Shown piece by piece: positions 1 to 64,000 of a stretch of 64,000 nt of DNA. Position numbers and translations under genes: made by a program. A model generated the notes under the pieces. That model was not told the DNA's origin and ran no database searches. It saw only the letters and a list, made by a program, of their open reading frames with translations. The first letter of the stretch is position 1. The number at the start of each line of letters is the position of its first letter. The DNA lies in NCBI GenBank assembly GCA_029263015.1, contig JAJCYI010000079.1, forward strand, positions 1 through 64,000, given 5' to 3'. The stretch is from Saprospiraceae bacterium. GTDB taxonomy: Bacteria > Bacteroidota > Bacteroidia > Chitinophagales > Saprospiraceae.

Positions 1-19
1 TTATTTAGATCTCATGCAA

Positions 20-105
20 GACCTGTCAGGTTGTATTTTTTCTATGTTTTGCTGTGGGAAATATTTCCCACAGCAACACATAGAAAAAATACAACCTGAC
101 AGGTC
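20..105. repeat. 86-bp near-perfect palindrome
   Basis: The two halves around the centre (62/63) are reverse complements over 43 positions with a single mismatch (48/77). The outer arms begin GACCTGTCAGG and the inner part is built on GCTGTGGGAAA. It lies just upstream of the gene at 141. It could be an intergenic palindromic repeat, or a two-way terminator for a gene left of the window, since T-rich and A-rich runs occur in the arms. Its length and symmetry are greater than an ordinary terminator needs. Confidence 0.85.
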
Positions 106-140
106 TGATAAATTTATTAGCTTGGCGGAAATATCGATTC

Positions 141-1427
141 ATGAAGGAAAGAAGACAATTTATCCAACAGCTCTCTAAATTTACAGCCGCCGCTACCTTC
201 CTTCCGTTTTTTCAAACTGCAAATGGCCAGGCCCTTGTCCGTTCATTGGAATCAAATGCTAATGAACAGCTTGGGGACAGCTCTAACGATGAAGATTTTT
301 GGAACCTTATCCACCAGGCTTACACCGTTTCTCCGAATATTATCAACTTAAACAACGGTGGGGTATCGCCGCAACCATTGGTGGTTCAGGAGGCTGTCGA
401 ACATTACAACCGATTGAGCAATGAGGCGCCAAGCCTTTATATGTGGAGAAGATTGGATGAGGGCAAAGAGCCGCTGAGGAGGAAGCTTGCAAATTTAGCA
501 GGTTGTTCTAACGAAGAAATAGCTATTAACCGCAATTCTTCAGAAGCATTGGAAACAGTTATTTTTGGCCTACAACTTAAAGCAGGAGACGAAGTTGTTT
601 TGACAAAACAAGATTACCCTAATATGATAAACGCCTGGAAACAAAGGGCACTCAGAGACGGGATAGTTTTGAAATGGTTGGACTTCCAGTTTCCCATCGA
701 AGATAAACAGGTAATTGTGGAAGGCTTCACCAAAGCTTTTACTCCAAGAACCCGAATCGTGCACATAACCCATATGATTAATTGGATGGGGCAGATTCTC
801 CCAGTGCGTGAAATAGCAGATGAGGCTCGTAAACGAGGGATTGAAGTATTAGTCGATGGGGCACATACCTTTGCACATCTTGATTTTAAAATTCCAGATT
901 TGAATTGCGATTACTTTGGCACAAGTTTGCACAAATGGCTCTGTGCCCCATTTGGAAGTGGGTTGTTATATGTAAAAAAAGAAAAAATCGGAAAACTATT
1001 TCCATTGTTTGCTGCATCTGAACCAGGCTCGGACAATATTAGAAAGTTTGAAAACTTTGGGACACGTTCAATTGCCATTGAACAGGCCATCGGCCATGCA
1101 GTTAATTTTCACGAAATGATCGGAATAAAACGAAAACAGGAACGCCTTCATTTCTTAAAAACGTATTGGACGGAAAAAGCCTTGGAATTGCCAGGGGTGT
1201 CAATCGGGACTTCTTTAATGCCTGAGTATTCATGTGGTATTTCACTGCTCCAGATAAAAGATAAAAACCCTTCGGACGTCGCAAGTTTCTTGTTTACGAA
1301 ATACAAAATCCATAGCGTGGCTATCAATTGGGAAAACATTCATGGTGTGAGGATCACGCCCAATGTTTATACAAGATTAAAAGATTTGGACAGGTTGGTG
1401 GAAGCACTTACAGTTTTCACCTCTTGA
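141..1427 (+). CDS. Exported class V aminotransferase-like PLP protein
   Basis: A 428-residue fold-type I PLP protein of the class V aminotransferase group (isopenicillin N epimerase/cysteine desulfurase-like). The PLP lysine is in the LHKWLCAP stretch near residue 266, preceded by the VDGAHT aspartate motif. The N terminus has a twin-arginine-like sequence (ERRQFIQ) and then a hydrophobic stretch, so Tat export to the periplasm is likely; similar periplasmic members are known. The substrate cannot be told. It stands alone between a palindrome upstream and a hairpin downstream. It is not a good candidate for the tryptophan aminotransferase that the distant cluster would need, because it appears exported. 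Confidence 0.8.
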   Translation: MKERRQFIQQLSKFTAAATFLPFFQTANGQALVRSLESNANEQLGDSSNDEDFWNLIHQAYTVSPNIINLNNGGVSPQPLVVQEAVEHYNRLSNEAPSLYMWRRLDEGKEPLRRKLANLAGCSNEEIAINRNSSEALETVIFGLQLKAGDEVVLTKQDYPNMINAWKQRALRDGIVLKWLDFQFPIEDKQVIVEGFTKAFTPRTRIVHITHMINWMGQILPVREIADEARKRGIEVLVDGAHTFAHLDFKIPDLNCDYFGTSLHKWLCAPFGSGLLYVKKEKIGKLFPLFAASEPGSDNIRKFENFGTRSIAIEQAIGHAVNFHEMIGIKRKQERLHFLKTYWTEKALELPGVSIGTSLMPEYSCGISLLQIKDKNPSDVASFLFTKYKIHSVAINWENIHGVRITPNVYTRLKDLDRLVEALTVFTS

Positions 1428-1433
1428 ATATCC

Positions 1434-1466
1434 AGGTGTCGGACGCTTTCAAAGCGTCCGACACCT
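1434..1466. terminator. Perfect 16-bp-arm hairpin, terminator or repeat
   Basis: Two perfect 16-base arms (AGGTGTCGGACGCTTT and its complement) flank a single base, starting 6 bases after the stop codon of the aminotransferase-like gene. No T-run follows, so it may be an intergenic palindromic repeat that also ends transcription. Confidence 0.6.
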
Positions 1467-1554
1467 AATACCTAGCCACTTTCCCAATTGGTCATCTTTC
1501 TTTCATTTCCTGTTATATCTCAATAAGGACGATAAAATGACAGTGCAATGCAAA

Positions 1555-1583
1555 TTGCTAATGGTACATCCCTTTATATTTGC
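1555..1583 (+). promoter_or_regulatory. Bacteroidota-type promoter for the TonB receptor
   Basis: TATATTTGC at 1575-1583 matches the Bacteroidota -7 box TAnnTTTG. A TTG lies 17 bases upstream at 1555-1557, close to the usual -33 spacing. Transcription from here would leave a leader of about 60 bases before the receptor start at 1649. Confidence 0.5.
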
Positions 1584-1648
1584 GGTTTTAGAATGAAGCC
1601 CTATTTGTAAGGGATTTGTTAATCGACCTTAAGTAACTGATTATCAGT

Positions 1649-3982
1649 ATGAAAATGAATTTTATGAAAAAAATAGTACTTGCGATTTTGCCACTTTTAT
1701 TCTTGTCAATTGCATTGATGGCCCAAAAGGGAGGAACTGTTCGTGGTAATGTTTATAATGCCGAAACAGGAGATCCGATCATTTTTGGGACGGTATTTTT
1801 GAAAGGCACGACCATCGGAGTGAATACCAATGAGAATGGTTTCTTTTCCATCGGTAATGTTCCAGAAGGCGATTATCAGTTGTCTGCAACATATATTGGG
1901 TATGACAGTGTTATGGTCGATATTTCCGTTCGTGCTGGAGGAATCGTATCCAAGAACCTATTGATGACCGAAAGCAGCATCCAACTTGGGACTATTGAGC
2001 TTTCCGCCCGTAAAGAAAGAGCGAGGACAGAAGTCCAGGTTTCGCAAGTAACGGTTTCTGCCAATCAGATCAAAGCGCTTCCAAGTGCTGGTGGGCAGAC
2101 TGATTTGGCTCAATACCTACCAGTTTTGCCTGGAATCATTTCCACTGGAGACCAAGGTGGACAAATATATATCCGTGGCGGATCGCCTATCCAGAATAGG
2201 ATTATGATAGATGGTATGACGATTTTCAACCCCTTTCACAGTATTGGTTTTTTCTCGGTTTTTGAAACGGAAACCATTAAAACTGTAGATGTTTTGACTG
2301 CTGGCTTCAATGCAGAATATGGTGGCCGAGTATCAGCAATAATAGATATCAAGACAAGGGAGGGGAATAAAAAAAGGTTTGCGGGATTGGTAAGTGCGAA
2401 CCCTTTTCAGGCTAAAGCTTTGATTGAGGGGCCAATGAAAAAATTTGAAGAGGGTAGCGGGAGTAGCTCTTTCATGTTCACTGCCAAGAAATCATTTATT
2501 GACAAGACCTCTCCAACATTATATGCCTACGCCGTAGACACGGCTCTATATTCGCTGAGTGACGACCCTAATATCAGCCAAAAAGACAAGGAACGGCTTC
2601 CTTTCGAATATACCGATTTTTATGGAAAATTCTCTTTCCTGACTGGGAATGGCAGTAAGCTCAACCTTTTTGGATTCAATTTCAACGACCGTGTTGACTA
2701 CATTGGGGTTTCCACCCTCGACTGGAATACATTTGGGGGCGGCACCAATTTTACCCTCATCCCGCCCAATTCAAATTTGGTTATTGGTGGAACGATTGCA
2801 TTTTCCAAATACGATATTGAACAGACTGAGGCAGAAAGTGATCCACGTTCGAGCAGCATTTCCAGTTATAATGTAGCCCTGGATTTCACCTACTATGGAT
2901 TAAAAAACGAGATCAAATATGGCTTTGACATCAGTGGGCTGGATACCGAATTTGAATTCACTAATTTTATTGGAAATGTAATTGAGCAGAGTAGCAATAC
3001 TCCTGAAGTTGCTGGTTTTATTAAATTCAAACAGCAATTCGGCAATTGGATAGTTGAACCAAGTGTCAGACTGCAACTTTACCCTTCACAGACGAGTACG
3101 AGCATTGAGCCAAGAATTGGCGCTAAATATAATGCAACGGATTGGTTGAGGTTTAAATTTGCTGGAGGACTTTATTCCCAAAACCTGATTGGATCTGTAA
3201 ACGAACAGGACGTTGTCAATTTATTTGTTGGTTTTTTAACTGGCCCGGAAGAGCAAGTGTTCAACCCCGATGGCTCCGTTACAGATCACCGTTTGCAAAA
3301 AGCTACCCACGGAGTAGCAGGATTTGAAGTTGACCTGACCAACAATCTTGAATTAAACATTGAAGGTTATTTGAAAGATTACAGCCAACTTATCCAAATC
3401 AACCGGAATAAACTTGATCCTCAAGATCCTGATTTTGTAACGGAAAAGGGACAAGCCTATGGAGGTGACATTTCACTTAGGTACGAAACAAAATCTCTAT
3501 TCACTTGGGTTACTTATGCGCTTTCATATGTAAATAGGAATGATGGAGAACAGGAATATCCAACTATTTTCGATAGGCGCCACAACCTGAATATCTTGAC
3601 GACTTATAAATTTGGTAAAAAATGGGAAGCAGCTGCCCGGTGGAATCTTGGCACTGGATTTCCATTCAGTCTTTCTCAAGGATTTTTCAATGAAATCAAT
3701 TTCTCTGATGAGGGATTAGGCACTGATCCGCTAACGGAAAATGGAAACCTTGGAATTATCCTGGATGAAAAACGTAACAATGGCAGGCTTCCGACCTACC
3801 ACCGTATGGATATATCGTTGAAAAAAACAATTGATATTACCAAATATTCGAGCTTAGAGCTGGTGGCAAGCGCTACGAACATTTACGACAGGGACAATAT
3901 TTTTTATTTTGACAGAATCCGGAACCAAAGAGTCAATCAACTACCAATCATGCCCAGTTTCGGGGCAACATTCACATTCTGA
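1649..3982 (+). CDS. TonB-dependent receptor with CarboxypepD-like N-terminal domain
   Basis: A 777-residue outer-membrane receptor. A signal peptide ends near residue 25. A carboxypeptidase-D regulatory-like beta-sandwich follows (about residues 28-115), with GTVRGNVYNAETGDPI at its start. Then comes the plug domain (YIRGGSPIQNRIMIDG near residue 175) and a C-terminal beta-barrel ending in an aromatic residue (GATFTF). The family imports large substrates with energy from TonB. There is no adjacent SusD, so it is not a typical glycan pair. The cargo is unknown. It is followed directly by a strong terminator, so it is probably a single-gene unit. Confidence 0.88.
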   Translation: MKMNFMKKIVLAILPLLFLSIALMAQKGGTVRGNVYNAETGDPIIFGTVFLKGTTIGVNTNENGFFSIGNVPEGDYQLSATYIGYDSVMVDISVRAGGIVSKNLLMTESSIQLGTIELSARKERARTEVQVSQVTVSANQIKALPSAGGQTDLAQYLPVLPGIISTGDQGGQIYIRGGSPIQNRIMIDGMTIFNPFHSIGFFSVFETETIKTVDVLTAGFNAEYGGRVSAIIDIKTREGNKKRFAGLVSANPFQAKALIEGPMKKFEEGSGSSSFMFTAKKSFIDKTSPTLYAYAVDTALYSLSDDPNISQKDKERLPFEYTDFYGKFSFLTGNGSKLNLFGFNFNDRVDYIGVSTLDWNTFGGGTNFTLIPPNSNLVIGGTIAFSKYDIEQTEAESDPRSSSISSYNVALDFTYYGLKNEIKYGFDISGLDTEFEFTNFIGNVIEQSSNTPEVAGFIKFKQQFGNWIVEPSVRLQLYPSQTSTSIEPRIGAKYNATDWLRFKFAGGLYSQNLIGSVNEQDVVNLFVGFLTGPEEQVFNPDGSVTDHRLQKATHGVAGFEVDLTNNLELNIEGYLKDYSQLIQINRNKLDPQDPDFVTEKGQAYGGDISLRYETKSLFTWVTYALSYVNRNDGEQEYPTIFDRRHNLNILTTYKFGKKWEAAARWNLGTGFPFSLSQGFFNEINFSDEGLGTDPLTENGNLGIILDEKRNNGRLPTYHRMDISLKKTIDITKYSSLELVASATNIYDRDNIFYFDRIRNQRVNQLPIMPSFGATFTF

Positions 3983-3984
3983 TC

Positions 3985-4024
3985 AAAAATTAAGGCCTGG
4001 ACACAATTCAGGCCTTAATTTTTT
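3985..4024 (+). terminator. Rho-independent terminator
   Basis: Complementary arms AAAAATTAAGGCCTG and CAGGCCTTAATTTTT with a 9-base loop and a T-run, starting just after the receptor stop codon. Confidence 0.85.
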
Positions 4025-4089
4025 GGAGCTTTTCTTACTTTCGCCGCTGATTTATTTTTGAACTGTTCCTAAAATAAAAATATTGAATT

Positions 4090-5292
4090 ATGAATCTTCA
4101 CGAATACCAGGGAAAAGAATTGTTGAAAGGATATGGGGTGCCGATCCAAGAAGGATTTGTGGCCACTACCGTTGATGAAGCTGTAGATGCTTGGAGCAAG
4201 ATCAGGGAACAAACTGGAACTGAATTTACAGTGGTGAAAGCTCAAATCCATGCAGGTGGCCGTGGCAAGGGCGGAGGGGTAAAGGTTGTCAAAGACTTAA
4301 ATGCTTTAAAAGAAAATGCAGGCAACATTCTTGGGATGATGCTCAAAACACCCCAGACGCCAGGTGGAATGGACGGGGAAGGCAAATTGGTAAGAAAAGT
4401 ACTTATTGCTGAAGATAGTTACCGCCCTGATTTTGATGCTTGCGATGAATTTTATGTTTCTATTTTGACAGACAGGGAGAAAAAATGCAATGTCATTATT
4501 TATTCCACCGAAGGTGGGATGGACATAGAAAAAGTGGCTGAGGAAACCCCTCACCTACTTCATAAGGAATACATCGACGCTGAACTTGGCTTGCTTGGAT
4601 TTCAAGCTAGGAAGGTTGCGTTCAACTTAGGATTGAATGGTTTAGCTTTCAAGAACATGGTGAAATTCATCGGCAATCTATACAAAGCTTTCCTCGGTGC
4701 TGATGCTACCTTGTTCGAAATAAATCCTTGTTTATTAACGGCTGATGAACGCATCGTTGCAGTAGATTGCAAAGTGTCATTGGACGAAAACGCTTTATTT
4801 AGACACAAAGATTTGGAAGCCATTCGGGATACAGATGAAGAAGACCCAACAGAAGTTGAAGCAAGGAGTTTTGATTTGAACTATGTAAAATTGGATGGAA
4901 ATGTAGGCTGCATGGTAAATGGGGCCGGGCTTGCAATGGCAACCATGGACATCATTAAACTATCGGGTGGAGAGCCAGCCAACTTCCTTGATGTTGGTGG
5001 GACGGCTGATGCCAAGAGGGTTGAACAAGCATTCAAAATCATCCTCAAAGACCCTGAAGTAAAGGCCATTTTAATTAATATTTTTGGAGGGATAGTGCGT
5101 TGCGATAGGGTAGCACAAGGGGTAGTCGATGCTTATAAAAATATGGGCAATATTAATGTGCCAATCATCGTCCGCTTACAGGGCACCAATGCCGACATCG
5201 GTAAAAAGATCATTGATGAATCTGGACTTGAAGTTCATTCTGCCATACTGTTACAAGACGCTGCTGATAAGGTGAAGGCAGTGCTTTCGTGA
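4090..5292 (+). CDS. sucC: Succinyl-CoA ligase (ADP/GDP-forming) beta subunit
   Basis: A 400-residue protein matching the family's normal length. It begins [12 protein letters not shown], typical of SucC. The N-terminal ATP-grasp domain has the glycine-rich loop [13 protein letters not shown] near residue 55, and the CoA-ligase domain has the NIFGGI motif near residue 335. It forms ATP or GTP from succinyl-CoA in the TCA cycle together with SucD, which is not adjacent here. TACTTTCG at 4036-4043 resembles a Bacteroidota -7 box and could serve it, but no good -33 element was found. Confidence 0.95.
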
Positions 5293-5309
5293 TTCTCATT
5301 TTTGCTATA

Positions 5310-5342
5310 AAAGTTGACACCTTTTGGAAAGGTGTCAACTTT
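5310..5342. terminator. Bidirectional terminator between convergent genes
   Basis: Arms AAAGTTGACACCTT and AAGGTGTCAACTTT around a 5-base loop, with A- and T-rich flanks. It lies between sucC (plus) and the minus-strand gene ending at 5351 and probably serves both. Confidence 0.7.
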
Positions 5343-5350
5343 GGGCAAAA

Positions 5351-5935
5351 TCAAAACAACGATAAGATCAGGAAAAACAACAAGATCACCACGGCGATTA
5401 CAATATAATTCTGAAACGAACCCCATTGATTTCTGTATTCGTTAAATAACAACTCCACACAATCCAGCCATTTCAATCCTCGGATAGCTCCTTCGTTACC
5501 TAAAAACAAATATTTCCGCTTATTCTTCCTTGATTGGTCCCCATGTTTTTTGAGGATCAAAAAATTGGAATTCAGGAATGCCAGTTCGTACAGTTCACTT
5601 TTGGAAGGGTCGTTCGACCGGCCACCTTGTTCGATGATAATCTTATTGGTCGAATCCAACAGCCGCCATTTTCCACGCGAAACATTCCCGTCAACAGATT
5701 GCAAGTACTCACCCCCATCGTTAAAAAAATGGAGTACTGTTTCCTGAAAACCAGGGTCATCTCGAATTTCCAACCAAGGCTTTCCACCCTCCATGACATA
5801 GTAATTCAATTCCCTTAAATCCTCACTCAAATGCCGCACTTCAGGTAACATGGTATCGAGGTACTCATCCAGCGATTGTTTATGAGGTAAGTTGACTTCA
5901 AAAGTTTGGTCAATTTTCTGTAGTGGATTATCCAT
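5351..5935 (-). CDS. Hypothetical tail-anchored membrane protein
   Basis: About 194 residues if it starts at the second Met (MDNPLQ); an earlier start at 5959 would add eight residues. The body is soluble and mixed alpha/beta with no motif I recognise. The last 20 residues (IVIAVVILLFFLILSLF region) form one hydrophobic segment at the very C terminus, so a tail-anchored inner-membrane protein facing the cytoplasm is likely. Function is unknown. Confidence 0.6.
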   Translation of the reverse strand: MDNPLQKIDQTFEVNLPHKQSLDEYLDTMLPEVRHLSEDLRELNYYVMEGGKPWLEIRDDPGFQETVLHFFNDGGEYLQSVDGNVSRGKWRLLDSTNKIIIEQGGRSNDPSKSELYELAFLNSNFLILKKHGDQSRKNKRKYLFLGNEGAIRGLKWLDCVELLFNEYRNQWGSFQNYIVIAVVILLFFLILSLF

Positions 5936-6000
5936 GCTGCTCTGGTAAATTTTTAGCAAAGATAATACAGGATCAAGAGTTGCGCCAGCTAAAGGTCAAA

Positions 6001-7152
6001 TCAATCTATCAAAATGAATTCCACCCGCCGATTCATGGCCTTGCCTTCGGCTGTGTTGTTCGGAGCGATTGGAGAATTTTCTCCAATCCCTTTTGCTGAT
6101 AGTCTATTTGCAGGGATTCCCTCCTTTATTAGGGCGGATAGTACAGCAGATGCTCTTTTTTGGGAGAGGTCCAGATTGTATGCGCCAGATCCATCTCCGT
6201 CGGTATGCCCTTCTATGCGGAGATTGACATCGGTGTGCAACTTCATCATATCGGCCACATTAATAATGGTGCGCCAGGATTCGCTTTTTAGCTCAGCTTT
6301 GTTGTATTCAAAATGGATGTCATTGGTCACAAATTTGCCTTCCGTAATTAATCGGTCATATAATGGGACACCTCCTTCTGCAATGCGGATATTTTTAATC
6401 ATGGCGTATTTGCCCTTACTTGCACCACCGGTTAATGCTTTAATAGAAAGGCTGTTTGGTATGTCTTTTATGTTCGGTTTGTTATGCAAGCGTTCACCGT
6501 TATAATAAATTTTTAGTGATCTTTTATTAAAAGAAACTGCGATATGCCTCCAGCCAATTGAATATTTTTCTTTTGCACGGGTAATGCTCTGGCCATAAAT
6601 TCCATCGCTCCTTACTGTAAAACTTTCACGGCTTTTATCGAAATTTACCGAATACGCCTCATTCCCATAATTATGGAAATAGCAGTCAAATTCGATAGTA
6701 AACTGTTCGGGCAAATATTCCTTCTTGTCGATAAGTGGGAAAATTTCCCCTCCACTTGCATAGCCAATCACATTTTTACCCTCAAATTTCATCACCTCAA
6801 TATTCCCTGTTCTTAAATCCCACTTTGATGGGAATTCACCCAGCAATTCCCTTTTTAATGTGTCAATAAAAATGATCTTTTCGCCTGGGATAAAATCACT
6901 TGCATTCCGAGTTTGGGTCGGATTTGAGTTAATGTCTGAATTATTTGGATCATTATCTGAATCGCTTTTATTGTCTCCATTACCATCAGGCGATTTTTTA
7001 TTATCGTCTTTATTAAAAATGTCTTCAATTTTTTTATTGGTCTTTTTACTGATTTCCCGGTTGGTTTTATTTTGTGCACTATTGACTACTTGGCAAGATC
7101 CGTAAATAAATAAAAAGGAAAATAATGCGAGAAGAACTGTGAACTGTTTCAT
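6001..7152 (-). CDS. OmpA-family lipoprotein with LamG-like domain
   Basis: 383 residues. The signal peptide ends in a lipobox-like YGSC with the lipidated Cys at residue 20. An Asp/Asn/Lys-rich low-complexity linker follows (about residues 25-80). The middle (about 95-250) looks like a concanavalin/LamG-type beta-sandwich. The C terminus (about 270-383) is an OmpA peptidoglycan-binding domain with the EGHTDGDG motif and the SQKRA and NRRVEF stretches. Such proteins tie the outer membrane to peptidoglycan. It is transcribed separately from the regulator pair upstream. Confidence 0.85.
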   Translation of the reverse strand: MKQFTVLLALFSFLFIYGSCQVVNSAQNKTNREISKKTNKKIEDIFNKDDNKKSPDGNGDNKSDSDNDPNNSDINSNPTQTRNASDFIPGEKIIFIDTLKRELLGEFPSKWDLRTGNIEVMKFEGKNVIGYASGGEIFPLIDKKEYLPEQFTIEFDCYFHNYGNEAYSVNFDKSRESFTVRSDGIYGQSITRAKEKYSIGWRHIAVSFNKRSLKIYYNGERLHNKPNIKDIPNSLSIKALTGGASKGKYAMIKNIRIAEGGVPLYDRLITEGKFVTNDIHFEYNKAELKSESWRTIINVADMMKLHTDVNLRIEGHTDGDGSGAYNLDLSQKRASAVLSALIKEGIPANRLSAKGIGENSPIAPNNTAEGKAMNRRVEFILID

Positions 7153-7233
7153 GATACTGAATTTGATTAAGATTTTAGAACCAGTTTGGGTTTGGAATTA
7201 GTGGAAGACCCAAAGAAGTTCTAATTCACGAAA

Positions 7234-7260
7234 CAAAATTATATCAGGGAAGTGTGCCAA
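7234..7260 (-). promoter_or_regulatory. Candidate Bacteroidota-type promoter for the OmpA lipoprotein
   Basis: Read on the minus strand, TTG (7260-7258) lies 16 bases before TAATTTTG (7241-7234), which fits the TAnnTTTG box. The leader to the start at 7152 would be about 75 bases. Confidence 0.4.
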
Positions 7261-7289
7261 GAAATCGCCCATTTGGGGTAAAATGGGAC

Positions 7290-7925
7290 TTATATCAATC
7301 TATCTTTAATAGCTTTCTTAATGGCTTCGGCCCTTGAATTGACGTGGAGTTTATTGTAAATGTTTTTTATATGGGTTTTTACCGTGTGAGGGCTGAGATA
7401 TATTTCAGCAGCAACAGTGCGGTAATTCATGCCCTGGCTCAACAATTTCAACACTTCGGTTTCTCTATCGGAAAGTGGTGAAGGCTCGTTGCTATGAAAT
7501 GATTTGATGACTTGGCGGGCAATATTTGCGCTCATTGGGGCACCGCCTTGGTGAGCTTCTTTTATAGATTTTAGTAATTCGGAGGGCGGTGTGTCTTTGA
7601 CCAAATATCCTGTGGCTCCTGCACAGATGGAATTGAAAATAGTATCATCATCTTGGCGAATAGTGAGCATAATAAAGTCAGTGTCAGGCATTTGTGGCTT
7701 TAGTTTCTTGACACCCACAATCCCGTTCAACCCTGGCAATTCCACATCCATTAACACCACGTTTATGTAGTTGCCGGGCAAGGAGGCAAGGGCTGATTCG
7801 CAATCCTCATATGAATATTTGCATCTAAATCCTGGCGTGCCATCAATAATCAATGCCAAAGTCTGGCGAATTTCGTGATCGTCTTCGACAATGGCAACAT
7901 GGATAATTTCAGATATTATTTTCAT
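7290..7925 (-). CDS. NarL/LuxR-family response regulator
   Basis: About 211 residues from MKIISEII; a longer start at 7958 is possible. The receiver domain carries the acidic pair (VEDD), the phosphoacceptor Asp in MDVELPG and the conserved Lys in VKDTPPSE. The C-terminal LuxR-type helix-turn-helix begins LSDRETEVLKLL and contains SPHTVKTHI. It lies 60 bases downstream of the sensor kinase and is its probable partner. Target genes are not evident. Confidence 0.9.
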   Translation of the reverse strand: MKIISEIIHVAIVEDDHEIRQTLALIIDGTPGFRCKYSYEDCESALASLPGNYINVVLMDVELPGLNGIVGVKKLKPQMPDTDFIMLTIRQDDDTIFNSICAGATGYLVKDTPPSELLKSIKEAHQGGAPMSANIARQVIKSFHSNEPSPLSDRETEVLKLLSQGMNYRTVAAEIYLSPHTVKTHIKNIYNKLHVNSRAEAIKKAIKDRLI

Positions 7926-7984
7926 TTCATCAACAAATTCTGAATGAACAATGAACAAGTTATTGTTTAATTAAACAAAAAGCA

Positions 7985-10900
7985 TTACCCCATTTGCGCT
8001 ATATTGATTTTTAACAAAATGGTGGTGCCAGTTCCAATTATTGGCATTATTGTAAATATTGCATTTATTTTCTTAGCTCGCTCTTTCATGTTTTTTATTC
8101 CATATCCTCTAATTTTTATTTCTTCATCAAACCCGTTTCCATCATCTTTCAAAAATATGTCAAAATGGGTTTCTTTTTCCTCAATAATAAATTGACAACT
8201 TGTTGCAGAGGAATATTTAAGACAATTATGCATGCCTTCTTTAAAAATCAATAAAACCTGTTTTCTTACGTCTGGTGGAAGTGGCAGCTTTTCATATTTA
8301 TCGTGAATTCCTATTGAATTGAATAATATGCCAGACCGGTCAAAAAGCTTGTCTCCAAATTCCTGCAGCCTCAACAAAGTTTGAAACAAGCTGTCAGATT
8401 TTGGGTCTAAAGTCCAAATCAAATCACGCATTCCATTTGATAGGCCAATAGTATTTTCACTTATTTTATTCAATAATTGTTTGACTGTAGTTGGTTCAAG
8501 TAGTTGCCTCTCGGCCAGTTCTATAAACAGGGCAATCTTGGTGAGGCGGTGACCAAGCTCATCGTGAAAATCCGCAGCATTTTGCTTTCGCAATAATTCC
8601 CTTTCTTCAAACCGCGCTTTTTCAATAGCTGCTTTGGTTTTAATCACCCTGATTTTTTTATTTATTTTTAATTTAATTAAAAAATAAATCAGGGAAGAGA
8701 AGGAAAGGATATAAATAATATACGCCCACCATGTCTTCCAAGGTGGAGGAAATATTTCAATGGTAAGAGCCGTTGGATTTTCGTTCCAATTGCCATCGTT
8801 GTTCGATCCTTTTACTTCAAATAAATACTTGCCTGGAGAAAGATTGGTATATGTTGTATTATTGTCATGACCTGAGTAAACCCATTCTTCATCGACACCT
8901 GTCATTTTATATGCATATTTATTCATAGAAGGGTTGGTGAATTCAAGGCCGGCAAATTTAAGGCTGATCATGTTTTGCCAATATTCTAAATAAATAGTAT
9001 CAGTTTTGCAGATTGATGCTTTAAGTCCAGTCTTATTTTTTTCTGAAATTTTAGCTTGCTTGTTTAATATTTTTAATTCAGTAATGACAATTTCTGGAAG
9101 ATTTTGGTTTTTGGAAAGATCGGATGGCTTGAAGTAATTTAAGCCACCTGGGGTTCCAAAAAACAGATTTCCATCGACATCGCAATGGGATGCACGGAAC
9201 ACCATCGCATTGCTAGCCAACCCATCGTTTTTATAGTATGTTTTGATGACGGGCGATTCATTTTTAATTATTTTATCAGGATCAAAATGAACAAGTCCAC
9301 GATTGGTTCCCAGCCACAAATCGCCCATTTTGTCTTCTTCTATAGATTGTATCACATCGTTAGGAATGCCATCATAATATCCGAAACTTCTAAATTTTGC
9401 GCGTTCACCTGCGTTTTTTTGAATAACCAAATTTAATCCTCCCCTCGTGGCTATCCACAAGCGGCCTTTCGAATCAAGCAGCATATCGGAGACGGTATTA
9501 TTGCTTAAGCTTTCAGGGCTATTCAGCTCGTTTTTGTAATTATCAAAAAATTCCCTGCCAGCATTTTGCATGTATTTACTTACGCCATTGAACGTGCCGA
9601 TCCAATATTGACCAAATTGGTCTTTTTCAGCCACCATTGTAGACGCATTGACCAATGCATCATTTTTGGAATCATCCATGTCATAATTTTGGAACTGGGT
9701 AGCTGCAATATTCGACGGGTCAAATGTCATTTTTGATAACTGGCCATAAGTCAATACCCAATATTCCCCTGTCCTTATTTCCTTTACATTCCTGATATAG
9801 GAGTGAGGTAGGCCGTCATCATTGGTAAAATAATCAAAAGAAGGGAGTTTGTTATCTGTGATGTTAATTTCAAAATCATTTAAATTTATATAATTCAATC
9901 CATTGAATGTAGACACCCAGATGTAACCTTGACTGTCTTCAAATATTCCAAATATATTACTATGGGAGAGGCTGTTTTTTTCTTTTTCATTGTGATAATA
10001 AGAATTGAATTTATACTCTTTATTTTTAAATTTTTCTGCAGATAAAAAATTCAACCCATTCCTTGTGCCAACCCATAAATTACCATGGCTGTCACGATGG
10101 ATCGCCTTTATTATCGGATCGCTTAGGGAGAACAAATCCAAGTTGCTTGAATAAACTGCATGAAATTTATTCTTGGATGGAGTCACCTTGTCAAGCCCGC
10201 CTGACGTTCCGACCCAGATATTTTCAGACCGATCTTTCAAGATGCTCGTTACTTGGTTCATCCTTAAGCTGGTTTTATCGGCATCATCATTTTTGTGATG
10301 AATGAAATTCAGTGGATTCTGATCGTCCCCTGTGAGCCTCACCTCGTTCAACCCACCATTAAAAGTGCATATCCAGAGGCGTTCGTTGCTTTCTGCTATT
10401 ATGTTTTCCACGAAATTGTGACTTAGGCTATTTGGGTTGCCAGCTTCATTTCCGAACCGTTGGTACTTGTACCCATCCGCAGATTCAATGACCCGGTAAA
10501 ATCCATCATTGCTGCCCATCCAAATTGTGCCGTTCGGCTGCTGGGTAATTCCCCAGATGCGACCAGTTTTAAGGCCGTTTGGGTTCTCTGGTTCTGGCAA
10601 GTATCGGTCAAACTGGAAAGTTCCATCATTTTTATAAACCGTGACCCCATTGGCTGTAGCAAACCAGAGGTTCCCATCTTTATCTTCAAAAACACTCCAA
10701 ACTATTGCGTCCGTGATAGAATTTGGATTTTCGACTTGTGGTAAAAATTGCAACCAATCACGGCTTTTTGCATCTAATCGGAACAACCCACCATAAGTCC
10801 CATACCAGATAAACCCTTCTTTGTCTTCAATCAAACTATGAATGTTGTTTTCGCCTTCAAATTTGTTTCCCCCACCCATTTTCAAAAACCTATCGAACCG

Positions 10901-11245
10901 TTCATATTTTGTCGAGTAGCGGTTAAGCCCCCTCGCCGTACCTATCCAGATGTCACCATATTGGTCTTCATAAAGGCATTTTATATAATTGTTGCTAATA
11001 CTGCTCGAATCATTGTTGTCGGCCCTGAATTCCCTAAATTCTTTTCCATCATATCGAAACAGCCCATCCGTTGTCCCAACCCATACGAACCCTTGCTTAT
11101 CTTGCAACAGGCAGAGAACGGAGCTGGAAGGAAAGCCGTCCTTTTCACCAATGTGGTTGAAAACCAATGACTGGGCTTCAATATTGCCATTGGTGAAAAC
11201 CAAAGCAAGGAAGTAAGGTAATATGTAAAGAATGAGATTCCTCAA
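7985..11245 (-). CDS. Two-component-regulator propeller sensor histidine kinase
   Basis: 1086 residues. A signal peptide is followed by some 12-14 beta-propeller repeats (about residues 30-730) with recurring xxLWIGTxxGL units. A Y_Y_Y-type beta-sandwich follows (about 745-815), then one membrane segment (about 820-845) and a HisKA_3 dimerisation domain with the phospho-His in DFHDELGHRL near residue 890. The HATPase domain has DDGNGFD and GYGIKNMKER. The periplasmic propeller should sense a ligand and the kinase should pass phosphate to the adjacent LuxR-type regulator. The ligand is unknown. Confidence 0.9.
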   Translation of the reverse strand: MRNLILYILPYFLALVFTNGNIEAQSLVFNHIGEKDGFPSSSVLCLLQDKQGFVWVGTTDGLFRYDGKEFREFRADNNDSSSISNNYIKCLYEDQYGDIWIGTARGLNRYSTKYERFDRFLKMGGGNKFEGENNIHSLIEDKEGFIWYGTYGGLFRLDAKSRDWLQFLPQVENPNSITDAIVWSVFEDKDGNLWFATANGVTVYKNDGTFQFDRYLPEPENPNGLKTGRIWGITQQPNGTIWMGSNDGFYRVIESADGYKYQRFGNEAGNPNSLSHNFVENIIAESNERLWICTFNGGLNEVRLTGDDQNPLNFIHHKNDDADKTSLRMNQVTSILKDRSENIWVGTSGGLDKVTPSKNKFHAVYSSNLDLFSLSDPIIKAIHRDSHGNLWVGTRNGLNFLSAEKFKNKEYKFNSYYHNEKEKNSLSHSNIFGIFEDSQGYIWVSTFNGLNYINLNDFEINITDNKLPSFDYFTNDDGLPHSYIRNVKEIRTGEYWVLTYGQLSKMTFDPSNIAATQFQNYDMDDSKNDALVNASTMVAEKDQFGQYWIGTFNGVSKYMQNAGREFFDNYKNELNSPESLSNNTVSDMLLDSKGRLWIATRGGLNLVIQKNAGERAKFRSFGYYDGIPNDVIQSIEEDKMGDLWLGTNRGLVHFDPDKIIKNESPVIKTYYKNDGLASNAMVFRASHCDVDGNLFFGTPGGLNYFKPSDLSKNQNLPEIVITELKILNKQAKISEKNKTGLKASICKTDTIYLEYWQNMISLKFAGLEFTNPSMNKYAYKMTGVDEEWVYSGHDNNTTYTNLSPGKYLFEVKGSNNDGNWNENPTALTIEIFPPPWKTWWAYIIYILSFSSLIYFLIKLKINKKIRVIKTKAAIEKARFEERELLRKQNAADFHDELGHRLTKIALFIELAERQLLEPTTVKQLLNKISENTIGLSNGMRDLIWTLDPKSDSLFQTLLRLQEFGDKLFDRSGILFNSIGIHDKYEKLPLPPDVRKQVLLIFKEGMHNCLKYSSATSCQFIIEEKETHFDIFLKDDGNGFDEEIKIRGYGIKNMKERAKKINAIFTIMPIIGTGTTILLKINIAQMG

Positions 11246-11283
11246 ACGATTTAATTAAGTAACTCAAGTTGAGATAAATGTAA

Positions 11284-11343
11284 AGCGAATCCCCAGATTC
11301 ACCCGTATGTAGGCTAAAAAGACAGCGAATCTGGGGATTCGCT
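11284..11343. repeat. Paired REP-like palindromes in the divergent intergenic region
   Basis: Two 17-base arms (AGCGAATCCCCAGATTC and its exact complement) are separated by 26 bases. The right copy, GCGAATCTGGGGATTCGC, is itself nearly palindromic. It lies between the divergent genes at 11245 (minus) and 11457 (plus), so it is unlikely to be a terminator. The paired head-to-head layout is like REP/BIME elements. Confidence 0.75.
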
Positions 11344-11456
11344 ATACATTGAGTTAAGTCGTCCGATTAGACTAGGTGGGCAAAATAATAATAATGTAAC
11401 GATCTTTTTTACGGCTTCCTTACAAAACAACTCTTCTTGTAAACTAATTTTGCCAA

Positions 11457-12761
11457 ATGAATACAAGCAAGTCAATCAATCGGTCAAAATCAGCTTTATT
11501 ATTTGAGGAAGCAAAACAATATTTCCCAGGCGGTGTCAATTCACCTGTCCGTGCATTCAAGTCAGTGGAGGGGCCGCCCGTATTTTTCACAAAAGGTAAA
11601 GGAAGCCGCGTATGGGACGTGGATGGGAATGAATTCATCGACTTTTGCTGCTCATGGGGTCCATTGATACTTGGCCATGCCCACCCGAAAGTCAATGCTG
11701 CGATCTTGGAAACAGTTGCGAATGGCTCTACATTTGGCGTACCGACGGTGCAGGAAAACGAGATCGCCAAGCTTATTTTGGAAAACAACAATTACGTTGA
11801 AAAAATCCGATTTGTTAGCAGCGGTACAGAAGCAGTAATGTCTGCCATACGCCTGGCACGGGGATTTTCGGGGAAAAACAAAATTGTCAAATTTGAAGGT
11901 TGCTATCATGGTCATGTGGATGCCTTGATGGTGAAGGCTGGTTCGGGGTTGGCCACACTGGGAGTCAGCACTTCGGCAGGCATTCCAGATGGATTTGTAA
12001 ACGAAACATTGGTGCTGCCGCTCAACAATCCTGAACTGTTAGAGGAAATGCTCCGCTCCAACGATGACATCGCATGTATCATTATCGAACCAGTACCAGC
12101 AAACAATGGTCTGCTGCTTCAGCAAGAAGCCACTTTGCGTTTTCTTCGTGACATATGTACCCAGCATGGGGTGCTGTTGATTTTTGACGAAGTTATTTCA
12201 GGTTTTAGAGTTGGGTTTCAGGGGGCAGCTGGCAGGTATGGTATTCAGCCAGACATTATCACTTATGGTAAAATAATTGGCGGCGGTATGCCCGTTGGCG
12301 CGTATGGGGCAAGTCAGGAGATCATGGCTTGCATAGCTCCCGATGGCCCTGTCTATCAAGCTGGTACATTGTCCGGAAATCCAGTTGCGATGGCTGCGGG
12401 CAAAGCTACTTTGGAAGAATTGTTGAAAGAAAATTTTTACGCTGATCTGGAAGCAAAAACCAAGTGGTTTGCTCAAATGATTGGAAGTTATTGCCAATCA
12501 AAAGGTTATGCTGTCACCTTTCCAACGATTGCTTCCATCTTTTGGATTGCATTTACAGAAAAAACCATTCGGTCGGCTGACCAAATTGACGGCAATAGCA
12601 TGAACCATTTTAAAATTTTGCACAAAGAATTGTTGAACCGTGGTGTATATCTGGGCCCATCAGGATATGAAGTTGGATTTGTATCGGCAGCTCATTCAGA
12701 TGCAGATTTAGAAACTGCAGCCCAGGCAATGTGCGATGCGATGGATGTGGTATTCGGGTAA
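11457..12761 (+). CDS. hemL: Glutamate-1-semialdehyde 2,1-aminomutase
   Basis: 434 residues, the normal length for the family. It converts glutamate-1-semialdehyde to 5-aminolevulinate in C5 heme/cobalamin biosynthesis, using PLP. Typical features are PGGVNSPVRAF near residue 24, the GTEAVMSAIRLARG stretch, FDEVISGFR, and the PLP lysine in YGKIIGGGMPVGA. A TAATTTTG box (11445-11452) lies only 5 bases before the start codon, which would give a very short or absent leader. A hairpin follows the gene. Confidence 0.95.
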   Translation: MNTSKSINRSKSALLFEEAKQYFPGGVNSPVRAFKSVEGPPVFFTKGKGSRVWDVDGNEFIDFCCSWGPLILGHAHPKVNAAILETVANGSTFGVPTVQENEIAKLILENNNYVEKIRFVSSGTEAVMSAIRLARGFSGKNKIVKFEGCYHGHVDALMVKAGSGLATLGVSTSAGIPDGFVNETLVLPLNNPELLEEMLRSNDDIACIIIEPVPANNGLLLQQEATLRFLRDICTQHGVLLIFDEVISGFRVGFQGAAGRYGIQPDIITYGKIIGGGMPVGAYGASQEIMACIAPDGPVYQAGTLSGNPVAMAAGKATLEELLKENFYADLEAKTKWFAQMIGSYCQSKGYAVTFPTIASIFWIAFTEKTIRSADQIDGNSMNHFKILHKELLNRGVYLGPSGYEVGFVSAAHSDADLETAAQAMCDAMDVVFG

Positions 12762-12772
12762 TATTTTTCTTC

Positions 12773-12805
12773 AACTTTAAGGAAGTTTTAAACTTCCTTA
12801 AAGTT
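12773..12805 (+). terminator. Hairpin after hemL
   Basis: Arms AACTTTAAGGAAGTTT (12773-12788) and their exact complement (12790-12805) with a one-base loop. No long T-run follows, so it could be a terminator or a small palindrome. Confidence 0.6.
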
Positions 12806-12822
12806 TACCGTAAAAACCTTGA

Positions 12823-14319
12823 ATGAAAACCTTCTCCATACTCACTATTTTATTCGTTCTTCTCTTATCAAGCCATACTGTCTTTACCCAATGCCATTTC
12901 ACTTGGACAGCTGAACTGGAAGAAGCATATCATCAAACAACCTCCCTCCGTTTCCAACAAGCAGAAGCAGCTTTATTCAAGGTAAAGGCCAGCGACCCAG
13001 AGAACTTAATGCGGCTACACGTTGAGAATTATCTCGATTTCTTCAAAGTTTATATTAACGAAGATGAAAAGGAATTTGAGCGCCTGGAAAACAATAAAAA
13101 TAAAAGGCTGGACGAAATAGAAGAACATGGCGACCAAAGCTCACCATATTACCTTTATTTACAAGCAGACATCAGGCTTCAATGGGCTTTGGCAAGGTTG
13201 AAATTTGAGGAATATGCCACTGCGTTTTTCGAGACCAACAAAGCATTCAAATTGCTGACGGAAAATGATAAAAAATTCCCTGATTTTTTGCCAAATAAAA
13301 AAGATTTGGGAATACTCCATGCCATGGTCGGCACTATTCCCGGCAATTATAAATGGGCGATAGAATGGTTCAGTAGCATGAAGGGCACCTTGGAGCAGGG
13401 TAGGGGTGAACTGACTGAAGTATTAAAGTTTGCAGAACAAAATGACTTTATTTACGAAGTAGAAATCTATGTCTATTACGCCTACCTGATGCTCCACCTT
13501 GGCAATGATGGAGAAGAAGCTTGGAAGATCATCAACACAACCAACTTGAACCCAGATCAAAACCCGGTTGCCTGTTTTATTAAAGCTAACGTTGCCATGC
13601 GGAGTGGTAGGGGGGACGAGGCAATTGCAATTTTAGAGAATAGGCCCAAAGGAATAGAATACCATCCTTTTGATTACCTGGAATACATGACGGGGATTGC
13701 CAAATTGCAGCGTTTAGATGCCGATGCCGATGTTTATCTCAAACGCTTTGTGAATCGCTTCAAAGGAAGGAATTTTATTAAAGATGCTTATCAAAAATTG
13801 GCTTGGTCGCAATTGATAATTGGTGATAAGGCAGCATACCATACTTACATGGATCTCTGTAAATCAAAAGGATACACAGTTGTTGGCAATGATCAAAGTG
13901 CCAAGAACGATGCAGCATCTGGAGATGTACCTGACATTAATTTGTTAAAAGCCAGGCTTTTATTTGATGGGGGGCGTTATGACCAAGCGTTCAAATTGCT
14001 CTCCCAAAAAACAGAAAAGGAGTTCGTTTCAACTAAAAATATATTGGAGTTCAAATACCGCATGGGGCGCATTGCCCATAAATTGAATATGTACCAAAAG
14101 GCCCTTTCCTTTTATCAGAAAACGATTGATGATGGAAAAGATGAACCGTGGTATTTCGCTTGCAGGGCTGCCTTGGAGCGAGGTCATATTTACGAAGCCC
14201 TTCACGAAGCTGACAAGGCAGTTGAAGCCTTTGAACTATGCCAGAACATATCCCCAAGCGACCACAAATCAGGTTTACACCAACAGGCAAAGGCAGGGTT
14301 GAGGAGATTGAAAAATTAA
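12823..14319 (+). CDS. Secreted TPR-like helical repeat protein
   Basis: 498 residues with a clear signal peptide (about 1-22). The remainder is alpha-helical with TPR-like helix pairs, most visible at the C terminus (YQKALSFYQKTI, ADKAVEAFELCQ). Probably periplasmic or attached to the cell surface. Proteins of this kind are common in Bacteroidota and of unknown role. It is separated from hemL by a hairpin and from the tRNA by a promoter-like site. Confidence 0.75.
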   Translation: MKTFSILTILFVLLLSSHTVFTQCHFTWTAELEEAYHQTTSLRFQQAEAALFKVKASDPENLMRLHVENYLDFFKVYINEDEKEFERLENNKNKRLDEIEEHGDQSSPYYLYLQADIRLQWALARLKFEEYATAFFETNKAFKLLTENDKKFPDFLPNKKDLGILHAMVGTIPGNYKWAIEWFSSMKGTLEQGRGELTEVLKFAEQNDFIYEVEIYVYYAYLMLHLGNDGEEAWKIINTTNLNPDQNPVACFIKANVAMRSGRGDEAIAILENRPKGIEYHPFDYLEYMTGIAKLQRLDADADVYLKRFVNRFKGRNFIKDAYQKLAWSQLIIGDKAAYHTYMDLCKSKGYTVVGNDQSAKNDAASGDVPDINLLKARLLFDGGRYDQAFKLLSQKTEKEFVSTKNILEFKYRMGRIAHKLNMYQKALSFYQKTIDDGKDEPWYFACRAALERGHIYEALHEADKAVEAFELCQNISPSDHKSGLHQQAKAGLRRLKN

Positions 14320-14331
14320 CTTTGAAACTTT

Positions 14332-14364
14332 TTTGTTTTTGAAATGGTAATTCTGCTATATTTG
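14332..14364 (+). promoter_or_regulatory. Bacteroidota-type promoter for the tRNA
   Basis: TTTG at 14332-14335, a 21-base spacer, then TATATTTG at 14357-14364. This is a good match to the TTTG-N19-21-TAnnTTTG pattern. It lies 40 bases upstream of the tRNA. Confidence 0.6.
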
Positions 14365-14403
14365 CGCCCGCATTTCCAAAATAGGTTTTGCACAAAAATA
14401 AAT

Positions 14404-14477
14404 GGCGTGGTAGCTCAGCTGGTTAGAGCGTCGGATTCATAATCCGGAGGTCGAGTGTTCAAGTCACTCTCACGCTA
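14404..14477 (+). tRNA. tRNA with CAT anticodon (Met, or Ile2 after lysidine modification)
   Basis: A 74-base cloverleaf can be drawn. The acceptor stem GGCGTGG pairs with TCACGCT with G-U at both ends. The D arm has GCTCAGCTGGTTAGAGC. The anticodon arm CGGATT-CAT-AATCCG carries CAT. The T arm is GAGTG-TTCAAGT-CACTC. The discriminator is A and CCA is not encoded. Which of the three CAT tRNAs this is cannot be settled by eye; the 5' G pairing with U72 argues against a standard initiator tRNA. Confidence 0.92.
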
Positions 14478-14484
14478 CGAGGCT

Positions 14485-14525
14485 AAAAGCCCTTGGTTTT
14501 ATGAATCAGGGGCTTTTTCGTTTTT
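14485..14525 (+). terminator. Terminator after the tRNA
   Basis: AAAAGCCC pairs with GGGCTTTT across a 17-base loop, followed by further T residues. Confidence 0.75.
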
Positions 14526-14650
14526 AAAAGCCCGAGCCATTGTCATCTTGTATCTCCATAAGTGGCAACCAATACCTTTGTGAAAAACGCCTGACCAAAT
14601 CCTGCCTTATACTTCCAACACCTGCCATAAAAAGTTGATTAACAACCATT

Positions 14651-14811
14651 AGTAAAAACGATTTAATAACTTGTTCCATTATACTTGTTCTTTTTCCTTC
14701 TAAAAAACTCAAAAAACAGTCTCGTAGCTACGGCTATGCAACGATTTTTTGAATTCTTTAGAACAAAAAATTCCGTAGCATTATGGAATAACTTATTAAA
14801 TCGTTTTTACT
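14651..14811. repeat. Imperfect 160-bp inverted repeat in a gene-free stretch
   Basis: The outer arms AGTAAAAACGATTTAATAA (from 14651) and the complement ending near 14811 match almost perfectly. Inside, TTCTAAA-AACTCAAAAAA pairs with TTCTAAAGAATTCAAAAAA after complementing, and the centre is CGTAGCTACG. The whole could fold into one long hairpin. It dominates the 430-base interval between the tRNA terminator and mocA; nothing else convincing is seen there. Short ORFs crossing it look like by-products of the palindrome. Confidence 0.7.
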
Positions 14812-14950
14812 TATTGATCTTTTGCAACACAAGTCAAAATTATTTGGATAGAAGTTATCCAGACGCTCCAAAGTTTCCCTAAACCCCTGATTTATTGATC
14901 AAATGACTAAAATCATGGAGATTTATTTCTAAATTGCCTTATTTCGGCCA

Positions 14951-15568
14951 ATGATTTTTAACGGTATTGACAGTTCAATGGGCTTTTCAGCGGTTATTCT
15001 GGCCGGTGGAAACTCTGAAAGGATGGGCTATCCAAAGCCTTGGTTAAAAAGTAAGTACAATACCACTTTTTTAGCTGGGATTGTTGCTGCACTTCAACGG
15101 TATGGAATCAAAGATATTATTGTTGTTTTGAACGAAAAATTCGCAACCGTTGAGTGGGAAAAAGAACTTTTCGAGATTGAAGCGAACGCCAAAATAATTA
15201 AAAATTATCATGTCGAAAAGGGTCGGTTGTTTTCGGTTCAATTAGGGTTAAAAGCCGCCTTATCGGACTACGTTTTTATCCACAATGTCGATAACCCTTT
15301 TATAGAATACAGCGTACTAAAACTGCTTACGGAAAACCTGGAAACCAACGGGACAACTATCCCGTCATTTAATGGGAAAGGGGGACATCCGGTGGTCGTT
15401 AATGCAGCCGTTAAAAATGAAATCATGAATAATTTCCATTGTTATGAAACTTTAAAAAATATTTTAAAGAATTTCCCTAAGAAGTATGTAAATGTCAATT
15501 CGAGCAAAATACTTGCAAATATCAATACCCCACATGATTTAGACTTGAAACTGAATGAACTTGTTTAA
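14951..15568 (+). CDS. mocA: Molybdenum cofactor cytidylyltransferase-like protein
   Basis: 205 residues; a slightly shorter start at the Met of MGFSAVILAGG (14978) is possible. The nucleotidyltransferase signature LAGGNSERMGYPK is at the N terminus. MocA-type enzymes attach CMP to the molybdenum cofactor used by xanthine-dehydrogenase-family enzymes. The position directly before xdhC and a xanthine-dehydrogenase-type gene supports this rather than MobA. It overlaps xdhC by 14 bases. Confidence 0.8.
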   Translation: MIFNGIDSSMGFSAVILAGGNSERMGYPKPWLKSKYNTTFLAGIVAALQRYGIKDIIVVLNEKFATVEWEKELFEIEANAKIIKNYHVEKGRLFSVQLGLKAALSDYVFIHNVDNPFIEYSVLKLLTENLETNGTTIPSFNGKGGHPVVVNAAVKNEIMNNFHCYETLKNILKNFPKKYVNVNSSKILANINTPHDLDLKLNELV

Positions 15569-16310
15569 CGAAATAGAAAATATCAGGGAAAGAGGCGAAC
15601 AAGCTATTTTGTGCATCATTGTCCAGACAAAAGGCTCCACTCCTAGAAAAGTAGGGGCTAAAATGATAGTAAAAGAAGATGGAAGTATTCTTGGGACCAT
15701 AGGAGGTGGGGCACTTGAAAAAAAAGTAATTGAACAAGCTATTGTTCAAATGAAATTAAATGCGCCAGATACCTTTAAATATAATTTAGTTAAAGACCTG
15801 GAAATGTGCTGTGGTGGCAGTGTAGCTATTTATTTTGAGCCTATTATGAAGAACAATACGCTTTACATATTTGGTGCTGGGCATACTGGAAAAGCGCTGG
15901 CAAAAATTGCGGTTACTTTGGACTTTGAGGTTATTTTGTTCGATGATAGAATCGAATATCTCGAAAATATAAACGTAGAAAATGTCAATACTCAAATTCT
16001 TGATTTTAAAAAAGACCTTGAAAAATTAAATACAGATGGCCAAACATATGTAGCCATAATGACTTATAGTCACCCACTTGATCGGCATATACTATCTCAT
16101 TTTATTGATAAAGAATTGGCTTATTTAGGCATGATAGGAAGCAAACGTAAAATAGCAGTAACTAAAAAAATGCTTAGGGATGAAAAACGTGCAACGGTAA
16201 AACAAATCAGTAAAATTGACATGCCGATGGGGATAGATATTAATCCAGAGGAACCTGAAGAAATAGCTGTAAGTATATTGGCAAAATTAATAGCAATAAA
16301 AAATGAATAA
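15555..16310 (+). CDS. xdhC: XdhC-family molybdoenzyme maturation factor
   Basis: 251 residues. The N-terminal XdhC/CoxI domain has GSTPRKVGAKM near residue 30 and the IGGGALE motif. The C-terminal Rossmann domain has FGAGHTGKALA near residue 103 and MIGSKRK. XdhC proteins bind the cofactor, help add the terminal sulfido ligand and insert it into the apo-enzyme. It overlaps both neighbours (mocA and the SDR gene), so it is co-transcribed with the molybdoenzyme at 17053. Confidence 0.88.
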   Translation: MNLFNEIENIRERGEQAILCIIVQTKGSTPRKVGAKMIVKEDGSILGTIGGGALEKKVIEQAIVQMKLNAPDTFKYNLVKDLEMCCGGSVAIYFEPIMKNNTLYIFGAGHTGKALAKIAVTLDFEVILFDDRIEYLENINVENVNTQILDFKKDLEKLNTDGQTYVAIMTYSHPLDRHILSHFIDKELAYLGMIGSKRKIAVTKKMLRDEKRATVKQISKIDMPMGIDINPEEPEEIAVSILAKLIAIKNE

Positions 16311-17037
16311 GCGGATTGCAATAATCACAGGAGCTGCAAAAGGTATTGGGAAAGCAATTGCCCAGCGTATGGTAAGTGAAGATTACTTTACCATTTTGGT
16401 TGATGTTGATATTGAAAATGGAAAAGTTTTGGAATCGGAGTTGAGTGATTCTGCCAAGTTTATTTCATGCAATATCAGCAACAACAAAGATGTTGAAAAT
16501 CTTTTCAATTTGGTAATTGCTGAATATGGTGGGGTTGATGTTTTGGTTAATAATGCAGGAATTATCAAGGACAACGTAATTTGGAAAATGCCGGTAGAAG
16601 ATTTCGATAAAGTAGTGGACGTCAACCTGAAAGGAACATGGTTAATGTGCAAAGGGGCAGGATCATTAATGCGGGAACAAAAAAGAGGAAGGATTGTAAA
16701 TATAACCTCCCGTGCCTGGCTGGGGAATAGGGGGCAATCAAACTACGCTGCTTCAAAGGCAGGTGTGGTTGGATTGACCAGGGTTTTAGCTTTGGAACTT
16801 GGAAAATATGGCGTGCTGGTAAATGCTATTGCACCCGGACTAATTGATACTCCCCTGACGCAGAAACTTCCAGAAAATATTTTAGAGAAACTTATTCAAT
16901 CCCAACCAACAAAAAGTATGGGACAACCAGAAGACATCGCTAATACTGTCGCTTTTTTGTGCCATGAAACGACCCAATTTATTACAGGACAAACTATTTA
17001 TGTAGATGGTGGCAAAAGTATTGGAGCAGGAATTTAA
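16303..17037 (+). CDS. Short-chain dehydrogenase/reductase (FabG-like)
   Basis: 244 residues with the classical SDR layout: TGAAKGIGKAIA at residue 9, NNAG near residue 86, the catalytic Ser in NITSRAW, and the YAASKAG Tyr/Lys pair, ending with the YVDGG region. NAD(P)-dependent oxidation or reduction of a hydroxy or keto group. The overlap with xdhC and the 15-base gap to the molybdoenzyme put it in that module. Its substrate is unknown; a hydroxyacyl-CoA or an aromatic side-chain alcohol would fit. Confidence 0.85.
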   Translation: MNKRIAIITGAAKGIGKAIAQRMVSEDYFTILVDVDIENGKVLESELSDSAKFISCNISNNKDVENLFNLVIAEYGGVDVLVNNAGIIKDNVIWKMPVEDFDKVVDVNLKGTWLMCKGAGSLMREQKRGRIVNITSRAWLGNRGQSNYAASKAGVVGLTRVLALELGKYGVLVNAIAPGLIDTPLTQKLPENILEKLIQSQPTKSMGQPEDIANTVAFLCHETTQFITGQTIYVDGGKSIGAGI

Positions 17038-17052
17038 GGATAATGTAGAAAT

Positions 17053-19824
17053 ATGGAAATCATAAAACTAACAGTCAACAAAAAAGAATACCAGACACTT
17101 GTTGAACCACACGATACTTTGGCAAAGGTTTTAAGAGAGAAGGTTCAACTTACTGGGACTAAATTAGGGTGCGAACAAGCAAGTTGTGGAGCATGCACAG
17201 TTTTTGTGGATGGTAAAGCTGTGCAAAGTTGTATTACCCCCGCGATGCGTGTTGCTGGAAGTGTGATCACAACTATTGAAGGGGTTGCCGATCAAAACAA
17301 ATTACACAACCTACAAGAAAAATTTGTAGAAAAAGGCGCTATTCAATGTGGTTATTGTACGCCAGGCATGATAATGACCTCGCTGGATTTTTTGGAAGAA
17401 AATCCAAACCCAACAACCAATGAGATCAAAGAAGCATTATCGGGTAATTTATGTCGATGCACAGGATATAAAAAAATAATTGATGCTGTAGAAGCCTATG
17501 TGAAAGGTGAGCAAACTTTAGTAAACGGGGAAAATAAATTTAAAATGGTCGGGCATGGGAGACCATATATTGAAGCTTCCAAGAAAGTAGCAGGAACTGC
17601 TGATTATGCGGATGACATTAAATTAAAAAATGCGCTGTATTGTAAATTTGTCAGGAGTACCCACGCACATTCAAAAATCAATTCCATAAATACTCATAAA
17701 GCAGAAGCGGTAGCAGGAGTAAGGGCTGTCATTACAGGAAAAGACTTACCGATAAAATTTGGAGTGCTGCCGATCTCGCAGGATGAGACAGCTATGGCCA
17801 TTGAAAAGACAAGGTATATTGGAGAGATCATCGCTGCCATTGCCGCAGACACAGAAGAAATTGCTGTTGGAGCATGTAAATTGATCGAGGTGGACTATAG
17901 TCCTCTTCGTCCGTTTTTTGATATGGAGGAATCTTGTGAAGATGTTGGTATAGATGAGCAAATTCATACTCATTGTAAATTCAACAATAACATCCACAAA
18001 AAAGCCGAATTGCGTTTTGGAAATCAGCAAGAAGGTCTTGCCAATGCAGACCACCGCATTAAAGTTGATTTTGACTTCCAAGGTGTTAGTCATGGATTCA
18101 CTGAACCACATGCAGCCACTGCCTGGTGGGATGAAAACGGACTGACCATTATTACCGCAACTCAAGTTCCTCATTACTTACACCGCTACTTGGCTAAAGT
18201 CATGGAAGTACCCATGAATAGGGTGCGTGTAATTAAACCTTATGTCGGCGGAGGCTTTGGAGGGAAATCTGACCCATTCCCGCACGAAATCATCATTTCA
18301 CATTTATCAAGAATACTGGGCCAACCTGTTCGGGTTAGGTTTAACAGGGAAGAAGTCTTTTTAACCAACCACGGACGTCACCCAACCAAAATGAACATGG
18401 AATTGGGGGTAAATGCGGACGGTACTTTTGCAGCTTTAGACGCTGACATCATTATTGATGGTGGAGCCTATGGTAGTTTTGGTGTTGTTACAACCTATTA
18501 TAATGGTGTCCTGTTACAGGCTCCATATAAGATCAACAATTTCGGTTTTAGGACACGCAGGGTTTATACAAACAAACCTCAAAGTGGTGCAATGCGGGGA
18601 CACGGAGCGGTAAATTCCCGCTTTGCAATAGAAACGATTATTGACCGCCTGGCAGAAACTATCAATATGGATCCATGCGAAATGCGGTTAATAAATTTTT
18701 TAGATGGGGATACACTTACCGTGGGACAGTTTCGAATTACCTCTAATGGAAGTGAGGAGTCTTTGAAGAAGGTCATGGCACTTTCTGATTGGAAAAACAA
18801 ATTTGGGAAAATGCCTGAGGGACATGGTTTTGGAGTTGCTTGTGGGTTTTTTATCAGCGGCAGCGCTTTGCCCATTCACTGGAACAGGTATCCCCAGTCG
18901 GTGGTTCACCTCAAAGTGGATATGGATGGCAGGGTGTTGATAACTTCTGGTGCCAGCGACATTGGACAAGGAAGTGATACTGTGTTGGCGATTATCGTGG
19001 CCGAGGTCTTAGGGTTGAGTATGGAGAATGTTTTTGTTGTTGCGGCAGACACGACACTGACCCCCATTGATTTGGGAAGTTATTCAAGCCGTGTAACTTT
19101 TATGGCTGGGAATGCAGCCAAACAAGCTGCTGAAAAATTACGGGACAAAGTATTGGATGCAGTAGCCAAAGTCAATGAAGTAGATAAATCAGAATTGAAT
19201 ATCCAAAATGAAAGGATATTTTCAAATGATAATAAAGTTAACCTTTCATGGGTAGAGGCAATCGAGAATGCCACCAGAAAAGTGGGCGCATTAAATACTT
19301 CAGGTGCTTATAATTCCCCTAAACTTGGGGGCGACTTTAAAGGTGCAGGTGCTGGACTTAGCCCCTCCTACAGTTTTGGAGCAGTAGTCACGGAGGTAAA
19401 AGTGGATCAGGAAACAGGACATGTAAAAGTCAAAAACATCTGGGGCGCACATGACGCTGGTAAAGCAATAAACCCATTGGCGGTGGAGGGACAGCTCGAA
19501 GGCTCGTGGCACATGGGGCTGGGGCAGGCCATGAGCGAACAAATGAAATTCAGGGATGGATTATTGGTGAATGGTAATCTGGTCGATTACAAAATACCTA
19601 CAACAAATGATACGCCTCCAATCCACACCAGTATTATAGAATCGATTGACCCTGAGGGGCCATTTGGAGCGAAAGAATGTGGGGAAGGCGCTATTCATCC
19701 TGTAATACCTGCAATTGCCAATGCGATTTATGATGCAGTAGGAGTTCGAATTACTTCATTGCCAATCACTTCAGAAGTAGTACATAAAGTTTTAAAAAAG
19801 AATAAAGAACTAGAAACAGCATAA
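17053..19824 (+). CDS. Fused [2Fe-2S] plus molybdopterin subunit, 4-hydroxybenzoyl-CoA reductase-like
   Basis: 923 residues. Residues 1-150 are a two-cluster [2Fe-2S] domain with Cys40/45/48/60 and Cys99/102/134/136. From about 165 it is a molybdopterin-binding large subunit: GGGFGGKSDPF, GAMRGHGAVNSRF, DIGQGSD, and near the C terminus the catalytic Glu in KECGEGA. In xanthine-dehydrogenase-family enzymes such as HcrABC these two parts are usually separate proteins (HcrC and HcrA). The FAD partner is at 21259, with a decarboxylase gene between. The HcrB-type partner suggests reductive removal of a phenolic hydroxyl from 4-hydroxybenzoyl-CoA, but the substrate is not proven. Confidence 0.82.
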   Translation: MEIIKLTVNKKEYQTLVEPHDTLAKVLREKVQLTGTKLGCEQASCGACTVFVDGKAVQSCITPAMRVAGSVITTIEGVADQNKLHNLQEKFVEKGAIQCGYCTPGMIMTSLDFLEENPNPTTNEIKEALSGNLCRCTGYKKIIDAVEAYVKGEQTLVNGENKFKMVGHGRPYIEASKKVAGTADYADDIKLKNALYCKFVRSTHAHSKINSINTHKAEAVAGVRAVITGKDLPIKFGVLPISQDETAMAIEKTRYIGEIIAAIAADTEEIAVGACKLIEVDYSPLRPFFDMEESCEDVGIDEQIHTHCKFNNNIHKKAELRFGNQQEGLANADHRIKVDFDFQGVSHGFTEPHAATAWWDENGLTIITATQVPHYLHRYLAKVMEVPMNRVRVIKPYVGGGFGGKSDPFPHEIIISHLSRILGQPVRVRFNREEVFLTNHGRHPTKMNMELGVNADGTFAALDADIIIDGGAYGSFGVVTTYYNGVLLQAPYKINNFGFRTRRVYTNKPQSGAMRGHGAVNSRFAIETIIDRLAETINMDPCEMRLINFLDGDTLTVGQFRITSNGSEESLKKVMALSDWKNKFGKMPEGHGFGVACGFFISGSALPIHWNRYPQSVVHLKVDMDGRVLITSGASDIGQGSDTVLAIIVAEVLGLSMENVFVVAADTTLTPIDLGSYSSRVTFMAGNAAKQAAEKLRDKVLDAVAKVNEVDKSELNIQNERIFSNDNKVNLSWVEAIENATRKVGALNTSGAYNSPKLGGDFKGAGAGLSPSYSFGAVVTEVKVDQETGHVKVKNIWGAHDAGKAINPLAVEGQLEGSWHMGLGQAMSEQMKFRDGLLVNGNLVDYKIPTTNDTPPIHTSIIESIDPEGPFGAKECGEGAIHPVIPAIANAIYDAVGVRITSLPITSEVVHKVLKKNKELETA

Positions 19825-19831
19825 AAACATC

Positions 19832-21265
19832 GTGAAAGAACATACTAAAATCCTGAATGAATTTCTACGGTTGTTTGATAATTATCAAAACGAAGTTAAT
19901 CGTGAAGACTCAAAAGTGTTGCTTGACCTTTCTCCAAATGAGTTGAAGCAAAAATTTGATTTTTCCATCGATAGAAAAGGAATTTCATATGAAGCCTTGT
20001 TAAATGCAATAGAAAACTATTTGTCACTATCTGTGAAAACAGGTCATAAGCAGTTTTTCAATCAACTCTTTGGGGGGTATAACTTATCTTCAATCTTGGG
20101 TGAGATGACAACGAGTATTGCCAATACTTCCATGTATACCTATGAAATGTCTCCTGTTGCCACCCTTATAGAGTTGGAAGTCATTCAGAAAATGTGTGAT
20201 CATGTGGGTTATGAAGATGGAGATGGGATTTTGACTTCTGGAGGGAGCTTATCCAATCTACAAGCTATGCTTACGGCACGAAATAAATACTTCCCAGGAG
20301 TAATGGAGCAAGGAACACAAGCATTCCCTAAAATGACAGCCTTTGTTTCTGAGGAAGCACATTATTCATTAGAAAAGGCTGGGAGTATACTGGGTTTAGG
20401 AACCCGTCAAGTAATCAAAGTGAAAACCGATATATCGGGAAGGATAATTGTGAGTGAACTTGAACGAGAACTTGAAGAAAGTATTAATAATAATGAAAAA
20501 CCATTTTTTATTGGCCTTACAGCCGGAACAACCCTAAAAGGAGCATTTGATTCTATTCAGGAAGTCTTACCGTTGGTAAAAAAATACAATCTTTGGTTAC
20601 ACATTGATGGATCGTGGGGAGCTTCGGTTCTATTAAGCAAAAAGCATCGTCATTTAGTAGAAGGGATTAAAGAAGCTCATTCTGTAACCTGGAATCCTCA
20701 TAAAACGATGAACATATCCGTTTCATGTTCCGCCTTATTGGTAAAAGAAAAAGGAGTGTTAGAGCGAAACTATTCAACGGATAAAATAGACTACCTATTC
20801 CATAAAAATAAAAATGAAACTTATGATTTAGGTAAAAAATCATTGCAATGTGGACGTAGAGTTGACGCATTAAAGCTTTGGCTATCTTGGAAATACTATG
20901 GAGATAATGGCTATGAAAAGCGAACCGATAAACTGGTTGAGTTGGCTCAGTATGTCACTGAAAAGGTACAAAATCACCCCAAAATAGAATTAATGAATAT
21001 TCCTTCTTTTCTAAACATCTGTTTCAGGTGGTTGCCTAACATAGAATTGGATGTTAATCCATTTAATTTAGAATTGAGAGAATCCCTTTTGAAGGATGGA
21101 TTGGGGATGGTCAATTACGGATATATAGATAAGGATTTAACATTTAGGTTAGTGCTTACCAATCCAGAAATAGATAAAGAAGATATTGATACATTATTTA
21201 GCAACATGGAGAAGATGGCTATAGAAATATCAACTAATCATACAAAAAAGGCAATAGCATGGTAG
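19832..21265 (+). CDS. Group II PLP-dependent amino-acid decarboxylase
   Basis: 477 residues from a GTG start. Group II decarboxylase features are the TSGGSLSNLQAM stretch near residue 133, HIDGSWGAS, and the PLP lysine in WNPHKTM near residue 291. The family covers glutamate, aromatic amino-acid, cysteine sulfinate and diaminobutyrate decarboxylases; the substrate cannot be told by eye. It sits between the two halves of the molybdoenzyme and overlaps the FAD subunit by 7 bases, which implies a linked role, for example feeding an aromatic amine or acid into the same route. Confidence 0.8.
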   Translation: MKEHTKILNEFLRLFDNYQNEVNREDSKVLLDLSPNELKQKFDFSIDRKGISYEALLNAIENYLSLSVKTGHKQFFNQLFGGYNLSSILGEMTTSIANTSMYTYEMSPVATLIELEVIQKMCDHVGYEDGDGILTSGGSLSNLQAMLTARNKYFPGVMEQGTQAFPKMTAFVSEEAHYSLEKAGSILGLGTRQVIKVKTDISGRIIVSELERELEESINNNEKPFFIGLTAGTTLKGAFDSIQEVLPLVKKYNLWLHIDGSWGASVLLSKKHRHLVEGIKEAHSVTWNPHKTMNISVSCSALLVKEKGVLERNYSTDKIDYLFHKNKNETYDLGKKSLQCGRRVDALKLWLSWKYYGDNGYEKRTDKLVELAQYVTEKVQNHPKIELMNIPSFLNICFRWLPNIELDVNPFNLELRESLLKDGLGMVNYGYIDKDLTFRLVLTNPEIDKEDIDTLFSNMEKMAIEISTNHTKKAIAW

Positions 21266-22191
21266 CGGAGAAAACATATTTAATACCAACTTCTGTAAAT
21301 GAAGCCTTGGAAATGGCCAGAGCCAATATTGGTTCATTCAAATATTTGGCAGGCGGAACAGATGTTATGGTTAATCGATTTCAAGGTAATGAGGATTCTC
21401 CATGTTTGATCGATATTACTAAAATTAAGGAACTAAGAGGAGTTTCAATAGATGGTGATTACTTGCGAATTGGCGCTTTGGAAATACTGGAAGAGTTAAA
21501 ATTTAAAAAAGATATAGTTGATGAATTCCCAATGCTGATTGAAGCTGCCCATTCAGTGGGAGCGCCACTTTTAAGGAAAACAGCAACCATTGGAGGAAAT
21601 GTCTTGTGTGAAAACCGTTGCTTGTTTTACAATCAATCCGAATGGTGGAGAGAGGCGGTTGGTTATTGCCTGAAATGCGATGGTGATATTTGCATTGCCA
21701 CTAAAGGCAAAAAAGCCTGTTTTTCTGAACTGGTTTCAGATACCGCCCCTGCTTTAATTGCAATGGATGCCAAAATAGAGATAGCCGACATTGGCGGGAA
21801 AGAAATAATCAAGCTCGAAGATATTTATTCGGGCGATGGCGTTGAGCCGAGGAATTTGCCCGAAACTGCCATTTTAACTGCAATCCTGCTACCTCTGAAT
21901 CGGCAATTTAAGACCAGTTTTCATAAACTCAGGGAGAGGGAAAGTTTGGAATTCACTTCCTTAACAAGTGCTGTAGCTATTGATAAAAATGGGAATTTAA
22001 AAATTGCTTTATCTGGAGTTGACCCAAAGGCTGTTGTGGTAGTTGGGACTGTGGATGACGATAAAGTTGAACTTATTAAAAGGGCCGTAAAAGGAGCACG
22101 GGCAATTGACAATGATATGTATTCTCGAAAGTATAGGAGAGAAATGATTCGTGTGTTTTTGAATAGAAGTTTTGAAGCGTTAAAAATATAA
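21259..22191 (+). CDS. hcrB: FAD subunit with extra [4Fe-4S] site, HcrB-like
   Basis: 310 residues of the CoxM/XdhB FAD-binding family (AGGTDVMVNR, TIGGNVLCENRC). An insert at residues 117-154 carries Cys121, Cys137, Cys145 and Cys154, spaced as in 4-hydroxybenzoyl-CoA reductase beta of Thauera, where they hold a [4Fe-4S] cluster. Cys117 and Cys140 are also present. This cluster lets the enzyme run in the reducing direction with ferredoxin. It is the strongest sign that the 17053/21259 pair is an HcrABC-type reductase and not a purine hydroxylase. Confidence 0.85.
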   Translation: MVAEKTYLIPTSVNEALEMARANIGSFKYLAGGTDVMVNRFQGNEDSPCLIDITKIKELRGVSIDGDYLRIGALEILEELKFKKDIVDEFPMLIEAAHSVGAPLLRKTATIGGNVLCENRCLFYNQSEWWREAVGYCLKCDGDICIATKGKKACFSELVSDTAPALIAMDAKIEIADIGGKEIIKLEDIYSGDGVEPRNLPETAILTAILLPLNRQFKTSFHKLRERESLEFTSLTSAVAIDKNGNLKIALSGVDPKAVVVVGTVDDDKVELIKRAVKGARAIDNDMYSRKYRREMIRVFLNRSFEALKI

Positions 22192-22194
22192 ACT

Positions 22195-22728
22195 ATGGAG
22201 CACAATCCAATACAAACCATGCTCGATGAGCACGAAGTAATTTGCAAAACAGAACCCATAATTGATAACCTGGACAAGTTATGGGAAAAAGATGTTGCAA
22301 CTTATATTGAATTGGTTAATCAATTAATCGGGTTTTTCAGGGAATATGCTGATGGGCATCACCACCGCAAAGAGGAGGAGGTGCTGTTTCCAGCAATCAA
22401 GAACCATCCGGATTTTGTTTTGGAAGAACTGATTGATGAGTTTGAACAGCATCATGAAGACTTCAGGGATTACACCAAAGAAATTGAAGAAGCAATTGCC
22501 GATGACGATTTCGAAAAGTCCTACAAAGAGTTGAAAAATTACCTGCAAGACCTGCTCGACCACATTGGAGCGGAGAATGATGAACTTTTTGTCTTGGCCG
22601 AATCCTTATTGGACGAGGATGAGCTGGAAACCGTTTTCTTTAAGTTCAAAGATATTGATATGGAATTGGGGGAAGACCGAAAAGCTGAACTGGAGCAAAG
22701 TATTGAGACTATTGCAAATCAGGTTTGA
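22195..22728 (+). CDS. Hemerythrin-domain protein
   Basis: 177 residues. The HHE-type diiron ligands are visible: His13, the HHHRKEEEVLF stretch with His57 and Glu61, His86/87 in QHHEDF, and His123 with Glu127 in DHIGAENDE. The protein is acidic and alpha-helical, and presumably cytoplasmic. Such proteins bind or sense O2 or NO, or repair iron centres. It lies 3 bases after the HcrB-like gene, so it may protect the oxygen-sensitive iron-sulfur reductase; that role is inferred from position only. Confidence 0.85.
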   Translation: MEHNPIQTMLDEHEVICKTEPIIDNLDKLWEKDVATYIELVNQLIGFFREYADGHHHRKEEEVLFPAIKNHPDFVLEELIDEFEQHHEDFRDYTKEIEEAIADDDFEKSYKELKNYLQDLLDHIGAENDELFVLAESLLDEDELETVFFKFKDIDMELGEDRKAELEQSIETIANQV

Positions 22729-22945
22729 TAGCCAGCTTGATCTTACATTTTGAACATATTGGGGAACTTCACCTGACAAGCAGTTCGAATAATCGTGCGA
22801 TTTTGAGAATCATAATTTCTGTTGAAAAAAGAAATGAAATTCCTTTATTGTAAACAAAAGTTATTTTCAAGATGAAGCAAATAGCATAGCAATGAAACGG
22901 TAGCTTGACTTGGTGGTCATTGTCAAGTGTGTTTTAACACCATCT

Positions 22946-25813
22946 TCAAAAACGATATCCGATCCCTAATTGAACCGTCCTTGGTACGATGGGAAAAACA
23001 ACAAAGGAAGCACCTGGGTTTTGCGCTATATATTCAGTAGTTGCTGCATTGGCATTGCTTCCAAATTCGTTTGGCCCAAAGAAATTCATTAAGCCTTTCG
23101 AGTTGAACATATTATTTGCGATCAATGATAAATTCCAATTCTTGCTTGGTTCGAAAACAACGCCTGCATTAAAAACATGAAAGGAAGGTAGCTGAAAGGC
23201 ATTGGCCACATTGGCCTGCCGGTTGCCCATAAAGCGCCAAGTGAGAAAAGTACTCCATTTACTGGTCTGGTACATGGGTGAAACTTCGAGGGAAACATTC
23301 GGGTTATGGGGGAGCTCATTGCCCGAAAAATCGTTGAGAACATCATCTGATTCATCAGCCGTCCCATTGGCATCATAGACCGTAAATTGGGTAGCTTCGG
23401 GTTGTTGCAGGGTGGCTAAAAGACGGACCTGTACGTTTTGCAAAGGGGAGATGATGCTTTCCAATTCCAAACCAAATGTGGTTGTTTGATTAAGCTGGGT
23501 TGGGGTGAAAAAGAGTCCACCCGTATTTTCATCAAAAACAAATTCCGAAAAACTGACATTGTCCAGCCTGCTCCAAAATGCAGTGGTAAAAAAGGTAATT
23601 TTTTCACTGTATAATTTAAGGCCTGTCTCTGCCTGGAAGATATCTTGGGGCGTTCCAGCCCCTGGAATAGGAAGGTTTTGAAAATTGTTAAAATAATAGT
23701 TCAGCTCCGGTGCTTTATGTCCATTGGTCAGGCGGCCGAACAAGGCAGTGGTTCTGTTGATTTTATAATTTAAACCGAGCGACCAGGATAAATAGTCGTA
23801 ATTAAAGTCAAATTCATCCACTTCGCCAGTGGATACGAGGGTAGAGTTATTATAGGCCGTTTCAGCCTGATCGTCCAGATCGTTCGAGGTAGGTGCAGAA
23901 CGATCTTTTTGACCTTGGTGGTTGATGGATTCATACCGTAAACCACCGTCAAAAAATAGATCATCTGTAATATTCCAAACATCGTTCAGAAAGAAGGCGG
24001 ACTGCAACACTTCGGCTTCCGCCCTACCATAAAATAACCCTCCGTAATTGGAAACGCCAGCCTCATCCGACAGGTAGATCACGGGTTCGCCTGGATTTTC
24101 TAAGGTTACATTCAACATCCTTGGCTGTGGTTCAAAGGTGGCGTAAGCAAAACTGGCAGAAGTGAAAGTCCCTATATCGGAATAGGCAAAATATCCCCCA
24201 GCTGTCAATGAATGATGGCCGATTTGTTTGTGCAAAGTCAGCTGATCCAAAACCTCAGTTGCTTCATCTTCTTTTTTCCAAGGGGCGATGCCCATCAGGG
24301 CATCATTGGGCAAGCCCCCCTCAAGATATTCAAAGGAAGCAGGTTCTCCTGAAAATGGGCCGAGTATGCCAAAGTTGTTCACCCTGGCAACCACTTCACT
24401 ACTGCGTGCATCCCGGAATACGATTTGCCCCAAAGGTATTACACTAAAGTCAGGAGAAATTCCATTTAAGATATAGGGGGTAAATTCCTCTAGACCAAGT
24501 GGTTGGTTGCCGATCGATGTTTGCCAGTCAGCCTCTTTCGTACTGAATTTTAAATTGTTCCGGATTGTCCAGCCATCAACCAACTGGTGGGAAAATTCTA
24601 AGCCCAAAGCCAAGTCTTTAGTTTGGATACCCTTATTTGGATTGTAATTATAGGTCGCATTTGGCTTGGATGCGGCACTTCTCCCATCAGCAATTTTGGC
24701 ATCCAATTTTGGCAGCATCAAAGCGGTGGAATTAAAATCCTGCCCAAAAGCCGCTTTGGGGTCATCCCAATCAGTAGCCGCAAGTCCCGTCCATCGGTTC
24801 ACTTTGTCATTTAGATATTTACCATAGATTTTAACAAAGCCCGACTTGCTTGTTTTTAGCAGATTAAATTTCAATTGGCCCCCTTCACTCCAGTTAAAAT
24901 CCACCTTTCTGGCCCCCTCATCATAACGGTAAAAACCACCGATATTATATTTCCAGCCTTTGTTGGAAAGAGGCCCTCCGACATTTCCGTCCACGCGATA
25001 AAGCCCTCTTCCGTCTCCCTGCAGGACAGTCGACAAAAGGATTTCCCCCGCCAGATCACTGCCGCCAGTTTTTGAAATAAAATTATAGGTGCCTCCCGGC
25101 GAGTTGTTATTTGTGATGGAAGCCGATCCGCCCCGAATGGCCTCCAACCTTTTTGTGGTAAGATCGGACCGATGAAATAAATCCGGGCTGTAATAAACAT
25201 GCTGGGTGGCATTAACCGGTAAACCATCTTCTTGCAGGGAAACGTAGTACCAACCCAAGTCATCTTCTGCGGAAATGGAGATGCCCCTCGAATACACTCT
25301 GGTAAAAACCTCCCCTGCAGAGGCATCCGCAAAAGTGCCTGGGATGGCCTGGAGAAGATCAGCAGTGCCTTTTGCGGCCCTCCTACTTATTTCTATATCG
25401 GATAACGTGCTGATGGCAATAGAAGATTCCAATTTTGACCGTTCGTTAAAACTCCCAGTAACAATGATCTTGCTGAGTTCAAGCGGATCAACGATCAATT
25501 CAAAATGCTGTTCTAGGGTTGTGTCTTCACTTTCCAGATTAACCTCTGAATCAAGTGTTTCATATCCAAGGAATGAGATGCTTATAATATAATTGTCTTT
25601 TTGCAGTCCATTTATGGTAAAGGTGCCTGTGAGATCGGTATAGGTTGATTTTCCCTCTACCTGTACTTCTACCAAAGCGCCCACCAAAGGATTGTTCTTG
25701 CTATTGGCAACATAACCTGAAATGCTGTACTGTGCTGTCAGTAATAATGGAAAACAAATGCAGCCCAGCAGTTGGAGCAATATTGATATGTTTTTTTTGC
25801 CTAGTGATTTCAT
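22946..25813 (-). CDS. TonB-dependent receptor with CarboxypepD-like domain
   Basis: 955 residues. A signal peptide ends near LLLTAQ, followed by a carboxypeptidase-D-like domain (about 28-115). The plug domain contains the SIAISTLSDIEI and RGGSASITNNNSPGG stretches. The long beta-barrel ends GIGYRF. It is on the opposite strand between the two aromatic-CoA modules. This kind of receptor usually takes up siderophores or other nutrients; iron or an aromatic compound would suit the iron-rich enzymes nearby, but the cargo cannot be read from sequence. Confidence 0.88.
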   Translation of the reverse strand: MKSLGKKNISILLQLLGCICFPLLLTAQYSISGYVANSKNNPLVGALVEVQVEGKSTYTDLTGTFTINGLQKDNYIISISFLGYETLDSEVNLESEDTTLEQHFELIVDPLELSKIIVTGSFNERSKLESSIAISTLSDIEISRRAAKGTADLLQAIPGTFADASAGEVFTRVYSRGISISAEDDLGWYYVSLQEDGLPVNATQHVYYSPDLFHRSDLTTKRLEAIRGGSASITNNNSPGGTYNFISKTGGSDLAGEILLSTVLQGDGRGLYRVDGNVGGPLSNKGWKYNIGGFYRYDEGARKVDFNWSEGGQLKFNLLKTSKSGFVKIYGKYLNDKVNRWTGLAATDWDDPKAAFGQDFNSTALMLPKLDAKIADGRSAASKPNATYNYNPNKGIQTKDLALGLEFSHQLVDGWTIRNNLKFSTKEADWQTSIGNQPLGLEEFTPYILNGISPDFSVIPLGQIVFRDARSSEVVARVNNFGILGPFSGEPASFEYLEGGLPNDALMGIAPWKKEDEATEVLDQLTLHKQIGHHSLTAGGYFAYSDIGTFTSASFAYATFEPQPRMLNVTLENPGEPVIYLSDEAGVSNYGGLFYGRAEAEVLQSAFFLNDVWNITDDLFFDGGLRYESINHQGQKDRSAPTSNDLDDQAETAYNNSTLVSTGEVDEFDFNYDYLSWSLGLNYKINRTTALFGRLTNGHKAPELNYYFNNFQNLPIPGAGTPQDIFQAETGLKLYSEKITFFTTAFWSRLDNVSFSEFVFDENTGGLFFTPTQLNQTTTFGLELESIISPLQNVQVRLLATLQQPEATQFTVYDANGTADESDDVLNDFSGNELPHNPNVSLEVSPMYQTSKWSTFLTWRFMGNRQANVANAFQLPSFHVFNAGVVFEPSKNWNLSLIANNMFNSKGLMNFFGPNEFGSNANAATTEYIAQNPGASFVVFPIVPRTVQLGIGYRF

Positions 25814-26701
25814 AAATGGTTGGATGATAGTTTGATAAAATCACAAGGTAAGATTTAACAACTCCCTTGTAAGTCTATAGGATGATCTTTCATGAATTTT
25901 TTCTTGTCCATCATAACGTCGGCTCTCATGGGGAAACCTATAATTTCAGATTCTATTTTTCAACCCCTGACCTGCATATTTACTATAAAATCAAGAATAG
26001 ACTTGCTTTCAAATAAATATTTTGGATATGAAAAAACCTTTTTCCTCCAGTCGCCCTCTTTTTTTCGCCCATAGCTTAGCTTGACTTTACTACTTTTTAA
26101 AAAGAAGATTTATCTAAAGCCACCTAAAACATGTTTTGGTGGAGTAGGGAAGGAAACCATTGTCGGGGTTTATTCTAACTACTCACAATCACCGTTCCTT
26201 AAGCAAATCAAAGTCAATAAAACTCAAAAGCAGATGAGTTTACTATACTACTTGAAGAATGAGATTTTAACGAAGTGGTTTGATAAAATCTAACCTCAAT
26301 GCTTTTGGGAAAAATGACTTTTGTCACCCTTTTCTATAGGAATCAACCTTTTTGCAAAATATAATTCTGCATTCGTAGTGATTTCTGTCATAAAAGAGAA
26401 GATTTTATAAAACTATCTTTACCCCAACATAAAGATATTATGACTCAGCTCTAACTGCATAGACGTTTGTTCCCTTGGCTTTCTTTTTTGAAAAGAAAAC
26501 AGGGTAGTGGTTAATTTTGAGTGATTCGGAATATGTAAAAGCTAAGATTTATTTAGTAACGCTCCAGTACTCAATATTAAGCACCACCCAATACGGGGCA
26601 TACCTACCTAACGTATTTTTTCCTTTTCAAAATAAAGTTTAAGACTATAAAGATGCAAACCAAGCATGTGGTTGTTGTGTGCTAAAATATTAATTCTTTT
26701 T
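25814..26701. other. Long gene-free interval upstream of bcrC
   Basis: About 890 AT-rich bases between divergent genes. The short ORFs here (for example 25892-26074 and 26081-26293) show no motif and look like chance. TATCTTTA at 26414-26421 resembles a -7 box, but no -33 element is at the right distance. AATACG and CGTATT followed by a T-run (about 26590-26622) could form a weak leader hairpin. The promoter and control region of the 37-kb cluster most likely lies here, but I cannot place it. Confidence 0.5.
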
Positions 26702-27883
26702 ATGAAGACATTAGAAGATTTAATTGCAGAGTGTGAGGAACTTGCATTCGATTTGAATTTTACAAGAGCTAAAAACTGGAAAGAGGAAAAAGAAGGAAGG
26801 GTGTTGGTGGGATATATGCCTATTTATTTCCCACGAGAAATTATTCATGCCGCAGGTGCCATGCCTGTTGGTATTTTTGGAGGTGGGGACAATAAGCAAA
26901 TCATTAAGGGGGATGCTTATTACCAATCCTATATCTGCCATATTCCAAGAAGCATCATGGAAATTGCGCTCGACAAACATATGGATCATATTGATGGATT
27001 CATTTTCCCTTCTATCTGTGATGTGATAAGAAACCTGTCCGGAATATTTAAACAACAAAAAATAGGGAAGTTTGTCAAATACATGGATTTCCCTCAAAAT
27101 TTCTTGCCTGAAATTGGCGGCATTTTCTACCAGCAAGAAATGGGTCATGTTTTAAAGTATATCAAAGAGCTTAATGGCAAAGAAGTTACGGTAGAAGACC
27201 TGAATCATTCCATCGATTTATACAATAAGAACCGCCAGATGATTGAGTTCATTTATGATATTCGACAGGATTATCCATGGCGCTTATCCATAGAAGAAGT
27301 TTATTGTATCGTTCGTGCAGGGACCGTTATACCAGTTGAAGAGCACAATGCAATTCTCGAACAAGTTTGCGAGCATATAAAAGAAGACATAGGCACTCCA
27401 CAAGATAAAATCAAAGTAGTGGTTTCTGGGGCATTTTGCGAACAACCTGCATTGGGATTGATTAGGGCGATAGAAGAAGCTGGATGCTATGTTGTAGATG
27501 ATGATTACCAATTGGGATCAAGGATGATTTTAGGTGATATTGATACGACTACAGACAACCCTCTGGCTACTATCGCTTTGGCTTATATTAAACAAAGCCA
27601 ATTCTCTTCCTCTATTTATGATGTCTATAATCCAAAAGAATATCGATTGGCAAAAATCGTAGAAGATCGGGAAGCTGACGGTGTGATTTTCGCGGCTGCA
27701 AGTTTTTGTGATCCAAGTTTGTTGGACGCGCCTATTTTCCAAAATGCATTTGACAAAATGGGGATACGATATATTGCATTTGTATTTAGTGAAAACATCA
27801 ATCAATATAAAGTAATAAAAGAGCAGGTAGGGACTTTTTCAGACTCAATAAAATTATGGGAGGATGACCTTGTTGCTGTATAA
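26702..27883 (+). CDS. bcrC: Benzoyl-CoA reductase (class I) gamma subunit
   Basis: 393 residues from MKTLEDL (an upstream GTG at 26666 would add 12 residues of unlikely sequence), close to the about 386 of Thauera BcrC. Typical stretches are GYMPIYFPREIIHAAG, PVGIFGGGDN, GDAYYQSYICH, PSICDVIRNLSG and MDFPQNF. Together with BcrB it forms the catalytic module of ATP-dependent benzoyl-CoA reductase, a cytoplasmic enzyme that dearomatises benzoyl-CoA to cyclohexa-1,5-diene-1-carbonyl-CoA using two ferredoxin electrons and ATP hydrolysis. First gene of the bcrCBAD set. Confidence 0.93.
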   Translation: MKTLEDLIAECEELAFDLNFTRAKNWKEEKEGRVLVGYMPIYFPREIIHAAGAMPVGIFGGGDNKQIIKGDAYYQSYICHIPRSIMEIALDKHMDHIDGFIFPSICDVIRNLSGIFKQQKIGKFVKYMDFPQNFLPEIGGIFYQQEMGHVLKYIKELNGKEVTVEDLNHSIDLYNKNRQMIEFIYDIRQDYPWRLSIEEVYCIVRAGTVIPVEEHNAILEQVCEHIKEDIGTPQDKIKVVVSGAFCEQPALGLIRAIEEAGCYVVDDDYQLGSRMILGDIDTTTDNPLATIALAYIKQSQFSSSIYDVYNPKEYRLAKIVEDREADGVIFAAASFCDPSLLDAPIFQNAFDKMGIRYIAFVFSENINQYKVIKEQVGTFSDSIKLWEDDLVAV

Positions 27884-27954
27884 TAAAGCAATTGATTGAT
27901 TAATTCGCCTACCTTAAAATAGCTACATTTATACATTCAATAAATTAAGTAAAT

Positions 27955-29241
27955 ATGTCAAAAGAAGCGCAAAAAGAAAAGAGTATGATCCTCCAGAAAG
28001 AGATGGTAAGTTCTCTTTTTAATGACCTGGCCCATGCTAAAGAATTAGGCAAAAAAGTTTGTTACACTTTTATTCCAGGAAACCTTTCTGAGCTGATCCA
28101 GACTTTTGACATGCTTCCGGTATATCCTGAAATAAATGCACTTCAAAGTGCCATGAGGAAAAAATCTTCCGCTTATATTAAAGAAGCAGAAAGGCATGCC
28201 CATTCGGAAGATGTATGCACTTACGTCAAGTGTGATGTGGGAATGATGATGAAAGGGAATATTGGCCCTACTGGACAAAAAATACCAGAGCCGGATGTTT
28301 TATTACTGAGTTATACAGGCTGCTTCACTTTCTTAAAATGGTTTGAAACCTTAAAAAGGGAATATCCAAATGCCAAGGTCATCATGGTGCATACGCCATA
28401 TCAGGAAAATGGAGAAATAACCTCGGAAATGACCGAATATATGGTGAAACAATTTAAAGAGGTTGTCATCCCCGAAATGGAAAAAGTCACAGGAATTAAA
28501 TTTGATGAAAGTAAATTGAAAAGGCATTTGACCTTGGCTGCCGAAGCGGAAGATTGGATTACCAAAATATTCGATTCCACAAAACATAAACCATCCCCAA
28601 TTGACGCCTATTTTGCTGGCGTATATTACATAGGTCCAATCAATATTGGTTTTAGGGGCACTCAGAAGGCCGTTGATTATTACAAAGAATTATACAAAGA
28701 AATTCAAGAAAGAATCGACAAAGGTTTGGGTCCGATCACACCGGAAGGTGAAATGAAGGAGGAAAAATACAGGCTTGTTGTGGAGGGGCCACCGAACTGG
28801 ACACATTTCAGGGAGTTCTGGAAAATATTCTACGATATGGGTGCCGTCATCGTGGCTTCTTCATACACTAAAGTAGGTGGGGTTTATGATTTGGGCTGGA
28901 GGCACGACCCTGAAAGACCGCTGGAAGCATTGGCGGAATATTGCATGAATTGTTATACCAACATGAATATTCCACAACGGATTGATTTATTGAAAAAATG
29001 CATTGTGGATTACGATGCAGATGGATATGTGACCAATTCAATCAAGAGTTGTAATTCTTTTTCAGCTGGCCAGTTGGGCATGATGCGTGAAATTGAAGAC
29101 AGTTTAGAGGTGCCGGTTGGTTTTATAGAATCTGATTTGGTCGATCCACGATATTTCTCTTATTCAAACATAAAAAACAGGTTAGAATCATATTTCCAAA
29201 TGCTGGAACAACGCAAAAAAATGGAAGCCGTACCTGTTTAA
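27955..29241 (+). CDS. bcrB: Benzoyl-CoA reductase (class I) beta subunit
   Basis: 428 residues (Thauera BcrB about 436). It belongs to the 2-hydroxyacyl-CoA dehydratase/HgdB fold, with CTYVKCDVGMM, SYTGCF, FAGVYYIGPINIGFRG and the C-terminal CNSFSAG region supplying probable Fe-S cysteines. It pairs with BcrC as the benzoyl-CoA-binding module. A 72-base gap separates it from bcrC, and CTACATTTATAC in the gap faintly resembles an internal promoter. Confidence 0.93.
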   Translation: MSKEAQKEKSMILQKEMVSSLFNDLAHAKELGKKVCYTFIPGNLSELIQTFDMLPVYPEINALQSAMRKKSSAYIKEAERHAHSEDVCTYVKCDVGMMMKGNIGPTGQKIPEPDVLLLSYTGCFTFLKWFETLKREYPNAKVIMVHTPYQENGEITSEMTEYMVKQFKEVVIPEMEKVTGIKFDESKLKRHLTLAAEAEDWITKIFDSTKHKPSPIDAYFAGVYYIGPINIGFRGTQKAVDYYKELYKEIQERIDKGLGPITPEGEMKEEKYRLVVEGPPNWTHFREFWKIFYDMGAVIVASSYTKVGGVYDLGWRHDPERPLEALAEYCMNCYTNMNIPQRIDLLKKCIVDYDADGYVTNSIKSCNSFSAGQLGMMREIEDSLEVPVGFIESDLVDPRYFSYSNIKNRLESYFQMLEQRKKMEAVPV

Positions 29242-29267
29242 CCGTTAATGGAATTAATATATAGACC

Positions 29268-30689
29268 ATGAAAAAATATTATTTAGGAATTGATTTAGGC
29301 TCAACTACTTCCAAAGCTGTTATCATTAACGAAAACGATGAGATTATTGGAAGAGGGATCACCAATACAAGAGCCAATTATAAAGTTGCTGCTGATATAG
29401 CAAAGGATGAAGCCATTTATGATGCCCGCTTTACTTTGTTAACCAATAAACTTAAAGAGGAAATTGAATCCAAACCTGAGTTTAAAAAATATATGGAAGA
29501 TATCAGAAGCATCTTTCAATATCGCCAATTTAAAAGGAGGATGGACAGTTTGGAAAAAAAATTAAAAGAAACTGTTGATAATTACAATTATGAAAATAAA
29601 GGTGAAATAGCAGTAGCATTAAATAAGATCATTGAAACCATTCGTCCACAGATTAGAGATGAATTTGTGGATGAAAATTTAGGATCCAAAAATCAATTTT
29701 TCAGGGATATTGTAAGTCAAAGATATAATGCTGAAGTAGAGAAAACCAATAAAACGCTGTTTGAACCTTTGATGTTGGCTTTTGATAAAAGTATTACACC
29801 GGTTGAAAATAAAATGGTTCAATTTAATTTTAAAGAACTGGTTGATGAATCAATGAAGCTACTGGAAGATAAGTACAAAGGATTGGTTGGTGAGCCGGAA
29901 GATGGGAAAAAAGAAGACTGGTATTATGCTGAATTGAACGCAGTGAAAAACAATTATAAAAATGTTGAAACCTCATTAAAAGAACATATAGATTCTATTG
30001 CCGAAGAGAATATCCACATCGCCAACATGGTCGGAACAGGCTATGGTAGGGCTTTGCTTCCTTTTCCTGAAGATTGTATTAAGTCTGAAATCCTCTGTCA
30101 CGCTTTCGGTGCACATGCCGTTTTTCCTGATACCAGAACCGTATTGGACATTGGGGGACAAGACACCAAAGCCATTCAGGTAGATAGTCACGGGTTGGTT
30201 ACCAGTTTCCATATGAATGATAGATGTGCAGCTGGTTGTGGAAGGTATTTAGGATACATAGCTGACGAATTTGGGATCTCATTAAATGAATTGGGGCCAG
30301 AAGCGATGAAAGCTGAAAAAGAAACAACTATATGTTCGACTTGTACTGTTTTTGCTGGTGCTGAAGTGAAAGAATTATTGCACAATGGAGAAAAGCGACC
30401 AAATATCTTAGCTGGTTTACACAAAGCAATTGTACAACGGGCCATGTCCTTAATTGCCCGTTCTGGAGGGGTCAGAAATGAATTTACTTTTACTGGGGGT
30501 GTTTCACGAAACCAGGCTGTATTAAAATATGTGAAGCAAATGGTTACTGATTCATATGGAGATGTGACCATGAACATTCATTCCGATTCAATATTTATGG
30601 GAGCATTGGGTGGGGCTATGTTCGCCAGACGAAATATTGAAGTTGTCCTTCCTTCCAAAAAGAAAAGGCCCGTATTAAAACATGCATGA
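29268..30689 (+). CDS. bcrA: Benzoyl-CoA reductase (class I) alpha subunit, ATPase
   Basis: 473 residues. It opens with the acetate-kinase/Hsp70-type phosphate loop GIDLGSTTSKAV. A largely helical insert follows (about 50-240), as in BcrA/BadF and absent from the short BzdQ/BcrD types. Then come GTGYGRA, DIGGQDTKAI, the cluster-binding CAAGCGRYLG and CSTCTVFAGAEV, and FTGGVSRN. With BcrD it binds one bridging [4Fe-4S] cluster and couples ATP hydrolysis to low-potential electron transfer. The long insert marks this as the Thauera/Rhodopseudomonas subtype. Confidence 0.93.
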   Translation: MKKYYLGIDLGSTTSKAVIINENDEIIGRGITNTRANYKVAADIAKDEAIYDARFTLLTNKLKEEIESKPEFKKYMEDIRSIFQYRQFKRRMDSLEKKLKETVDNYNYENKGEIAVALNKIIETIRPQIRDEFVDENLGSKNQFFRDIVSQRYNAEVEKTNKTLFEPLMLAFDKSITPVENKMVQFNFKELVDESMKLLEDKYKGLVGEPEDGKKEDWYYAELNAVKNNYKNVETSLKEHIDSIAEENIHIANMVGTGYGRALLPFPEDCIKSEILCHAFGAHAVFPDTRTVLDIGGQDTKAIQVDSHGLVTSFHMNDRCAAGCGRYLGYIADEFGISLNELGPEAMKAEKETTICSTCTVFAGAEVKELLHNGEKRPNILAGLHKAIVQRAMSLIARSGGVRNEFTFTGGVSRNQAVLKYVKQMVTDSYGDVTMNIHSDSIFMGALGGAMFARRNIEVVLPSKKKRPVLKHA

Positions 30690-30708
30690 ATAAATTAAAT
30701 TTATTAAA

Positions 30709-31566
30709 ATGAATAATTCAATATATACAATGGGGATTGATGTGGGTGGCAGTTATGTCAAAGGCGTAATTGTGGCTTACGACCACGAAACAGGAAATCA
30801 CAAAATTATTGATAAACAAACGGAAAAAATTAGAAAAAGAAATCCCAAAGATGTGGTGATTGATACGGTGGATATGTTGTTACATCGCAATAATTTAAAT
30901 TATGAAAATGACATTGCCTATCTCGCATCTACAGGGGAAGGTGAAATGGTGAGTAAAAAAACGGGCCATTTTTATAGCATGACCTCACATGCCCGTGGCG
31001 GTAAATATTTTGTGCCAGATGCCAAAACTGTGGTTGATATGGGAGGGCTGTATGTCCGCGCCATTAAAATCGATGGAAGGGGAAAGGTGATGGATTATAA
31101 AATGACCGGACAATGTGCTTCTGGTTCAGGGCAGTTTATCGAAAACATATCCCGCTATCTTGGTCTGGCCATTGAAGAAGTTGGCCCCATGTCCTTACAA
31201 GCAGATAATCCAGAGATACCTTCTGGAATTTGTGCAGTCTTAGCTGAAACGGATGTAATTAACCTGGTGTCCAAAGGGCTTTCCACACCCAATATTGTTA
31301 AAGGAATAAACCTTTCCATTGCTGGCAGAGTGGTGAAATTACTAGGTTCGTTGAAAGCCGAATCACCAATTGCTTTGGTCGGTGGAATGGGAATGAATGC
31401 CGGAATGGTTCAGGCAGTCGAGGAATTATCACGGGAAAAGAAAAAAGCAGATTTAATTTTTGTTTCCCACCCTGATGCAATATACTCAGGAGCCACAGGA
31501 GCAGCACTTTGGGGTGGGTACAGATATTATAAATTAAAAGAAAAAGAAGCTGCCGTGGTAGCCTAA
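30709..31566 (+). CDS. bcrD: Benzoyl-CoA reductase (class I) delta subunit, ATPase
   Basis: 285 residues (Thauera BcrD about 282). Features are GIDVGGSYVKGV at the N terminus, DMGGLYVRAIKID, the cluster-binding Cys in GQCASGSGQFIEN and the second Cys in SGICAVLAETD, then ALVGGMGMN. It pairs with BcrA as the electron-activating module. No separate ferredoxin gene is next to it, unlike Thauera; a ferredoxin domain is fused to the IorA protein at 51244. Confidence 0.93.
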   Translation: MNNSIYTMGIDVGGSYVKGVIVAYDHETGNHKIIDKQTEKIRKRNPKDVVIDTVDMLLHRNNLNYENDIAYLASTGEGEMVSKKTGHFYSMTSHARGGKYFVPDAKTVVDMGGLYVRAIKIDGRGKVMDYKMTGQCASGSGQFIENISRYLGLAIEEVGPMSLQADNPEIPSGICAVLAETDVINLVSKGLSTPNIVKGINLSIAGRVVKLLGSLKAESPIALVGGMGMNAGMVQAVEELSREKKKADLIFVSHPDAIYSGATGAALWGGYRYYKLKEKEAAVVA

Positions 31567-31576
31567 ATTTCCATTT

Positions 31577-33334
31577 ATGAAACAGCTCAATTCAGCATAT
31601 CAACTTAACGAAATTATTCTCAATGTAGCTACATTGTTAAAAATAAATGCTGCTAAATTTAGTGATAAATATGTTTATCAGGAAAAAGGGGATGATGGGT
31701 TTTACAAAGGAATAACATGGAAAATATTTTATCAAAATGTCAATAGAATTGCTTTTAATTTAAAGAAATTGGGATTTAATAAAGGTGAAAAAATGATTCT
31801 GTTCACGAGCAATAGTTTGGAGATGTTGGAGCTGGAATTGGCTGTTATGTCTTATGGTGGAATTGCAGTTCCCATATTTGCCCATTTTAAACAGGATACC
31901 GCTGAATTGCTCATCAACCATTCTGATGCTACCTGGATGGCTGTTTCCGGACAAGGTCAAATGAATAATATTGGAGGGGATTTAAATCAATTAAAATCAA
32001 TATTCCATTTTGATGAAGTAAATGATATTCGATACAATAATTTAATCCCTTTTACCGAATTATTGAATAATATTCCTCAAAATAAATCCTCTTGTTTGGA
32101 TGATACTATTGATGCCGATTCAGTTTGCTTGAACATGTATACTTCTGGCACAATGGGAACACCAAAATGTGTGCAATTAACGCATAAAAATATCTTGTCG
32201 CAACAGGCGGCTTTGGATATTGTCTGGGATGTAAATGAGCACGACAGGTTTTTAGCATATCTTCCTTGGCACCATAGCTTTGGAGGTATTTTTGAATTGT
32301 TCACGGCACTGTATAGTGGTGCTACCTATTCTCTGGAAAGCAGTTACGGAAGAGATGTTGATTCTATTTTTGAAAACTGGAAACTGGTTCGTCCAACTGT
32401 ATTTTTTAGTGTACCAAAAGTTTATCAGGCACTTTATGAAAAAACTGTGGCTAGTAAAGAGGCAGAAGATATATTCTTTAATTCTGGCCTAAAATTCATT
32501 TTTACTGCTGCTGCGGCTTTGCCTGAAAAACTCTCCCAAGAATTTCAAAAAAGAAATATTCCTGTAATTGAAGGTTGGGGATTAACTGAAACCTCACCTT
32601 GTTGCACGTTAACCGACCCATCGTTAAAAAGAATTTCGGGAGTAGTAGGGAATCCAATTCCAGGTGTAAATGTGCGTATTGCTGATGATGGCGAAATTCA
32701 AGTTAAAGGACCAAATGTCATGGTTGGATATTACCACAACGTCGAAGCAAATAAAAATACTTTTACTAAAGATGGTTGGTACAAGACGGGCGATGTTGGG
32801 GGAATTACCGAAACGGGCTTAAAATTAATTTCAAGAAAAGATAGAATTTTCAAACTTTCAAATGGCGAGAAGGTCGTTCCAACTGACCTTGAAAAAGTAA
32901 TTGAATTAAAATGTCATTACGTGCAGCACGTAATTATTTCAGGAAGTGGAGAGGACCATCCCGTTGCACTGATTTTCCCCAACAAAAAATTATTAGAAAA
33001 ACCGGATTACGCATTGAGCCCAGAACAAGGTTGCTTTTGTCCAAGGAGCTTGAATGAGCTTGGAAAATGCCTCAGAGGTTGCTTGCACGATGCCAATTGT
33101 GACATCAAGCAAAAGTTTGCCAAGATTAAATCAGCAGCAATCATTAATAGTGAATTATCATTGGATGATAGAACCCTAACTCCATCAATGAAAGTGGCCC
33201 CAAAAAATGTATTGGAAAAATATAAAGAACACCTCAAAAACATGTATGGAGAAAAGGTGCCTGTTGAGGAAGAGGTGTATTTGGTTGAATTGGATGTTAA
33301 AAATAATATAGCAAGAAAAATTGTACACGATTAA
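31577..33334 (+). CDS. AMP-forming acyl/aryl-CoA ligase
   Basis: 585 residues of the adenylate-forming family: YTSGTMGTPK near residue 187, YLPWHHSFGG, EGWGLTETSP near residue 332, and GWYKTGDVG followed by SRKDR. Overall it resembles long-chain acyl-CoA synthetases. It lies 10 bases after bcrD, so it may activate benzoate, 2-aminobenzoate or indoleacetate. The C-terminal region has an unusual Cys-rich stretch with Cys486, 488, 498, 502 and 508, which could bind a metal or reflect redox control. The canonical C-terminal catalytic Lys is not obvious to me around this insert. Confidence 0.85.
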   Translation: MKQLNSAYQLNEIILNVATLLKINAAKFSDKYVYQEKGDDGFYKGITWKIFYQNVNRIAFNLKKLGFNKGEKMILFTSNSLEMLELELAVMSYGGIAVPIFAHFKQDTAELLINHSDATWMAVSGQGQMNNIGGDLNQLKSIFHFDEVNDIRYNNLIPFTELLNNIPQNKSSCLDDTIDADSVCLNMYTSGTMGTPKCVQLTHKNILSQQAALDIVWDVNEHDRFLAYLPWHHSFGGIFELFTALYSGATYSLESSYGRDVDSIFENWKLVRPTVFFSVPKVYQALYEKTVASKEAEDIFFNSGLKFIFTAAAALPEKLSQEFQKRNIPVIEGWGLTETSPCCTLTDPSLKRISGVVGNPIPGVNVRIADDGEIQVKGPNVMVGYYHNVEANKNTFTKDGWYKTGDVGGITETGLKLISRKDRIFKLSNGEKVVPTDLEKVIELKCHYVQHVIISGSGEDHPVALIFPNKKLLEKPDYALSPEQGCFCPRSLNELGKCLRGCLHDANCDIKQKFAKIKSAAIINSELSLDDRTLTPSMKVAPKNVLEKYKEHLKNMYGEKVPVEEEVYLVELDVKNNIARKIVHD

Positions 33335-33347
33335 ATCCACATCATTA

Positions 33348-34559
33348 ATGAAGGAAATAATGGTCAATTATTTCCAATCGTTAGAAAACGGTAATCTGCC
33401 TGCCGGACAGGCAGGGAAGAAAATTGCTTGGTGTACAAGCGTTGGCCCTGCTGAATTATTACGTTCATTTGGTTTCGAAGTGTATTTCCCTGAAAATCAT
33501 GGAGCACTGCTCGGTGCAACCCGAACTGCCATGGATTTTATTCCAGAGGCTATAAAATGTGGTTATTCTGGGCATGTTTGTTCTTATACCACTGCCGATA
33601 TTGGAGCTTATTTAAAAAAGCAATCGCCACTAAAAAAACATTACGGCATGAAAGGGGCTCCCAAGCCTGATATCATTGCTTATAACACAAACCAGTGCCG
33701 GGAAGTGGAAGATTGGTTTACCTTTTATGCGGATGAATTCAATTGCCCGATTGTTGGAATTCAACCTCCACGATATTTGGATGAAGTTTCACAAGACGAG
33801 GTTGATTTGGTTGTAAAACAATTCAAAAAAATGATTCCTGTTTGTGAACAGGTAAGTGGACAAAAATTTGATTTAGACCTATTTAAAAAAACAATTAAAC
33901 TAAGCAGGGAAGCGACTTTATTATGGCAGAAAGTTTTGAAAACTTCTGCTGCCATGAACGCGCCGTTGAGTTTTTTTGACGGAACCATCCACATGGGGCC
34001 GATCGTGGTGTTGAGGGGCACTCAGATAGCAAAAGATTATTACACCACACTTTTAGCGGAATTAGAAGAAAATGTAAAAAATAACATTGGTTTTTTGCCC
34101 CAAGCAAATTCGCGCATCTTTTGGGAAGGGATGCCCATTTGGGGAAAATTGCGAATGATGAGCGACCTGTTTATTGCAAACGGAGCCGCTGTCGTTGCTT
34201 CTACATATTGCAGTAGCTGGGTGTTCGATCAATTCGACGAAAATGATCCCTGGAATTCTACTGCCAGGGCTTATACCGAAATTTTTATCAACCGGAGCGA
34301 CAAAGCCAAAGAGAAAATGCTGGCAAATTGGTTTGAAGAATACAACATTGATGGCGTTGTATTTCACGATACCAAAACATGTTTCAACAATTCCAATGCA
34401 AAATTTGGAATGCCTCAAAGGCTTCAAAAAACAACAGGCGTGCCGGCTTTGATAATAGAAGGGGATCTATGTGATTTAAGATTCTTTTCGGAAGGACAAA
34501 GCATCACAAAAATTGAAACTTTCCTTGAGCAAATTGAGGATGCAAAAGTATTGATTTAA
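33348..34559 (+). CDS. Second BcrB/HgdB-like dehydratase-reductase subunit
   Basis: About 403 residues from MKEIMVNYF; a TTG start at 33321 would overlap the ligase gene and is less likely. It belongs to the 2-hydroxyacyl-CoA dehydratase/benzoyl-CoA reductase fold and is closer to BcrB than to BcrC: HMGPIVVLRGTQIAKDYY matches the YIGPINIGFRGTQ region of BcrB, and GHVCSYTTADIG, TYCSSW and CFNNSNAKFG carry conserved Cys. No second catalytic subunit is adjacent. The next gene encodes an ATPase of the activator type. A palindrome-derived LPAGQAG peptide is inserted near residue 18. A role in ATP-driven reduction of an aromatic CoA ester is inferred. Confidence 0.82.
   Translation: MKEIMVNYFQSLENGNLPAGQAGKKIAWCTSVGPAELLRSFGFEVYFPENHGALLGATRTAMDFIPEAIKCGYSGHVCSYTTADIGAYLKKQSPLKKHYGMKGAPKPDIIAYNTNQCREVEDWFTFYADEFNCPIVGIQPPRYLDEVSQDEVDLVVKQFKKMIPVCEQVSGQKFDLDLFKKTIKLSREATLLWQKVLKTSAAMNAPLSFFDGTIHMGPIVVLRGTQIAKDYYTTLLAELEENVKNNIGFLPQANSRIFWEGMPIWGKLRMMSDLFIANGAAVVASTYCSSWVFDQFDENDPWNSTARAYTEIFINRSDKAKEKMLANWFEEYNIDGVVFHDTKTCFNNSNAKFGMPQRLQKTTGVPALIIEGDLCDLRFFSEGQSITKIETFLEQIEDAKVLI
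33399..33415. repeat. Small palindrome inside a coding region
   Basis: CCTGCC-GGACA-GGCAGG within the first 25 codons of the BcrB-like gene. It stays in frame and encodes LPAGQAG. Palindromes of this sequence giving this peptide occur in proteins of other Bacteroidota, as I recall it. Confidence 0.7.
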
Positions 34560-34562
34560 TCG

Positions 34563-36416
34563 ATGAGCAATTCAAGCAACATAAAAGTAGGGATAATCGG
34601 CATGGGCCCGGTGGGTATGATCCTTGGCGCAAAATTAAAAGAAGCCGGTTGTGAAGTTGCTGTATGTGAGCGGGATGAAATTAAATTTAATAAAATTAAA
34701 TCAGCTGGAATTATACTTGAAAATGTAATTGAATATTCGACTTCACTTGATCATGTTTACCGGTCCATTTCTGAAATGGCTGAACTCGATTTAGACTACC
34801 TGGTATTTACCTTAAAATCCTATCAAACTTCAGCAGCTGTCAATGAGGCAGAAATTTTAAATTCTAAAAAACTGACCGTTATATCTGCACAAAACGGCAT
34901 TGATGTAGAAAATATACTGTCGGTTTCTTTCGGGGAATCTAAAACCCTGCGAATGGTGGTTAATTATGCCGGTAATTTATGTACTCCAAATACTGTCCGT
35001 GTAACTTTTTTCACGCCTCCCAACTACATTGGTTCCATTGATGACAGCAGGGCAGAAGAGGCTAATATTTTTGCTGAACTGCTCAACAAAGTAGGCGTGA
35101 CAACCAAACCTGTTGATTCATTTGAACTATTAAGGCGCACCTGGGAAAAGACCATCCTGAATGCATCACTGAGTCCATTATGTGGTGTTGGCAGGTTGAC
35201 TATGGCAGAAGCGATGGCCGATCCAGATACGGTAGAGTTGATTGAGCAGATAATTAATGAAGGAATTGAAGTGGCTGAAAAAGAGAAAATCCGTTTCCCT
35301 GACAATTTTTTAAGGTATTGTTTGCGCTACCTTAAAAAAGGTGGGGATCATTTCCCCTCACTTGCTGGTGACGTGATCAACAATCGCCAAACCGAAATTG
35401 ATTATTTCAATGGTAAAATTGTTGAGTACGGTAAGAAACATTACGTCAGAACAACTTTAAATCTGGCTTTTACCAATATGGTAAAGGCGATGAGCAATAA
35501 GAATATCATTTCCAGAATTCCTGGCGCAGCCGGAGATAACAATAAAAAGATTATCCAGAAAGGAATGGTTGACAGGAATAAAGCACCCATTTACTATAAA
35601 GGTCATGATTGCTTTTTGGGCATCGATCTTGGTTCCGCTTACACCAAGTTTACGGTAATTGATGAACAGGGAGACCCCATCTTTCGGCATCCTCTGCAAA
35701 CTTTGAGCAAGGATCGGCATGACATGAAAAACCTACTCCAGGCCATTCACGCAGAGTTCAACATAAAATATAGTTGTGCTACTGGTTATGGCAGGAAAGT
35801 TTTCACAGAAACCGATATGGTAAAAACCGAAATAAATTGTGCGGCAGTCGGAGTGTCAAAATACTTTCCAGGCGAGAAAAACATTATTGACATCGGAGGG
35901 GAAGATATCAAGATCATTCGCTGTAACGATAAAAACCATATCAGGAATTTTTACATGAACGATAAATGTGCTGCGGGTACAGGTTCGTTTCTTACTGAAA
36001 TAGCTGAACGCGCTGATTTAAGTATTTCAGATATGAGCAGTTTGGCGGAGCACTCGGTTTACGATAAAGAATTAAATAGCTTTTGCACTGTGTTTGCGAA
36101 AACCGAGATAATGAAGTGGATAATGGACGGGATGTCCATCCAGGATATTGCCAGGGGGATCTATATTTCCATTGCCAACAAAGTTGCAAAAATGCGCCTT
36201 GACCCGGGTATTCCTACTTTAATGATAGGCGGCGTTATTGCCCACCATCCTTATTTAAAGACCCTATTAAGTGACAAATTCAACATGGAAATTGAGATGG
36301 TTGATTCCCCTCAATATGTAGTATCCCTCGGCGCTTCTTTAATTGCTAAACAATACTATCATATAAAATCCCCCATTGAGATTAATCCTCAAATTCAGGA
36401 ACCCGTAGCTTCATGA
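34563..36416 (+). CDS. Fusion of a ketopantoate-reductase-like domain with a BcrA/HgdC-type activator ATPase
   Basis: 617 residues. Residues 1 to about 320 are ApbA/PanE-like: nucleotide loop GMGPVG at 13-18, SAQNGID, and the conserved Lys/Asn pair in WEKTILNAS. From about 345 a BadF/BcrA/HgdC ATPase starts (GIDLGSAYTKF), with ATGYGRK, DIGGEDIKII, the cluster Cys in KCAAGTGSFL near residue 466 and the second Cys in FCTVFAKTEI near 507, then MIGGV. The activator half keeps both cysteines needed for a dimer-bridging [4Fe-4S] cluster. The gene begins 4 bases after the BcrB-like gene. I know of no described enzyme with this fusion; an NAD(P)H-linked activator for the neighbouring reductase is an inference. 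Confidence 0.85.
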   Translation: MSNSSNIKVGIIGMGPVGMILGAKLKEAGCEVAVCERDEIKFNKIKSAGIILENVIEYSTSLDHVYRSISEMAELDLDYLVFTLKSYQTSAAVNEAEILNSKKLTVISAQNGIDVENILSVSFGESKTLRMVVNYAGNLCTPNTVRVTFFTPPNYIGSIDDSRAEEANIFAELLNKVGVTTKPVDSFELLRRTWEKTILNASLSPLCGVGRLTMAEAMADPDTVELIEQIINEGIEVAEKEKIRFPDNFLRYCLRYLKKGGDHFPSLAGDVINNRQTEIDYFNGKIVEYGKKHYVRTTLNLAFTNMVKAMSNKNIISRIPGAAGDNNKKIIQKGMVDRNKAPIYYKGHDCFLGIDLGSAYTKFTVIDEQGDPIFRHPLQTLSKDRHDMKNLLQAIHAEFNIKYSCATGYGRKVFTETDMVKTEINCAAVGVSKYFPGEKNIIDIGGEDIKIIRCNDKNHIRNFYMNDKCAAGTGSFLTEIAERADLSISDMSSLAEHSVYDKELNSFCTVFAKTEIMKWIMDGMSIQDIARGIYISIANKVAKMRLDPGIPTLMIGGVIAHHPYLKTLLSDKFNMEIEMVDSPQYVVSLGASLIAKQYYHIKSPIEINPQIQEPVAS

Positions 36417-36500
36417 ATTATGAACGATCTGCTATCAAATAATACTCAGCTGAATTACCGCAATATTAAGCGGCCTGACAGTAATTTATAAAGTATGCTT

Positions 36501-36519
36501 TTGGCATGGGCAATGCCAA
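36501..36519. other. Small hairpin in the gap before the hydratase/dehydrogenase gene
   Basis: TTGGCAT and ATGCCAA around a 5-base loop in the 154-base gap. No T-run follows, so readthrough is expected. It may be an RNA processing site or a chance hairpin. Confidence 0.35.
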
Positions 36520-36570
36520 CCCTTCTAGCATTAACTACCATTATTTTAATCCATTAAATACATTTTTAAA

Positions 36571-38589
36571 ATGGCCTATTCATTCAGGAATTTAAACATC
36601 AGTAAATTATCAGTTATCGGCGCTGGGCAAATTGGCCCTGACATTTGCTTGCACTTCGCTAAAGTTTTCTGGAAAAACATGGTTGAATTGGTAATAGTCG
36701 ATATTTCAGAAGATGCTTTGGCAAAGGCAAAAACCAAAATCGAAAGGAAAATTGATAAAGGGGAGGAAACGGGAGCATTTAAAACAGAGATGGCCCTAAC
36801 GATGAAAAACAGCATTACTTACACCTCTGATTATAAATTGATAAAAGGATCGAACATTGTTTTGGAAGCTGCCACCGAAGATGGAAAGATTAAAGATATT
36901 ATATTCAGACAAGTGGAATCTTTAACGGATGACTCGTGCCTGTTTTTATCGAATTCTTCCCACATGACTCCGGAAGTCATTTTTCGAAATATTGTCATCA
37001 AAAAAAGATGCTTGGTCACTCATTATTTTTTCCCTGCTGAAAGAAACCCTGTTGTTGAAGTTGTTCCTGGAATAAATACCGATCCTCAAATTACAGAAGA
37101 TTTATTAGGATTTTATGAAGCCATTGGAAAAGTCCCAATCAAAGTAAAAAGTTCATACGGATATGCGATTGACCCCATTTTCGAAGGACTCTGCGAATTG
37201 GCTATTCTATGTCTGGAAAAAGGGTATGGCACTGTCAAGGAAATTGACAAAATGGCCCAGAAAACATTACGTCAAGGGATTGGTCCGTTTACCGCATTAA
37301 ACCTTACAGGTGGAAACCCGATCACCAATCACGGTTTGGAAGAAATGCGTGAAACACATATTCAATGGTTCAGGTCGCCAAAATCCTTACAGGAGGCAAC
37401 TGCCAAAGGAATCAAATGGAATACAGCTAAAAGGGGCGAGGAGGTAGAGGTTGATCCAACAAAAGCAGAAGTATTAAGAAAACAACTTTTAGGGGGATAT
37501 TTCGCATTGGCCTGCTATATCATTGATTTGGGAATTACCAATGTAAATGATTTGGACATGGCCACCGAAATTGCTTTGGTCATAGCCGCTCCTTTTACAT
37601 TAATGAACAAAGTTGGGATTGTTGAAGCGCATTCTTTAGTGAAAGAATGGTGCGACGAACATGCCGAATTCCCTTTCCCAAAATCTTTGAATGATGCAAA
37701 AGAAAATGGTGGATGGGAACTTTCAAGAATTATAGCTGCCAAAAAAGACAATATCGCCGTATTAACTATTAGAAGGCCAAAAGTGCTGAATGCATTGAAC
37801 CTAAATGTTTTAAATGAATTAACCAAAGAAATAATAAAAGCTGAAAACGACCCTGCTATTGAAGGAATTGTTATAACAGGTTTTGGGACCAAAGCATTTG
37901 TTTCAGGTGCTGACATCAAAATGTTGGCATCGCTGAAGACTCCTGAAGATGGATATAATAATTCCCACACTTTCCAGCAATTAATCAATACAATAGAAGC
38001 ATGTGCAAAGCCAACAGTTTGCGCATTAAACGGATTTGCGTTTGGTGGCGGAAACGAATTGGCGATTACCTGTTCAGCGAGAATAGCCAAAAAAGGATTG
38101 CCGATCGTAGCATGCCAACCTGAGGTTAACCTAGGGTTCATTCCGGGTGCCGGTGGCACACAAAGGCTACCGAGATTAGTGGGCGTTGAAACTGCTGCTG
38201 AAATATTACGTACGGCTCGTCCTGTTTCAGGCAAAGAGGCACTGGTCATTGGATTGATTGACAAAGAAGCAGAAGGAGACTTAATTGAAGAAGCAATCAT
38301 TTATGCAAAACAATTGGTGAATGGTGAAGCACAGCCCCGGGCATTTTTGAAAAATGAACCCGTTAAAGATTTATCGCCCCTGGAAATCAATATTGGTCAT
38401 TTAAGTAAAAAAATTGATGGGATAATGAACCGGGCAATATATGAGGGAATTAAATTACCATTAAATGAGGCCCTCGAATTGGAATCCAAACTTTTTGGAG
38501 AATGCATCCTGACAGACGATATGAAAATTGGCTTAGATAATTTTTTTAAAAAAGGACCAAAAGCAAAAGCAGAATTTATACATAAATAG
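36571..38589 (+). CDS. 3-hydroxyacyl-CoA dehydrogenase / enoyl-CoA hydratase fusion
   Basis: 672 residues. The N-terminal half (about 1-390) is a 3-hydroxyacyl-CoA dehydrogenase with the NAD loop GAGQIG near residue 16, SNSSHMTPE and THYFFPAERNPVVE. The C-terminal half (about 390-650) is a crotonase with RPKVLNALN, GFGTKAFVSGADIKML, FGGGNELA and PGAGGTQRLPR. The order is the reverse of FadB. The Azoarcus indoleacetate cluster also has a hydratase/hydroxyacyl-CoA dehydrogenase fusion. The proposed role is hydration and oxidation of 2-aminocinnamoyl-CoA to 2-aminobenzoylacetyl-CoA; general beta-oxidation is the alternative. Confidence 0.88.
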   Translation: MAYSFRNLNISKLSVIGAGQIGPDICLHFAKVFWKNMVELVIVDISEDALAKAKTKIERKIDKGEETGAFKTEMALTMKNSITYTSDYKLIKGSNIVLEAATEDGKIKDIIFRQVESLTDDSCLFLSNSSHMTPEVIFRNIVIKKRCLVTHYFFPAERNPVVEVVPGINTDPQITEDLLGFYEAIGKVPIKVKSSYGYAIDPIFEGLCELAILCLEKGYGTVKEIDKMAQKTLRQGIGPFTALNLTGGNPITNHGLEEMRETHIQWFRSPKSLQEATAKGIKWNTAKRGEEVEVDPTKAEVLRKQLLGGYFALACYIIDLGITNVNDLDMATEIALVIAAPFTLMNKVGIVEAHSLVKEWCDEHAEFPFPKSLNDAKENGGWELSRIIAAKKDNIAVLTIRRPKVLNALNLNVLNELTKEIIKAENDPAIEGIVITGFGTKAFVSGADIKMLASLKTPEDGYNNSHTFQQLINTIEACAKPTVCALNGFAFGGGNELAITCSARIAKKGLPIVACQPEVNLGFIPGAGGTQRLPRLVGVETAAEILRTARPVSGKEALVIGLIDKEAEGDLIEEAIIYAKQLVNGEAQPRAFLKNEPVKDLSPLEINIGHLSKKIDGIMNRAIYEGIKLPLNEALELESKLFGECILTDDMKIGLDNFFKKGPKAKAEFIHK

Positions 38590-38601
38590 AACACTGATAG
38601 C

Positions 38602-40734
38602 ATGAATTACAAAATAGGTGTTGATATAGGAGGAACCTTTACCGACTTCTTTCTGGTCGCGGATAATGGTGATTCTTTGGTTCATAAAACGCTATCAACA
38701 CCTAAAGATTCTTCAGAAGGGTTCATTACAGGGTTAAAGGAAATTGCGAAAAAATTAAATTTACAGGAAAATGTATTCATTGATAATATTGATACAATTG
38801 TTCATGGTACTACAGTTTCGACAAATGCATTATTGACCTTGGGTGGTGCAAAAACTGCATTAATTACCACAAAAGGATTCAGGGATGCTTTGGAAATGAG
38901 AAGAGGGGTTCGTGAAAAAAGATATGATAATCATTATAAAAATGTTACTCCATTAGTTCCGAGGTATTTAAGATTTACAATCGATGAAAGAACTGATGCA
39001 GAAAGGAATATTTTAAAAGGCATTGATTATGCAGAATTGGATAACATTATTTCAAATATTAAAAGAGAAAAAACCCAGGCAATTGCAGTTTGTTTTATGA
39101 ATTCATATTTGAATAGTGAAAATGAAAAATTAACAACTGAATATTTAAGAAAAGTCTTGCCTGCTACTTTTATTTCGGCATCATACGAAGTGCTACCTTC
39201 AGTAAGATTTTATGATAGGGTAAGCACGACGGTGGTGAATGCCTATATCGGCGTTGTGGTAGATTCCTATCTAAAATCACTTTTGGGAAAACTGGAACAA
39301 CTCAATTTTAATGGGAAATTAATGGTCATGCAATCCAACGGAGGGGTTGTGACACCGGAAATTGCCAGAAAAATCGCAGCTGTAACAGTCTTGTCAGGCC
39401 CGGCGGCCGCTCCAATTGCAGGCGCCTATTACGCCAATTTATTAGGCTTTGGTAATTGCATCACCATGGATATGGGAGGTACGAGTTTTGATGCCTCGCT
39501 TGTGGTGAATAAGCAATGTGTTACCAGTACCAATGGAGATATTGACAGATACCGTGTGGCCTTGCCTACTTTGGATATTGTTACTATCGGTGCTGGCGGT
39601 GGCAGTATAGGATGGATTGACGATGGAGGATTACTTCAAATGGGACCTAAAAGTGCAGGTTCTTCACCAGGGCCGATTTCATATGACCGAGGTGGCAGGA
39701 AACCTACGTGCACGGATGCAGATTTGATTCTTGGTTATTTGGATCCCAATTTTTTTGCTGGTGGAAAATATCGATTAAATAAAATCAAGGCCGATGATAT
39801 AACCGGAAAAGTCCTTGGAAAACCTCTCGGATTGAATGCCGAAGAAGCTGCGGCAGGAATGTATCGGGTCATCAACATGAACATGGCCCAAGGGGTGCGG
39901 CAGGTGTCCGTTGAAAGAGGTTATGATCCCCGGGAATTCTTAATGATCTGCGCAGGTGGAGCAGGTTCAATACATGCAGGGGAAATATGTCGGGAATTGG
40001 AAATCCCAATGTTTGTAGTACCCAATGTCGCACCTATATTTTGTGCTGCCGGCATGTTGTTGGGAGACTTAAAACACGATTATGTAAGATCGTATATGAG
40101 CAAGTTTTCCGAAATCGACGAACCCACATTATTGCTCTTGTTTGATGAGATGAAAGCCGAAGCGATCGTCACTTTATTTGCAGAGGGTATTGCTGAAGGA
40201 AAGATTCAATACATTCCTTCTCTAGATTTGAGATACGTGGGTCAATACCATGAGGTACCATTGGAAGTTACCATGGATAAAATTTATGATTTTGACTTAA
40301 AGCACATTAATCAATCCTTTCACAAAGAACATAACAGACAGTTTGGTTATGAATTAAAAGAAGAAGGCACCGAATTGGAAATAATCAATATTCGATTAAG
40401 GGCAATCGGTATCACAGAAAAACCGCGTTCATTATCTGGAAATATAATTCAGGGAGCTAAGACCCTTGAAGAAGCATTGAAAGGCCGGAGAATGGCTTAT
40501 GTTCCTGAGAGAGATGAAATGCAGGAAGTTCCAGTATATGATGGGGATATTCTAAAAAATAATTTTCTAATAAATGGCCCTGCCATTATTGAGCAAATCA
40601 ACACAACCATTTTCCTGGGAGCGAGCTACAATTGTGAATCCGGGATTGGAGGTGCATTCATTGTTTATAACAAAGAACTAATGCCAGAGGGTTTAAAAAA
40701 AACTGAACGACCATTAATGGAAATGAGCTATTAA
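38602..40734 (+). CDS. hyuA: Hydantoinase A/acetone carboxylase-like subunit (HyuA family)
   Basis: 710 residues. It has the N-terminal hydantoinase/oxoprolinase domain (IGVDIGGTFTDFFLV, HGTTVSTNALL, LITTKGFRDALEMRRG) and the main ATPase domain (SNGGVV, LSGPAAAPIAGA, DMGGTSFDAS, GAGGGSIGW). These proteins phosphorylate the carbonyl of a lactam or ketone with ATP. In the Azoarcus/Aromatoleum indoleacetate cluster a HyuAB pair is proposed to open the lactam ring of 2-oxoindoleacetate. Adjacent hyuB and the surrounding genes favour that use here over acetone or acetophenone carboxylation, since no third carboxylase subunit is present. Confidence 0.85.
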   Translation: MNYKIGVDIGGTFTDFFLVADNGDSLVHKTLSTPKDSSEGFITGLKEIAKKLNLQENVFIDNIDTIVHGTTVSTNALLTLGGAKTALITTKGFRDALEMRRGVREKRYDNHYKNVTPLVPRYLRFTIDERTDAERNILKGIDYAELDNIISNIKREKTQAIAVCFMNSYLNSENEKLTTEYLRKVLPATFISASYEVLPSVRFYDRVSTTVVNAYIGVVVDSYLKSLLGKLEQLNFNGKLMVMQSNGGVVTPEIARKIAAVTVLSGPAAAPIAGAYYANLLGFGNCITMDMGGTSFDASLVVNKQCVTSTNGDIDRYRVALPTLDIVTIGAGGGSIGWIDDGGLLQMGPKSAGSSPGPISYDRGGRKPTCTDADLILGYLDPNFFAGGKYRLNKIKADDITGKVLGKPLGLNAEEAAAGMYRVINMNMAQGVRQVSVERGYDPREFLMICAGGAGSIHAGEICRELEIPMFVVPNVAPIFCAAGMLLGDLKHDYVRSYMSKFSEIDEPTLLLLFDEMKAEAIVTLFAEGIAEGKIQYIPSLDLRYVGQYHEVPLEVTMDKIYDFDLKHINQSFHKEHNRQFGYELKEEGTELEIINIRLRAIGITEKPRSLSGNIIQGAKTLEEALKGRRMAYVPERDEMQEVPVYDGDILKNNFLINGPAIIEQINTTIFLGASYNCESGIGGAFIVYNKELMPEGLKKTERPLMEMSY

Positions 40735-40739
40735 AACAC

Positions 40740-42476
40740 ATGGTCAAAATTGATAAAATATTATTGAGCATCTTTCAAAGAGCGTTTAAGTCAATAACCG
40801 ATGAAATGAGTATTTCATTGACAAAAACAACGCGCTCTCCAATCCTGTGCGAGGCAAAAGACTTCGTCACTGGATTGTACGATGCCGAAGGCAATATGCT
40901 GGAACAAACGGAAAACCTTCCCATTCTGAGTTTTTCATTGGGGCCTGTTTGTAAGGTTATTATAGATCAATATGGCGATAAAATCCATGAAGGAGATGTA
41001 ATCATTCACAATGATGTATTCTCGATGGGTAATCAAAATAACGATGTAGCCATTTTTAAACCCATTTTCTGCGATGGAACTTTAGTCGGTTGGTCAGCAG
41101 CAAAAGGCCATCAGGCAGATATTGGAGGTGCTGTTCAGGGAGGGTACAATCCAAATGCAACGGAAGTATGGCAGGAAGCTTTACGCATCCCAGCTGTAAA
41201 AATTTATGAGCGAGGCAAATTAAGACAAGATGTTTGGAACCTGATATTTGCCAACATCAGATTGAGCATAGTTCAAGAGGATATTAAAGCTCAAATTGGT
41301 GCTTGTAGTTTGGGGGAGAGAAGATTAAATGCGCTGGTTTCAAAATATGGAATAGATTGTTACGAAGCACACAAACAAGAACTTTTCAATAGTACTGAAA
41401 AAATGATTAGAGCGGAAATTGCTTCCATCCCGAATGGTACATATGAAGGTAGTAGTATGGTGTACTTTGATGGAAAGCATAAAGGGTCAAAATTTGAAAT
41501 CAAGGCAAAAATCACGGTTAAGAATGAGGACATAATTTTTGATTTTTCTGAAACTTCACTTCAAACCAATGGGTTTGTAAACGGAACTTACACTTCTTCC
41601 TGCTCTGCCATTACATTGACTTTCCTGCAAATGGTGAATCCTGACATACCGCACAATCAAGGGATGATAAAACCATTGACCTATATTGTTCCGGAAGGCA
41701 CCATTCTAAATGCATCTTACCCAAAAGCAACAACCTTTGGAAATCATCTATGCCCGCAGGTTGCCGATTCCATATTCAAAGCGCTTGGACCAGCAATACC
41801 AAAAAGGGTGACGGCAGGTTGGAATCACTTATTATGTTCATTGTTTACCGGGGATCACCCCCGCACTGGAGAAAAATATGTCGACATCTGCTTTATGGGA
41901 TTGAAAGGGGGATCGGGTGCTTTGGAAGGAGATGACGGTTACGATCACATTGGAATGATCGATGCTTCCGGTGGGCTTTTGGATCAGGATTATGAAATGT
42001 ACGAGCAACAAACCCCCCACCTCATTTTAAAGCACGAGTATTTGCCCGACTCTGGTGGAGTAGGGAAGTGGAGAGGCGGATTGGGTGTCGAAACGGTCAT
42101 CAAATTGGGAGGAGACAACACTACAATGGTGGTTTTTGGCGATGGTGATGTTGAACCCAATTATGGTCTTTTTGGTGGAAAAGGGAGCGTACTGAATAAC
42201 ATTTCCCTGACTTATCCTGATGGAACAGTGCAGGTGCCCCTCAGCAAAGATATTGTGGAAGGAATCCCAGATGGGACCATATATAAACAAATTGCAGGTG
42301 GTGGAGGTGGCTATGGCAATCCTTTGGAGCGGGATTTTAAATCTGTGGCAGAAGATGTTCAGAATGAAGTGGTTGGGGTAAAACAAGCATGTGAGGAATA
42401 CAGTGTTATTATGACTTCTGATTTGAAGATTAATGTTGAAAAAACAAAGGATTTGCGTTCAATTCATCAACTTTAA
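40740..42476 (+). CDS. hyuB: Hydantoinase B-like subunit (HyuB family)
   Basis: 578 residues, 5 bases after hyuA. Family stretches are LCEAKDFVTGLYDAEGN near residue 38, SFSLGPV, GDVIIHNDVFSMGNQNNDVAIF, AKGHQADIGG near residue 122, and GGGGGYGNPLERD near the C terminus. HyuB holds the hydrolytic (or carboxylating) site that acts on the phosphorylated intermediate made by HyuA. The pair should be a cytoplasmic complex. Proposed product here: (2-aminophenyl)succinate. Confidence 0.85.
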   Translation: MVKIDKILLSIFQRAFKSITDEMSISLTKTTRSPILCEAKDFVTGLYDAEGNMLEQTENLPILSFSLGPVCKVIIDQYGDKIHEGDVIIHNDVFSMGNQNNDVAIFKPIFCDGTLVGWSAAKGHQADIGGAVQGGYNPNATEVWQEALRIPAVKIYERGKLRQDVWNLIFANIRLSIVQEDIKAQIGACSLGERRLNALVSKYGIDCYEAHKQELFNSTEKMIRAEIASIPNGTYEGSSMVYFDGKHKGSKFEIKAKITVKNEDIIFDFSETSLQTNGFVNGTYTSSCSAITLTFLQMVNPDIPHNQGMIKPLTYIVPEGTILNASYPKATTFGNHLCPQVADSIFKALGPAIPKRVTAGWNHLLCSLFTGDHPRTGEKYVDICFMGLKGGSGALEGDDGYDHIGMIDASGGLLDQDYEMYEQQTPHLILKHEYLPDSGGVGKWRGGLGVETVIKLGGDNTTMVVFGDGDVEPNYGLFGGKGSVLNNISLTYPDGTVQVPLSKDIVEGIPDGTIYKQIAGGGGGYGNPLERDFKSVAEDVQNEVVGVKQACEEYSVIMTSDLKINVEKTKDLRSIHQL

Positions 42477-42488
42477 AATAGAAACATC

Positions 42489-43853
42489 ATGAAAAACAGG
42501 AAAATCCTTTTGGAAGAAAATGAAATACCTCATCAGTGGTACAACATTTTGGCTGACATGCCCAATAAGCCATTACCCCCAATCAGTCCGGCAACACTGG
42601 AACCGATTGGCCCGGAGGACTTAGCACCGCTTTTTCCGATGGAATTGATCAAACAGGAAGTGAGCGCAGAAAAATGGATTGACATACCTGATGAAGTACG
42701 GAATATATACTCACTCTGGCGTCCCACGCCACTATATAGGGCTTACGGTCTGGAAAAAACACTTGATACGCCAGCTAAGATATATTACAAATACGAGGGC
42801 GTTAGTCCCTCCGGTTCTCATAAACCAAATACAGCCGTTCCTCAAGCATACTACAATGCGAAGGAAGGTGTAAAGAAAATCACTACTGAAACGGGAGCAG
42901 GACAGTGGGGAAGTGCATTGAGTTTTGCCTGCAATCATTTTGGTATGGAGTGCGAAGTGTATATGGTGCGAGTGTCTTATGATGGAAAGCCGTATCGAAA
43001 AATAATGATGAATACCTGGGGTGCGAGCGTATATCCATCTCCATCCAACAGAACAGCGGCTGGAAGAAAAATCCTGGCCGAACATCCCGATTCACCAGGG
43101 TCACTGGGAATTGCCATTTCAGAAGCAATTGAGGTTGCTGCTTCTGATCCAAATACTAAATACTCCTTAGGGAGTGTGTTGAATCATGTCAAACTCCATC
43201 AGACCATTATAGGACAGGAAGCTATTAAACAAATGGAAAAAGCCGGGGATATGCCGGATATCGTAATTGCGCCTTTTGGTGGAGGATCCAATTTTGCTGG
43301 CCTGAGTTTTCCATTCCTGCGATTGAATTTAGAGGAAGGAAAGAAGATTCGCTTTATTGCTAGTGAGCCTTCTTCCTGTCCAAAACTTACCCGTGGCGTA
43401 TTTCGATATGATTTTGGAGACACGATTGGTATGACACCATTGCTGCCGATGTACACCCTGGGACACAATTTCGTCCCTGCTCCCATACATGCCGGTGGCT
43501 TGCGCTATCATGGTGCCGGAGTTATTGTTAGCCAGCTATTGAGAGACAACCTGATCGAAGCTGTATCACATGACAATATTGAAGTGTTTGAAGCAGGAGT
43601 CCTTTTTGCCCAGGCCGAAGGTATTATTTCTGCGCCGGAAGCCACGCACGGAATTGCCACTGCAATTGCAGAAGCAAGAAAATGCAAGGAAGAAGGGGTA
43701 TCGAAAACAATACTCTTCAATTTATGTGGTCACGGCAACTTTGACATGAAGGCATATCAGGACTATTTCGAAGGGAAAATTGTCAAACACGAGATAACCG
43801 AGGAAGATATCCGCAAATCGCTTGCGGAACTCAATACTCCTGAGATTGCATGA
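42489..43853 (+). CDS. trpB: TrpB2-type tryptophan synthase beta-like enzyme
   Basis: 454 residues, longer than TrpB1 and typical of TrpB2. The PLP lysine is Lys112 in SGSHKPN, followed by [11 protein letters not shown] and later GGGSNFAG for the phosphate. TrpB2 joins indole and serine to tryptophan without TrpA. No other trp gene is in the window. In this catabolic setting it may capture free indole as tryptophan for the indolepyruvate route, or act on a related aromatic substrate. It starts 12 bases after hyuB. Confidence 0.88.
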
Positions 43854-43938
43854 ATAGGATAGGAATTATAGAACACTGATGACACTGATCTATATGATCT
43901 TTTTGATCGGCGTAATCAGCGTTCTAAAAATCTTTAAA

Positions 43939-44343
43939 ATGAGTACACACGATATCATATTACCGGACGGCTGGCCAAAGCCAAAAGGCTATTCCAATGG
44001 AATATTAGCAGCAAATGGAAGAACACTGTTTATGGCTGGGCAGGTTGGCTGGACAGCGGAAGAAAAATTCCATAGTGAGAAATTGACCCCGCAGTTTGAA
44101 CAGGCATTGGAAAATATCGTGGCGATAGTGGAACAGGCAGGAGGTAAAAAGGAAGACATCTGCAAAATGACCTGCTTTTGCAAAGACCGTGATCAATACC
44201 TTGCTTCAAGAAAAGAACTCGGAGCAATCTGGAAAGAAATTATGGGAAAACATTATCCCTGCATGAGTATGATCTTCGTGGTTGATCTACTGGATCATCC
44301 GGCATTGATCGAAATTGAAGCTATGGCTGTAATACCTGATTAA
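43939..44343 (+). CDS. Rid/YjgF-family protein lacking the catalytic arginine
   Basis: 134 residues from MSTHDII, the usual family length; an upstream ATG at 43879 adds a hydrophobic leader that is probably not translated. The Rid fold is clear (FMAGQVGW, EQALENIVAIVEQAG, IEIEAMAV). The arginine that binds the substrate carboxylate in RidA (PARS in E. coli) is replaced by Met109 (PCMS), so ordinary 2-aminoacrylate deaminase activity is doubtful. Related Arg-less groups occur in aromatic degradation operons. It abuts the acyl-CoA dehydrogenase gene without a gap. Confidence 0.82.
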   Translation: MSTHDIILPDGWPKPKGYSNGILAANGRTLFMAGQVGWTAEEKFHSEKLTPQFEQALENIVAIVEQAGGKKEDICKMTCFCKDRDQYLASRKELGAIWKEIMGKHYPCMSMIFVVDLLDHPALIEIEAMAVIPD

Positions 44344-45471
44344 ATGAATTATACTTTGAACGAAATCCAGAAAGTTACGAAGGACACATTCAAAGAATTT
44401 GTCGACAAAAGGGTAATGCCCCTGGCTGCCTCCATTGACGAAAAGGCTGAGTTTCCAATGGAATTGTTCAAAGAGGTTGGTGAGTTGGGTTTTTTTGGGA
44501 TGAGATATCCTGAGGAGGTTGGCGGGTCCAACATGGACACAGTGTCCTATAGTTTGGCGGTGATGGAGTTGGCAAGAGGATCTTTGTCATTGGCTGCGGC
44601 CTGTACCATGCAATCGTTAATGGCTACTTATTTCCTGTATAGATTGGGCGATGAAGAAGTGAGGAAACATTTTTCAGCAGCTTTAAAAGGAGCAGAGATT
44701 GGTGGAATATGCATGACGGAACCCAATGCCGGAACTGATTTATTTAGCCTGCAAAGCAAGGCCCAGGTTTTGGAGGATGGGTTTGTATTAAATGGCCAGA
44801 AAACCTGGGTGACATCTGCCCCAGTGGCAGATTTTTTTACCGTTCTGGCTAAAACAGATAAAGCCGAGGGCATATCGATATTTTTTGTTCCGACGCATCT
44901 TAAAGGTGTCAACATCGGTAAGAGTATCGAAAAACTGGGGATTAAAGGATCTGTGACCAGTGAAGTGTCTTTTGACAATGTAAAACTTCCGAAGAACTAC
45001 TTGCTGGGTGAGTTGGGGGATGGGTCAAAATACCTCCGGGAAATACTGACTGAAATTAGGATCATGACCGCCGCCCTTGCAGTTGGTGTTGCCACAGCCG
45101 CATTTGAATATGCCTTGCAGTACTCCAAAGAAAGAGAACAGTTCGGACGCCCCATCTGCAAGTTCCAGGCGGTCAAGATGAGTTTTGCAGAAATGGCGGT
45201 GCAACTGGAAACAGCTAAACAATACGCGTTGCATGCCGCATCATTAAGCGATGCCGGGCACACGCAGCAAAAGGAGGCTATGATTGCAAAACTCCATGCA
45301 TCGGAATGCGCCAATTCAATTTGTGACAAAGCATCCAGGGTTTTGGCTTCCTATGGTTATGCGATGGAGTACCCCTTACAACGATATTTAAGGGATGCCC
45401 GATTTACGCTCATCGGCGGAGGAACATCAGAGATTTTGAAAATCAACATCGGAAAAGAACTTGGACTGTGA
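44344..45471 (+). CDS. Acyl-CoA dehydrogenase, candidate aryl-alkyl-CoA dehydrogenase
   Basis: 375 residues with the normal three-domain layout: MTEPNAGTDL near residue 124 and KTWVTSAP for the flavin, and REQFGRPI. The usual catalytic Glu near the C terminus (YEGT motif) is Gly359 here (IGGGTSEI). Glu237 in LTEIRI falls where isovaleryl-CoA and long-chain dehydrogenases place their catalytic base. That shift goes with branched or bulky substrates. In the indoleacetate scheme this enzyme would oxidise and decarboxylate (2-aminobenzyl)malonyl-CoA to 2-aminocinnamoyl-CoA. FAD-dependent, cytoplasmic. Confidence 0.87.
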   Translation: MNYTLNEIQKVTKDTFKEFVDKRVMPLAASIDEKAEFPMELFKEVGELGFFGMRYPEEVGGSNMDTVSYSLAVMELARGSLSLAAACTMQSLMATYFLYRLGDEEVRKHFSAALKGAEIGGICMTEPNAGTDLFSLQSKAQVLEDGFVLNGQKTWVTSAPVADFFTVLAKTDKAEGISIFFVPTHLKGVNIGKSIEKLGIKGSVTSEVSFDNVKLPKNYLLGELGDGSKYLREILTEIRIMTAALAVGVATAAFEYALQYSKEREQFGRPICKFQAVKMSFAEMAVQLETAKQYALHAASLSDAGHTQQKEAMIAKLHASECANSICDKASRVLASYGYAMEYPLQRYLRDARFTLIGGGTSEILKINIGKELGL

Positions 45472-46820
45472 GTTTTATAAAAAAATACAACATTTATTTT
45501 CCGCAATATGTGATTGCGGAAAATGTCCTGCACCCCAAAGGCAGGAAGAACAATCACTCTGTTGCCTATGTGGATGAGGATTTAATTACACTCGCTTATT
45601 CTGCAAGTTGTGAGATAGGGAAAGAAGTTGATGCCGTCCTATTTGCCACCACCACTCCAGTCTTCAAAGAACGTTACCATGCTTCCTATTTGGCCGATTT
45701 ATTAGGTCTTCCCGAAGGCATTACTGCACTTGATCTGGGCACAAGCAACCGAGCCGGAACAGACGTCCTTTTGTTGGCTGATACCTTGATTTGTAGTGGA
45801 AAACATGAAAACGTATTGGTGGTCGCTTCTGACATCAGTTTCCCCGCCATTGGCAAGGAGGCAAGGACTCCTTTTGGCCATGGAGCGGTGGCCATGATTG
45901 TTTCAAAAGACGAAGGTTTAGCTGAAATTACCAATATTGCCACCTATTCTGCTGCAATGGCAGAGGAGTTCACTTATAAAGGTGAGAAGGTTAAATACGA
46001 TGCAAGGTTTGCCCGGACTGCAGGATTTAAGAACAATATGAAAAAGGTGTTTGCAAGCCTTTCTCCGAATGGTATCGACAGTTTGGTCATCAATTCTGCT
46101 TTTGTGAAACTCATTTTAGGGAATTTGAAAAAAGCCGGATTTGATATGGAAAAACAGTTAGCCCCCGACAGGTTTATTCCTCAGTGTGGCTACCTCGGCA
46201 CAGCGCATGGGCTACTACGATTGGTAAATGCCATCGAAAACGTGCCTGGCAATTCGGTATTGGTTGATTACAACAACGGCTCGAATGTTATCACAATCAA
46301 GGTGATAAAAAAAGCTGCCCCAAAAATGAGTGGCCTCAACCACAAAACCTCTATCGCTTGTTACCAGGATTATCTCACGCTTCGCAAGCAGGGTAAATTT
46401 GAAGGCAGGGGTTACGAGAGCATTGAGATATTCTCATCCGAGATGATACAGGAGCGGGAAAAGAATCAACTCCTCCGACTAAAGGGGTTTGAGTGCAAAG
46501 CCTGTGGCACCATTTATTACCTAAAGTCTGCGCGATGCAATAATTGCAAAGGCATCGAATTTAGGGAGAAACAGCTTTCCAAAACAGGAACTGTGTATTC
46601 GCTGACGTGCGAACACTACTTTCCAAGTTCCTTTCCTCCAACCAATATGATTGTCATTGATCTGGATGGAGGTGGCCGCATCACGGTGCAGCAAACGGAT
46701 GACATGTACCAAAATGAAAACACGAAAATCAGTATTGGTGATAAGGTGAAGTTGGTGCTGCGAAAAATGATGGAGAACGATAAGAAGCCTAACTATTTCT
46801 GGAAATGTGTAAAACTATGA
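45468..46820 (+). CDS. HMG-CoA-synthase-like protein fused to a DUF35 zinc-ribbon/OB domain
   Basis: 450 residues from a GTG overlapping the previous stop. The first about 320 residues have the HMG-CoA synthase thiolase fold, but the segment expected to hold the catalytic Cys reads GTSNRAGT (residues 91-98) and contains none. The C-terminal part has a CxxC...CxxC zinc ribbon (FECKACG, ARCNNCKG) and an OB-fold. Such proteins are partners of SCP2-type thiolases, as BbsA is for BbsB in benzoylsuccinyl-CoA thiolysis. It overlaps the thiolase gene by 4 bases, so the two should form one complex. Confidence 0.85.
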   Translation: MSFIKKYNIYFPQYVIAENVLHPKGRKNNHSVAYVDEDLITLAYSASCEIGKEVDAVLFATTTPVFKERYHASYLADLLGLPEGITALDLGTSNRAGTDVLLLADTLICSGKHENVLVVASDISFPAIGKEARTPFGHGAVAMIVSKDEGLAEITNIATYSAAMAEEFTYKGEKVKYDARFARTAGFKNNMKKVFASLSPNGIDSLVINSAFVKLILGNLKKAGFDMEKQLAPDRFIPQCGYLGTAHGLLRLVNAIENVPGNSVLVDYNNGSNVITIKVIKKAAPKMSGLNHKTSIACYQDYLTLRKQGKFEGRGYESIEIFSSEMIQEREKNQLLRLKGFECKACGTIYYLKSARCNNCKGIEFREKQLSKTGTVYSLTCEHYFPSSFPPTNMIVIDLDGGGRITVQQTDDMYQNENTKISIGDKVKLVLRKMMENDKKPNYFWKCVKL

Positions 46821-48004
46821 GTAAGAAAAGAGACATAGCGATTATCGGGATTGGAGTTACGAAGTTCGGAGAGCTTTTCGACCAAAGTTACGACGACCTG
46901 GTTCGTGATGCAGCATTACAGGCAACGAAAGATGCAGGTATTGGGATGGATGAAATTCAAGCAGGATGGTTGTCAACTGCATTTCCGGAGATAGGCGTGT
47001 TTAAAGGCAGGAGTGGGATGGACTTGGTTGAACCATTAAATCTATACGGGATTCCGGTTACCCGTGTATCCAATTTCTGTGCGTCGGGCGCTGATGCCAT
47101 CAGGAATGCAGCCAATGCCCTGGCAGCAGGAGAATGTAACGTGGCAATGGCCCTTGGAGTGGAAAAATTGAGAGATCGTTCACCGCAGGACAGCATTGTC
47201 AAAATGATGGTGGAACTGTCGCACCCATATTTCCAGAAAGGGTTTACAGCAGCAGGTACATTTGCCATATATGCCAAAAGGATCATGCATGAATATGGAC
47301 TGACAAAAGAAGACATTGCTAATGTTTCTGTAAAAAACCATTATCACGGGACATTAAATGAAAAGGCCCACCACAGGAAAACTTGCTCTTTGGAACAAGT
47401 GCTGGGTTCACCAATGGTTGCTGATCCACTCACGGTCATGGATAGCTGTCCGACAACAGATGGTGCTGCTTGTGTAATCATGGTGCGTTCTGAAGATGTT
47501 GACATGGCAAAGCATAATCCAATCAATATTGATGGAATCGGGCTTTCGGTATCAACTGGCTGGGACTTGCCATTCTTTGACCCGAAGCATGATTTCCTTT
47601 CCTTTCAGGCAACAAAAGATGCTGCTGCCATGGCATACAAACAAGCAGGCATAGAGAAGCCAATAGATGAAATAGACCTGGTGGAGGTTCACGATTGTTT
47701 TTCTATTGTTGAATTATTGACCTATGAGGACCTGGGCCTTTGTAAACCGGGTGAAGCAAAAGATATGATCAGGGGCAAGGCGACCCAGTTAGGGGGCGAA
47801 ATCCCAGTAAATGTGAGTGGTGGTCTGTTGTCATGCGGCCACCCAGTTGGTGCAACTGGTGTGCGGATGGTCGTGGAAGTGGTGAATCATTTAAGAGGAA
47901 GTGCAGGTGACCGACAAGTACTTGGAGCTAAAAAAGGAGTGACGCATAATATCGGTGGTCCTGGGGCAATTGCTTCCGTGATTGTTTTGAATAGTGAAAA
48001 TTAA
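46817..48004 (+). CDS. SCP2-type thiolase
   Basis: 395 residues from the ATG of the ATGA overlap. Nucleophilic Cys88 in VSNFCASGADA, VEVHDCFS, SCGHPVGATGVR and the terminal IGGPGAIA are typical of SCP2/BbsB-like thiolases. It probably acts with the upstream HMGS-like/DUF35 protein. It may split an aryl-containing 3-oxoacyl-CoA such as 2-aminobenzoylacetyl-CoA, in competition with the second thiolase at 59226; which one does so cannot be told. Confidence 0.88.
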   Translation: MSKKRDIAIIGIGVTKFGELFDQSYDDLVRDAALQATKDAGIGMDEIQAGWLSTAFPEIGVFKGRSGMDLVEPLNLYGIPVTRVSNFCASGADAIRNAANALAAGECNVAMALGVEKLRDRSPQDSIVKMMVELSHPYFQKGFTAAGTFAIYAKRIMHEYGLTKEDIANVSVKNHYHGTLNEKAHHRKTCSLEQVLGSPMVADPLTVMDSCPTTDGAACVIMVRSEDVDMAKHNPINIDGIGLSVSTGWDLPFFDPKHDFLSFQATKDAAAMAYKQAGIEKPIDEIDLVEVHDCFSIVELLTYEDLGLCKPGEAKDMIRGKATQLGGEIPVNVSGGLLSCGHPVGATGVRMVVEVVNHLRGSAGDRQVLGAKKGVTHNIGGPGAIASVIVLNSEN

Positions 48005-48010
48005 TTGACT

Positions 48011-48394
48011 ATGAAAGTTTTACTTAGTAAACCAGGGTTGGATGGTCACGATGTCGGTGTTAAGGTGCTGGCACATGGCTTAATAAAAGCGGGATTTGAA
48101 GTGGTATATACTGGCCTGCGAAAATCTATCGAGACCATTGTCGATATGGCGATTGAAAATGAAGTAGATGCCATTGGTCTATCCATTTTATCCGGGACAC
48201 ATTTGGTGCTGGCCCAACAAATGAACGAAGAGATAAAAAAACGAAATCTGGTTATCCCATGGTTTGTAGGCGGGAATATTCCAACGCTCGATGTTCCGAA
48301 ACTGGAGGCAATTGGCGCCAATAAAGCATTTCCAACGGGCAGCAAAATTCAGGCTGTAATCGCATGTTTTAAAGAATTAAAAGTAAAGGCATGA
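48011..48394 (+). CDS. Cobalamin-binding small subunit of a methylmalonyl-CoA-mutase-type enzyme
   Basis: 127 residues from ATG (the TTG at 48005 is less likely). The B12 motif DGHDVG holds the cobalt ligand His13, with SILSGTH and the GGNIP loop following. It overlaps the large-subunit gene (ATGA). Split mutases of this size are found in archaea and in the benzylsuccinate-like and indoleacetate pathways. Confidence 0.92.
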   Translation: MKVLLSKPGLDGHDVGVKVLAHGLIKAGFEVVYTGLRKSIETIVDMAIENEVDAIGLSILSGTHLVLAQQMNEEIKKRNLVIPWFVGGNIPTLDVPKLEAIGANKAFPTGSKIQAVIACFKELKVKA

Positions 48395-50013
48395 ACGATG
48401 TAAAAACAAAAAAAACTGCCGAAGACCTAATGGTAAAAAGGGTCTTCCTTGAATCGGGGATCGAAGTTGATCCGATCTATACTTCCGAAGATGTGGAGTA
48501 TTTGGGCATTGATCGTGAAATGCCTGGGGAGTATCCGTTTACCAGGGGAATCCATCCTGCGATGTATCGAAAAAGGCCGTTTACAATTCGACAGTACGCA
48601 GGCTTTGCCTCCCCGGAAGAAACCAATGAAAGATTCCATTTCTTGATTAGGAATGGCCAGTCGGGCTTAAATGTAGCCTTTGACCTGCCAACACAATGTG
48701 GATTGGATTCTGACGATCCGAGAGCACTTGGGGAAGTTGGACGTGTGGGAATGGCAGTTGATACGCTGGATGATTTTGAAATCGCATTTAAAGGGATTGA
48801 CCTGGACAAGATCACCGTGTCATTGACCATCAACGGTTCAGCAATTATCGCTATCGCCATGTACATTGCCATGGCTGAAAAAGCAGGTTATGATATTTCC
48901 AAGCTAAGGGGGACCGCACAAAATGACATCCTCAAAGAATTTATTGGAAGGGGCACCTGGATATTTCCGGTTGATAAATCAGTGAAATTGGTGGTGGATA
49001 CCATCGAATATTGTGCTAAACATCTACCAAAGTACAGCCCTGTAAGTGTTTGTGGGTACCACATCCGTGAAAGTGGTGCGAACCCCATTCAGGAGATGGC
49101 CTATGCCTTTTGCATTGCCAAAGCATATACGGACGGAGCTTTAAGTAGGGGGATCGATATAGATGACTTTGCTTCCCGGCTTTCGTACAACTTCGATATA
49201 TACGGTAACTTGTTTGAGCAGATAGCAAAGTTTCGGGGTGGTCGCAGGTTATGGGCAAAGATCATTAAAGAAGAATACGGCGCCCGGAACGATAAGTCCT
49301 GCTGGCTGAGAATGATAGCCGGCGGGGGTGGGGGAGGCCTAACCAAAGAACAGCCTGAAAACAACATCATTCGCAGTGCCTATTATGCTCTGATAAGTGC
49401 TTTGTCAGGCACCCAAACCATGGCTCTGTGCAGCTATGATGAAGCATATACCATTCCCACTGAAAAATCGGCTGAAATATCGCTTCGTACCATGCAGATC
49501 ATGATTCATGAAATGGGCATTTGTGATACTGTTGATCCACTTGGCGGAAGCTACTATGTAGAAGCCTTGACCGATCGTTTCGAAGAGGAAATCAAAAAGG
49601 AAATGAAAACAGTGGATCGCTGGGGCGGAATTGTCAATGCAGTGGTAACTGGGAAAATCCAGGAGTCGGTTTCCAAACAAGCATATGAGCGCGAAATGGG
49701 AATACAGACTGGGAAAGTCCCAAAGGTTGGTGTGAATATGTTTACACGGAAAGAAGATCCCAAACCAGTGGATTTTCATCCCTACAACCAGGAAGCGGCA
49801 GGTAACCAGGTTGAAAAGCTAAAGAGAATCAAATCTACTCGAAACAATAATAAGGTACAGGAATATTTAGCAGCTATTAAAGAGGATGCAGAAGCAGATA
49901 GGAATCTAATGCCTCCTATAATAGCAGCGGTCAAGGAATATGCAACCGTTGGGGAAATTGTCCAGGTGATGAAGGATGTATATGGTGAATTTGAAGAACC
50001 CATATTCTTTTAA
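48391..50013 (+). CDS. Methylmalonyl-CoA-mutase-type large subunit, candidate (2-aminophenyl)succinyl-CoA mutase
   Basis: 540 residues, the substrate-binding barrel of a split B12 mutase. Tyr69 (RQYAGF), Arg187 (EFIGRGTW) and Tyr223-His224 (CGYHIRESGA) line up by eye with Tyr89, Arg207 and Tyr243-His244 of Propionibacterium methylmalonyl-CoA mutase. Isobutyryl-CoA mutase replaces the first two with Phe and Gln. Keeping Tyr and Arg means the substrate carries a free carboxylate, which suits both methylmalonyl-CoA and (2-aminophenyl)succinyl-CoA. The assignment to the indoleacetate route rests on gene context. Confidence 0.88.
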   Translation: MNDVKTKKTAEDLMVKRVFLESGIEVDPIYTSEDVEYLGIDREMPGEYPFTRGIHPAMYRKRPFTIRQYAGFASPEETNERFHFLIRNGQSGLNVAFDLPTQCGLDSDDPRALGEVGRVGMAVDTLDDFEIAFKGIDLDKITVSLTINGSAIIAIAMYIAMAEKAGYDISKLRGTAQNDILKEFIGRGTWIFPVDKSVKLVVDTIEYCAKHLPKYSPVSVCGYHIRESGANPIQEMAYAFCIAKAYTDGALSRGIDIDDFASRLSYNFDIYGNLFEQIAKFRGGRRLWAKIIKEEYGARNDKSCWLRMIAGGGGGGLTKEQPENNIIRSAYYALISALSGTQTMALCSYDEAYTIPTEKSAEISLRTMQIMIHEMGICDTVDPLGGSYYVEALTDRFEEEIKKEMKTVDRWGGIVNAVVTGKIQESVSKQAYEREMGIQTGKVPKVGVNMFTRKEDPKPVDFHPYNQEAAGNQVEKLKRIKSTRNNNKVQEYLAAIKEDAEADRNLMPPIIAAVKEYATVGEIVQVMKDVYGEFEEPIFF

Positions 50014-50014
50014 T

Positions 50015-51208
50015 ATGCTGAAAAAAAGGACCATACTGAGTTTGGAGCAGGCATTGACATTGCCATATGCCACTGAGCGATTTGCTCAGTTAGGATGGCG
50101 CGTAATCCGTATTGAAACTGCTGGTAAACTAGGACAAAAAAGGCCTGGTGACCCCAATAGGTATATCGGAGAAAATACCGGGATTGAAGACCTGCATGCC
50201 TACTTCTTAGCACCGAACCTGGGAAAAGAAGCAATTACGCTGAATCTTAAAGACCCCAATGATCAGATCCTGCTGAAACGGATCATTAAAGAACTCAGGG
50301 TAGATGTATTTATGTGCAATACCCTCCCCAAAAGGTATCAGCAATTTGGTATTGAGTATGAAACATTAAAAGAAGCCAATTCTGAATTAATATGGTGTGG
50401 GATTTCCGCCTTTGGCCCGGAATATCCAGATAGGGCAGGTTATGATCCTGCATTACAAGCCATGTTGGGCTACATGCACTTAACGGGTGAACCAGATCGG
50501 GATCCAATGTTATGTGGTTTGCCATTGATCGATTTGAAAGCAGGTGACGAAGCATTTGCTCAAGTGCTGTTAGCCATGCTCGAATTGCAGCAAACGGGTA
50601 AAGGAAAAAGGATTGATATTTCAATGGCACAATGTGCTACTTCCTGGTTGATTACTGCATTGCCTCAGGTGCAGTTTGCCGAAGACGAGAGTAGGTTGTT
50701 TGCCAGGAGTGCCAATGAGCACAGAAGTTTTGTGCCATCTAACAGTTATCCAACTAAAGATGGATACGCATACTTGGCAATTGGTAGTGATGCACAATGG
50801 CAGAAGTTTACTGAAATTGAAGGGTTTGAACATTGCGCAAAACCCAATAGAACAACCAATAAAGGAAGAAAGGAGGACAAGGAGAATATTTATGCCGATA
50901 TTCAGAGAGGTCTTGAAAATTATACCACCACCGAATTTATTGAAGTCTGCCTAATGAATAACCTGGCGGTTGCCCCGGTGAATGATGTCAAACAAGTTGG
51001 CGAACTTGATTTTATTGAAAAATTAATGGTGAAAACTATATTGCCCGGTGGACGTGAAGTAAAATTGTTCCCAGTCCCGATGGATACTGATTATTTAAAA
51101 GAAAACAATAATGTAATGAGTCTGCCGCCCAGATTGGGTGAGCATAACGAGAAAATATTTAGCGAAGCTGGAATTCAATTTACTAAACCGTCAGAAATGA
51201 TCATCTGA
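50015..51208 (+). CDS. Family III (CaiB/BaiF) CoA-transferase
   Basis: 397 residues from MLKKRT, one base after the mutase stop; the ATG at 49976 lies inside the mutase gene. The family's catalytic Asp is Asp173 in PLIDLKAG. Enzymes of this family move CoA between carboxylic acids; in the Aromatoleum indoleacetate cluster one makes the (2-aminophenyl)succinyl-CoA analogue. Its position directly after the mutase genes, which would use that product, supports the same role here. Confidence 0.88.
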   Translation: MLKKRTILSLEQALTLPYATERFAQLGWRVIRIETAGKLGQKRPGDPNRYIGENTGIEDLHAYFLAPNLGKEAITLNLKDPNDQILLKRIIKELRVDVFMCNTLPKRYQQFGIEYETLKEANSELIWCGISAFGPEYPDRAGYDPALQAMLGYMHLTGEPDRDPMLCGLPLIDLKAGDEAFAQVLLAMLELQQTGKGKRIDISMAQCATSWLITALPQVQFAEDESRLFARSANEHRSFVPSNSYPTKDGYAYLAIGSDAQWQKFTEIEGFEHCAKPNRTTNKGRKEDKENIYADIQRGLENYTTTEFIEVCLMNNLAVAPVNDVKQVGELDFIEKLMVKTILPGGREVKLFPVPMDTDYLKENNNVMSLPPRLGEHNEKIFSEAGIQFTKPSEMII

Positions 51209-51243
51209 GACTGAAATAATGCGTGTTATCGGCGTTCCAAAAA

Positions 51244-54200
51244 ATGAAGAAAGTAATAGATATATTAACTTCCTATTCAACACCTCACAAGGTAAGTGCT
51301 ATTGGTAATGAAGCCATTGCCAGAGGTGCTATTGAGGCTGGGGTCAATGGCGTATTTTCTTATCCGGGAACACCATCAACGGAGATTTCTGAAGTTTTTA
51401 ACCTGATCAGCATTTTTAGGAATTCTAATAGTTCGCTTGGCAATCATGCCGATCTTATCAAAAACGATCTTTATTTCGAATATAGCATCAACGAAAAAGT
51501 AGCACTCGAAAAAGCAATTGCTTTTTCCATTGGAAATAAAAGTGTGCTATGTGTCATGAAGAATGTCGGAATGAATATAGCTTCCGACCCATTGATGTCT
51601 ATTACTTACCAAACGATTATCGCACCTCTTGTGATTGTGGTTTGTGATGATCCTGGATGTCATTCAAGTTCAAACGAACAAGACTCAAGGTATTGGGGAA
51701 ATATGGCCTCAGTACCGGTGTTCAATCCTGCAACCCCAAAAGATGCCTATGAAATGACCAAACAGGCATTTCGGTTATCGGAAGAATTGCGGCTACCTGT
51801 CATTGTAAGAACCACAACACGTGTATCTCATACTCGAGGCATGTTGGAATACAATGAGATTTCAACCACATCAAGAGAGTCCCTTTTTGAAAGGTTGCCC
51901 GAACACATCAACATTCCTGCAAGGACAGCTGTTGCCCACCAAAAATTACTTGACAAGCTTAATAGCGACATCGTCGATCCTTATTTCAAGCTTTTCAATA
52001 CCATTTATTTTGCAGGCGAAAATAAAGACCTTGCGATAATAAGTAGCGGTGTGACTACTTCGTATATATTGGAAATTGTTCAGCGAAACAACTTGACAAA
52101 CAGGTTAGAATTGTTCGATTTGGGTCTGATCTTTCCATTCCCTAAAAAGGGAGTTTCTGAATTTCTGCAAAAAGAATTCAAGCAAGTATTAATTATTGAA
52201 GAACTTGATCCGATTATTGAAAATGCCGTTCGAAATATTGCTCAAAAAAATCAATTGTACTGTGAAATCCTAGGTAAAGATTACGCTGGGTTAGGTTCCT
52301 GTGGGGAGTTCACTTTAAGTCAAATAGACCAGGCGCTGGCGCATTTTTTTAAAGTTTCAACTGTCGGAGAAGGAGAATTGGATCATGTGAATCAATATGA
52401 AAACGGATTACCACCCCGACCTCCCGCTCTTTGTTCGGGCTGTCCGCATAGGGCAACTTATTACGCCTTAAAGCTCGTCGTTCCCAGATACAATCCTACG
52501 GATACAGGAAAGATGAAAGGAGAGGAAGTCATCCTTTGCGGTGATATAGGTTGTTCCGGTTTAGGAGCATTACCTCCCCTGAAAATGGTTGACACCATCA
52601 ATCATATGGGGATGAGTATTTCAATGGCCCAAGGGTTGTCAGAAGCATTAAAAGAAAAAAACACCAAAGTGATAGCAATGTTGGGTGACGGCACTTTCTT
52701 CCACTCCGGCATTTTATCCCTTTTAAATGCAGTTTACACTAAGAGCAATCTAATGGTGATTATTTTTGATAACCGGACCATAGGCATGACCGGGCATCAG
52801 GATCATCCGGGGGCAAATAACAGGACCAAATACCATGAAATTGACATTCCGCCTTTATTAAGAGGAATGGGTATCGAATATGTTGAAACATTGATGCCGT
52901 TTGACACAAAAGATTCTTTTAAGAAATTGGAAGAAGCCATGTCGCATGAAGGGGTTTCTGTCTTGGTGTCAAAAGCACCTTGTGTGTTTTTGCCAGGCTA
53001 CAAGGAATTCACAAAACAGGACTCACGAATTGTTATAGACCCATCAAAGTGTAACACTTGCCACAATCATGCAGACCTGGATATTAATTGTTCCAGGAAT
53101 TCAAGTGCATCAACCGGTATGATCAGGGCAATTGCAAAAATAAAAGCCCAAAAACCAGTAAATGCAAGTGATCAATCCTGCCCAGCCAATATTTGTAATC
53201 ATGGTTTTTTCAATTCCATTTTAGAAAAAGATTATGAAACCGCTCTGGAAATGGTTCGGGATAAAATGTTATTTGCCCGGACATGTGGAGACCTCTGTCA
53301 CCGACCCTGTGAATTATTCTCCAATCATGGGGCGGAATCAACTGTTCCCATTAAACAGCTTAAAAAGTTTGTATCAGGTATTGATGAAAACTTTAAAGAT
53401 TTTTCTTCCACGTTCCAAAGAATAGTCAATACACCTAAAATAAATAAAAATGTAGCCATTATTGGTGCGGGCCCAGCAGGATTGAGCGCCGCGTATGATT
53501 TAATCAGAGATGGATACCAAGTTACCGTTTTTGAAAAAGAAGCTGAGGCTGGAGGGTTGATCAAGCATGTAATCCCTGATTTCAGAATGGATAAATCCGG
53601 ATTTGATTTTGAGGTGAGTCAATTAGAAAAAATGGGGGTGCATTTCCATTTTAATTCCGTACTGGGAAGAGGCATTCAACTGGAAGATATTTGCCAACAA
53701 TACGATGGAGTAATCGTGGCCATAGGATTGGGGAAATCAAATCTACTGGATATTATCAGCTCAGTTTCAGACTCTAAAAAGTTTGATGCAATTTCTTTTC
53801 TAAAAGAATATAATCAGAAATCTCTCAAAGTAAAGCCTGACGCCAGTATTTTAGTCGTAGGAGGTGGAAACAGTGCAATTGATGCAGCTCGCTCAGCCAA
53901 ACGTTTTCACCCATCTGTCAATGTAGTTTTATCTTGTATTGAAGAAAAAGAACTAATGCCTGCATTTAAGGAAGAAATTGGACATGCAATTGAAGAAGGG
54001 GTGACCATATTCCCAAATAGCTATGTGGCAGCATGTTCGGAATCAGATAAATTAAATATTGCTCTTCATCAATTTGATGCAAAAAATCATTTGCAGGATT
54101 TGATATGTGATTATATCGTTATCGCAATTGGGCAGCAAGGCAATATTGAAGAATATTCAATTATTGGCGAAGATAAATTGGGGAATGGAAATAAAATAAA

Positions 54201-54666
54201 AGCAAATAATAAAACGGGATTTACAAATTACAAAAATGTATTTGTTGCCGGTGACATCTGTGATGAAAACCACATGAGTTTAATTGGTGCTATTGCCTCT
54301 GGAAAAAGAGCAGTAATTGGCATTAAAAAACTACTTGAGAACTATGAACATGATTACGAGGGGATCAATTCTTTGCTGAATTTAAATAATAAACAAAAGG
54401 AAGGAAACTCATCACATCCACTTGATTTGAATGGGGATATTTCTTCCATCATCAGTCAATTCAATCTTTTCCAATCTTGTGAAAAATGCAATCATTGTAT
54501 TGACAACTTGGGTTGTCCTGCCATGATCAAGATCAATGGTAAAATAAATATAGATTACCCAAAATGCACCAAATGTGGACTGTGTATCGATGTTTGTCCA
54601 AATGATGCCATTAGCTGGGTCAAGGAAAGCGAAGTGGTCATTGAAAATCAGATTTTAACTACATAA
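51244..54666 (+). CDS. iorA: Indolepyruvate:ferredoxin oxidoreductase alpha subunit fused to a GltD-like NAD(P)H module and ferredoxin
   Basis: 1140 residues from MKKVIDIL (a GTG at 51223 would add seven). Residues about 1-590 are IorA: GNEAIARGAIEAG, the CSGCPHR motif and the TPP site MLGDGTFF near 478. About 600-720 is Cys-rich, like the N-terminal Fe-S part of glutamate synthase small subunit. At about 736 the FAD motif IGAGPAGLSAAYDL starts and at about 870 the NAD(P) motif VVGGGNSAIDAARS. The tail (about 1077-1130) has two [4Fe-4S] motifs, the second CTKCGLCIDVCP. It oxidises indolepyruvate or another arylpyruvate to the acyl-CoA and can also exchange electrons with NAD(P)H, so it may supply low-potential electrons for BCR. 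Confidence 0.88.
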   Translation: MKKVIDILTSYSTPHKVSAIGNEAIARGAIEAGVNGVFSYPGTPSTEISEVFNLISIFRNSNSSLGNHADLIKNDLYFEYSINEKVALEKAIAFSIGNKSVLCVMKNVGMNIASDPLMSITYQTIIAPLVIVVCDDPGCHSSSNEQDSRYWGNMASVPVFNPATPKDAYEMTKQAFRLSEELRLPVIVRTTTRVSHTRGMLEYNEISTTSRESLFERLPEHINIPARTAVAHQKLLDKLNSDIVDPYFKLFNTIYFAGENKDLAIISSGVTTSYILEIVQRNNLTNRLELFDLGLIFPFPKKGVSEFLQKEFKQVLIIEELDPIIENAVRNIAQKNQLYCEILGKDYAGLGSCGEFTLSQIDQALAHFFKVSTVGEGELDHVNQYENGLPPRPPALCSGCPHRATYYALKLVVPRYNPTDTGKMKGEEVILCGDIGCSGLGALPPLKMVDTINHMGMSISMAQGLSEALKEKNTKVIAMLGDGTFFHSGILSLLNAVYTKSNLMVIIFDNRTIGMTGHQDHPGANNRTKYHEIDIPPLLRGMGIEYVETLMPFDTKDSFKKLEEAMSHEGVSVLVSKAPCVFLPGYKEFTKQDSRIVIDPSKCNTCHNHADLDINCSRNSSASTGMIRAIAKIKAQKPVNASDQSCPANICNHGFFNSILEKDYETALEMVRDKMLFARTCGDLCHRPCELFSNHGAESTVPIKQLKKFVSGIDENFKDFSSTFQRIVNTPKINKNVAIIGAGPAGLSAAYDLIRDGYQVTVFEKEAEAGGLIKHVIPDFRMDKSGFDFEVSQLEKMGVHFHFNSVLGRGIQLEDICQQYDGVIVAIGLGKSNLLDIISSVSDSKKFDAISFLKEYNQKSLKVKPDASILVVGGGNSAIDAARSAKRFHPSVNVVLSCIEEKELMPAFKEEIGHAIEEGVTIFPNSYVAACSESDKLNIALHQFDAKNHLQDLICDYIVIAIGQQGNIEEYSIIGEDKLGNGNKIKANNKTGFTNYKNVFVAGDICDENHMSLIGAIASGKRAVIGIKKLLENYEHDYEGINSLLNLNNKQKEGNSSHPLDLNGDISSIISQFNLFQSCEKCNHCIDNLGCPAMIKINGKINIDYPKCTKCGLCIDVCPNDAISWVKESEVVIENQILTT

Positions 54667-54667
54667 C

Positions 54668-55264
54668 ATGGATCAACCCTATAAAATATTAGTGGCAGGA
54701 GTCGGAGGACAAGGAGTCATTTTTTTGACCAAGTTATTAGTGAAATCAGCCCTTTGGGCCAACATTCCTGTTGCTACCAGCGAAATTCATGGACTGGCAC
54801 AAAGAGGAGGGTCGGTAACTGCAGGTGTTACTTTGGGTGAGCATACCAATGGCTTCCTGGAAAAGGGAGGTGTGGATTTATTGTTGGGTTTAGAACCTTT
54901 AGAAGCACAACGTTGTGTGTCTTATTTAAATAAAAAAAGTAATGCGATAATTGACAATAATATTATTCTGCCTTATTCTGTCAATTCGGGGAACTCGGCC
55001 TATCCGGACACCAACAAGTTCATTCATTATCTAAAAGAGCAGATTCAAAATGTCATATTTATCTCTGCCTCCCCAGAAAGCATCAAATTAAAACTTAGGA
55101 ATTTTTACATGTTAGGAAAGGCTTGTAAAGAAAGCCATTTCCCAATTCAACCTGAATTTGTCGAAAAAGCCATTACCGAGTTAGCGAGGAAGGGGTTTGA
55201 AGAAAGTGGCGTGAAAACCTTCAGGTTAGGGTTAAAAGAAATAAAAATAGCATTAAGCGAATAA
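54668..55264 (+). CDS. iorB: Indolepyruvate:ferredoxin oxidoreductase beta subunit
   Basis: 198 residues, one base after iorA. The domain is the PFOR gamma type, with AGVGGQGVIFLTKLL at the N terminus, EIHGLAQRGGSV near residue 39 and LLLGLEPLEA. It forms the CoA- and TPP-site-completing partner of IorA. Substrates of the family are indolepyruvate and phenylpyruvate; the indoleacetate-type gene set around it points to indolepyruvate. Confidence 0.92.
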   Translation: MDQPYKILVAGVGGQGVIFLTKLLVKSALWANIPVATSEIHGLAQRGGSVTAGVTLGEHTNGFLEKGGVDLLLGLEPLEAQRCVSYLNKKSNAIIDNNIILPYSVNSGNSAYPDTNKFIHYLKEQIQNVIFISASPESIKLKLRNFYMLGKACKESHFPIQPEFVEKAITELARKGFEESGVKTFRLGLKEIKIALSE

Positions 55265-55265
55265 T

Positions 55266-55736
55266 ATGAAAATAGCATTTAAAATCAACGGAAAATCTAT
55301 CACCAAAGAAGTTAGACCATCTTTATTGTTGATTGATTTAATCAGAGACGTGCTTAAATTAAAAGGCACCAAACCTGGTTGCCTCGAAGGTGAGTGCGGA
55401 GCATGTACAGTAATTATCGATGGCTATGCCATTAATTCATGCCTGTACCTGGCCATTAATGTAAATGGAAAAGAAATCACAACAATTGAGGGTTTAAGTG
55501 GAACAAAAAGCCCTTTGCATAAGACCCAGGAGAAAATGATTGAGCATGGAGGTGTGCAATGCGGTTTCTGTACTTCCGGTATGATCATGACTACTAAAGC
55601 TTTCAGCGATAAGTGTATTGCCGAAGGAATTACCCCGACACGGGATGAAGTAAAAAAAAGCCTGGAAGGGAATCTGTGCAGGTGTACTGGTTATGTCAAA
55701 ATTATTGATGCTGCTGAAGCTGTTTATGAAAATTAA
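55266..55736 (+). CDS. [2Fe-2S] subunit of a molybdenum hydroxylase
   Basis: 156 residues. The plant-ferredoxin-type cluster uses Cys39/44/47/59 and the second cluster Cys99/102/138/140 (CGFCTSGM, NLCRCTG). This small subunit transfers electrons from the molybdenum centre to FAD. It directly follows iorB and leads the three-gene enzyme. The candidate role is the indoleacetate dehydrogenase that hydroxylates C2 of the indole ring with water. Confidence 0.9.
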   Translation: MKIAFKINGKSITKEVRPSLLLIDLIRDVLKLKGTKPGCLEGECGACTVIIDGYAINSCLYLAINVNGKEITTIEGLSGTKSPLHKTQEKMIEHGGVQCGFCTSGMIMTTKAFSDKCIAEGITPTRDEVKKSLEGNLCRCTGYVKIIDAAEAVYEN

Positions 55737-55738
55737 TA

Positions 55739-58078
55739 ATGATGAAAAAAGAACTAAAAGTAATCGGTAAATCAACGAAGAAACTTGATGGCAAGGCAAG
55801 GGTTTCAGGGCAAGCAGTTTATGGCCATGATATTGAATTACCCAATATGTTACACGGTTCGATTCTCAGGACCAAATACCCATGTGCAGAAATAATTTCC
55901 ATTGATACCTCAAAAGCAGAGGTGTTCGAAGGAGTAGAATGTGTCATTACCGCAAATGACATTGATGTCAATAATATCAGTTATAAAAGGGATCACCCCA
56001 TCCTCAAAAAGGGAACCGTAAATTGTAATCGTGATGAAATCGCAGCAGTGGCAGCAAGGAACAAAGAAATAGCGGATAAAGCTATTCAATTGATTGAGGT
56101 GAAATACAAGGTTAAGGATGGCATTTATGATCCATTTGAAGCCTTAAAGGATGATGCTCCAAGAGTAAATGAATTTGGAAAAGGGGCTGAGAAATTTGGC
56201 AATAAAAATATAGCCGAATCATTTCATTACGAGCATGGTGATCTGGAAGGGCAAAAAGCAAAAAGTAAAGTCATTATTAAAAAATCCTACGAATTGCCAC
56301 GCGTTACTCATGCCTGCATGGCAACCAGCAATATTACTGCAGATTTTAATCAATTGGATGGCCGGTTAACGCTATGGTCCTCCACGCAGGTTCCATTTTT
56401 ATATCAACGGGATATCGCACACGCTCTCAAAATGGCCCCTTCCCTGATCAGGGTAATCCAACCGATCATCGGTGGTGGTTTTGGCAGCAAACTGGACATG
56501 CACCCCTTTGAACCTATTTGTGCGCTTTTGTCAATAAAAAGCGGAAAACCTGTTCAGATATTATTCTCCAGAGAGGAAGAATTCATTTTATCTCCAACCC
56601 GTCAGCCCATGGTAATTGAACTGACCACTGGAGCGGATGAAAACGGGAAATTTACTTTTAGGGAAGTGGAAATCATAAAAGATAACGGAGCTTACACTTC
56701 CTGGGGCGCCACAACTCCTTTTGTGATGATGCAAACTTACTCCTCACTTTATCAGGTGCCTGCCTGCAAATTTGATTCTCACGCTATTTATACCAATAAT
56801 CCATTTGCCGGTTCATTCCGTGGCTATGGTAACCCGCAGGCTACTTTTTCTATTGAAACCAATATTGACCTTATGGCAGAGGAACTGGGAATGGACAAGG
56901 GAGAGATAAGGTTGATCAATGCCAATTACAAAGGAGAGATTACGGGACAAGGGTTGATTTATAAAACCTGCGGCGCAATTCCCGCTTTAGAAACGGTAAT
57001 CAGAAAAAGTGGATTTGATCAAATCGTGAATGAGCCAAAAACAGGTAGATATTTAAGAGGCATTGGTTTAGGTTCGATGCTACACGTTGGGGGAGGAGCT
57101 AAGATTTATCGTTCTGATGGTTGCGGGACCATATTGAAATTGGATGATTATGGGTATCTCACAATCGTTACGGGATCAAACGAAATAGGCCAGGGGTCTG
57201 AAACTGTTCTGGCCATGATTGCCATTGAGGAATTGGGAATCCCCATGGATAAAATAAAAGTAATCAATACAGATACCGATGTCAAGCCATGGGATGTAGG
57301 TGTTCATGCCTCAAGAACAAGTTTTGTAGCAGGGAACTCACTGTTGGGAGCGATCAAACTCCTGAAAGAAAAATTAAATAGTAAAGCCTCTGAATTACTG
57401 GATATAGAAACGGAGAATTGGGATTACATGGACGGAAAAATGTATTTCGGAGAATTTGAAATAAACCTTGACAAGGTTGCACGTGAAATACATTTTGGCC
57501 CTCCACATGAATTATGTACCGTCAGTTATTTCTATGAGCCGCCAAGCAGCTTCCAGGATAAAGAATACAAAGGGGATGTTTCGGGAAATTATGCCTTCGC
57601 TTCACAAGCCATTGAAGTGGAAGTGGACACAGTGACGGGAAATATTAATGTGCTTAGTGTCCATGTTTCACAAGATGTTGGCAGGGTGCTTAACCCGATT
57701 GGCTTACAAGGACAGATGGAAGGAGGGGTAGCAACAGGTGCGGGATATGCCTTGACGGAAGAAATGATTTATGAAAAAGGTATGCTTAAAAACCCAAGCT
57801 TTCATGGTTATAAATTATTGACCACAACAGATATGCCCCCAGTCCACTTTTATCCCATCGAAACTTACGACGAAGCAGGCCCTTATGGTTCGAAAGGAGC
57901 AGGCGAAGCACCATTGATCCCGACAGCCGCTGCCATCGCCAATGCTGTTTCAAATGCATTGGGAGTTAGATTTTATTCTCTGCCAATAACTGCGGAAAAG
58001 GTGCTTAAGGCTTTGTCTGAAAAGAAGAATGAATTGAAATTGGAACGGGTGTATTTCAAAATGTCGGTGGAAACATAG
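55739..58078 (+). CDS. Molybdopterin large subunit, candidate indoleacetate dehydrogenase
   Basis: 779 residues, 2 bases after the [2Fe-2S] gene. The layout is that of xanthine-dehydrogenase-family large subunits: VSGQAVYGHDI at the start, IGGGFGSKLD, GSFRGYGNPQA, EIGQGSE and the catalytic Glu in GSKGAGEAP near the C terminus. The enzyme inserts a water-derived oxygen. The last about 10 codons lie in the left arm of a long inverted repeat (58047-58165), so the C-terminal tail may have been altered by that element. Substrate inferred from neighbours only. Confidence 0.88.
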   Translation: MMKKELKVIGKSTKKLDGKARVSGQAVYGHDIELPNMLHGSILRTKYPCAEIISIDTSKAEVFEGVECVITANDIDVNNISYKRDHPILKKGTVNCNRDEIAAVAARNKEIADKAIQLIEVKYKVKDGIYDPFEALKDDAPRVNEFGKGAEKFGNKNIAESFHYEHGDLEGQKAKSKVIIKKSYELPRVTHACMATSNITADFNQLDGRLTLWSSTQVPFLYQRDIAHALKMAPSLIRVIQPIIGGGFGSKLDMHPFEPICALLSIKSGKPVQILFSREEEFILSPTRQPMVIELTTGADENGKFTFREVEIIKDNGAYTSWGATTPFVMMQTYSSLYQVPACKFDSHAIYTNNPFAGSFRGYGNPQATFSIETNIDLMAEELGMDKGEIRLINANYKGEITGQGLIYKTCGAIPALETVIRKSGFDQIVNEPKTGRYLRGIGLGSMLHVGGGAKIYRSDGCGTILKLDDYGYLTIVTGSNEIGQGSETVLAMIAIEELGIPMDKIKVINTDTDVKPWDVGVHASRTSFVAGNSLLGAIKLLKEKLNSKASELLDIETENWDYMDGKMYFGEFEINLDKVAREIHFGPPHELCTVSYFYEPPSSFQDKEYKGDVSGNYAFASQAIEVEVDTVTGNINVLSVHVSQDVGRVLNPIGLQGQMEGGVATGAGYALTEEMIYEKGMLKNPSFHGYKLLTTTDMPPVHFYPIETYDEAGPYGSKGAGEAPLIPTAAAIANAVSNALGVRFYSLPITAEKVLKALSEKKNELKLERVYFKMSVET

Positions 58079-58165
58079 CGCGGATTTCCCAATCCGCCCT
58101 GTTTATGTTTACAGCCGGATTGGGAAATCCGGCCTACCTTCTTACCGACATTTTGAAATGCACCC
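58047..58165. repeat. Long nested inverted repeat overlapping a gene end
   Basis: Inner arms CGGATTTCCCAATCCG (58081-58096) and their exact complement (58116-58131). Outer 22-base arms at 58047-58068 and 58144-58165 match with one mismatch. The outer left arm lies in the 3' end of the molybdopterin gene and the right arm is upstream of the FAD gene. In RNA this would form a strong stem between two subunits of one enzyme. Confidence 0.8.
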
Positions 58166-58197
58166 ATTGGAACTGGAATACAATTAAATCATATCAA

Positions 58198-59064
58198 ATG
58201 GATTTTGACGTAATAAATGTTACTACCACTGATGAATTGTGCAGCGCCATTGCTGGCAACCTAAATAATAACTTCCGCATAGGCGCTGGTTATACCGATT
58301 TAATATTGGAACTTAAACAGGCCCGTGTTCAGGACCTTACTATAATTAATATAGCACAGTTAGAAGATCCTTCTTTCAATTCGATTATTGAAAAAGGTGA
58401 CCATATAATTTTAGGGGCATTGGTCACGGCTTCTGACCTAGTGGACAATAAAAAAATAAAAGAAGAATATCCTGTATTGTACGAGTCTGCATTGAGTGTG
58501 GCTTCCACTCAAATCAGGAATTCAGCAACGGTGGGCGGAAACATATGCAATGCTTCTCCCGCCGCAGACATGTCAGCCGCATTAGTAGCGCTTCAGGCCA
58601 TTTGTAACATCTTGGATTCCGATGGCAGGGAAAGAAATGAACCCCTTGTTTCATTTATCAAAGGGGTTCGTAAAACTTCATTGGTAAAAAATGAAATCTT
58701 GAAAAGTATTTCTATTCCTAAAAACTCAAGTTCCCATATTAAATCAGGGTTTGAGAAAGTAGGCACGAGAAAATCAATGGAAATCTCAATTGTCTCATTG
58801 TCATATCATATTCAATGTAGCTCAGAGGGGACTATAGAAAAAGCGGGGGTGAGCTGTGGTGCTGTCGCAACAACTATTCCTTTCGCAAGCTCTGCTTGCA
58901 ATTTTTTGATTGGAAAGAACATAGATGCTATTTCAGAAATTGAAAGGATAGGGTTTGCGAAAAAAGTATTGGAATATGCCATCCCTATATCAGACATAAG
59001 AGCCTCTGCATGGTACAGGAAAGAAGTGCTTTTCAATATCAGCAAATCCATATTTGAATCGTGA
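58198..59064 (+). CDS. FAD subunit of the molybdenum hydroxylase
   Basis: 288 residues from MDFDVIN, the family's normal length. A start at 58105 is rejected because it lies within the inverted repeat. CoxM/XdhB-type motifs: IGAGYTDLI near residue 38 and ATVGGNICNASPAADM near residue 110. There is no Cys-rich [4Fe-4S] insert, unlike the HcrB-like subunit at 21259, so this enzyme should run in the oxidising direction. That fits an indoleacetate hydroxylating enzyme feeding NAD or another acceptor. Confidence 0.88.
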   Translation: MDFDVINVTTTDELCSAIAGNLNNNFRIGAGYTDLILELKQARVQDLTIINIAQLEDPSFNSIIEKGDHIILGALVTASDLVDNKKIKEEYPVLYESALSVASTQIRNSATVGGNICNASPAADMSAALVALQAICNILDSDGRERNEPLVSFIKGVRKTSLVKNEILKSISIPKNSSSHIKSGFEKVGTRKSMEISIVSLSYHIQCSSEGTIEKAGVSCGAVATTIPFASSACNFLIGKNIDAISEIERIGFAKKVLEYAIPISDIRASAWYRKEVLFNISKSIFES

Positions 59065-59225
59065 AAGAGCAATTGTACAAAAAGGCTATGTAATAATTGA
59101 AGTCTATGGTTATTGTGATATACAGGGGTTCTTAAATCAGTGTTCAACAATGATTTATGTCATCTGTAGTAAGTTAAAATAATAGTTGCTTTACCTGCGA
59201 AAAATCATAAAAACACAAACGCAAA

Positions 59226-60485
59226 ATGAAAGGATTTCACAACAGGAAAAAAGGGTTTGGAATAACTTACGATGATATTTATCTCGTAAATGGAGCAAGA
59301 ACTCCATTTGGGAAACTTTGTGGGACTTTAGGTCAAGTTTCTCCAACCGATTTAGGGATTTATGCAACAAAAGCAGCGCTCGAAAAATCAGGGATAAAAG
59401 GAGGAGATATTGATCAGCTAATGTTTGCCAACATTGGACAATGTTCAGCGGATTCATATTTCCTGCCCCGCCATATTGGTTTGTACGCAGGTATTCCAGA
59501 AGGTATTCCTGCTGTGATGCTGCAACGTATTTGCGGTAGTGGTTTTGAAACTATCATTGCCGGCGCAGAACAAATTTCACTGGGCAAGGCGGGTTCTGCA
59601 CTTTGTGGGGGAACAGAAAACATGACCCTTTCTCCCACGGTGAGTTTTGGTAACAGAATGGGATACCCTCTGGGAAAAATAGATTTTAAAGACATGCTTT
59701 GGGAAGCCCTGAACGATACCGCTGCAGTCCCCATGGGATGCACCGCCGAGAACATTGCCAAAAAACACGGCATTACCAAAGAAGAAGCGAATGTTCTTGC
59801 CAAAGAATCTATTGACAAATACATAGCCGCTAAAAAGAGGGGCTTTTTTGATGATGAGGTTATTAAAATGAATTCCACCGTTTTTGAAATGGAAGGATTA
59901 AAGCCAAGAAAAGTAAGACTTCCTCGAAAAACTGTTGACTTCAATGTGGATGAAAACGTGCGCCCGACAGAATTAGAGGTGATGGCAAAATTGCCCTCTG
60001 TTTTTGCCAAAGATGGTGTTCAGACTGCAGCTAATTCAAGTGGTATTGTTGACGGTGCGGCCTCTGTTGTTGTGACTGGGAAAGATTTTATTGAAAATAA
60101 AGGATTAAAACCACTTTCAAAAATCATTGCTTCCGCAACAAGTGCTTTGGACCCAAAAGTAATGGGGTTAGGCCCCGTTCCTTCCATCCGATTGGTTTTG
60201 GAATTGACAGGATTAGATATAGACGATATTGGTCTGATCGAAATTAACGAGGCATTTGCTGCGCAATTTATTGGCTGTGAAAGAGAATTGGGTTTGAATC
60301 GGGATATATGCAATGTGAACGGCGGTGCCATTGCATTAGGCCATCCTTTAGCCGCCACCGGAACGCGTTTATCATTGACACTTTCGAGAGAAATGAAAGC
60401 AAGAGGGGTTAAATATGGTATTGCATCTGCCTGCATTGGCGGCGGGCAGGGAACAGCTATTTTATTTGAAAATCCGAACATCTAA
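59226..60485 (+). CDS. Acetyl-CoA acyltransferase (thiolase)
   Basis: 419 residues with the classical thiolase sites: Cys103 in QRICGSGFE, NEAFAAQF, GGAIALGHPLAATG and the second Cys in ACIGGGQG. It comes after a 160-base gap from the molybdoenzyme and 10 bases before had. It may release acetyl-CoA from 2-aminobenzoylacetyl-CoA, or act lower in the pathway on 3-oxopimelyl-CoA. Confidence 0.92.
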   Translation: MKGFHNRKKGFGITYDDIYLVNGARTPFGKLCGTLGQVSPTDLGIYATKAALEKSGIKGGDIDQLMFANIGQCSADSYFLPRHIGLYAGIPEGIPAVMLQRICGSGFETIIAGAEQISLGKAGSALCGGTENMTLSPTVSFGNRMGYPLGKIDFKDMLWEALNDTAAVPMGCTAENIAKKHGITKEEANVLAKESIDKYIAAKKRGFFDDEVIKMNSTVFEMEGLKPRKVRLPRKTVDFNVDENVRPTELEVMAKLPSVFAKDGVQTAANSSGIVDGAASVVVTGKDFIENKGLKPLSKIIASATSALDPKVMGLGPVPSIRLVLELTGLDIDDIGLIEINEAFAAQFIGCERELGLNRDICNVNGGAIALGHPLAATGTRLSLTLSREMKARGVKYGIASACIGGGQGTAILFENPNI

Positions 60486-60495
60486 AAAATAATAA

Positions 60496-61551
60496 ATGGG
60501 AGAATTAAAACAATGGCAAATGACTAAATTGAAAAAGGAATTTTCTTTGGTCGAATCGGATTTGCCTTCAATTAATGAAAGAGAAGCCATTGTGAAAATT
60601 GCTGGCTGCGGTGTTTGCCATACCGATCTAAGCTTCTGGCACGATGGCGTTCGTACTAAGAAAGAAATGCCTTTGACATTGGGTCATGAAATTAGTGGAG
60701 TGGTGATTGAAGGACCTGAACATTTAGTTTGGAAGAATGTAATTGTTCCTGCTGTTTTGCCCTGCGGCGATTGTGAATTGTGCAATAAAGGCCGAAGCAA
60801 TATGTGCCAGAAACAATTGATGCCTGGAAATGATTTTCATGGCGGTTTTGCTTCTCATATTGTTGTTCCCCATCAATATTTATGTCCAATTCCTGATTCT
60901 ATATTAGAGAAATATCCTTTAGCGGAACTTTCAGTCATTGCCGATGCAATATCTACTCCATACCAAGTGATGAAAAAATCTGAACTGGAAGAAGGGGATT
61001 TGGCGATTGTAATTGGAGTCGGCGGAGTCGGTGTTTATGGAGCATTAATCGCCAAAATAATGGGCGCTAAAGTCTTAGCGATTGACATCAATGATGAAAA
61101 ATTAGACCAGGCAAAAGCACATGGCGTAGATGCCACTTTAAATTCTAAAGGTTTAACCAACAGAGAAATAAAAACTAAAGTAAGAGAGGTTGCCAAAGAA
61201 TTGGGAGCTTCCAAGTTCGGTTGGAAAATTTTTGAAATCTCAGGTACAGCTCCGGGTCAAGAATTGGCATTTAGTTTAATAACATTCACCTCAACTTTAA
61301 GCATAGTAGGATTTACGATGAATAAATTAGAGGTGCGGTTAAGCAATCTCATGGCTTATGATGCAAAGTTGATTGGTACTTGGGGTTGCAAGCCTGAACT
61401 GTACCCAGAAGTCGTTGATTTAATTGCATCCGAAAAATTAAACATTAAAGATTTCGTGCAAACAATCCCTATGTCTCAGATCAACGAAGTATTTAAAAAC
61501 ACTTTGGAACATAAATATAGCAAACGGTCTGTCTTGACCCCGGATTTTTAG
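60496..61551 (+). CDS. had: 6-hydroxycyclohex-1-ene-1-carbonyl-CoA dehydrogenase
   Basis: 351 residues of the zinc alcohol dehydrogenase family (Thauera Had about 368). The catalytic zinc region is CGVCHTDLSFWHDGVRTK, with GHEISG and the structural-zinc set CGDCELCNKGRSNMC. The NAD fold has GVGGVGVYG. The WHDGV and PGNDFHGGFASH stretches are those of Had. It oxidises the hydrated dienoyl-CoA to the 6-oxo compound in the benzoyl-CoA route. The neighbours oah and dch confirm the assignment. Confidence 0.92.
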   Translation: MGELKQWQMTKLKKEFSLVESDLPSINEREAIVKIAGCGVCHTDLSFWHDGVRTKKEMPLTLGHEISGVVIEGPEHLVWKNVIVPAVLPCGDCELCNKGRSNMCQKQLMPGNDFHGGFASHIVVPHQYLCPIPDSILEKYPLAELSVIADAISTPYQVMKKSELEEGDLAIVIGVGGVGVYGALIAKIMGAKVLAIDINDEKLDQAKAHGVDATLNSKGLTNREIKTKVREVAKELGASKFGWKIFEISGTAPGQELAFSLITFTSTLSIVGFTMNKLEVRLSNLMAYDAKLIGTWGCKPELYPEVVDLIASEKLNIKDFVQTIPMSQINEVFKNTLEHKYSKRSVLTPDF

Positions 61552-61565
61552 TAAATAATAACGAT

Positions 61566-62222
61566 TTGAAATTGGAAAAATATTTAAATTCAACAACGTT
61601 CATTGACTTTAATTCTACCGAAGTTCGGGAATTTGTAGATAGCTGTACAAGCGAAGATTTGAATATAAACGAAAATATGATTCGGCTGTATTACAAAGTT
61701 CGTGATACAATAAGGTACGATACTTATAATGTGTTTTTTGAGCCGTCATTTTTCAAAGCGAGTCAAACTATAAAAAACGGTTTTGGGTTTTGCATTCCCA
61801 AATCGATATTGTTGGCAGCTGTGGCCAGATGTATTGGGGTTCCTTCCCGTTTGGGATTTGTGGATGTCACCAACCATATTGCATCAGAAAAAATAATAAA
61901 GCGGATGCGAACAAATATTTTTGTATTCCATAGCTACACAGATCTTTTTTTGAACGGTAAATGGGTGAAGGCTACACCAGCCTTTAACAAAACAATGTGC
62001 GAGAAATTTAATGTCGAACCACTTGACTTTGACGGGACAACTGACTCCTTATTCCAGCAGTTTGAAAAAAATGGAAATAAATATATGGAGTACATACATG
62101 ACTATGGCGTCTTTGATGATCTGCCATATGAAAAGATGATGGGGGTATTAAAGAAATCATATCCGCATTTATTTGAAGAATACAATGAGGATTTCCACCA
62201 AGCCTCTCATAATAAAAGTTGA
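61566..62222 (+). CDS. Transglutaminase-like protein of unknown function
   Basis: 218 residues from a TTG start; there is no ATG at a suitable place upstream. The transglutaminase-like core is recognisable: Cys in GFGFCIPKS, GVPSRLGFVDVTNH, His in FHSYTDLFLNGKW, and the TPAFN turn. The Cys-His pair is kept. These folds hydrolyse or transfer amide or thioester bonds, or only bind proteins. It lies between had and oah, and I cannot link it to a known step of the benzoyl-CoA route. Confidence 0.75.
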   Translation: MKLEKYLNSTTFIDFNSTEVREFVDSCTSEDLNINENMIRLYYKVRDTIRYDTYNVFFEPSFFKASQTIKNGFGFCIPKSILLAAVARCIGVPSRLGFVDVTNHIASEKIIKRMRTNIFVFHSYTDLFLNGKWVKATPAFNKTMCEKFNVEPLDFDGTTDSLFQQFEKNGNKYMEYIHDYGVFDDLPYEKMMGVLKKSYPHLFEEYNEDFHQASHNKS

Positions 62223-62264
62223 ACGAAATAATATTCTATTTTCTAAAAAATTAAATATTTCAGT

Positions 62265-63365
62265 ATGTTGATTAATCACAATTTAACAAGACACAAATAT
62301 TCTGACATTATTTATGAAAAAAGATCTGTAAAAGATCTGAATGGTAATGATGTAGATGGATTATATAATGCGTGGATAATAATAAATAATCCATCTCAAT
62401 ATAATTCTTATACAACGCAAGCTGTCAAAGAAATCATCTTGGCCATGCGGGAAGCTTCTAACGACAGGAGCGTGGTGGCAGTAGTTTTTACGGCTGTTGG
62501 CAATAAAGCATTTTGTACTGGCGGCAACACCAAAGAATATGCAGAATACTACGCCGGAAACCCGCAAGAGTACAAACAATATATGCGGTTGTTCAACGAT
62601 ATGGTTTCAACCATATTGATGAACGACAAGCCTGTTATTTGCCGTGCCAATGGAATGCGGATTGGTGGTGGGCAGGAAATTGGGATGGCATGTGACTTCA
62701 CTATTGCCCAAGATTTGGCTCGCTTTGGACAGGCTGGGCCAAAGCATGGAAGTGCGCCCGATGGTGGTTCCACTGACTTTTTGCATTTATTTGTAGGCGT
62801 TGAGCTGGCGATGTTCTCCTGCACGGTTTGCGATCCTTGGTCTGCCCACGAAGCTATGCGTTATGGCTTACTGACAGAGGTTGTGCCTGCCCTTAAAGTA
62901 AATGGAAAATATATCCCAAATCCCATGGTCCGGACTGATAGATGGACAAGTAAAAAGACGGGAGAAATTATTTACGGCAAATTAAAGAGAGGGGAATCAA
63001 TGACAAAAGGAAAAGAACTGCTCAAGTCTGGAGAAATAGATTTGTCGCTGTTGGATGAAGCAGTTGAAAAAATGTGTACTAAATTAATGATGACGTTCCC
63101 AAATTGTTTAAGTAAAACTATTAACTCAATCAGGAAGAAAAAATTAGAACACTGGGACCAAAATAAAGAATCGAACCGGGATTGGTTGGCATTAAACATG
63201 ATGACCGAAGCTAAAGCAGGATTTAAAGCATTTAATGACGGACCAAGAGGAGATAGAGAAATTGATTTTGTAAAATTGAGACAAATGTTAGCAGAAGGGA
63301 TGGAGTGGAACGATGAAATGCACGAAGCAATTTCCCCACAGTACAAAACTGAAAGCGTCTTATGA
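62265..63365 (+). CDS. oah: 6-oxocyclohex-1-ene-1-carbonyl-CoA hydrolase
   Basis: 366 residues (Thauera Oah about 377), an atypical crotonase. Diagnostic stretches are FGQAGPKHGSAPDGGSTDFL near residue 155, VGVELAMFSCTVCDPWSAHEA and the WTSKKTGEIIYGK region. It adds water and cleaves the ring to 3-hydroxypimelyl-CoA in one enzyme. Its end overlaps dch by 4 bases. Confidence 0.94.
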   Translation: MLINHNLTRHKYSDIIYEKRSVKDLNGNDVDGLYNAWIIINNPSQYNSYTTQAVKEIILAMREASNDRSVVAVVFTAVGNKAFCTGGNTKEYAEYYAGNPQEYKQYMRLFNDMVSTILMNDKPVICRANGMRIGGGQEIGMACDFTIAQDLARFGQAGPKHGSAPDGGSTDFLHLFVGVELAMFSCTVCDPWSAHEAMRYGLLTEVVPALKVNGKYIPNPMVRTDRWTSKKTGEIIYGKLKRGESMTKGKELLKSGEIDLSLLDEAVEKMCTKLMMTFPNCLSKTINSIRKKKLEHWDQNKESNRDWLALNMMTEAKAGFKAFNDGPRGDREIDFVKLRQMLAEGMEWNDEMHEAISPQYKTESVL

Positions 63366-64000
63366 TGGAAAAGATCAAATTAAATTTTACGCATAATAAT
63401 GAGGTCGCCAATATTGTGTTGGATGATGGGAAAGGGAATGTGTTGGATAATACAATGATGTTGGAACTACTTGAATTATTTTCCCAATTTAAAGATAATA
63501 AGGATATCAAACTTATTACCTTTCAGGGAGAGGGCAAACATTTTTCTTTTGGTGCCAGTGTTCCGGAACATACAAAAGAATATGCTGAAATGATGATTAA
63601 AACCTTTCACCGGATCTTCTTTAAAATAATAGATTTAAGCATTCCGACATTGGCCAAAATTTCCGGCCAATGTTTAGGAGGTGGAATGGAATTGGCATTG
63701 GCTTGCAATTTTATGTTTGCCGATAAAACAGCCATTTTAGCTCAACCTGAAATAATATTAGGTGTATTTCCTCCACCGGCTTCTATTATGTTACCGTTAA
63801 AAATTGGAAATGCACGGGCTGAAGAAATATTGTTGACCGGAAGGAATATCCACGCTGAAGAAGGTGAGCGTATTGGATTGCTAAATAAAGTTTTTGAAGA
63901 TAAAGAAGCGTTAAGTGCCGGTGTTGATAAATGGATAAATAAAAACATTATTCCAAAAAGTGCTTCCTCGTTAAAGTTTGCCGTTAAATCAGCCCGCACA
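63362..64000 (+). CDS. dch: Cyclohexa-1,5-diene-1-carbonyl-CoA hydratase, 3' end beyond the window
   Basis: The first 213 codons of a crotonase, open to the end of the window. The start is at ATGATG overlapping the oah stop. Typical crotonase features are FSFGASVPEH near residue 60 and GQCLGGGMELALACNF near residue 100, with the oxyanion-hole glycines, followed by AQPEIILGVFPPPAS. The PPPAS stretch and the place next to oah and had fit Dch. It hydrates the dienoyl-CoA made by the reductase. Confidence 0.9.
   Translation, partial: MMEKIKLNFTHNNEVANIVLDDGKGNVLDNTMMLELLELFSQFKDNKDIKLITFQGEGKHFSFGASVPEHTKEYAEMMIKTFHRIFFKIIDLSIPTLAKISGQCLGGGMELALACNFMFADKTAILAQPEIILGVFPPPASIMLPLKIGNARAEEILLTGRNIHAEEGERIGLLNKVFEDKEALSAGVDKWINKNIIPKSASSLKFAVKSART

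What the first reader, a model, noticed from the sequence alone, without database searches (positions are those of the whole stretch)
26702..64000. One 37-kb plus-strand cluster combines an indoleacetate-type pathway with class I benzoyl-CoA reductase in a probable Bacteroidota
Twenty-eight genes encode nearly every enzyme class reported for anaerobic indoleacetate degradation in Azoarcus/Aromatoleum, plus the whole benzoyl-CoA reductase, Had, Oah and Dch. Those pathways are known mainly from Proteobacteria and other anaerobes, and are not usual in Bacteroidota. The set looks like a complete tryptophan/indole-to-acetyl-CoA route in one block. The pathway reading is inference from gene content.
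Basis: partly seen in the sequence, partly recalled or inferred. Interest (0 to 1): 0.9.

Follow-up and report, generated by a model that had tools for sequence, protein, structure and literature searches.

The report
Bacteroidota aromatic amino acid degradation island
A genome of the phylum Bacteroidota carries one long gene block that looks able to break tryptophan, and probably other aromatic amino acids, down to common metabolites without oxygen, a capacity known from only a few cultured microbes.

Summary
Confirmed in substance. All 28 plus-strand genes exist (26702-64000; the last, dch, ends at 64138 and korAB follows to 67004). The phylum is Bacteroidota. The block is two modules. A core (bcrCBAD, CoA ligase, a third dehydratase-family subunit "HadB2", PanE-activase fusion, thiolase, had, oah, dch) recurs without the rest in seven relatives. 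A 22.5-kb cassette (36571-59064) sits between panE-activase and thl2 and carries orthologues of the characterised Aromatoleum aromaticum EbN1 iaa operon: HyuB 67%, mutase 67%, IaaF 53% with its diagnostic GGG motif.

It differs from EbN1 in entry. The indoleacetate-CoA ligase is missing and an Ior-type indolepyruvate oxidoreductase follows the CoA-transferase (16 of 17 Bacteroidota loci, 0 of 13 Pseudomonadota), so tryptophan, not auxin, is the likely substrate.

HadB2 resembles 2-hydroxyacyl-CoA dehydratases somewhat more than benzoyl-CoA reductases. With PanE, a ligase and a 4-hydroxybenzoyl-CoA-reductase-like set, I propose an aryllactyl-CoA route for phenylalanine and tyrosine into the same hub. 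This is inference.

The block is not unique: 46 of the 80 best HyuB relatives are Bacteroidota. Open: the fate of 2-aminobenzoyl-CoA, HadB2's missing partner, and all biochemistry.

The parts
14951..17037 (+). molybdenum-cofactor transferase (mocA-like), XdhC-type maturation factor, SDR dehydrogenase: accessory genes of the upstream molybdoenzyme
   Evidence: Pfam/NCBIfam; some or all of these genes beside bcr in relatives
17053..19824 (+). hcrCA: fused FeS + molybdopterin subunit, 4-hydroxybenzoyl-CoA-reductase-like
   Evidence: TIGR03194 827 bits (cut-off 995, not reached); 59-72% relatives beside bcr in G001, G003, G012, G057, G070, G096, G155
21259..22191 (+). hcrB: FAD subunit, 4-hydroxybenzoyl-CoA-reductase-beta-like
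   Evidence: TIGR03195 213 bits (cut-off 405, not reached)
26702..27883 (+). bcrC, benzoyl-CoA reductase subunit C (ORF opens at 26666)
   Evidence: TIGR02263 432 bits, over cut-off
27955..29241 (+). bcrB, benzoyl-CoA reductase subunit B
   Evidence: TIGR02260 652 bits, over cut-off
29268..30689 (+). bcrA, ATPase/activase subunit
   Evidence: TIGR02259 430 bits (cut-off 578)
30709..31566 (+). bcrD, ATPase/activase subunit
   Evidence: TIGR02261 307 bits (cut-off 313)
31577..33334 (+). AMP-forming acyl-CoA ligase of the core (27% identical to the EbN1 iaa ligase)
   Evidence: PF00501; EbN1 comparison
33321..34559 (+). HadB2: third BCR/HAD-family catalytic subunit, proposed (R)-2-hydroxyacyl(aryllactyl)-CoA dehydratase
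   Evidence: NF052455 HadB 213 bits against BcrB 171; S40, E58, C87, C126, C354 in 20 of 20 sequences; AlphaFold model closest to 3o3m/3o3o HadB
34563..36416 (+). PanE-type 2-oxoacid reductase domain fused to a dehydratase activase (ATPase) domain
   Evidence: PF02558+PF08546 and PF01869; nearest solved relatives; the two halves are separate genes in G389
36571..38589 (+). fadB-like 3-hydroxyacyl-CoA dehydrogenase + enoyl-CoA hydratase; first gene of the cassette
38602..40734 (+). hyuA: hydantoinase/caprolactamase-family subunit (iaa type), proposed ATP-dependent opening of the oxindole ring
   Evidence: 48% to the EbN1 iaa protein
40740..42476 (+). hyuB: second subunit (iaa type)
   Evidence: 67% to the EbN1 iaa protein, outside HyuB 29-32%
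42489..43853 (+). TrpB2-like tryptophan synthase beta; possible indole + serine feed into tryptophan
   Evidence: NF009057 723 bits over cut-off; solved TrpB relatives
43879..44343 (+). RidA-family enamine/imine deaminase
   Evidence: TIGR00004 55 bits (cut-off 106); RidA in 33 of 39 Bacteroidota loci
44344..45471 (+). acdA = IaaF-type (2-aminobenzyl)malonyl-CoA dehydrogenase
   Evidence: GGG motif at 358-360; 53% to EbN1 IaaF
45468..46820 (+). HMG-CoA-synthase-like domain + OB-fold (BbsA-like) protein, thiolase partner
46805..48004 (+). thiolase (BbsB-like among its matches), proposed cleavage of (2-aminobenzoyl)acetyl-CoA
48005..48394 (+). mutS: B12-binding subunit of acyl-CoA mutase (iaa type)
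   Evidence: 44% to EbN1
48391..50013 (+). mutL: catalytic subunit of acyl-CoA mutase (iaa type)
   Evidence: 67% to EbN1; own methylmalonyl-CoA mutase 39%; tree
49976..51208 (+). caiB: class III CoA-transferase (IaaL type)
   Evidence: 49% to EbN1
51223..55264 (+). iorA (fused to a GltD-like NAD(P)/FeS domain) and iorB: indolepyruvate-oxidoreductase type, proposed source of indoleacetyl-CoA
   Evidence: TIGR03336 580 bits (cut-off 651), TIGR03334 128 bits (cut-off 206); domains
55266..59064 (+). xdhC, xdhA, xdhB: molybdenum hydroxylase (iaa type), proposed hydroxylation of indoleacetyl-CoA at C2; last genes of the cassette
   Evidence: xdhA 50% to EbN1 against 35% for hcrCA
59226..60485 (+). 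thl2: beta-ketothiolase of the core
   Evidence: TIGR01930 over cut-off
60496..61551 (+). had: 6-hydroxycyclohex-1-ene-1-carbonyl-CoA dehydrogenase
   Evidence: TIGR03201 over cut-off
62265..63365 (+). [quoted passage not shown]
   Evidence: TIGR03200 over cut-off
63362..64000 (+). dch: cyclohexa-1,5-dienecarbonyl-CoA hydratase, runs on to 64138 of the contig
   Evidence: full length TIGR03189 217 bits (cut-off 292)

Best explanation
The block is an anaerobic aromatic amino acid degradation island with benzoyl-CoA as its hub. Tryptophan arm (the 36571-59064 cassette): tryptophan is transaminated to indolepyruvate, and IorAB oxidises it to indoleacetyl-CoA. The Xdh-type enzyme hydroxylates C2 and HyuAB opens the oxindole ring with ATP. 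CaiB shifts CoA within (2-aminophenyl)succinyl-CoA, MutSL rearranges it to (2-aminobenzyl)malonyl-CoA, and the IaaF-type enzyme oxidatively decarboxylates that to 2-aminocinnamoyl-CoA. FadB and the Bbs-like thiolase then give 2-aminobenzoyl-CoA and acetyl-CoA. Its amino group is removed (gene unassigned; my guess is BcrABCD acting on 2-aminobenzoyl-CoA with RidA hydrolysing the enamine). BcrABCD, Dch, Had and Oah then reduce and open the ring, and KorAB recycles reduced ferredoxin. Core arm (inferred): PanE reduces phenylpyruvate or 4-hydroxyphenylpyruvate to the (R)-aryllactate, the ligase adds CoA, and HadB2 with its activase removes water to give cinnamoyl- or coumaroyl-CoA. Beta-oxidation gives benzoyl-CoA or 4-hydroxybenzoyl-CoA, and the Hcr-like enzyme dehydroxylates the latter. 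Shown here: gene content, order, orthology to the EbN1 iaa operon, the IaaF motif, separability of the two modules, and recurrence. Inferred: every substrate and reaction. I hold the iaa-type identity of the cassette at about 0.9, tryptophan as its input at about 0.8, and the phenylalanine/tyrosine arm at about 0.45; the figure below is for the whole.
For: Orthology to the EbN1 iaa operon, identified by its exact iaaF primers. GGG motif in 69 of 70 alignment rows, the seventieth (L107) being cut off before it; PMC8360864 section 15 part 1 gives GGG as the mark of the IaaF subclass. Ior-type gene downstream of caiB in 16 of 17 Bacteroidota loci with 900 bp of room and 0 of 13 Pseudomonadota; IaaB-type ligase (over 250 bits) upstream of hyuA in 0 of 36 Bacteroidota and 15 of 17 Pseudomonadota with 2.5 kb of room. 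Cassette boundary: the next matched gene after panE-activase is thl2 in seven class I clusters (G001, G003, G012, G057, G070, G155, G504) and fadB, followed by hyu genes, in five others besides the window (G096, G494, G532, L070, L072). A second hit in the HadB2 score range accompanies BcrB in 30 of 31 iaa genomes (141-184 bits) and in all 10 Bcr genomes of the relatives and phylum samples (split over two contigs in G002), with or without the cassette; 20 of these proteins and their kin were aligned. HadB2 also occurs beside a Bzd-type reductase (G524: BzdN and BzdO over cut-off) and in three class II BamB genomes (G493, G496, G500), so it is unlikely to be the ring reductase. Best family HadB in 18 of 18 HadB2 sequences matched (window 213 bits against 171 for BcrB; best E 1.7e-67 against 2.4e-54). 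A class I/II aminotransferase gene lies between two panE genes next to hadB2 in G524. A Bacteroidota MAG (koll-22) expresses peptidases and benzoyl-CoA-degradation enzymes together (PMC8099898, passages).
Against: No second dehydratase subunit accompanies HadB2, although characterised 2-hydroxyacyl-CoA dehydratases are heterodimers (PMC11574389, passage); two HadB2 genomes show no BcrC-like protein (G493, G496). HadB2 scores far below the HadB equivalog cut-off (213 of 750), and its structural lead over ring-reductase subunits is small. TM-scores of the PanE model favour ketopantoate reductases slightly (0.75-0.77 for 5ayv, 5hws, 3hwr) over D-mandelate dehydrogenases (0.58-0.75), although Foldseek's E-value order starts with the latter; the model is only moderate (pLDDT 74). 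No aminotransferase lies among the 28 genes; two of other classes (V at 141-1427, III at 11457-12761) lie elsewhere in the window. Ior substrate could not be read from sequence in a study of such enzymes (PMC13290082, passage), and IorA/IorB are below their cut-offs. No gene for the amino group of 2-aminobenzoyl-CoA is assigned. One genome without a cassette match (G070) still has a cassette-type FadB (66%). No expression or growth data.
Confidence: 0.6

Rival explanations
1. The cassette degrades imported indoleacetate (auxin), as in EbN1, and Ior is only an accessory.
For: The downstream enzymes are iaa-type.
Against: No IaaB-type ligase upstream in 36 of 36 Bacteroidota loci with room; Ior-type gene in 16 of 17. 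The core ligase is only 27% identical to the EbN1 ligase and exists without the cassette. A ligase elsewhere in the genome was not searched for.
Confidence: 0.12
2. Free indole is the main substrate: TrpB2 joins indole and serine to tryptophan, which enters the pathway.
For: TrpB2 lies inside the operon and in 10 of 46 Bacteroidota loci of the scan.
Against: Of 27 Bacteroidota loci with 6 kb of room on both sides only 8 have it, so it is at best an optional feed; serine is spent.
Confidence: 0.12
3. HadB2 and its activase are the missing 2-aminobenzoyl-CoA reductase, removing the amino group to give benzoyl-CoA.
For: Same enzyme superfamily as ring reductases; a review names a 2-aminobenzoyl-CoA reductase in anaerobic Azoarcus evansii and the passages seen give no gene (PMC4539516); HadB2 is present in iaa genomes with three kinds of ring reductase.
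Against: HadB2 is as constant in core-only genomes without iaa genes (G001, G012, G057, G070 no HyuA match, G003 only a 34% paralogue; G155, G389 no HyuB match at 1e-60). Betaproteobacterial iaa genomes do without it: G534 and G535 give only 50-54-bit hits; G538 and G539 give one hit each above the HadB2 range (232 and 213 bits), in G538 next to a BcrC-like gene. It does not explain the fused 2-oxoacid reductase.
Confidence: 0.2
4. The core is an ordinary benzoate/4-hydroxybenzoate (lignin-aromatic) operon; HadB2/PanE do something unrelated.
For: Ligase, Hcr-like and Bcr genes alone would suffice for 4-hydroxybenzoate and benzoate.
Against: Does not account for the recurring HadB2-activase-PanE trio, found beside Bcr, Bzd and in BamB genomes.
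Confidence: 0.2

Closest known systems
iaa operon of Aromatoleum aromaticum EbN1 (anaerobic indoleacetate degradation; Ebenau-Jehle 2012 and Schuhle 2016 as cited in PMC8360864)
   Same: HyuAB-type hydrolase, IaaF with GGG motif, two-subunit mutase, class III CoA-transferase, molybdenum hydroxylase, in similar order
   Different: no IaaB ligase; Ior added; RidA, TrpB2 and a Bbs-like HMGS-OB/thiolase pair added; inserted into a class I bcr operon
Class I benzoyl-CoA reductase (Thauera/bcr type) with Dch-Had-Oah
   Same: four subunits and all three ring-opening enzymes in one run of genes
   Different: Bacteroidota host; BcrA, BcrD and Dch under curated cut-offs; accompanied by HadB2, activase, PanE and ligase
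(R)-2-hydroxyacyl-CoA dehydratases HadBC/HadI and phenyllactate dehydratase FldBC/FldI of Clostridia (Fld recalled and from PMC13416013 passages)
   Same: HadB2 catalytic-subunit residues and fold, plus a dedicated ATP activase
   Different: one subunit instead of two; activase fused to a PanE-type reductase; placed beside benzoyl-CoA genes
4-hydroxybenzoyl-CoA reductase (Hcr/Hba)
   Same: best NCBIfam match for both subunits
   Different: FeS and Mo subunits fused; both below cut-off; a PLP decarboxylase gene lies between the subunits in this genome

Membership tests
anaerobic indoleacetate (iaa) pathway | IaaF subclass mark: GGG instead of YEG near the C-terminus | tested here: met
   GGG at 358-360; 69 of 70 rows, the other cut off before the column; EbN1 IaaF has the same FTLIGGGTSEILK
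anaerobic indoleacetate (iaa) pathway | HyuB, mutase and Mo-hydroxylase nearer to the EbN1 iaa proteins than to paralogues | tested here: met
   identities; mutase tree with the genome's own two other mutases as outgroup. HyuA and CoA-transferase: identity to EbN1 only, no outgroup run
anaerobic indoleacetate (iaa) pathway | IaaB indoleacetate-CoA ligase in the operon | tested here: not met
   not among the 28 window genes; the only ligase is 27% identical to the EbN1 ligase; 0 of 36 Bacteroidota loci. So: an iaa-type pathway with another entry, not the EbN1 operon itself
anaerobic indoleacetate (iaa) pathway | activity on indoleacetyl-CoA intermediates | not testable with these tools
   needs enzymology
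class I benzoyl-CoA reductase | BcrA, B, C, D all present | tested here: met
   best family matches; B and C over, A and D under the curated cut-off
class I benzoyl-CoA reductase | ATP-dependent ring reduction | not testable with these tools
   needs enzymology
(R)-2-hydroxyacyl-CoA dehydratase (HadB2) | three cysteine ligands and the Ser/Glu pair seen in HadB 3o3m | tested here: met
   C87, C126, C354, S40, E58 in 20 of 20 HadB2 sequences; 13 of 13 BcrB keep the cysteines and glutamate but have V or I at the serine; 3o3m alignment. The role of the Ser/Glu is recalled, not from a call
(R)-2-hydroxyacyl-CoA dehydratase (HadB2) | second, homologous subunit | tested here: not met
   no dehydratase-family gene besides bcrB, bcrC and hadB2 in the window block; no BcrC-like match in G493, G496
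(R)-2-hydroxyacyl-CoA dehydratase (HadB2) | NCBIfam HadB equivalog cut-off (750 bits) | tested here: not met
   213 bits; HadB matched by 18 of 18 and the best family of the window protein
4-hydroxybenzoyl-CoA reductase | NCBIfam equivalog cut-offs | tested here: not met
   827 of 995 and 213 of 405 bits
class II (BamB) reductase as ring reductase of this genome | AOR-family BamB gene | tested here: not met
   no AFOR_C match in G000

The most novel reading that the evidence does not exclude
Uncultured Bacteroidota and neighbouring phyla carry one modular island for complete anaerobic oxidation of all three aromatic amino acids. Phenylalanine and tyrosine enter by a previously unrecognised oxidative use of an aryllactyl-CoA dehydratase whose single catalytic subunit is driven by an activase fused to the arylpyruvate reductase; tryptophan enters through indoleacetyl-CoA made by Ior. 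All converge on benzoyl-CoA, whichever ring reductase (Bcr, Bzd or Bam) is present.
Probability: 0.4. Interest if true: 0.8.

Novelty: new variant of a known kind. Interest (0 to 1): 0.66.

Why it matters
If right, Bacteroidota that feed on protein in anoxic settings could finish aromatic amino acids themselves instead of excreting phenylacetate, indole or indoleacetate. The block also offers concrete genes for two open questions: how benzoyl-CoA is reached from phenylalanine and tyrosine in these organisms, and how the amino group of 2-aminobenzoyl-CoA is removed. In the listings of the five full-text searches that bear on it I saw no paper describing iaa genes in Bacteroidota; those listings were capped at 10-20 papers, and subscription journals are mostly absent from that library.

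Tried and rejected
HadB2 as the ring reductase: considered because G493, G496 and G500 have Had, Oah, Dch and HadB2 but no Bcr over cut-off. Rejected: each carries BamB (L224 of G493 1210 bits to 4z3w; L226 of G496 and L225, L228 of G500 79-83% identical to L224). L222, another AOR-family protein of G496, is not BamB (best to aldehyde oxidoreductases).

HadB2 pairing with BcrC: a BcrC-like protein of about 245 aa occurs in four genomes without Bcr over cut-off (G256, G513, G520, G524), but G493 and G496 have none, so it is not required; MAG gaps remain possible.

FadH/OYE-like protein 'u4' as the 2-aminobenzoyl-CoA enzyme (35 genomes): at 38% identity or more it is in 6 of 8 iaa genomes without BcrB over cut-off (G256, G500, G513 partial, G520, G524, G538; not G493, G496) and in 1 of 18 iaa genomes with it (G497). 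EbN1 (G929) has it too, but its Bcr type was not tested; G516, with a BcrB-like hit under the cut-off, has none; both are outside the counts. The remaining seven genomes, core-only, have none above 32%. It cannot serve this genome, whose best match is 31%. Left open.

Plasmid searches for an annotated iaa operon gave none or one remote hydantoinase of 38%. The primer search of 300 genomes of the order of G538 found nothing; a protein search of 395 genomes of its family then found iaaF-like genes in 51, of which I looked at G929 and one other, G965. The VIA-align library was not available. Of the genome-contig scan only the best 80 of 416 relatives were returned, so the phylum mix is biased towards this protein; 50 of the 80 went into, and 15 of those 50 plus 8 other genomes into. 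Rows covering under 75% of the query or below 38% identity were dropped before the trees; the tree is FastTree with long outgroup branches that do not form one side of a branch, and is only indicative. The ridA, trpB2 and linkage counts use tblastn hits at 1e-20 and can miss short or split genes. A first Ior count with 4.5 kb of room beyond mutL (3 of 3 Bacteroidota, 1 of 1 Fidelibacterota, 1 of 1 Ignavibacteriota, 0 of 3 unassigned, 0 of 13 Pseudomonadota, 0 of 2 Planctomycetota) was replaced by the count.

Full report
Anatomy. The window is the first 64 kb of a 110-kb contig in a 6.95-Mb genome. Twenty-eight plus-strand genes run from bcrC (26702) to dch, which ends at 64138 beyond the window; korAB follows to 67004. 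Neighbouring genes are 71 bp or less apart except at two places, 154 bp before fadB and 161 bp after xdhB. Upstream, 14951-22191 holds a 4-hydroxybenzoyl-CoA-reductase-like molybdoenzyme with its maturation genes, separated from bcrC by a hemerythrin-like gene and a TonB-dependent receptor on the other strand. The only RNA gene found is a tRNA-Met at 14404.

Two modules. In relatives the run bcrCBAD-ligase-hadB2-panE/activase has thl2-had-oah-dch as its next matched genes (G001, G003, G012, G057, G070, G155, G504; in G070 the run is split over two contigs, in G012 the gap is 814 bp), and in G389 panE and activase are separate genes. In G096, G494, G532, L070 and L072, as in the window, fadB and the iaa-type genes follow panE-activase. 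G504 is an iaa genome, so there the two modules are unlinked. Of the core-only relatives, G001, G012, G057 and G070 have no HyuA match and G003 only a 34% paralogue; G155 and G389 have no HyuB match at 1e-60. The cassette is therefore an insertion into, or a loss from, a stable core; direction was not tested.

Identity of the cassette. PMC8360864 (introduction, first part of the discussion, and passages seen) names IaaB ligase, IaaL CoA-transferase, IaaGH mutase and IaaF dehydrogenase and prints the cloning primers of iaaF of A. aromaticum EbN1. Against it the window proteins are 48% (HyuA), 67% (HyuB), 53% (AcdA), 44% (MutS), 67% (MutL), 35% (XdhB), 50% (XdhA) and 49% (CaiB); the genome's own methylmalonyl-CoA mutase is 39%, eight of nine outside HyuB proteins 29-32% (the ninth has no match over 60 bits), HcrCA 35%. 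AcdA carries GGG in place of YEG; 69 of 70 rows show GGG and one is cut off before it. In the mutase tree, rooted on the genome's two other mutases, the window sits in a 28-row set with 24 Bacteroidota (support 97) and EbN1 in a 15-row set with 14 Pseudomonadota (support 100).

Entry point. The EbN1-type ligase lies upstream of hyuA in 15 of 17 Pseudomonadota loci with 2.5 kb of room, and in 0 of 36 Bacteroidota, 0 of 3 Fidelibacterota, 0 of 2 Planctomycetota, 0 of 2 unassigned, 0 of 1 Calditrichota and 0 of 1 Ignavibacteriota. An Ior-type gene follows caiB in 16 of 17 Bacteroidota (not L084), 1 of 1 Fidelibacterota, 1 of 1 Ignavibacteriota and 1 of 1 unassigned loci, and in 0 of 13 Pseudomonadota and 0 of 2 Planctomycetota. 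[quoted passage not shown] The window's IorA is fused to a GltD-like NAD(P)/FeS domain. TrpB2 is in 10 of 46 Bacteroidota loci and RidA in 33 of 39 that span hyuB and acdA, against 1 of 18 in Pseudomonadota.

Distribution. BcrB over the cut-off occurs in 8 of 100 relatives including this genome and 3 of 395 genomes drawn across the phylum including it; HyuB of 78% or more in 2 of 395 including it. By contrast, a scan of named genomes for iaa-type HyuB gave 416 relatives, of which the 80 best were kept: 46 Bacteroidota, 19 Pseudomonadota, 4 Fidelibacterota, 3 Planctomycetota, one each of Calditrichota, Ignavibacteriota and Candidatus Electryoneota, and 5 unassigned. Of 50 of these 80 genomes tested, 31 have BcrB over the cut-off. 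Six of the 46 Bacteroidota loci show cassette and core on one stretch. PMC8099898 (passages) already reports a Bacteroidota MAG, koll-22, expressing benzoyl-CoA-degradation enzymes and peptidases.

The HadB2 module. Thirty of the 31 BcrB genomes (not G501), and all ten, have a second, lower-scoring hit of the HadB2 type (one genome, G096/G526, is in both sets); 20 HadB2 proteins were checked by alignment. The module also stands beside a Bzd-type reductase (G524, BzdN 480 and BzdO 690 bits, over cut-off) and occurs in three BamB genomes, so it goes with the pathway rather than with a kind of reductase. HadB2 and BcrB are each one side of a branch. HadB2 keeps the three cluster cysteines and the Ser and Glu that align with HadB 3o3m; 13 of 13 BcrB have V or I in place of the serine. 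Its model (pLDDT 85) matches HadB best, by a small margin: TM 0.86-0.88 by query length against 0.85-0.87 for MbdO and 0.80-0.83 for BzdO, E 4e-25 against 6e-24 and 1e-20. The PanE half keeps K196, N200 and E278 in 10 of 10 sequences (their catalytic role is recalled). By sequence its nearest solved relatives are an uncharacterised E. faecalis protein (71 bits) and D-mandelate dehydrogenases (70 and 65 bits), then ketopantoate reductase (61 bits) (titles); TM-scores lean slightly to ketopantoate reductases. ADP-forming ligases stand in place of the AMP-forming one in G493, G496, G500 and G524. A class I/II aminotransferase gene stands near hadB2 in G524, and similar genes lie in the G504, G532 and L074 stretches.

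Reading. A 2-oxoacid reductase, a CoA ligase, a 2-hydroxyacyl-CoA dehydratase with activase, beta-oxidation genes, an Hcr-like enzyme and a ring reductase make sense together as phenylalanine/tyrosine to aryllactate, aryllactyl-CoA, cinnamoyl- or coumaroyl-CoA, benzoyl-CoA. The same chemistry from phenylpyruvate to benzoyl-CoA through a phenyllactyl-CoA dehydratase is proposed, unproven, for a benzene degrader (PMC13416013, passages). Against it stand the missing second subunit, weak family scores and no assays. The alternative that HadB2 removes the amino group of 2-aminobenzoyl-CoA is less likely because HadB2 is as constant without iaa genes.

Verdict. The best description is a tryptophan-fed variant of the iaa pathway set in a Bacteroidota benzoyl-CoA core that probably also serves phenylalanine and tyrosine.

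Noticed in passing
window 19832-21265: A PLP-dependent decarboxylase gene (PF00282) lies between hcrCA and hcrB; in the seven relatives whose hcr pair was seen whole (G001, G003, G012, G057, G070, G096, G155) the two hcr genes are adjacent or overlap.
   Followed up: partly
window 61566-62222: A transglutaminase-core protein of unknown role between had and oah; no match to it was sought or seen in the relatives' clusters.
   Followed up: no
joined stretch L259+L260 (G929, EbN1), 36030-38489: In EbN1 a RidA-like gene (44%) stands next to a FadH/OYE-like gene whose relatives at 38% or more are in 6 of 8 iaa genomes without BcrB over cut-off and 1 of 18 with it.
   Followed up: partly
L067 (G389) 7294-10914: A narG nitrate reductase gene (1478 bits) lies a few kb beyond the bcr core, fitting nitrate respiration in that genome.
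   Followed up: no
L103: A MAG labelled Competibacteraceae carries a Bacteroidota-type iaa block with ridA, and its genome has BcrB over cut-off: bin contamination or gene transfer.
   Followed up: no
G256 contigs C13, C28, C37: A 100%-complete genome with scattered iaa genes and HadB2 next to a caspase-domain gene, but no BcrB over cut-off and no AFOR match: ring reduction unexplained.
   Followed up: partly
window 51223-54666: IorA is fused to a GltD-like NAD(P)/FeS domain, so indolepyruvate oxidation may be linked to NAD(P) rather than ferredoxin.
   Followed up: partly
window 45468-46820: Fusion of an HMG-CoA-synthase-like domain with an OB-fold domain next to a thiolase, recalling archaeal HMGS/thiolase/DUF35 and BbsAB complexes.
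   Followed up: partly
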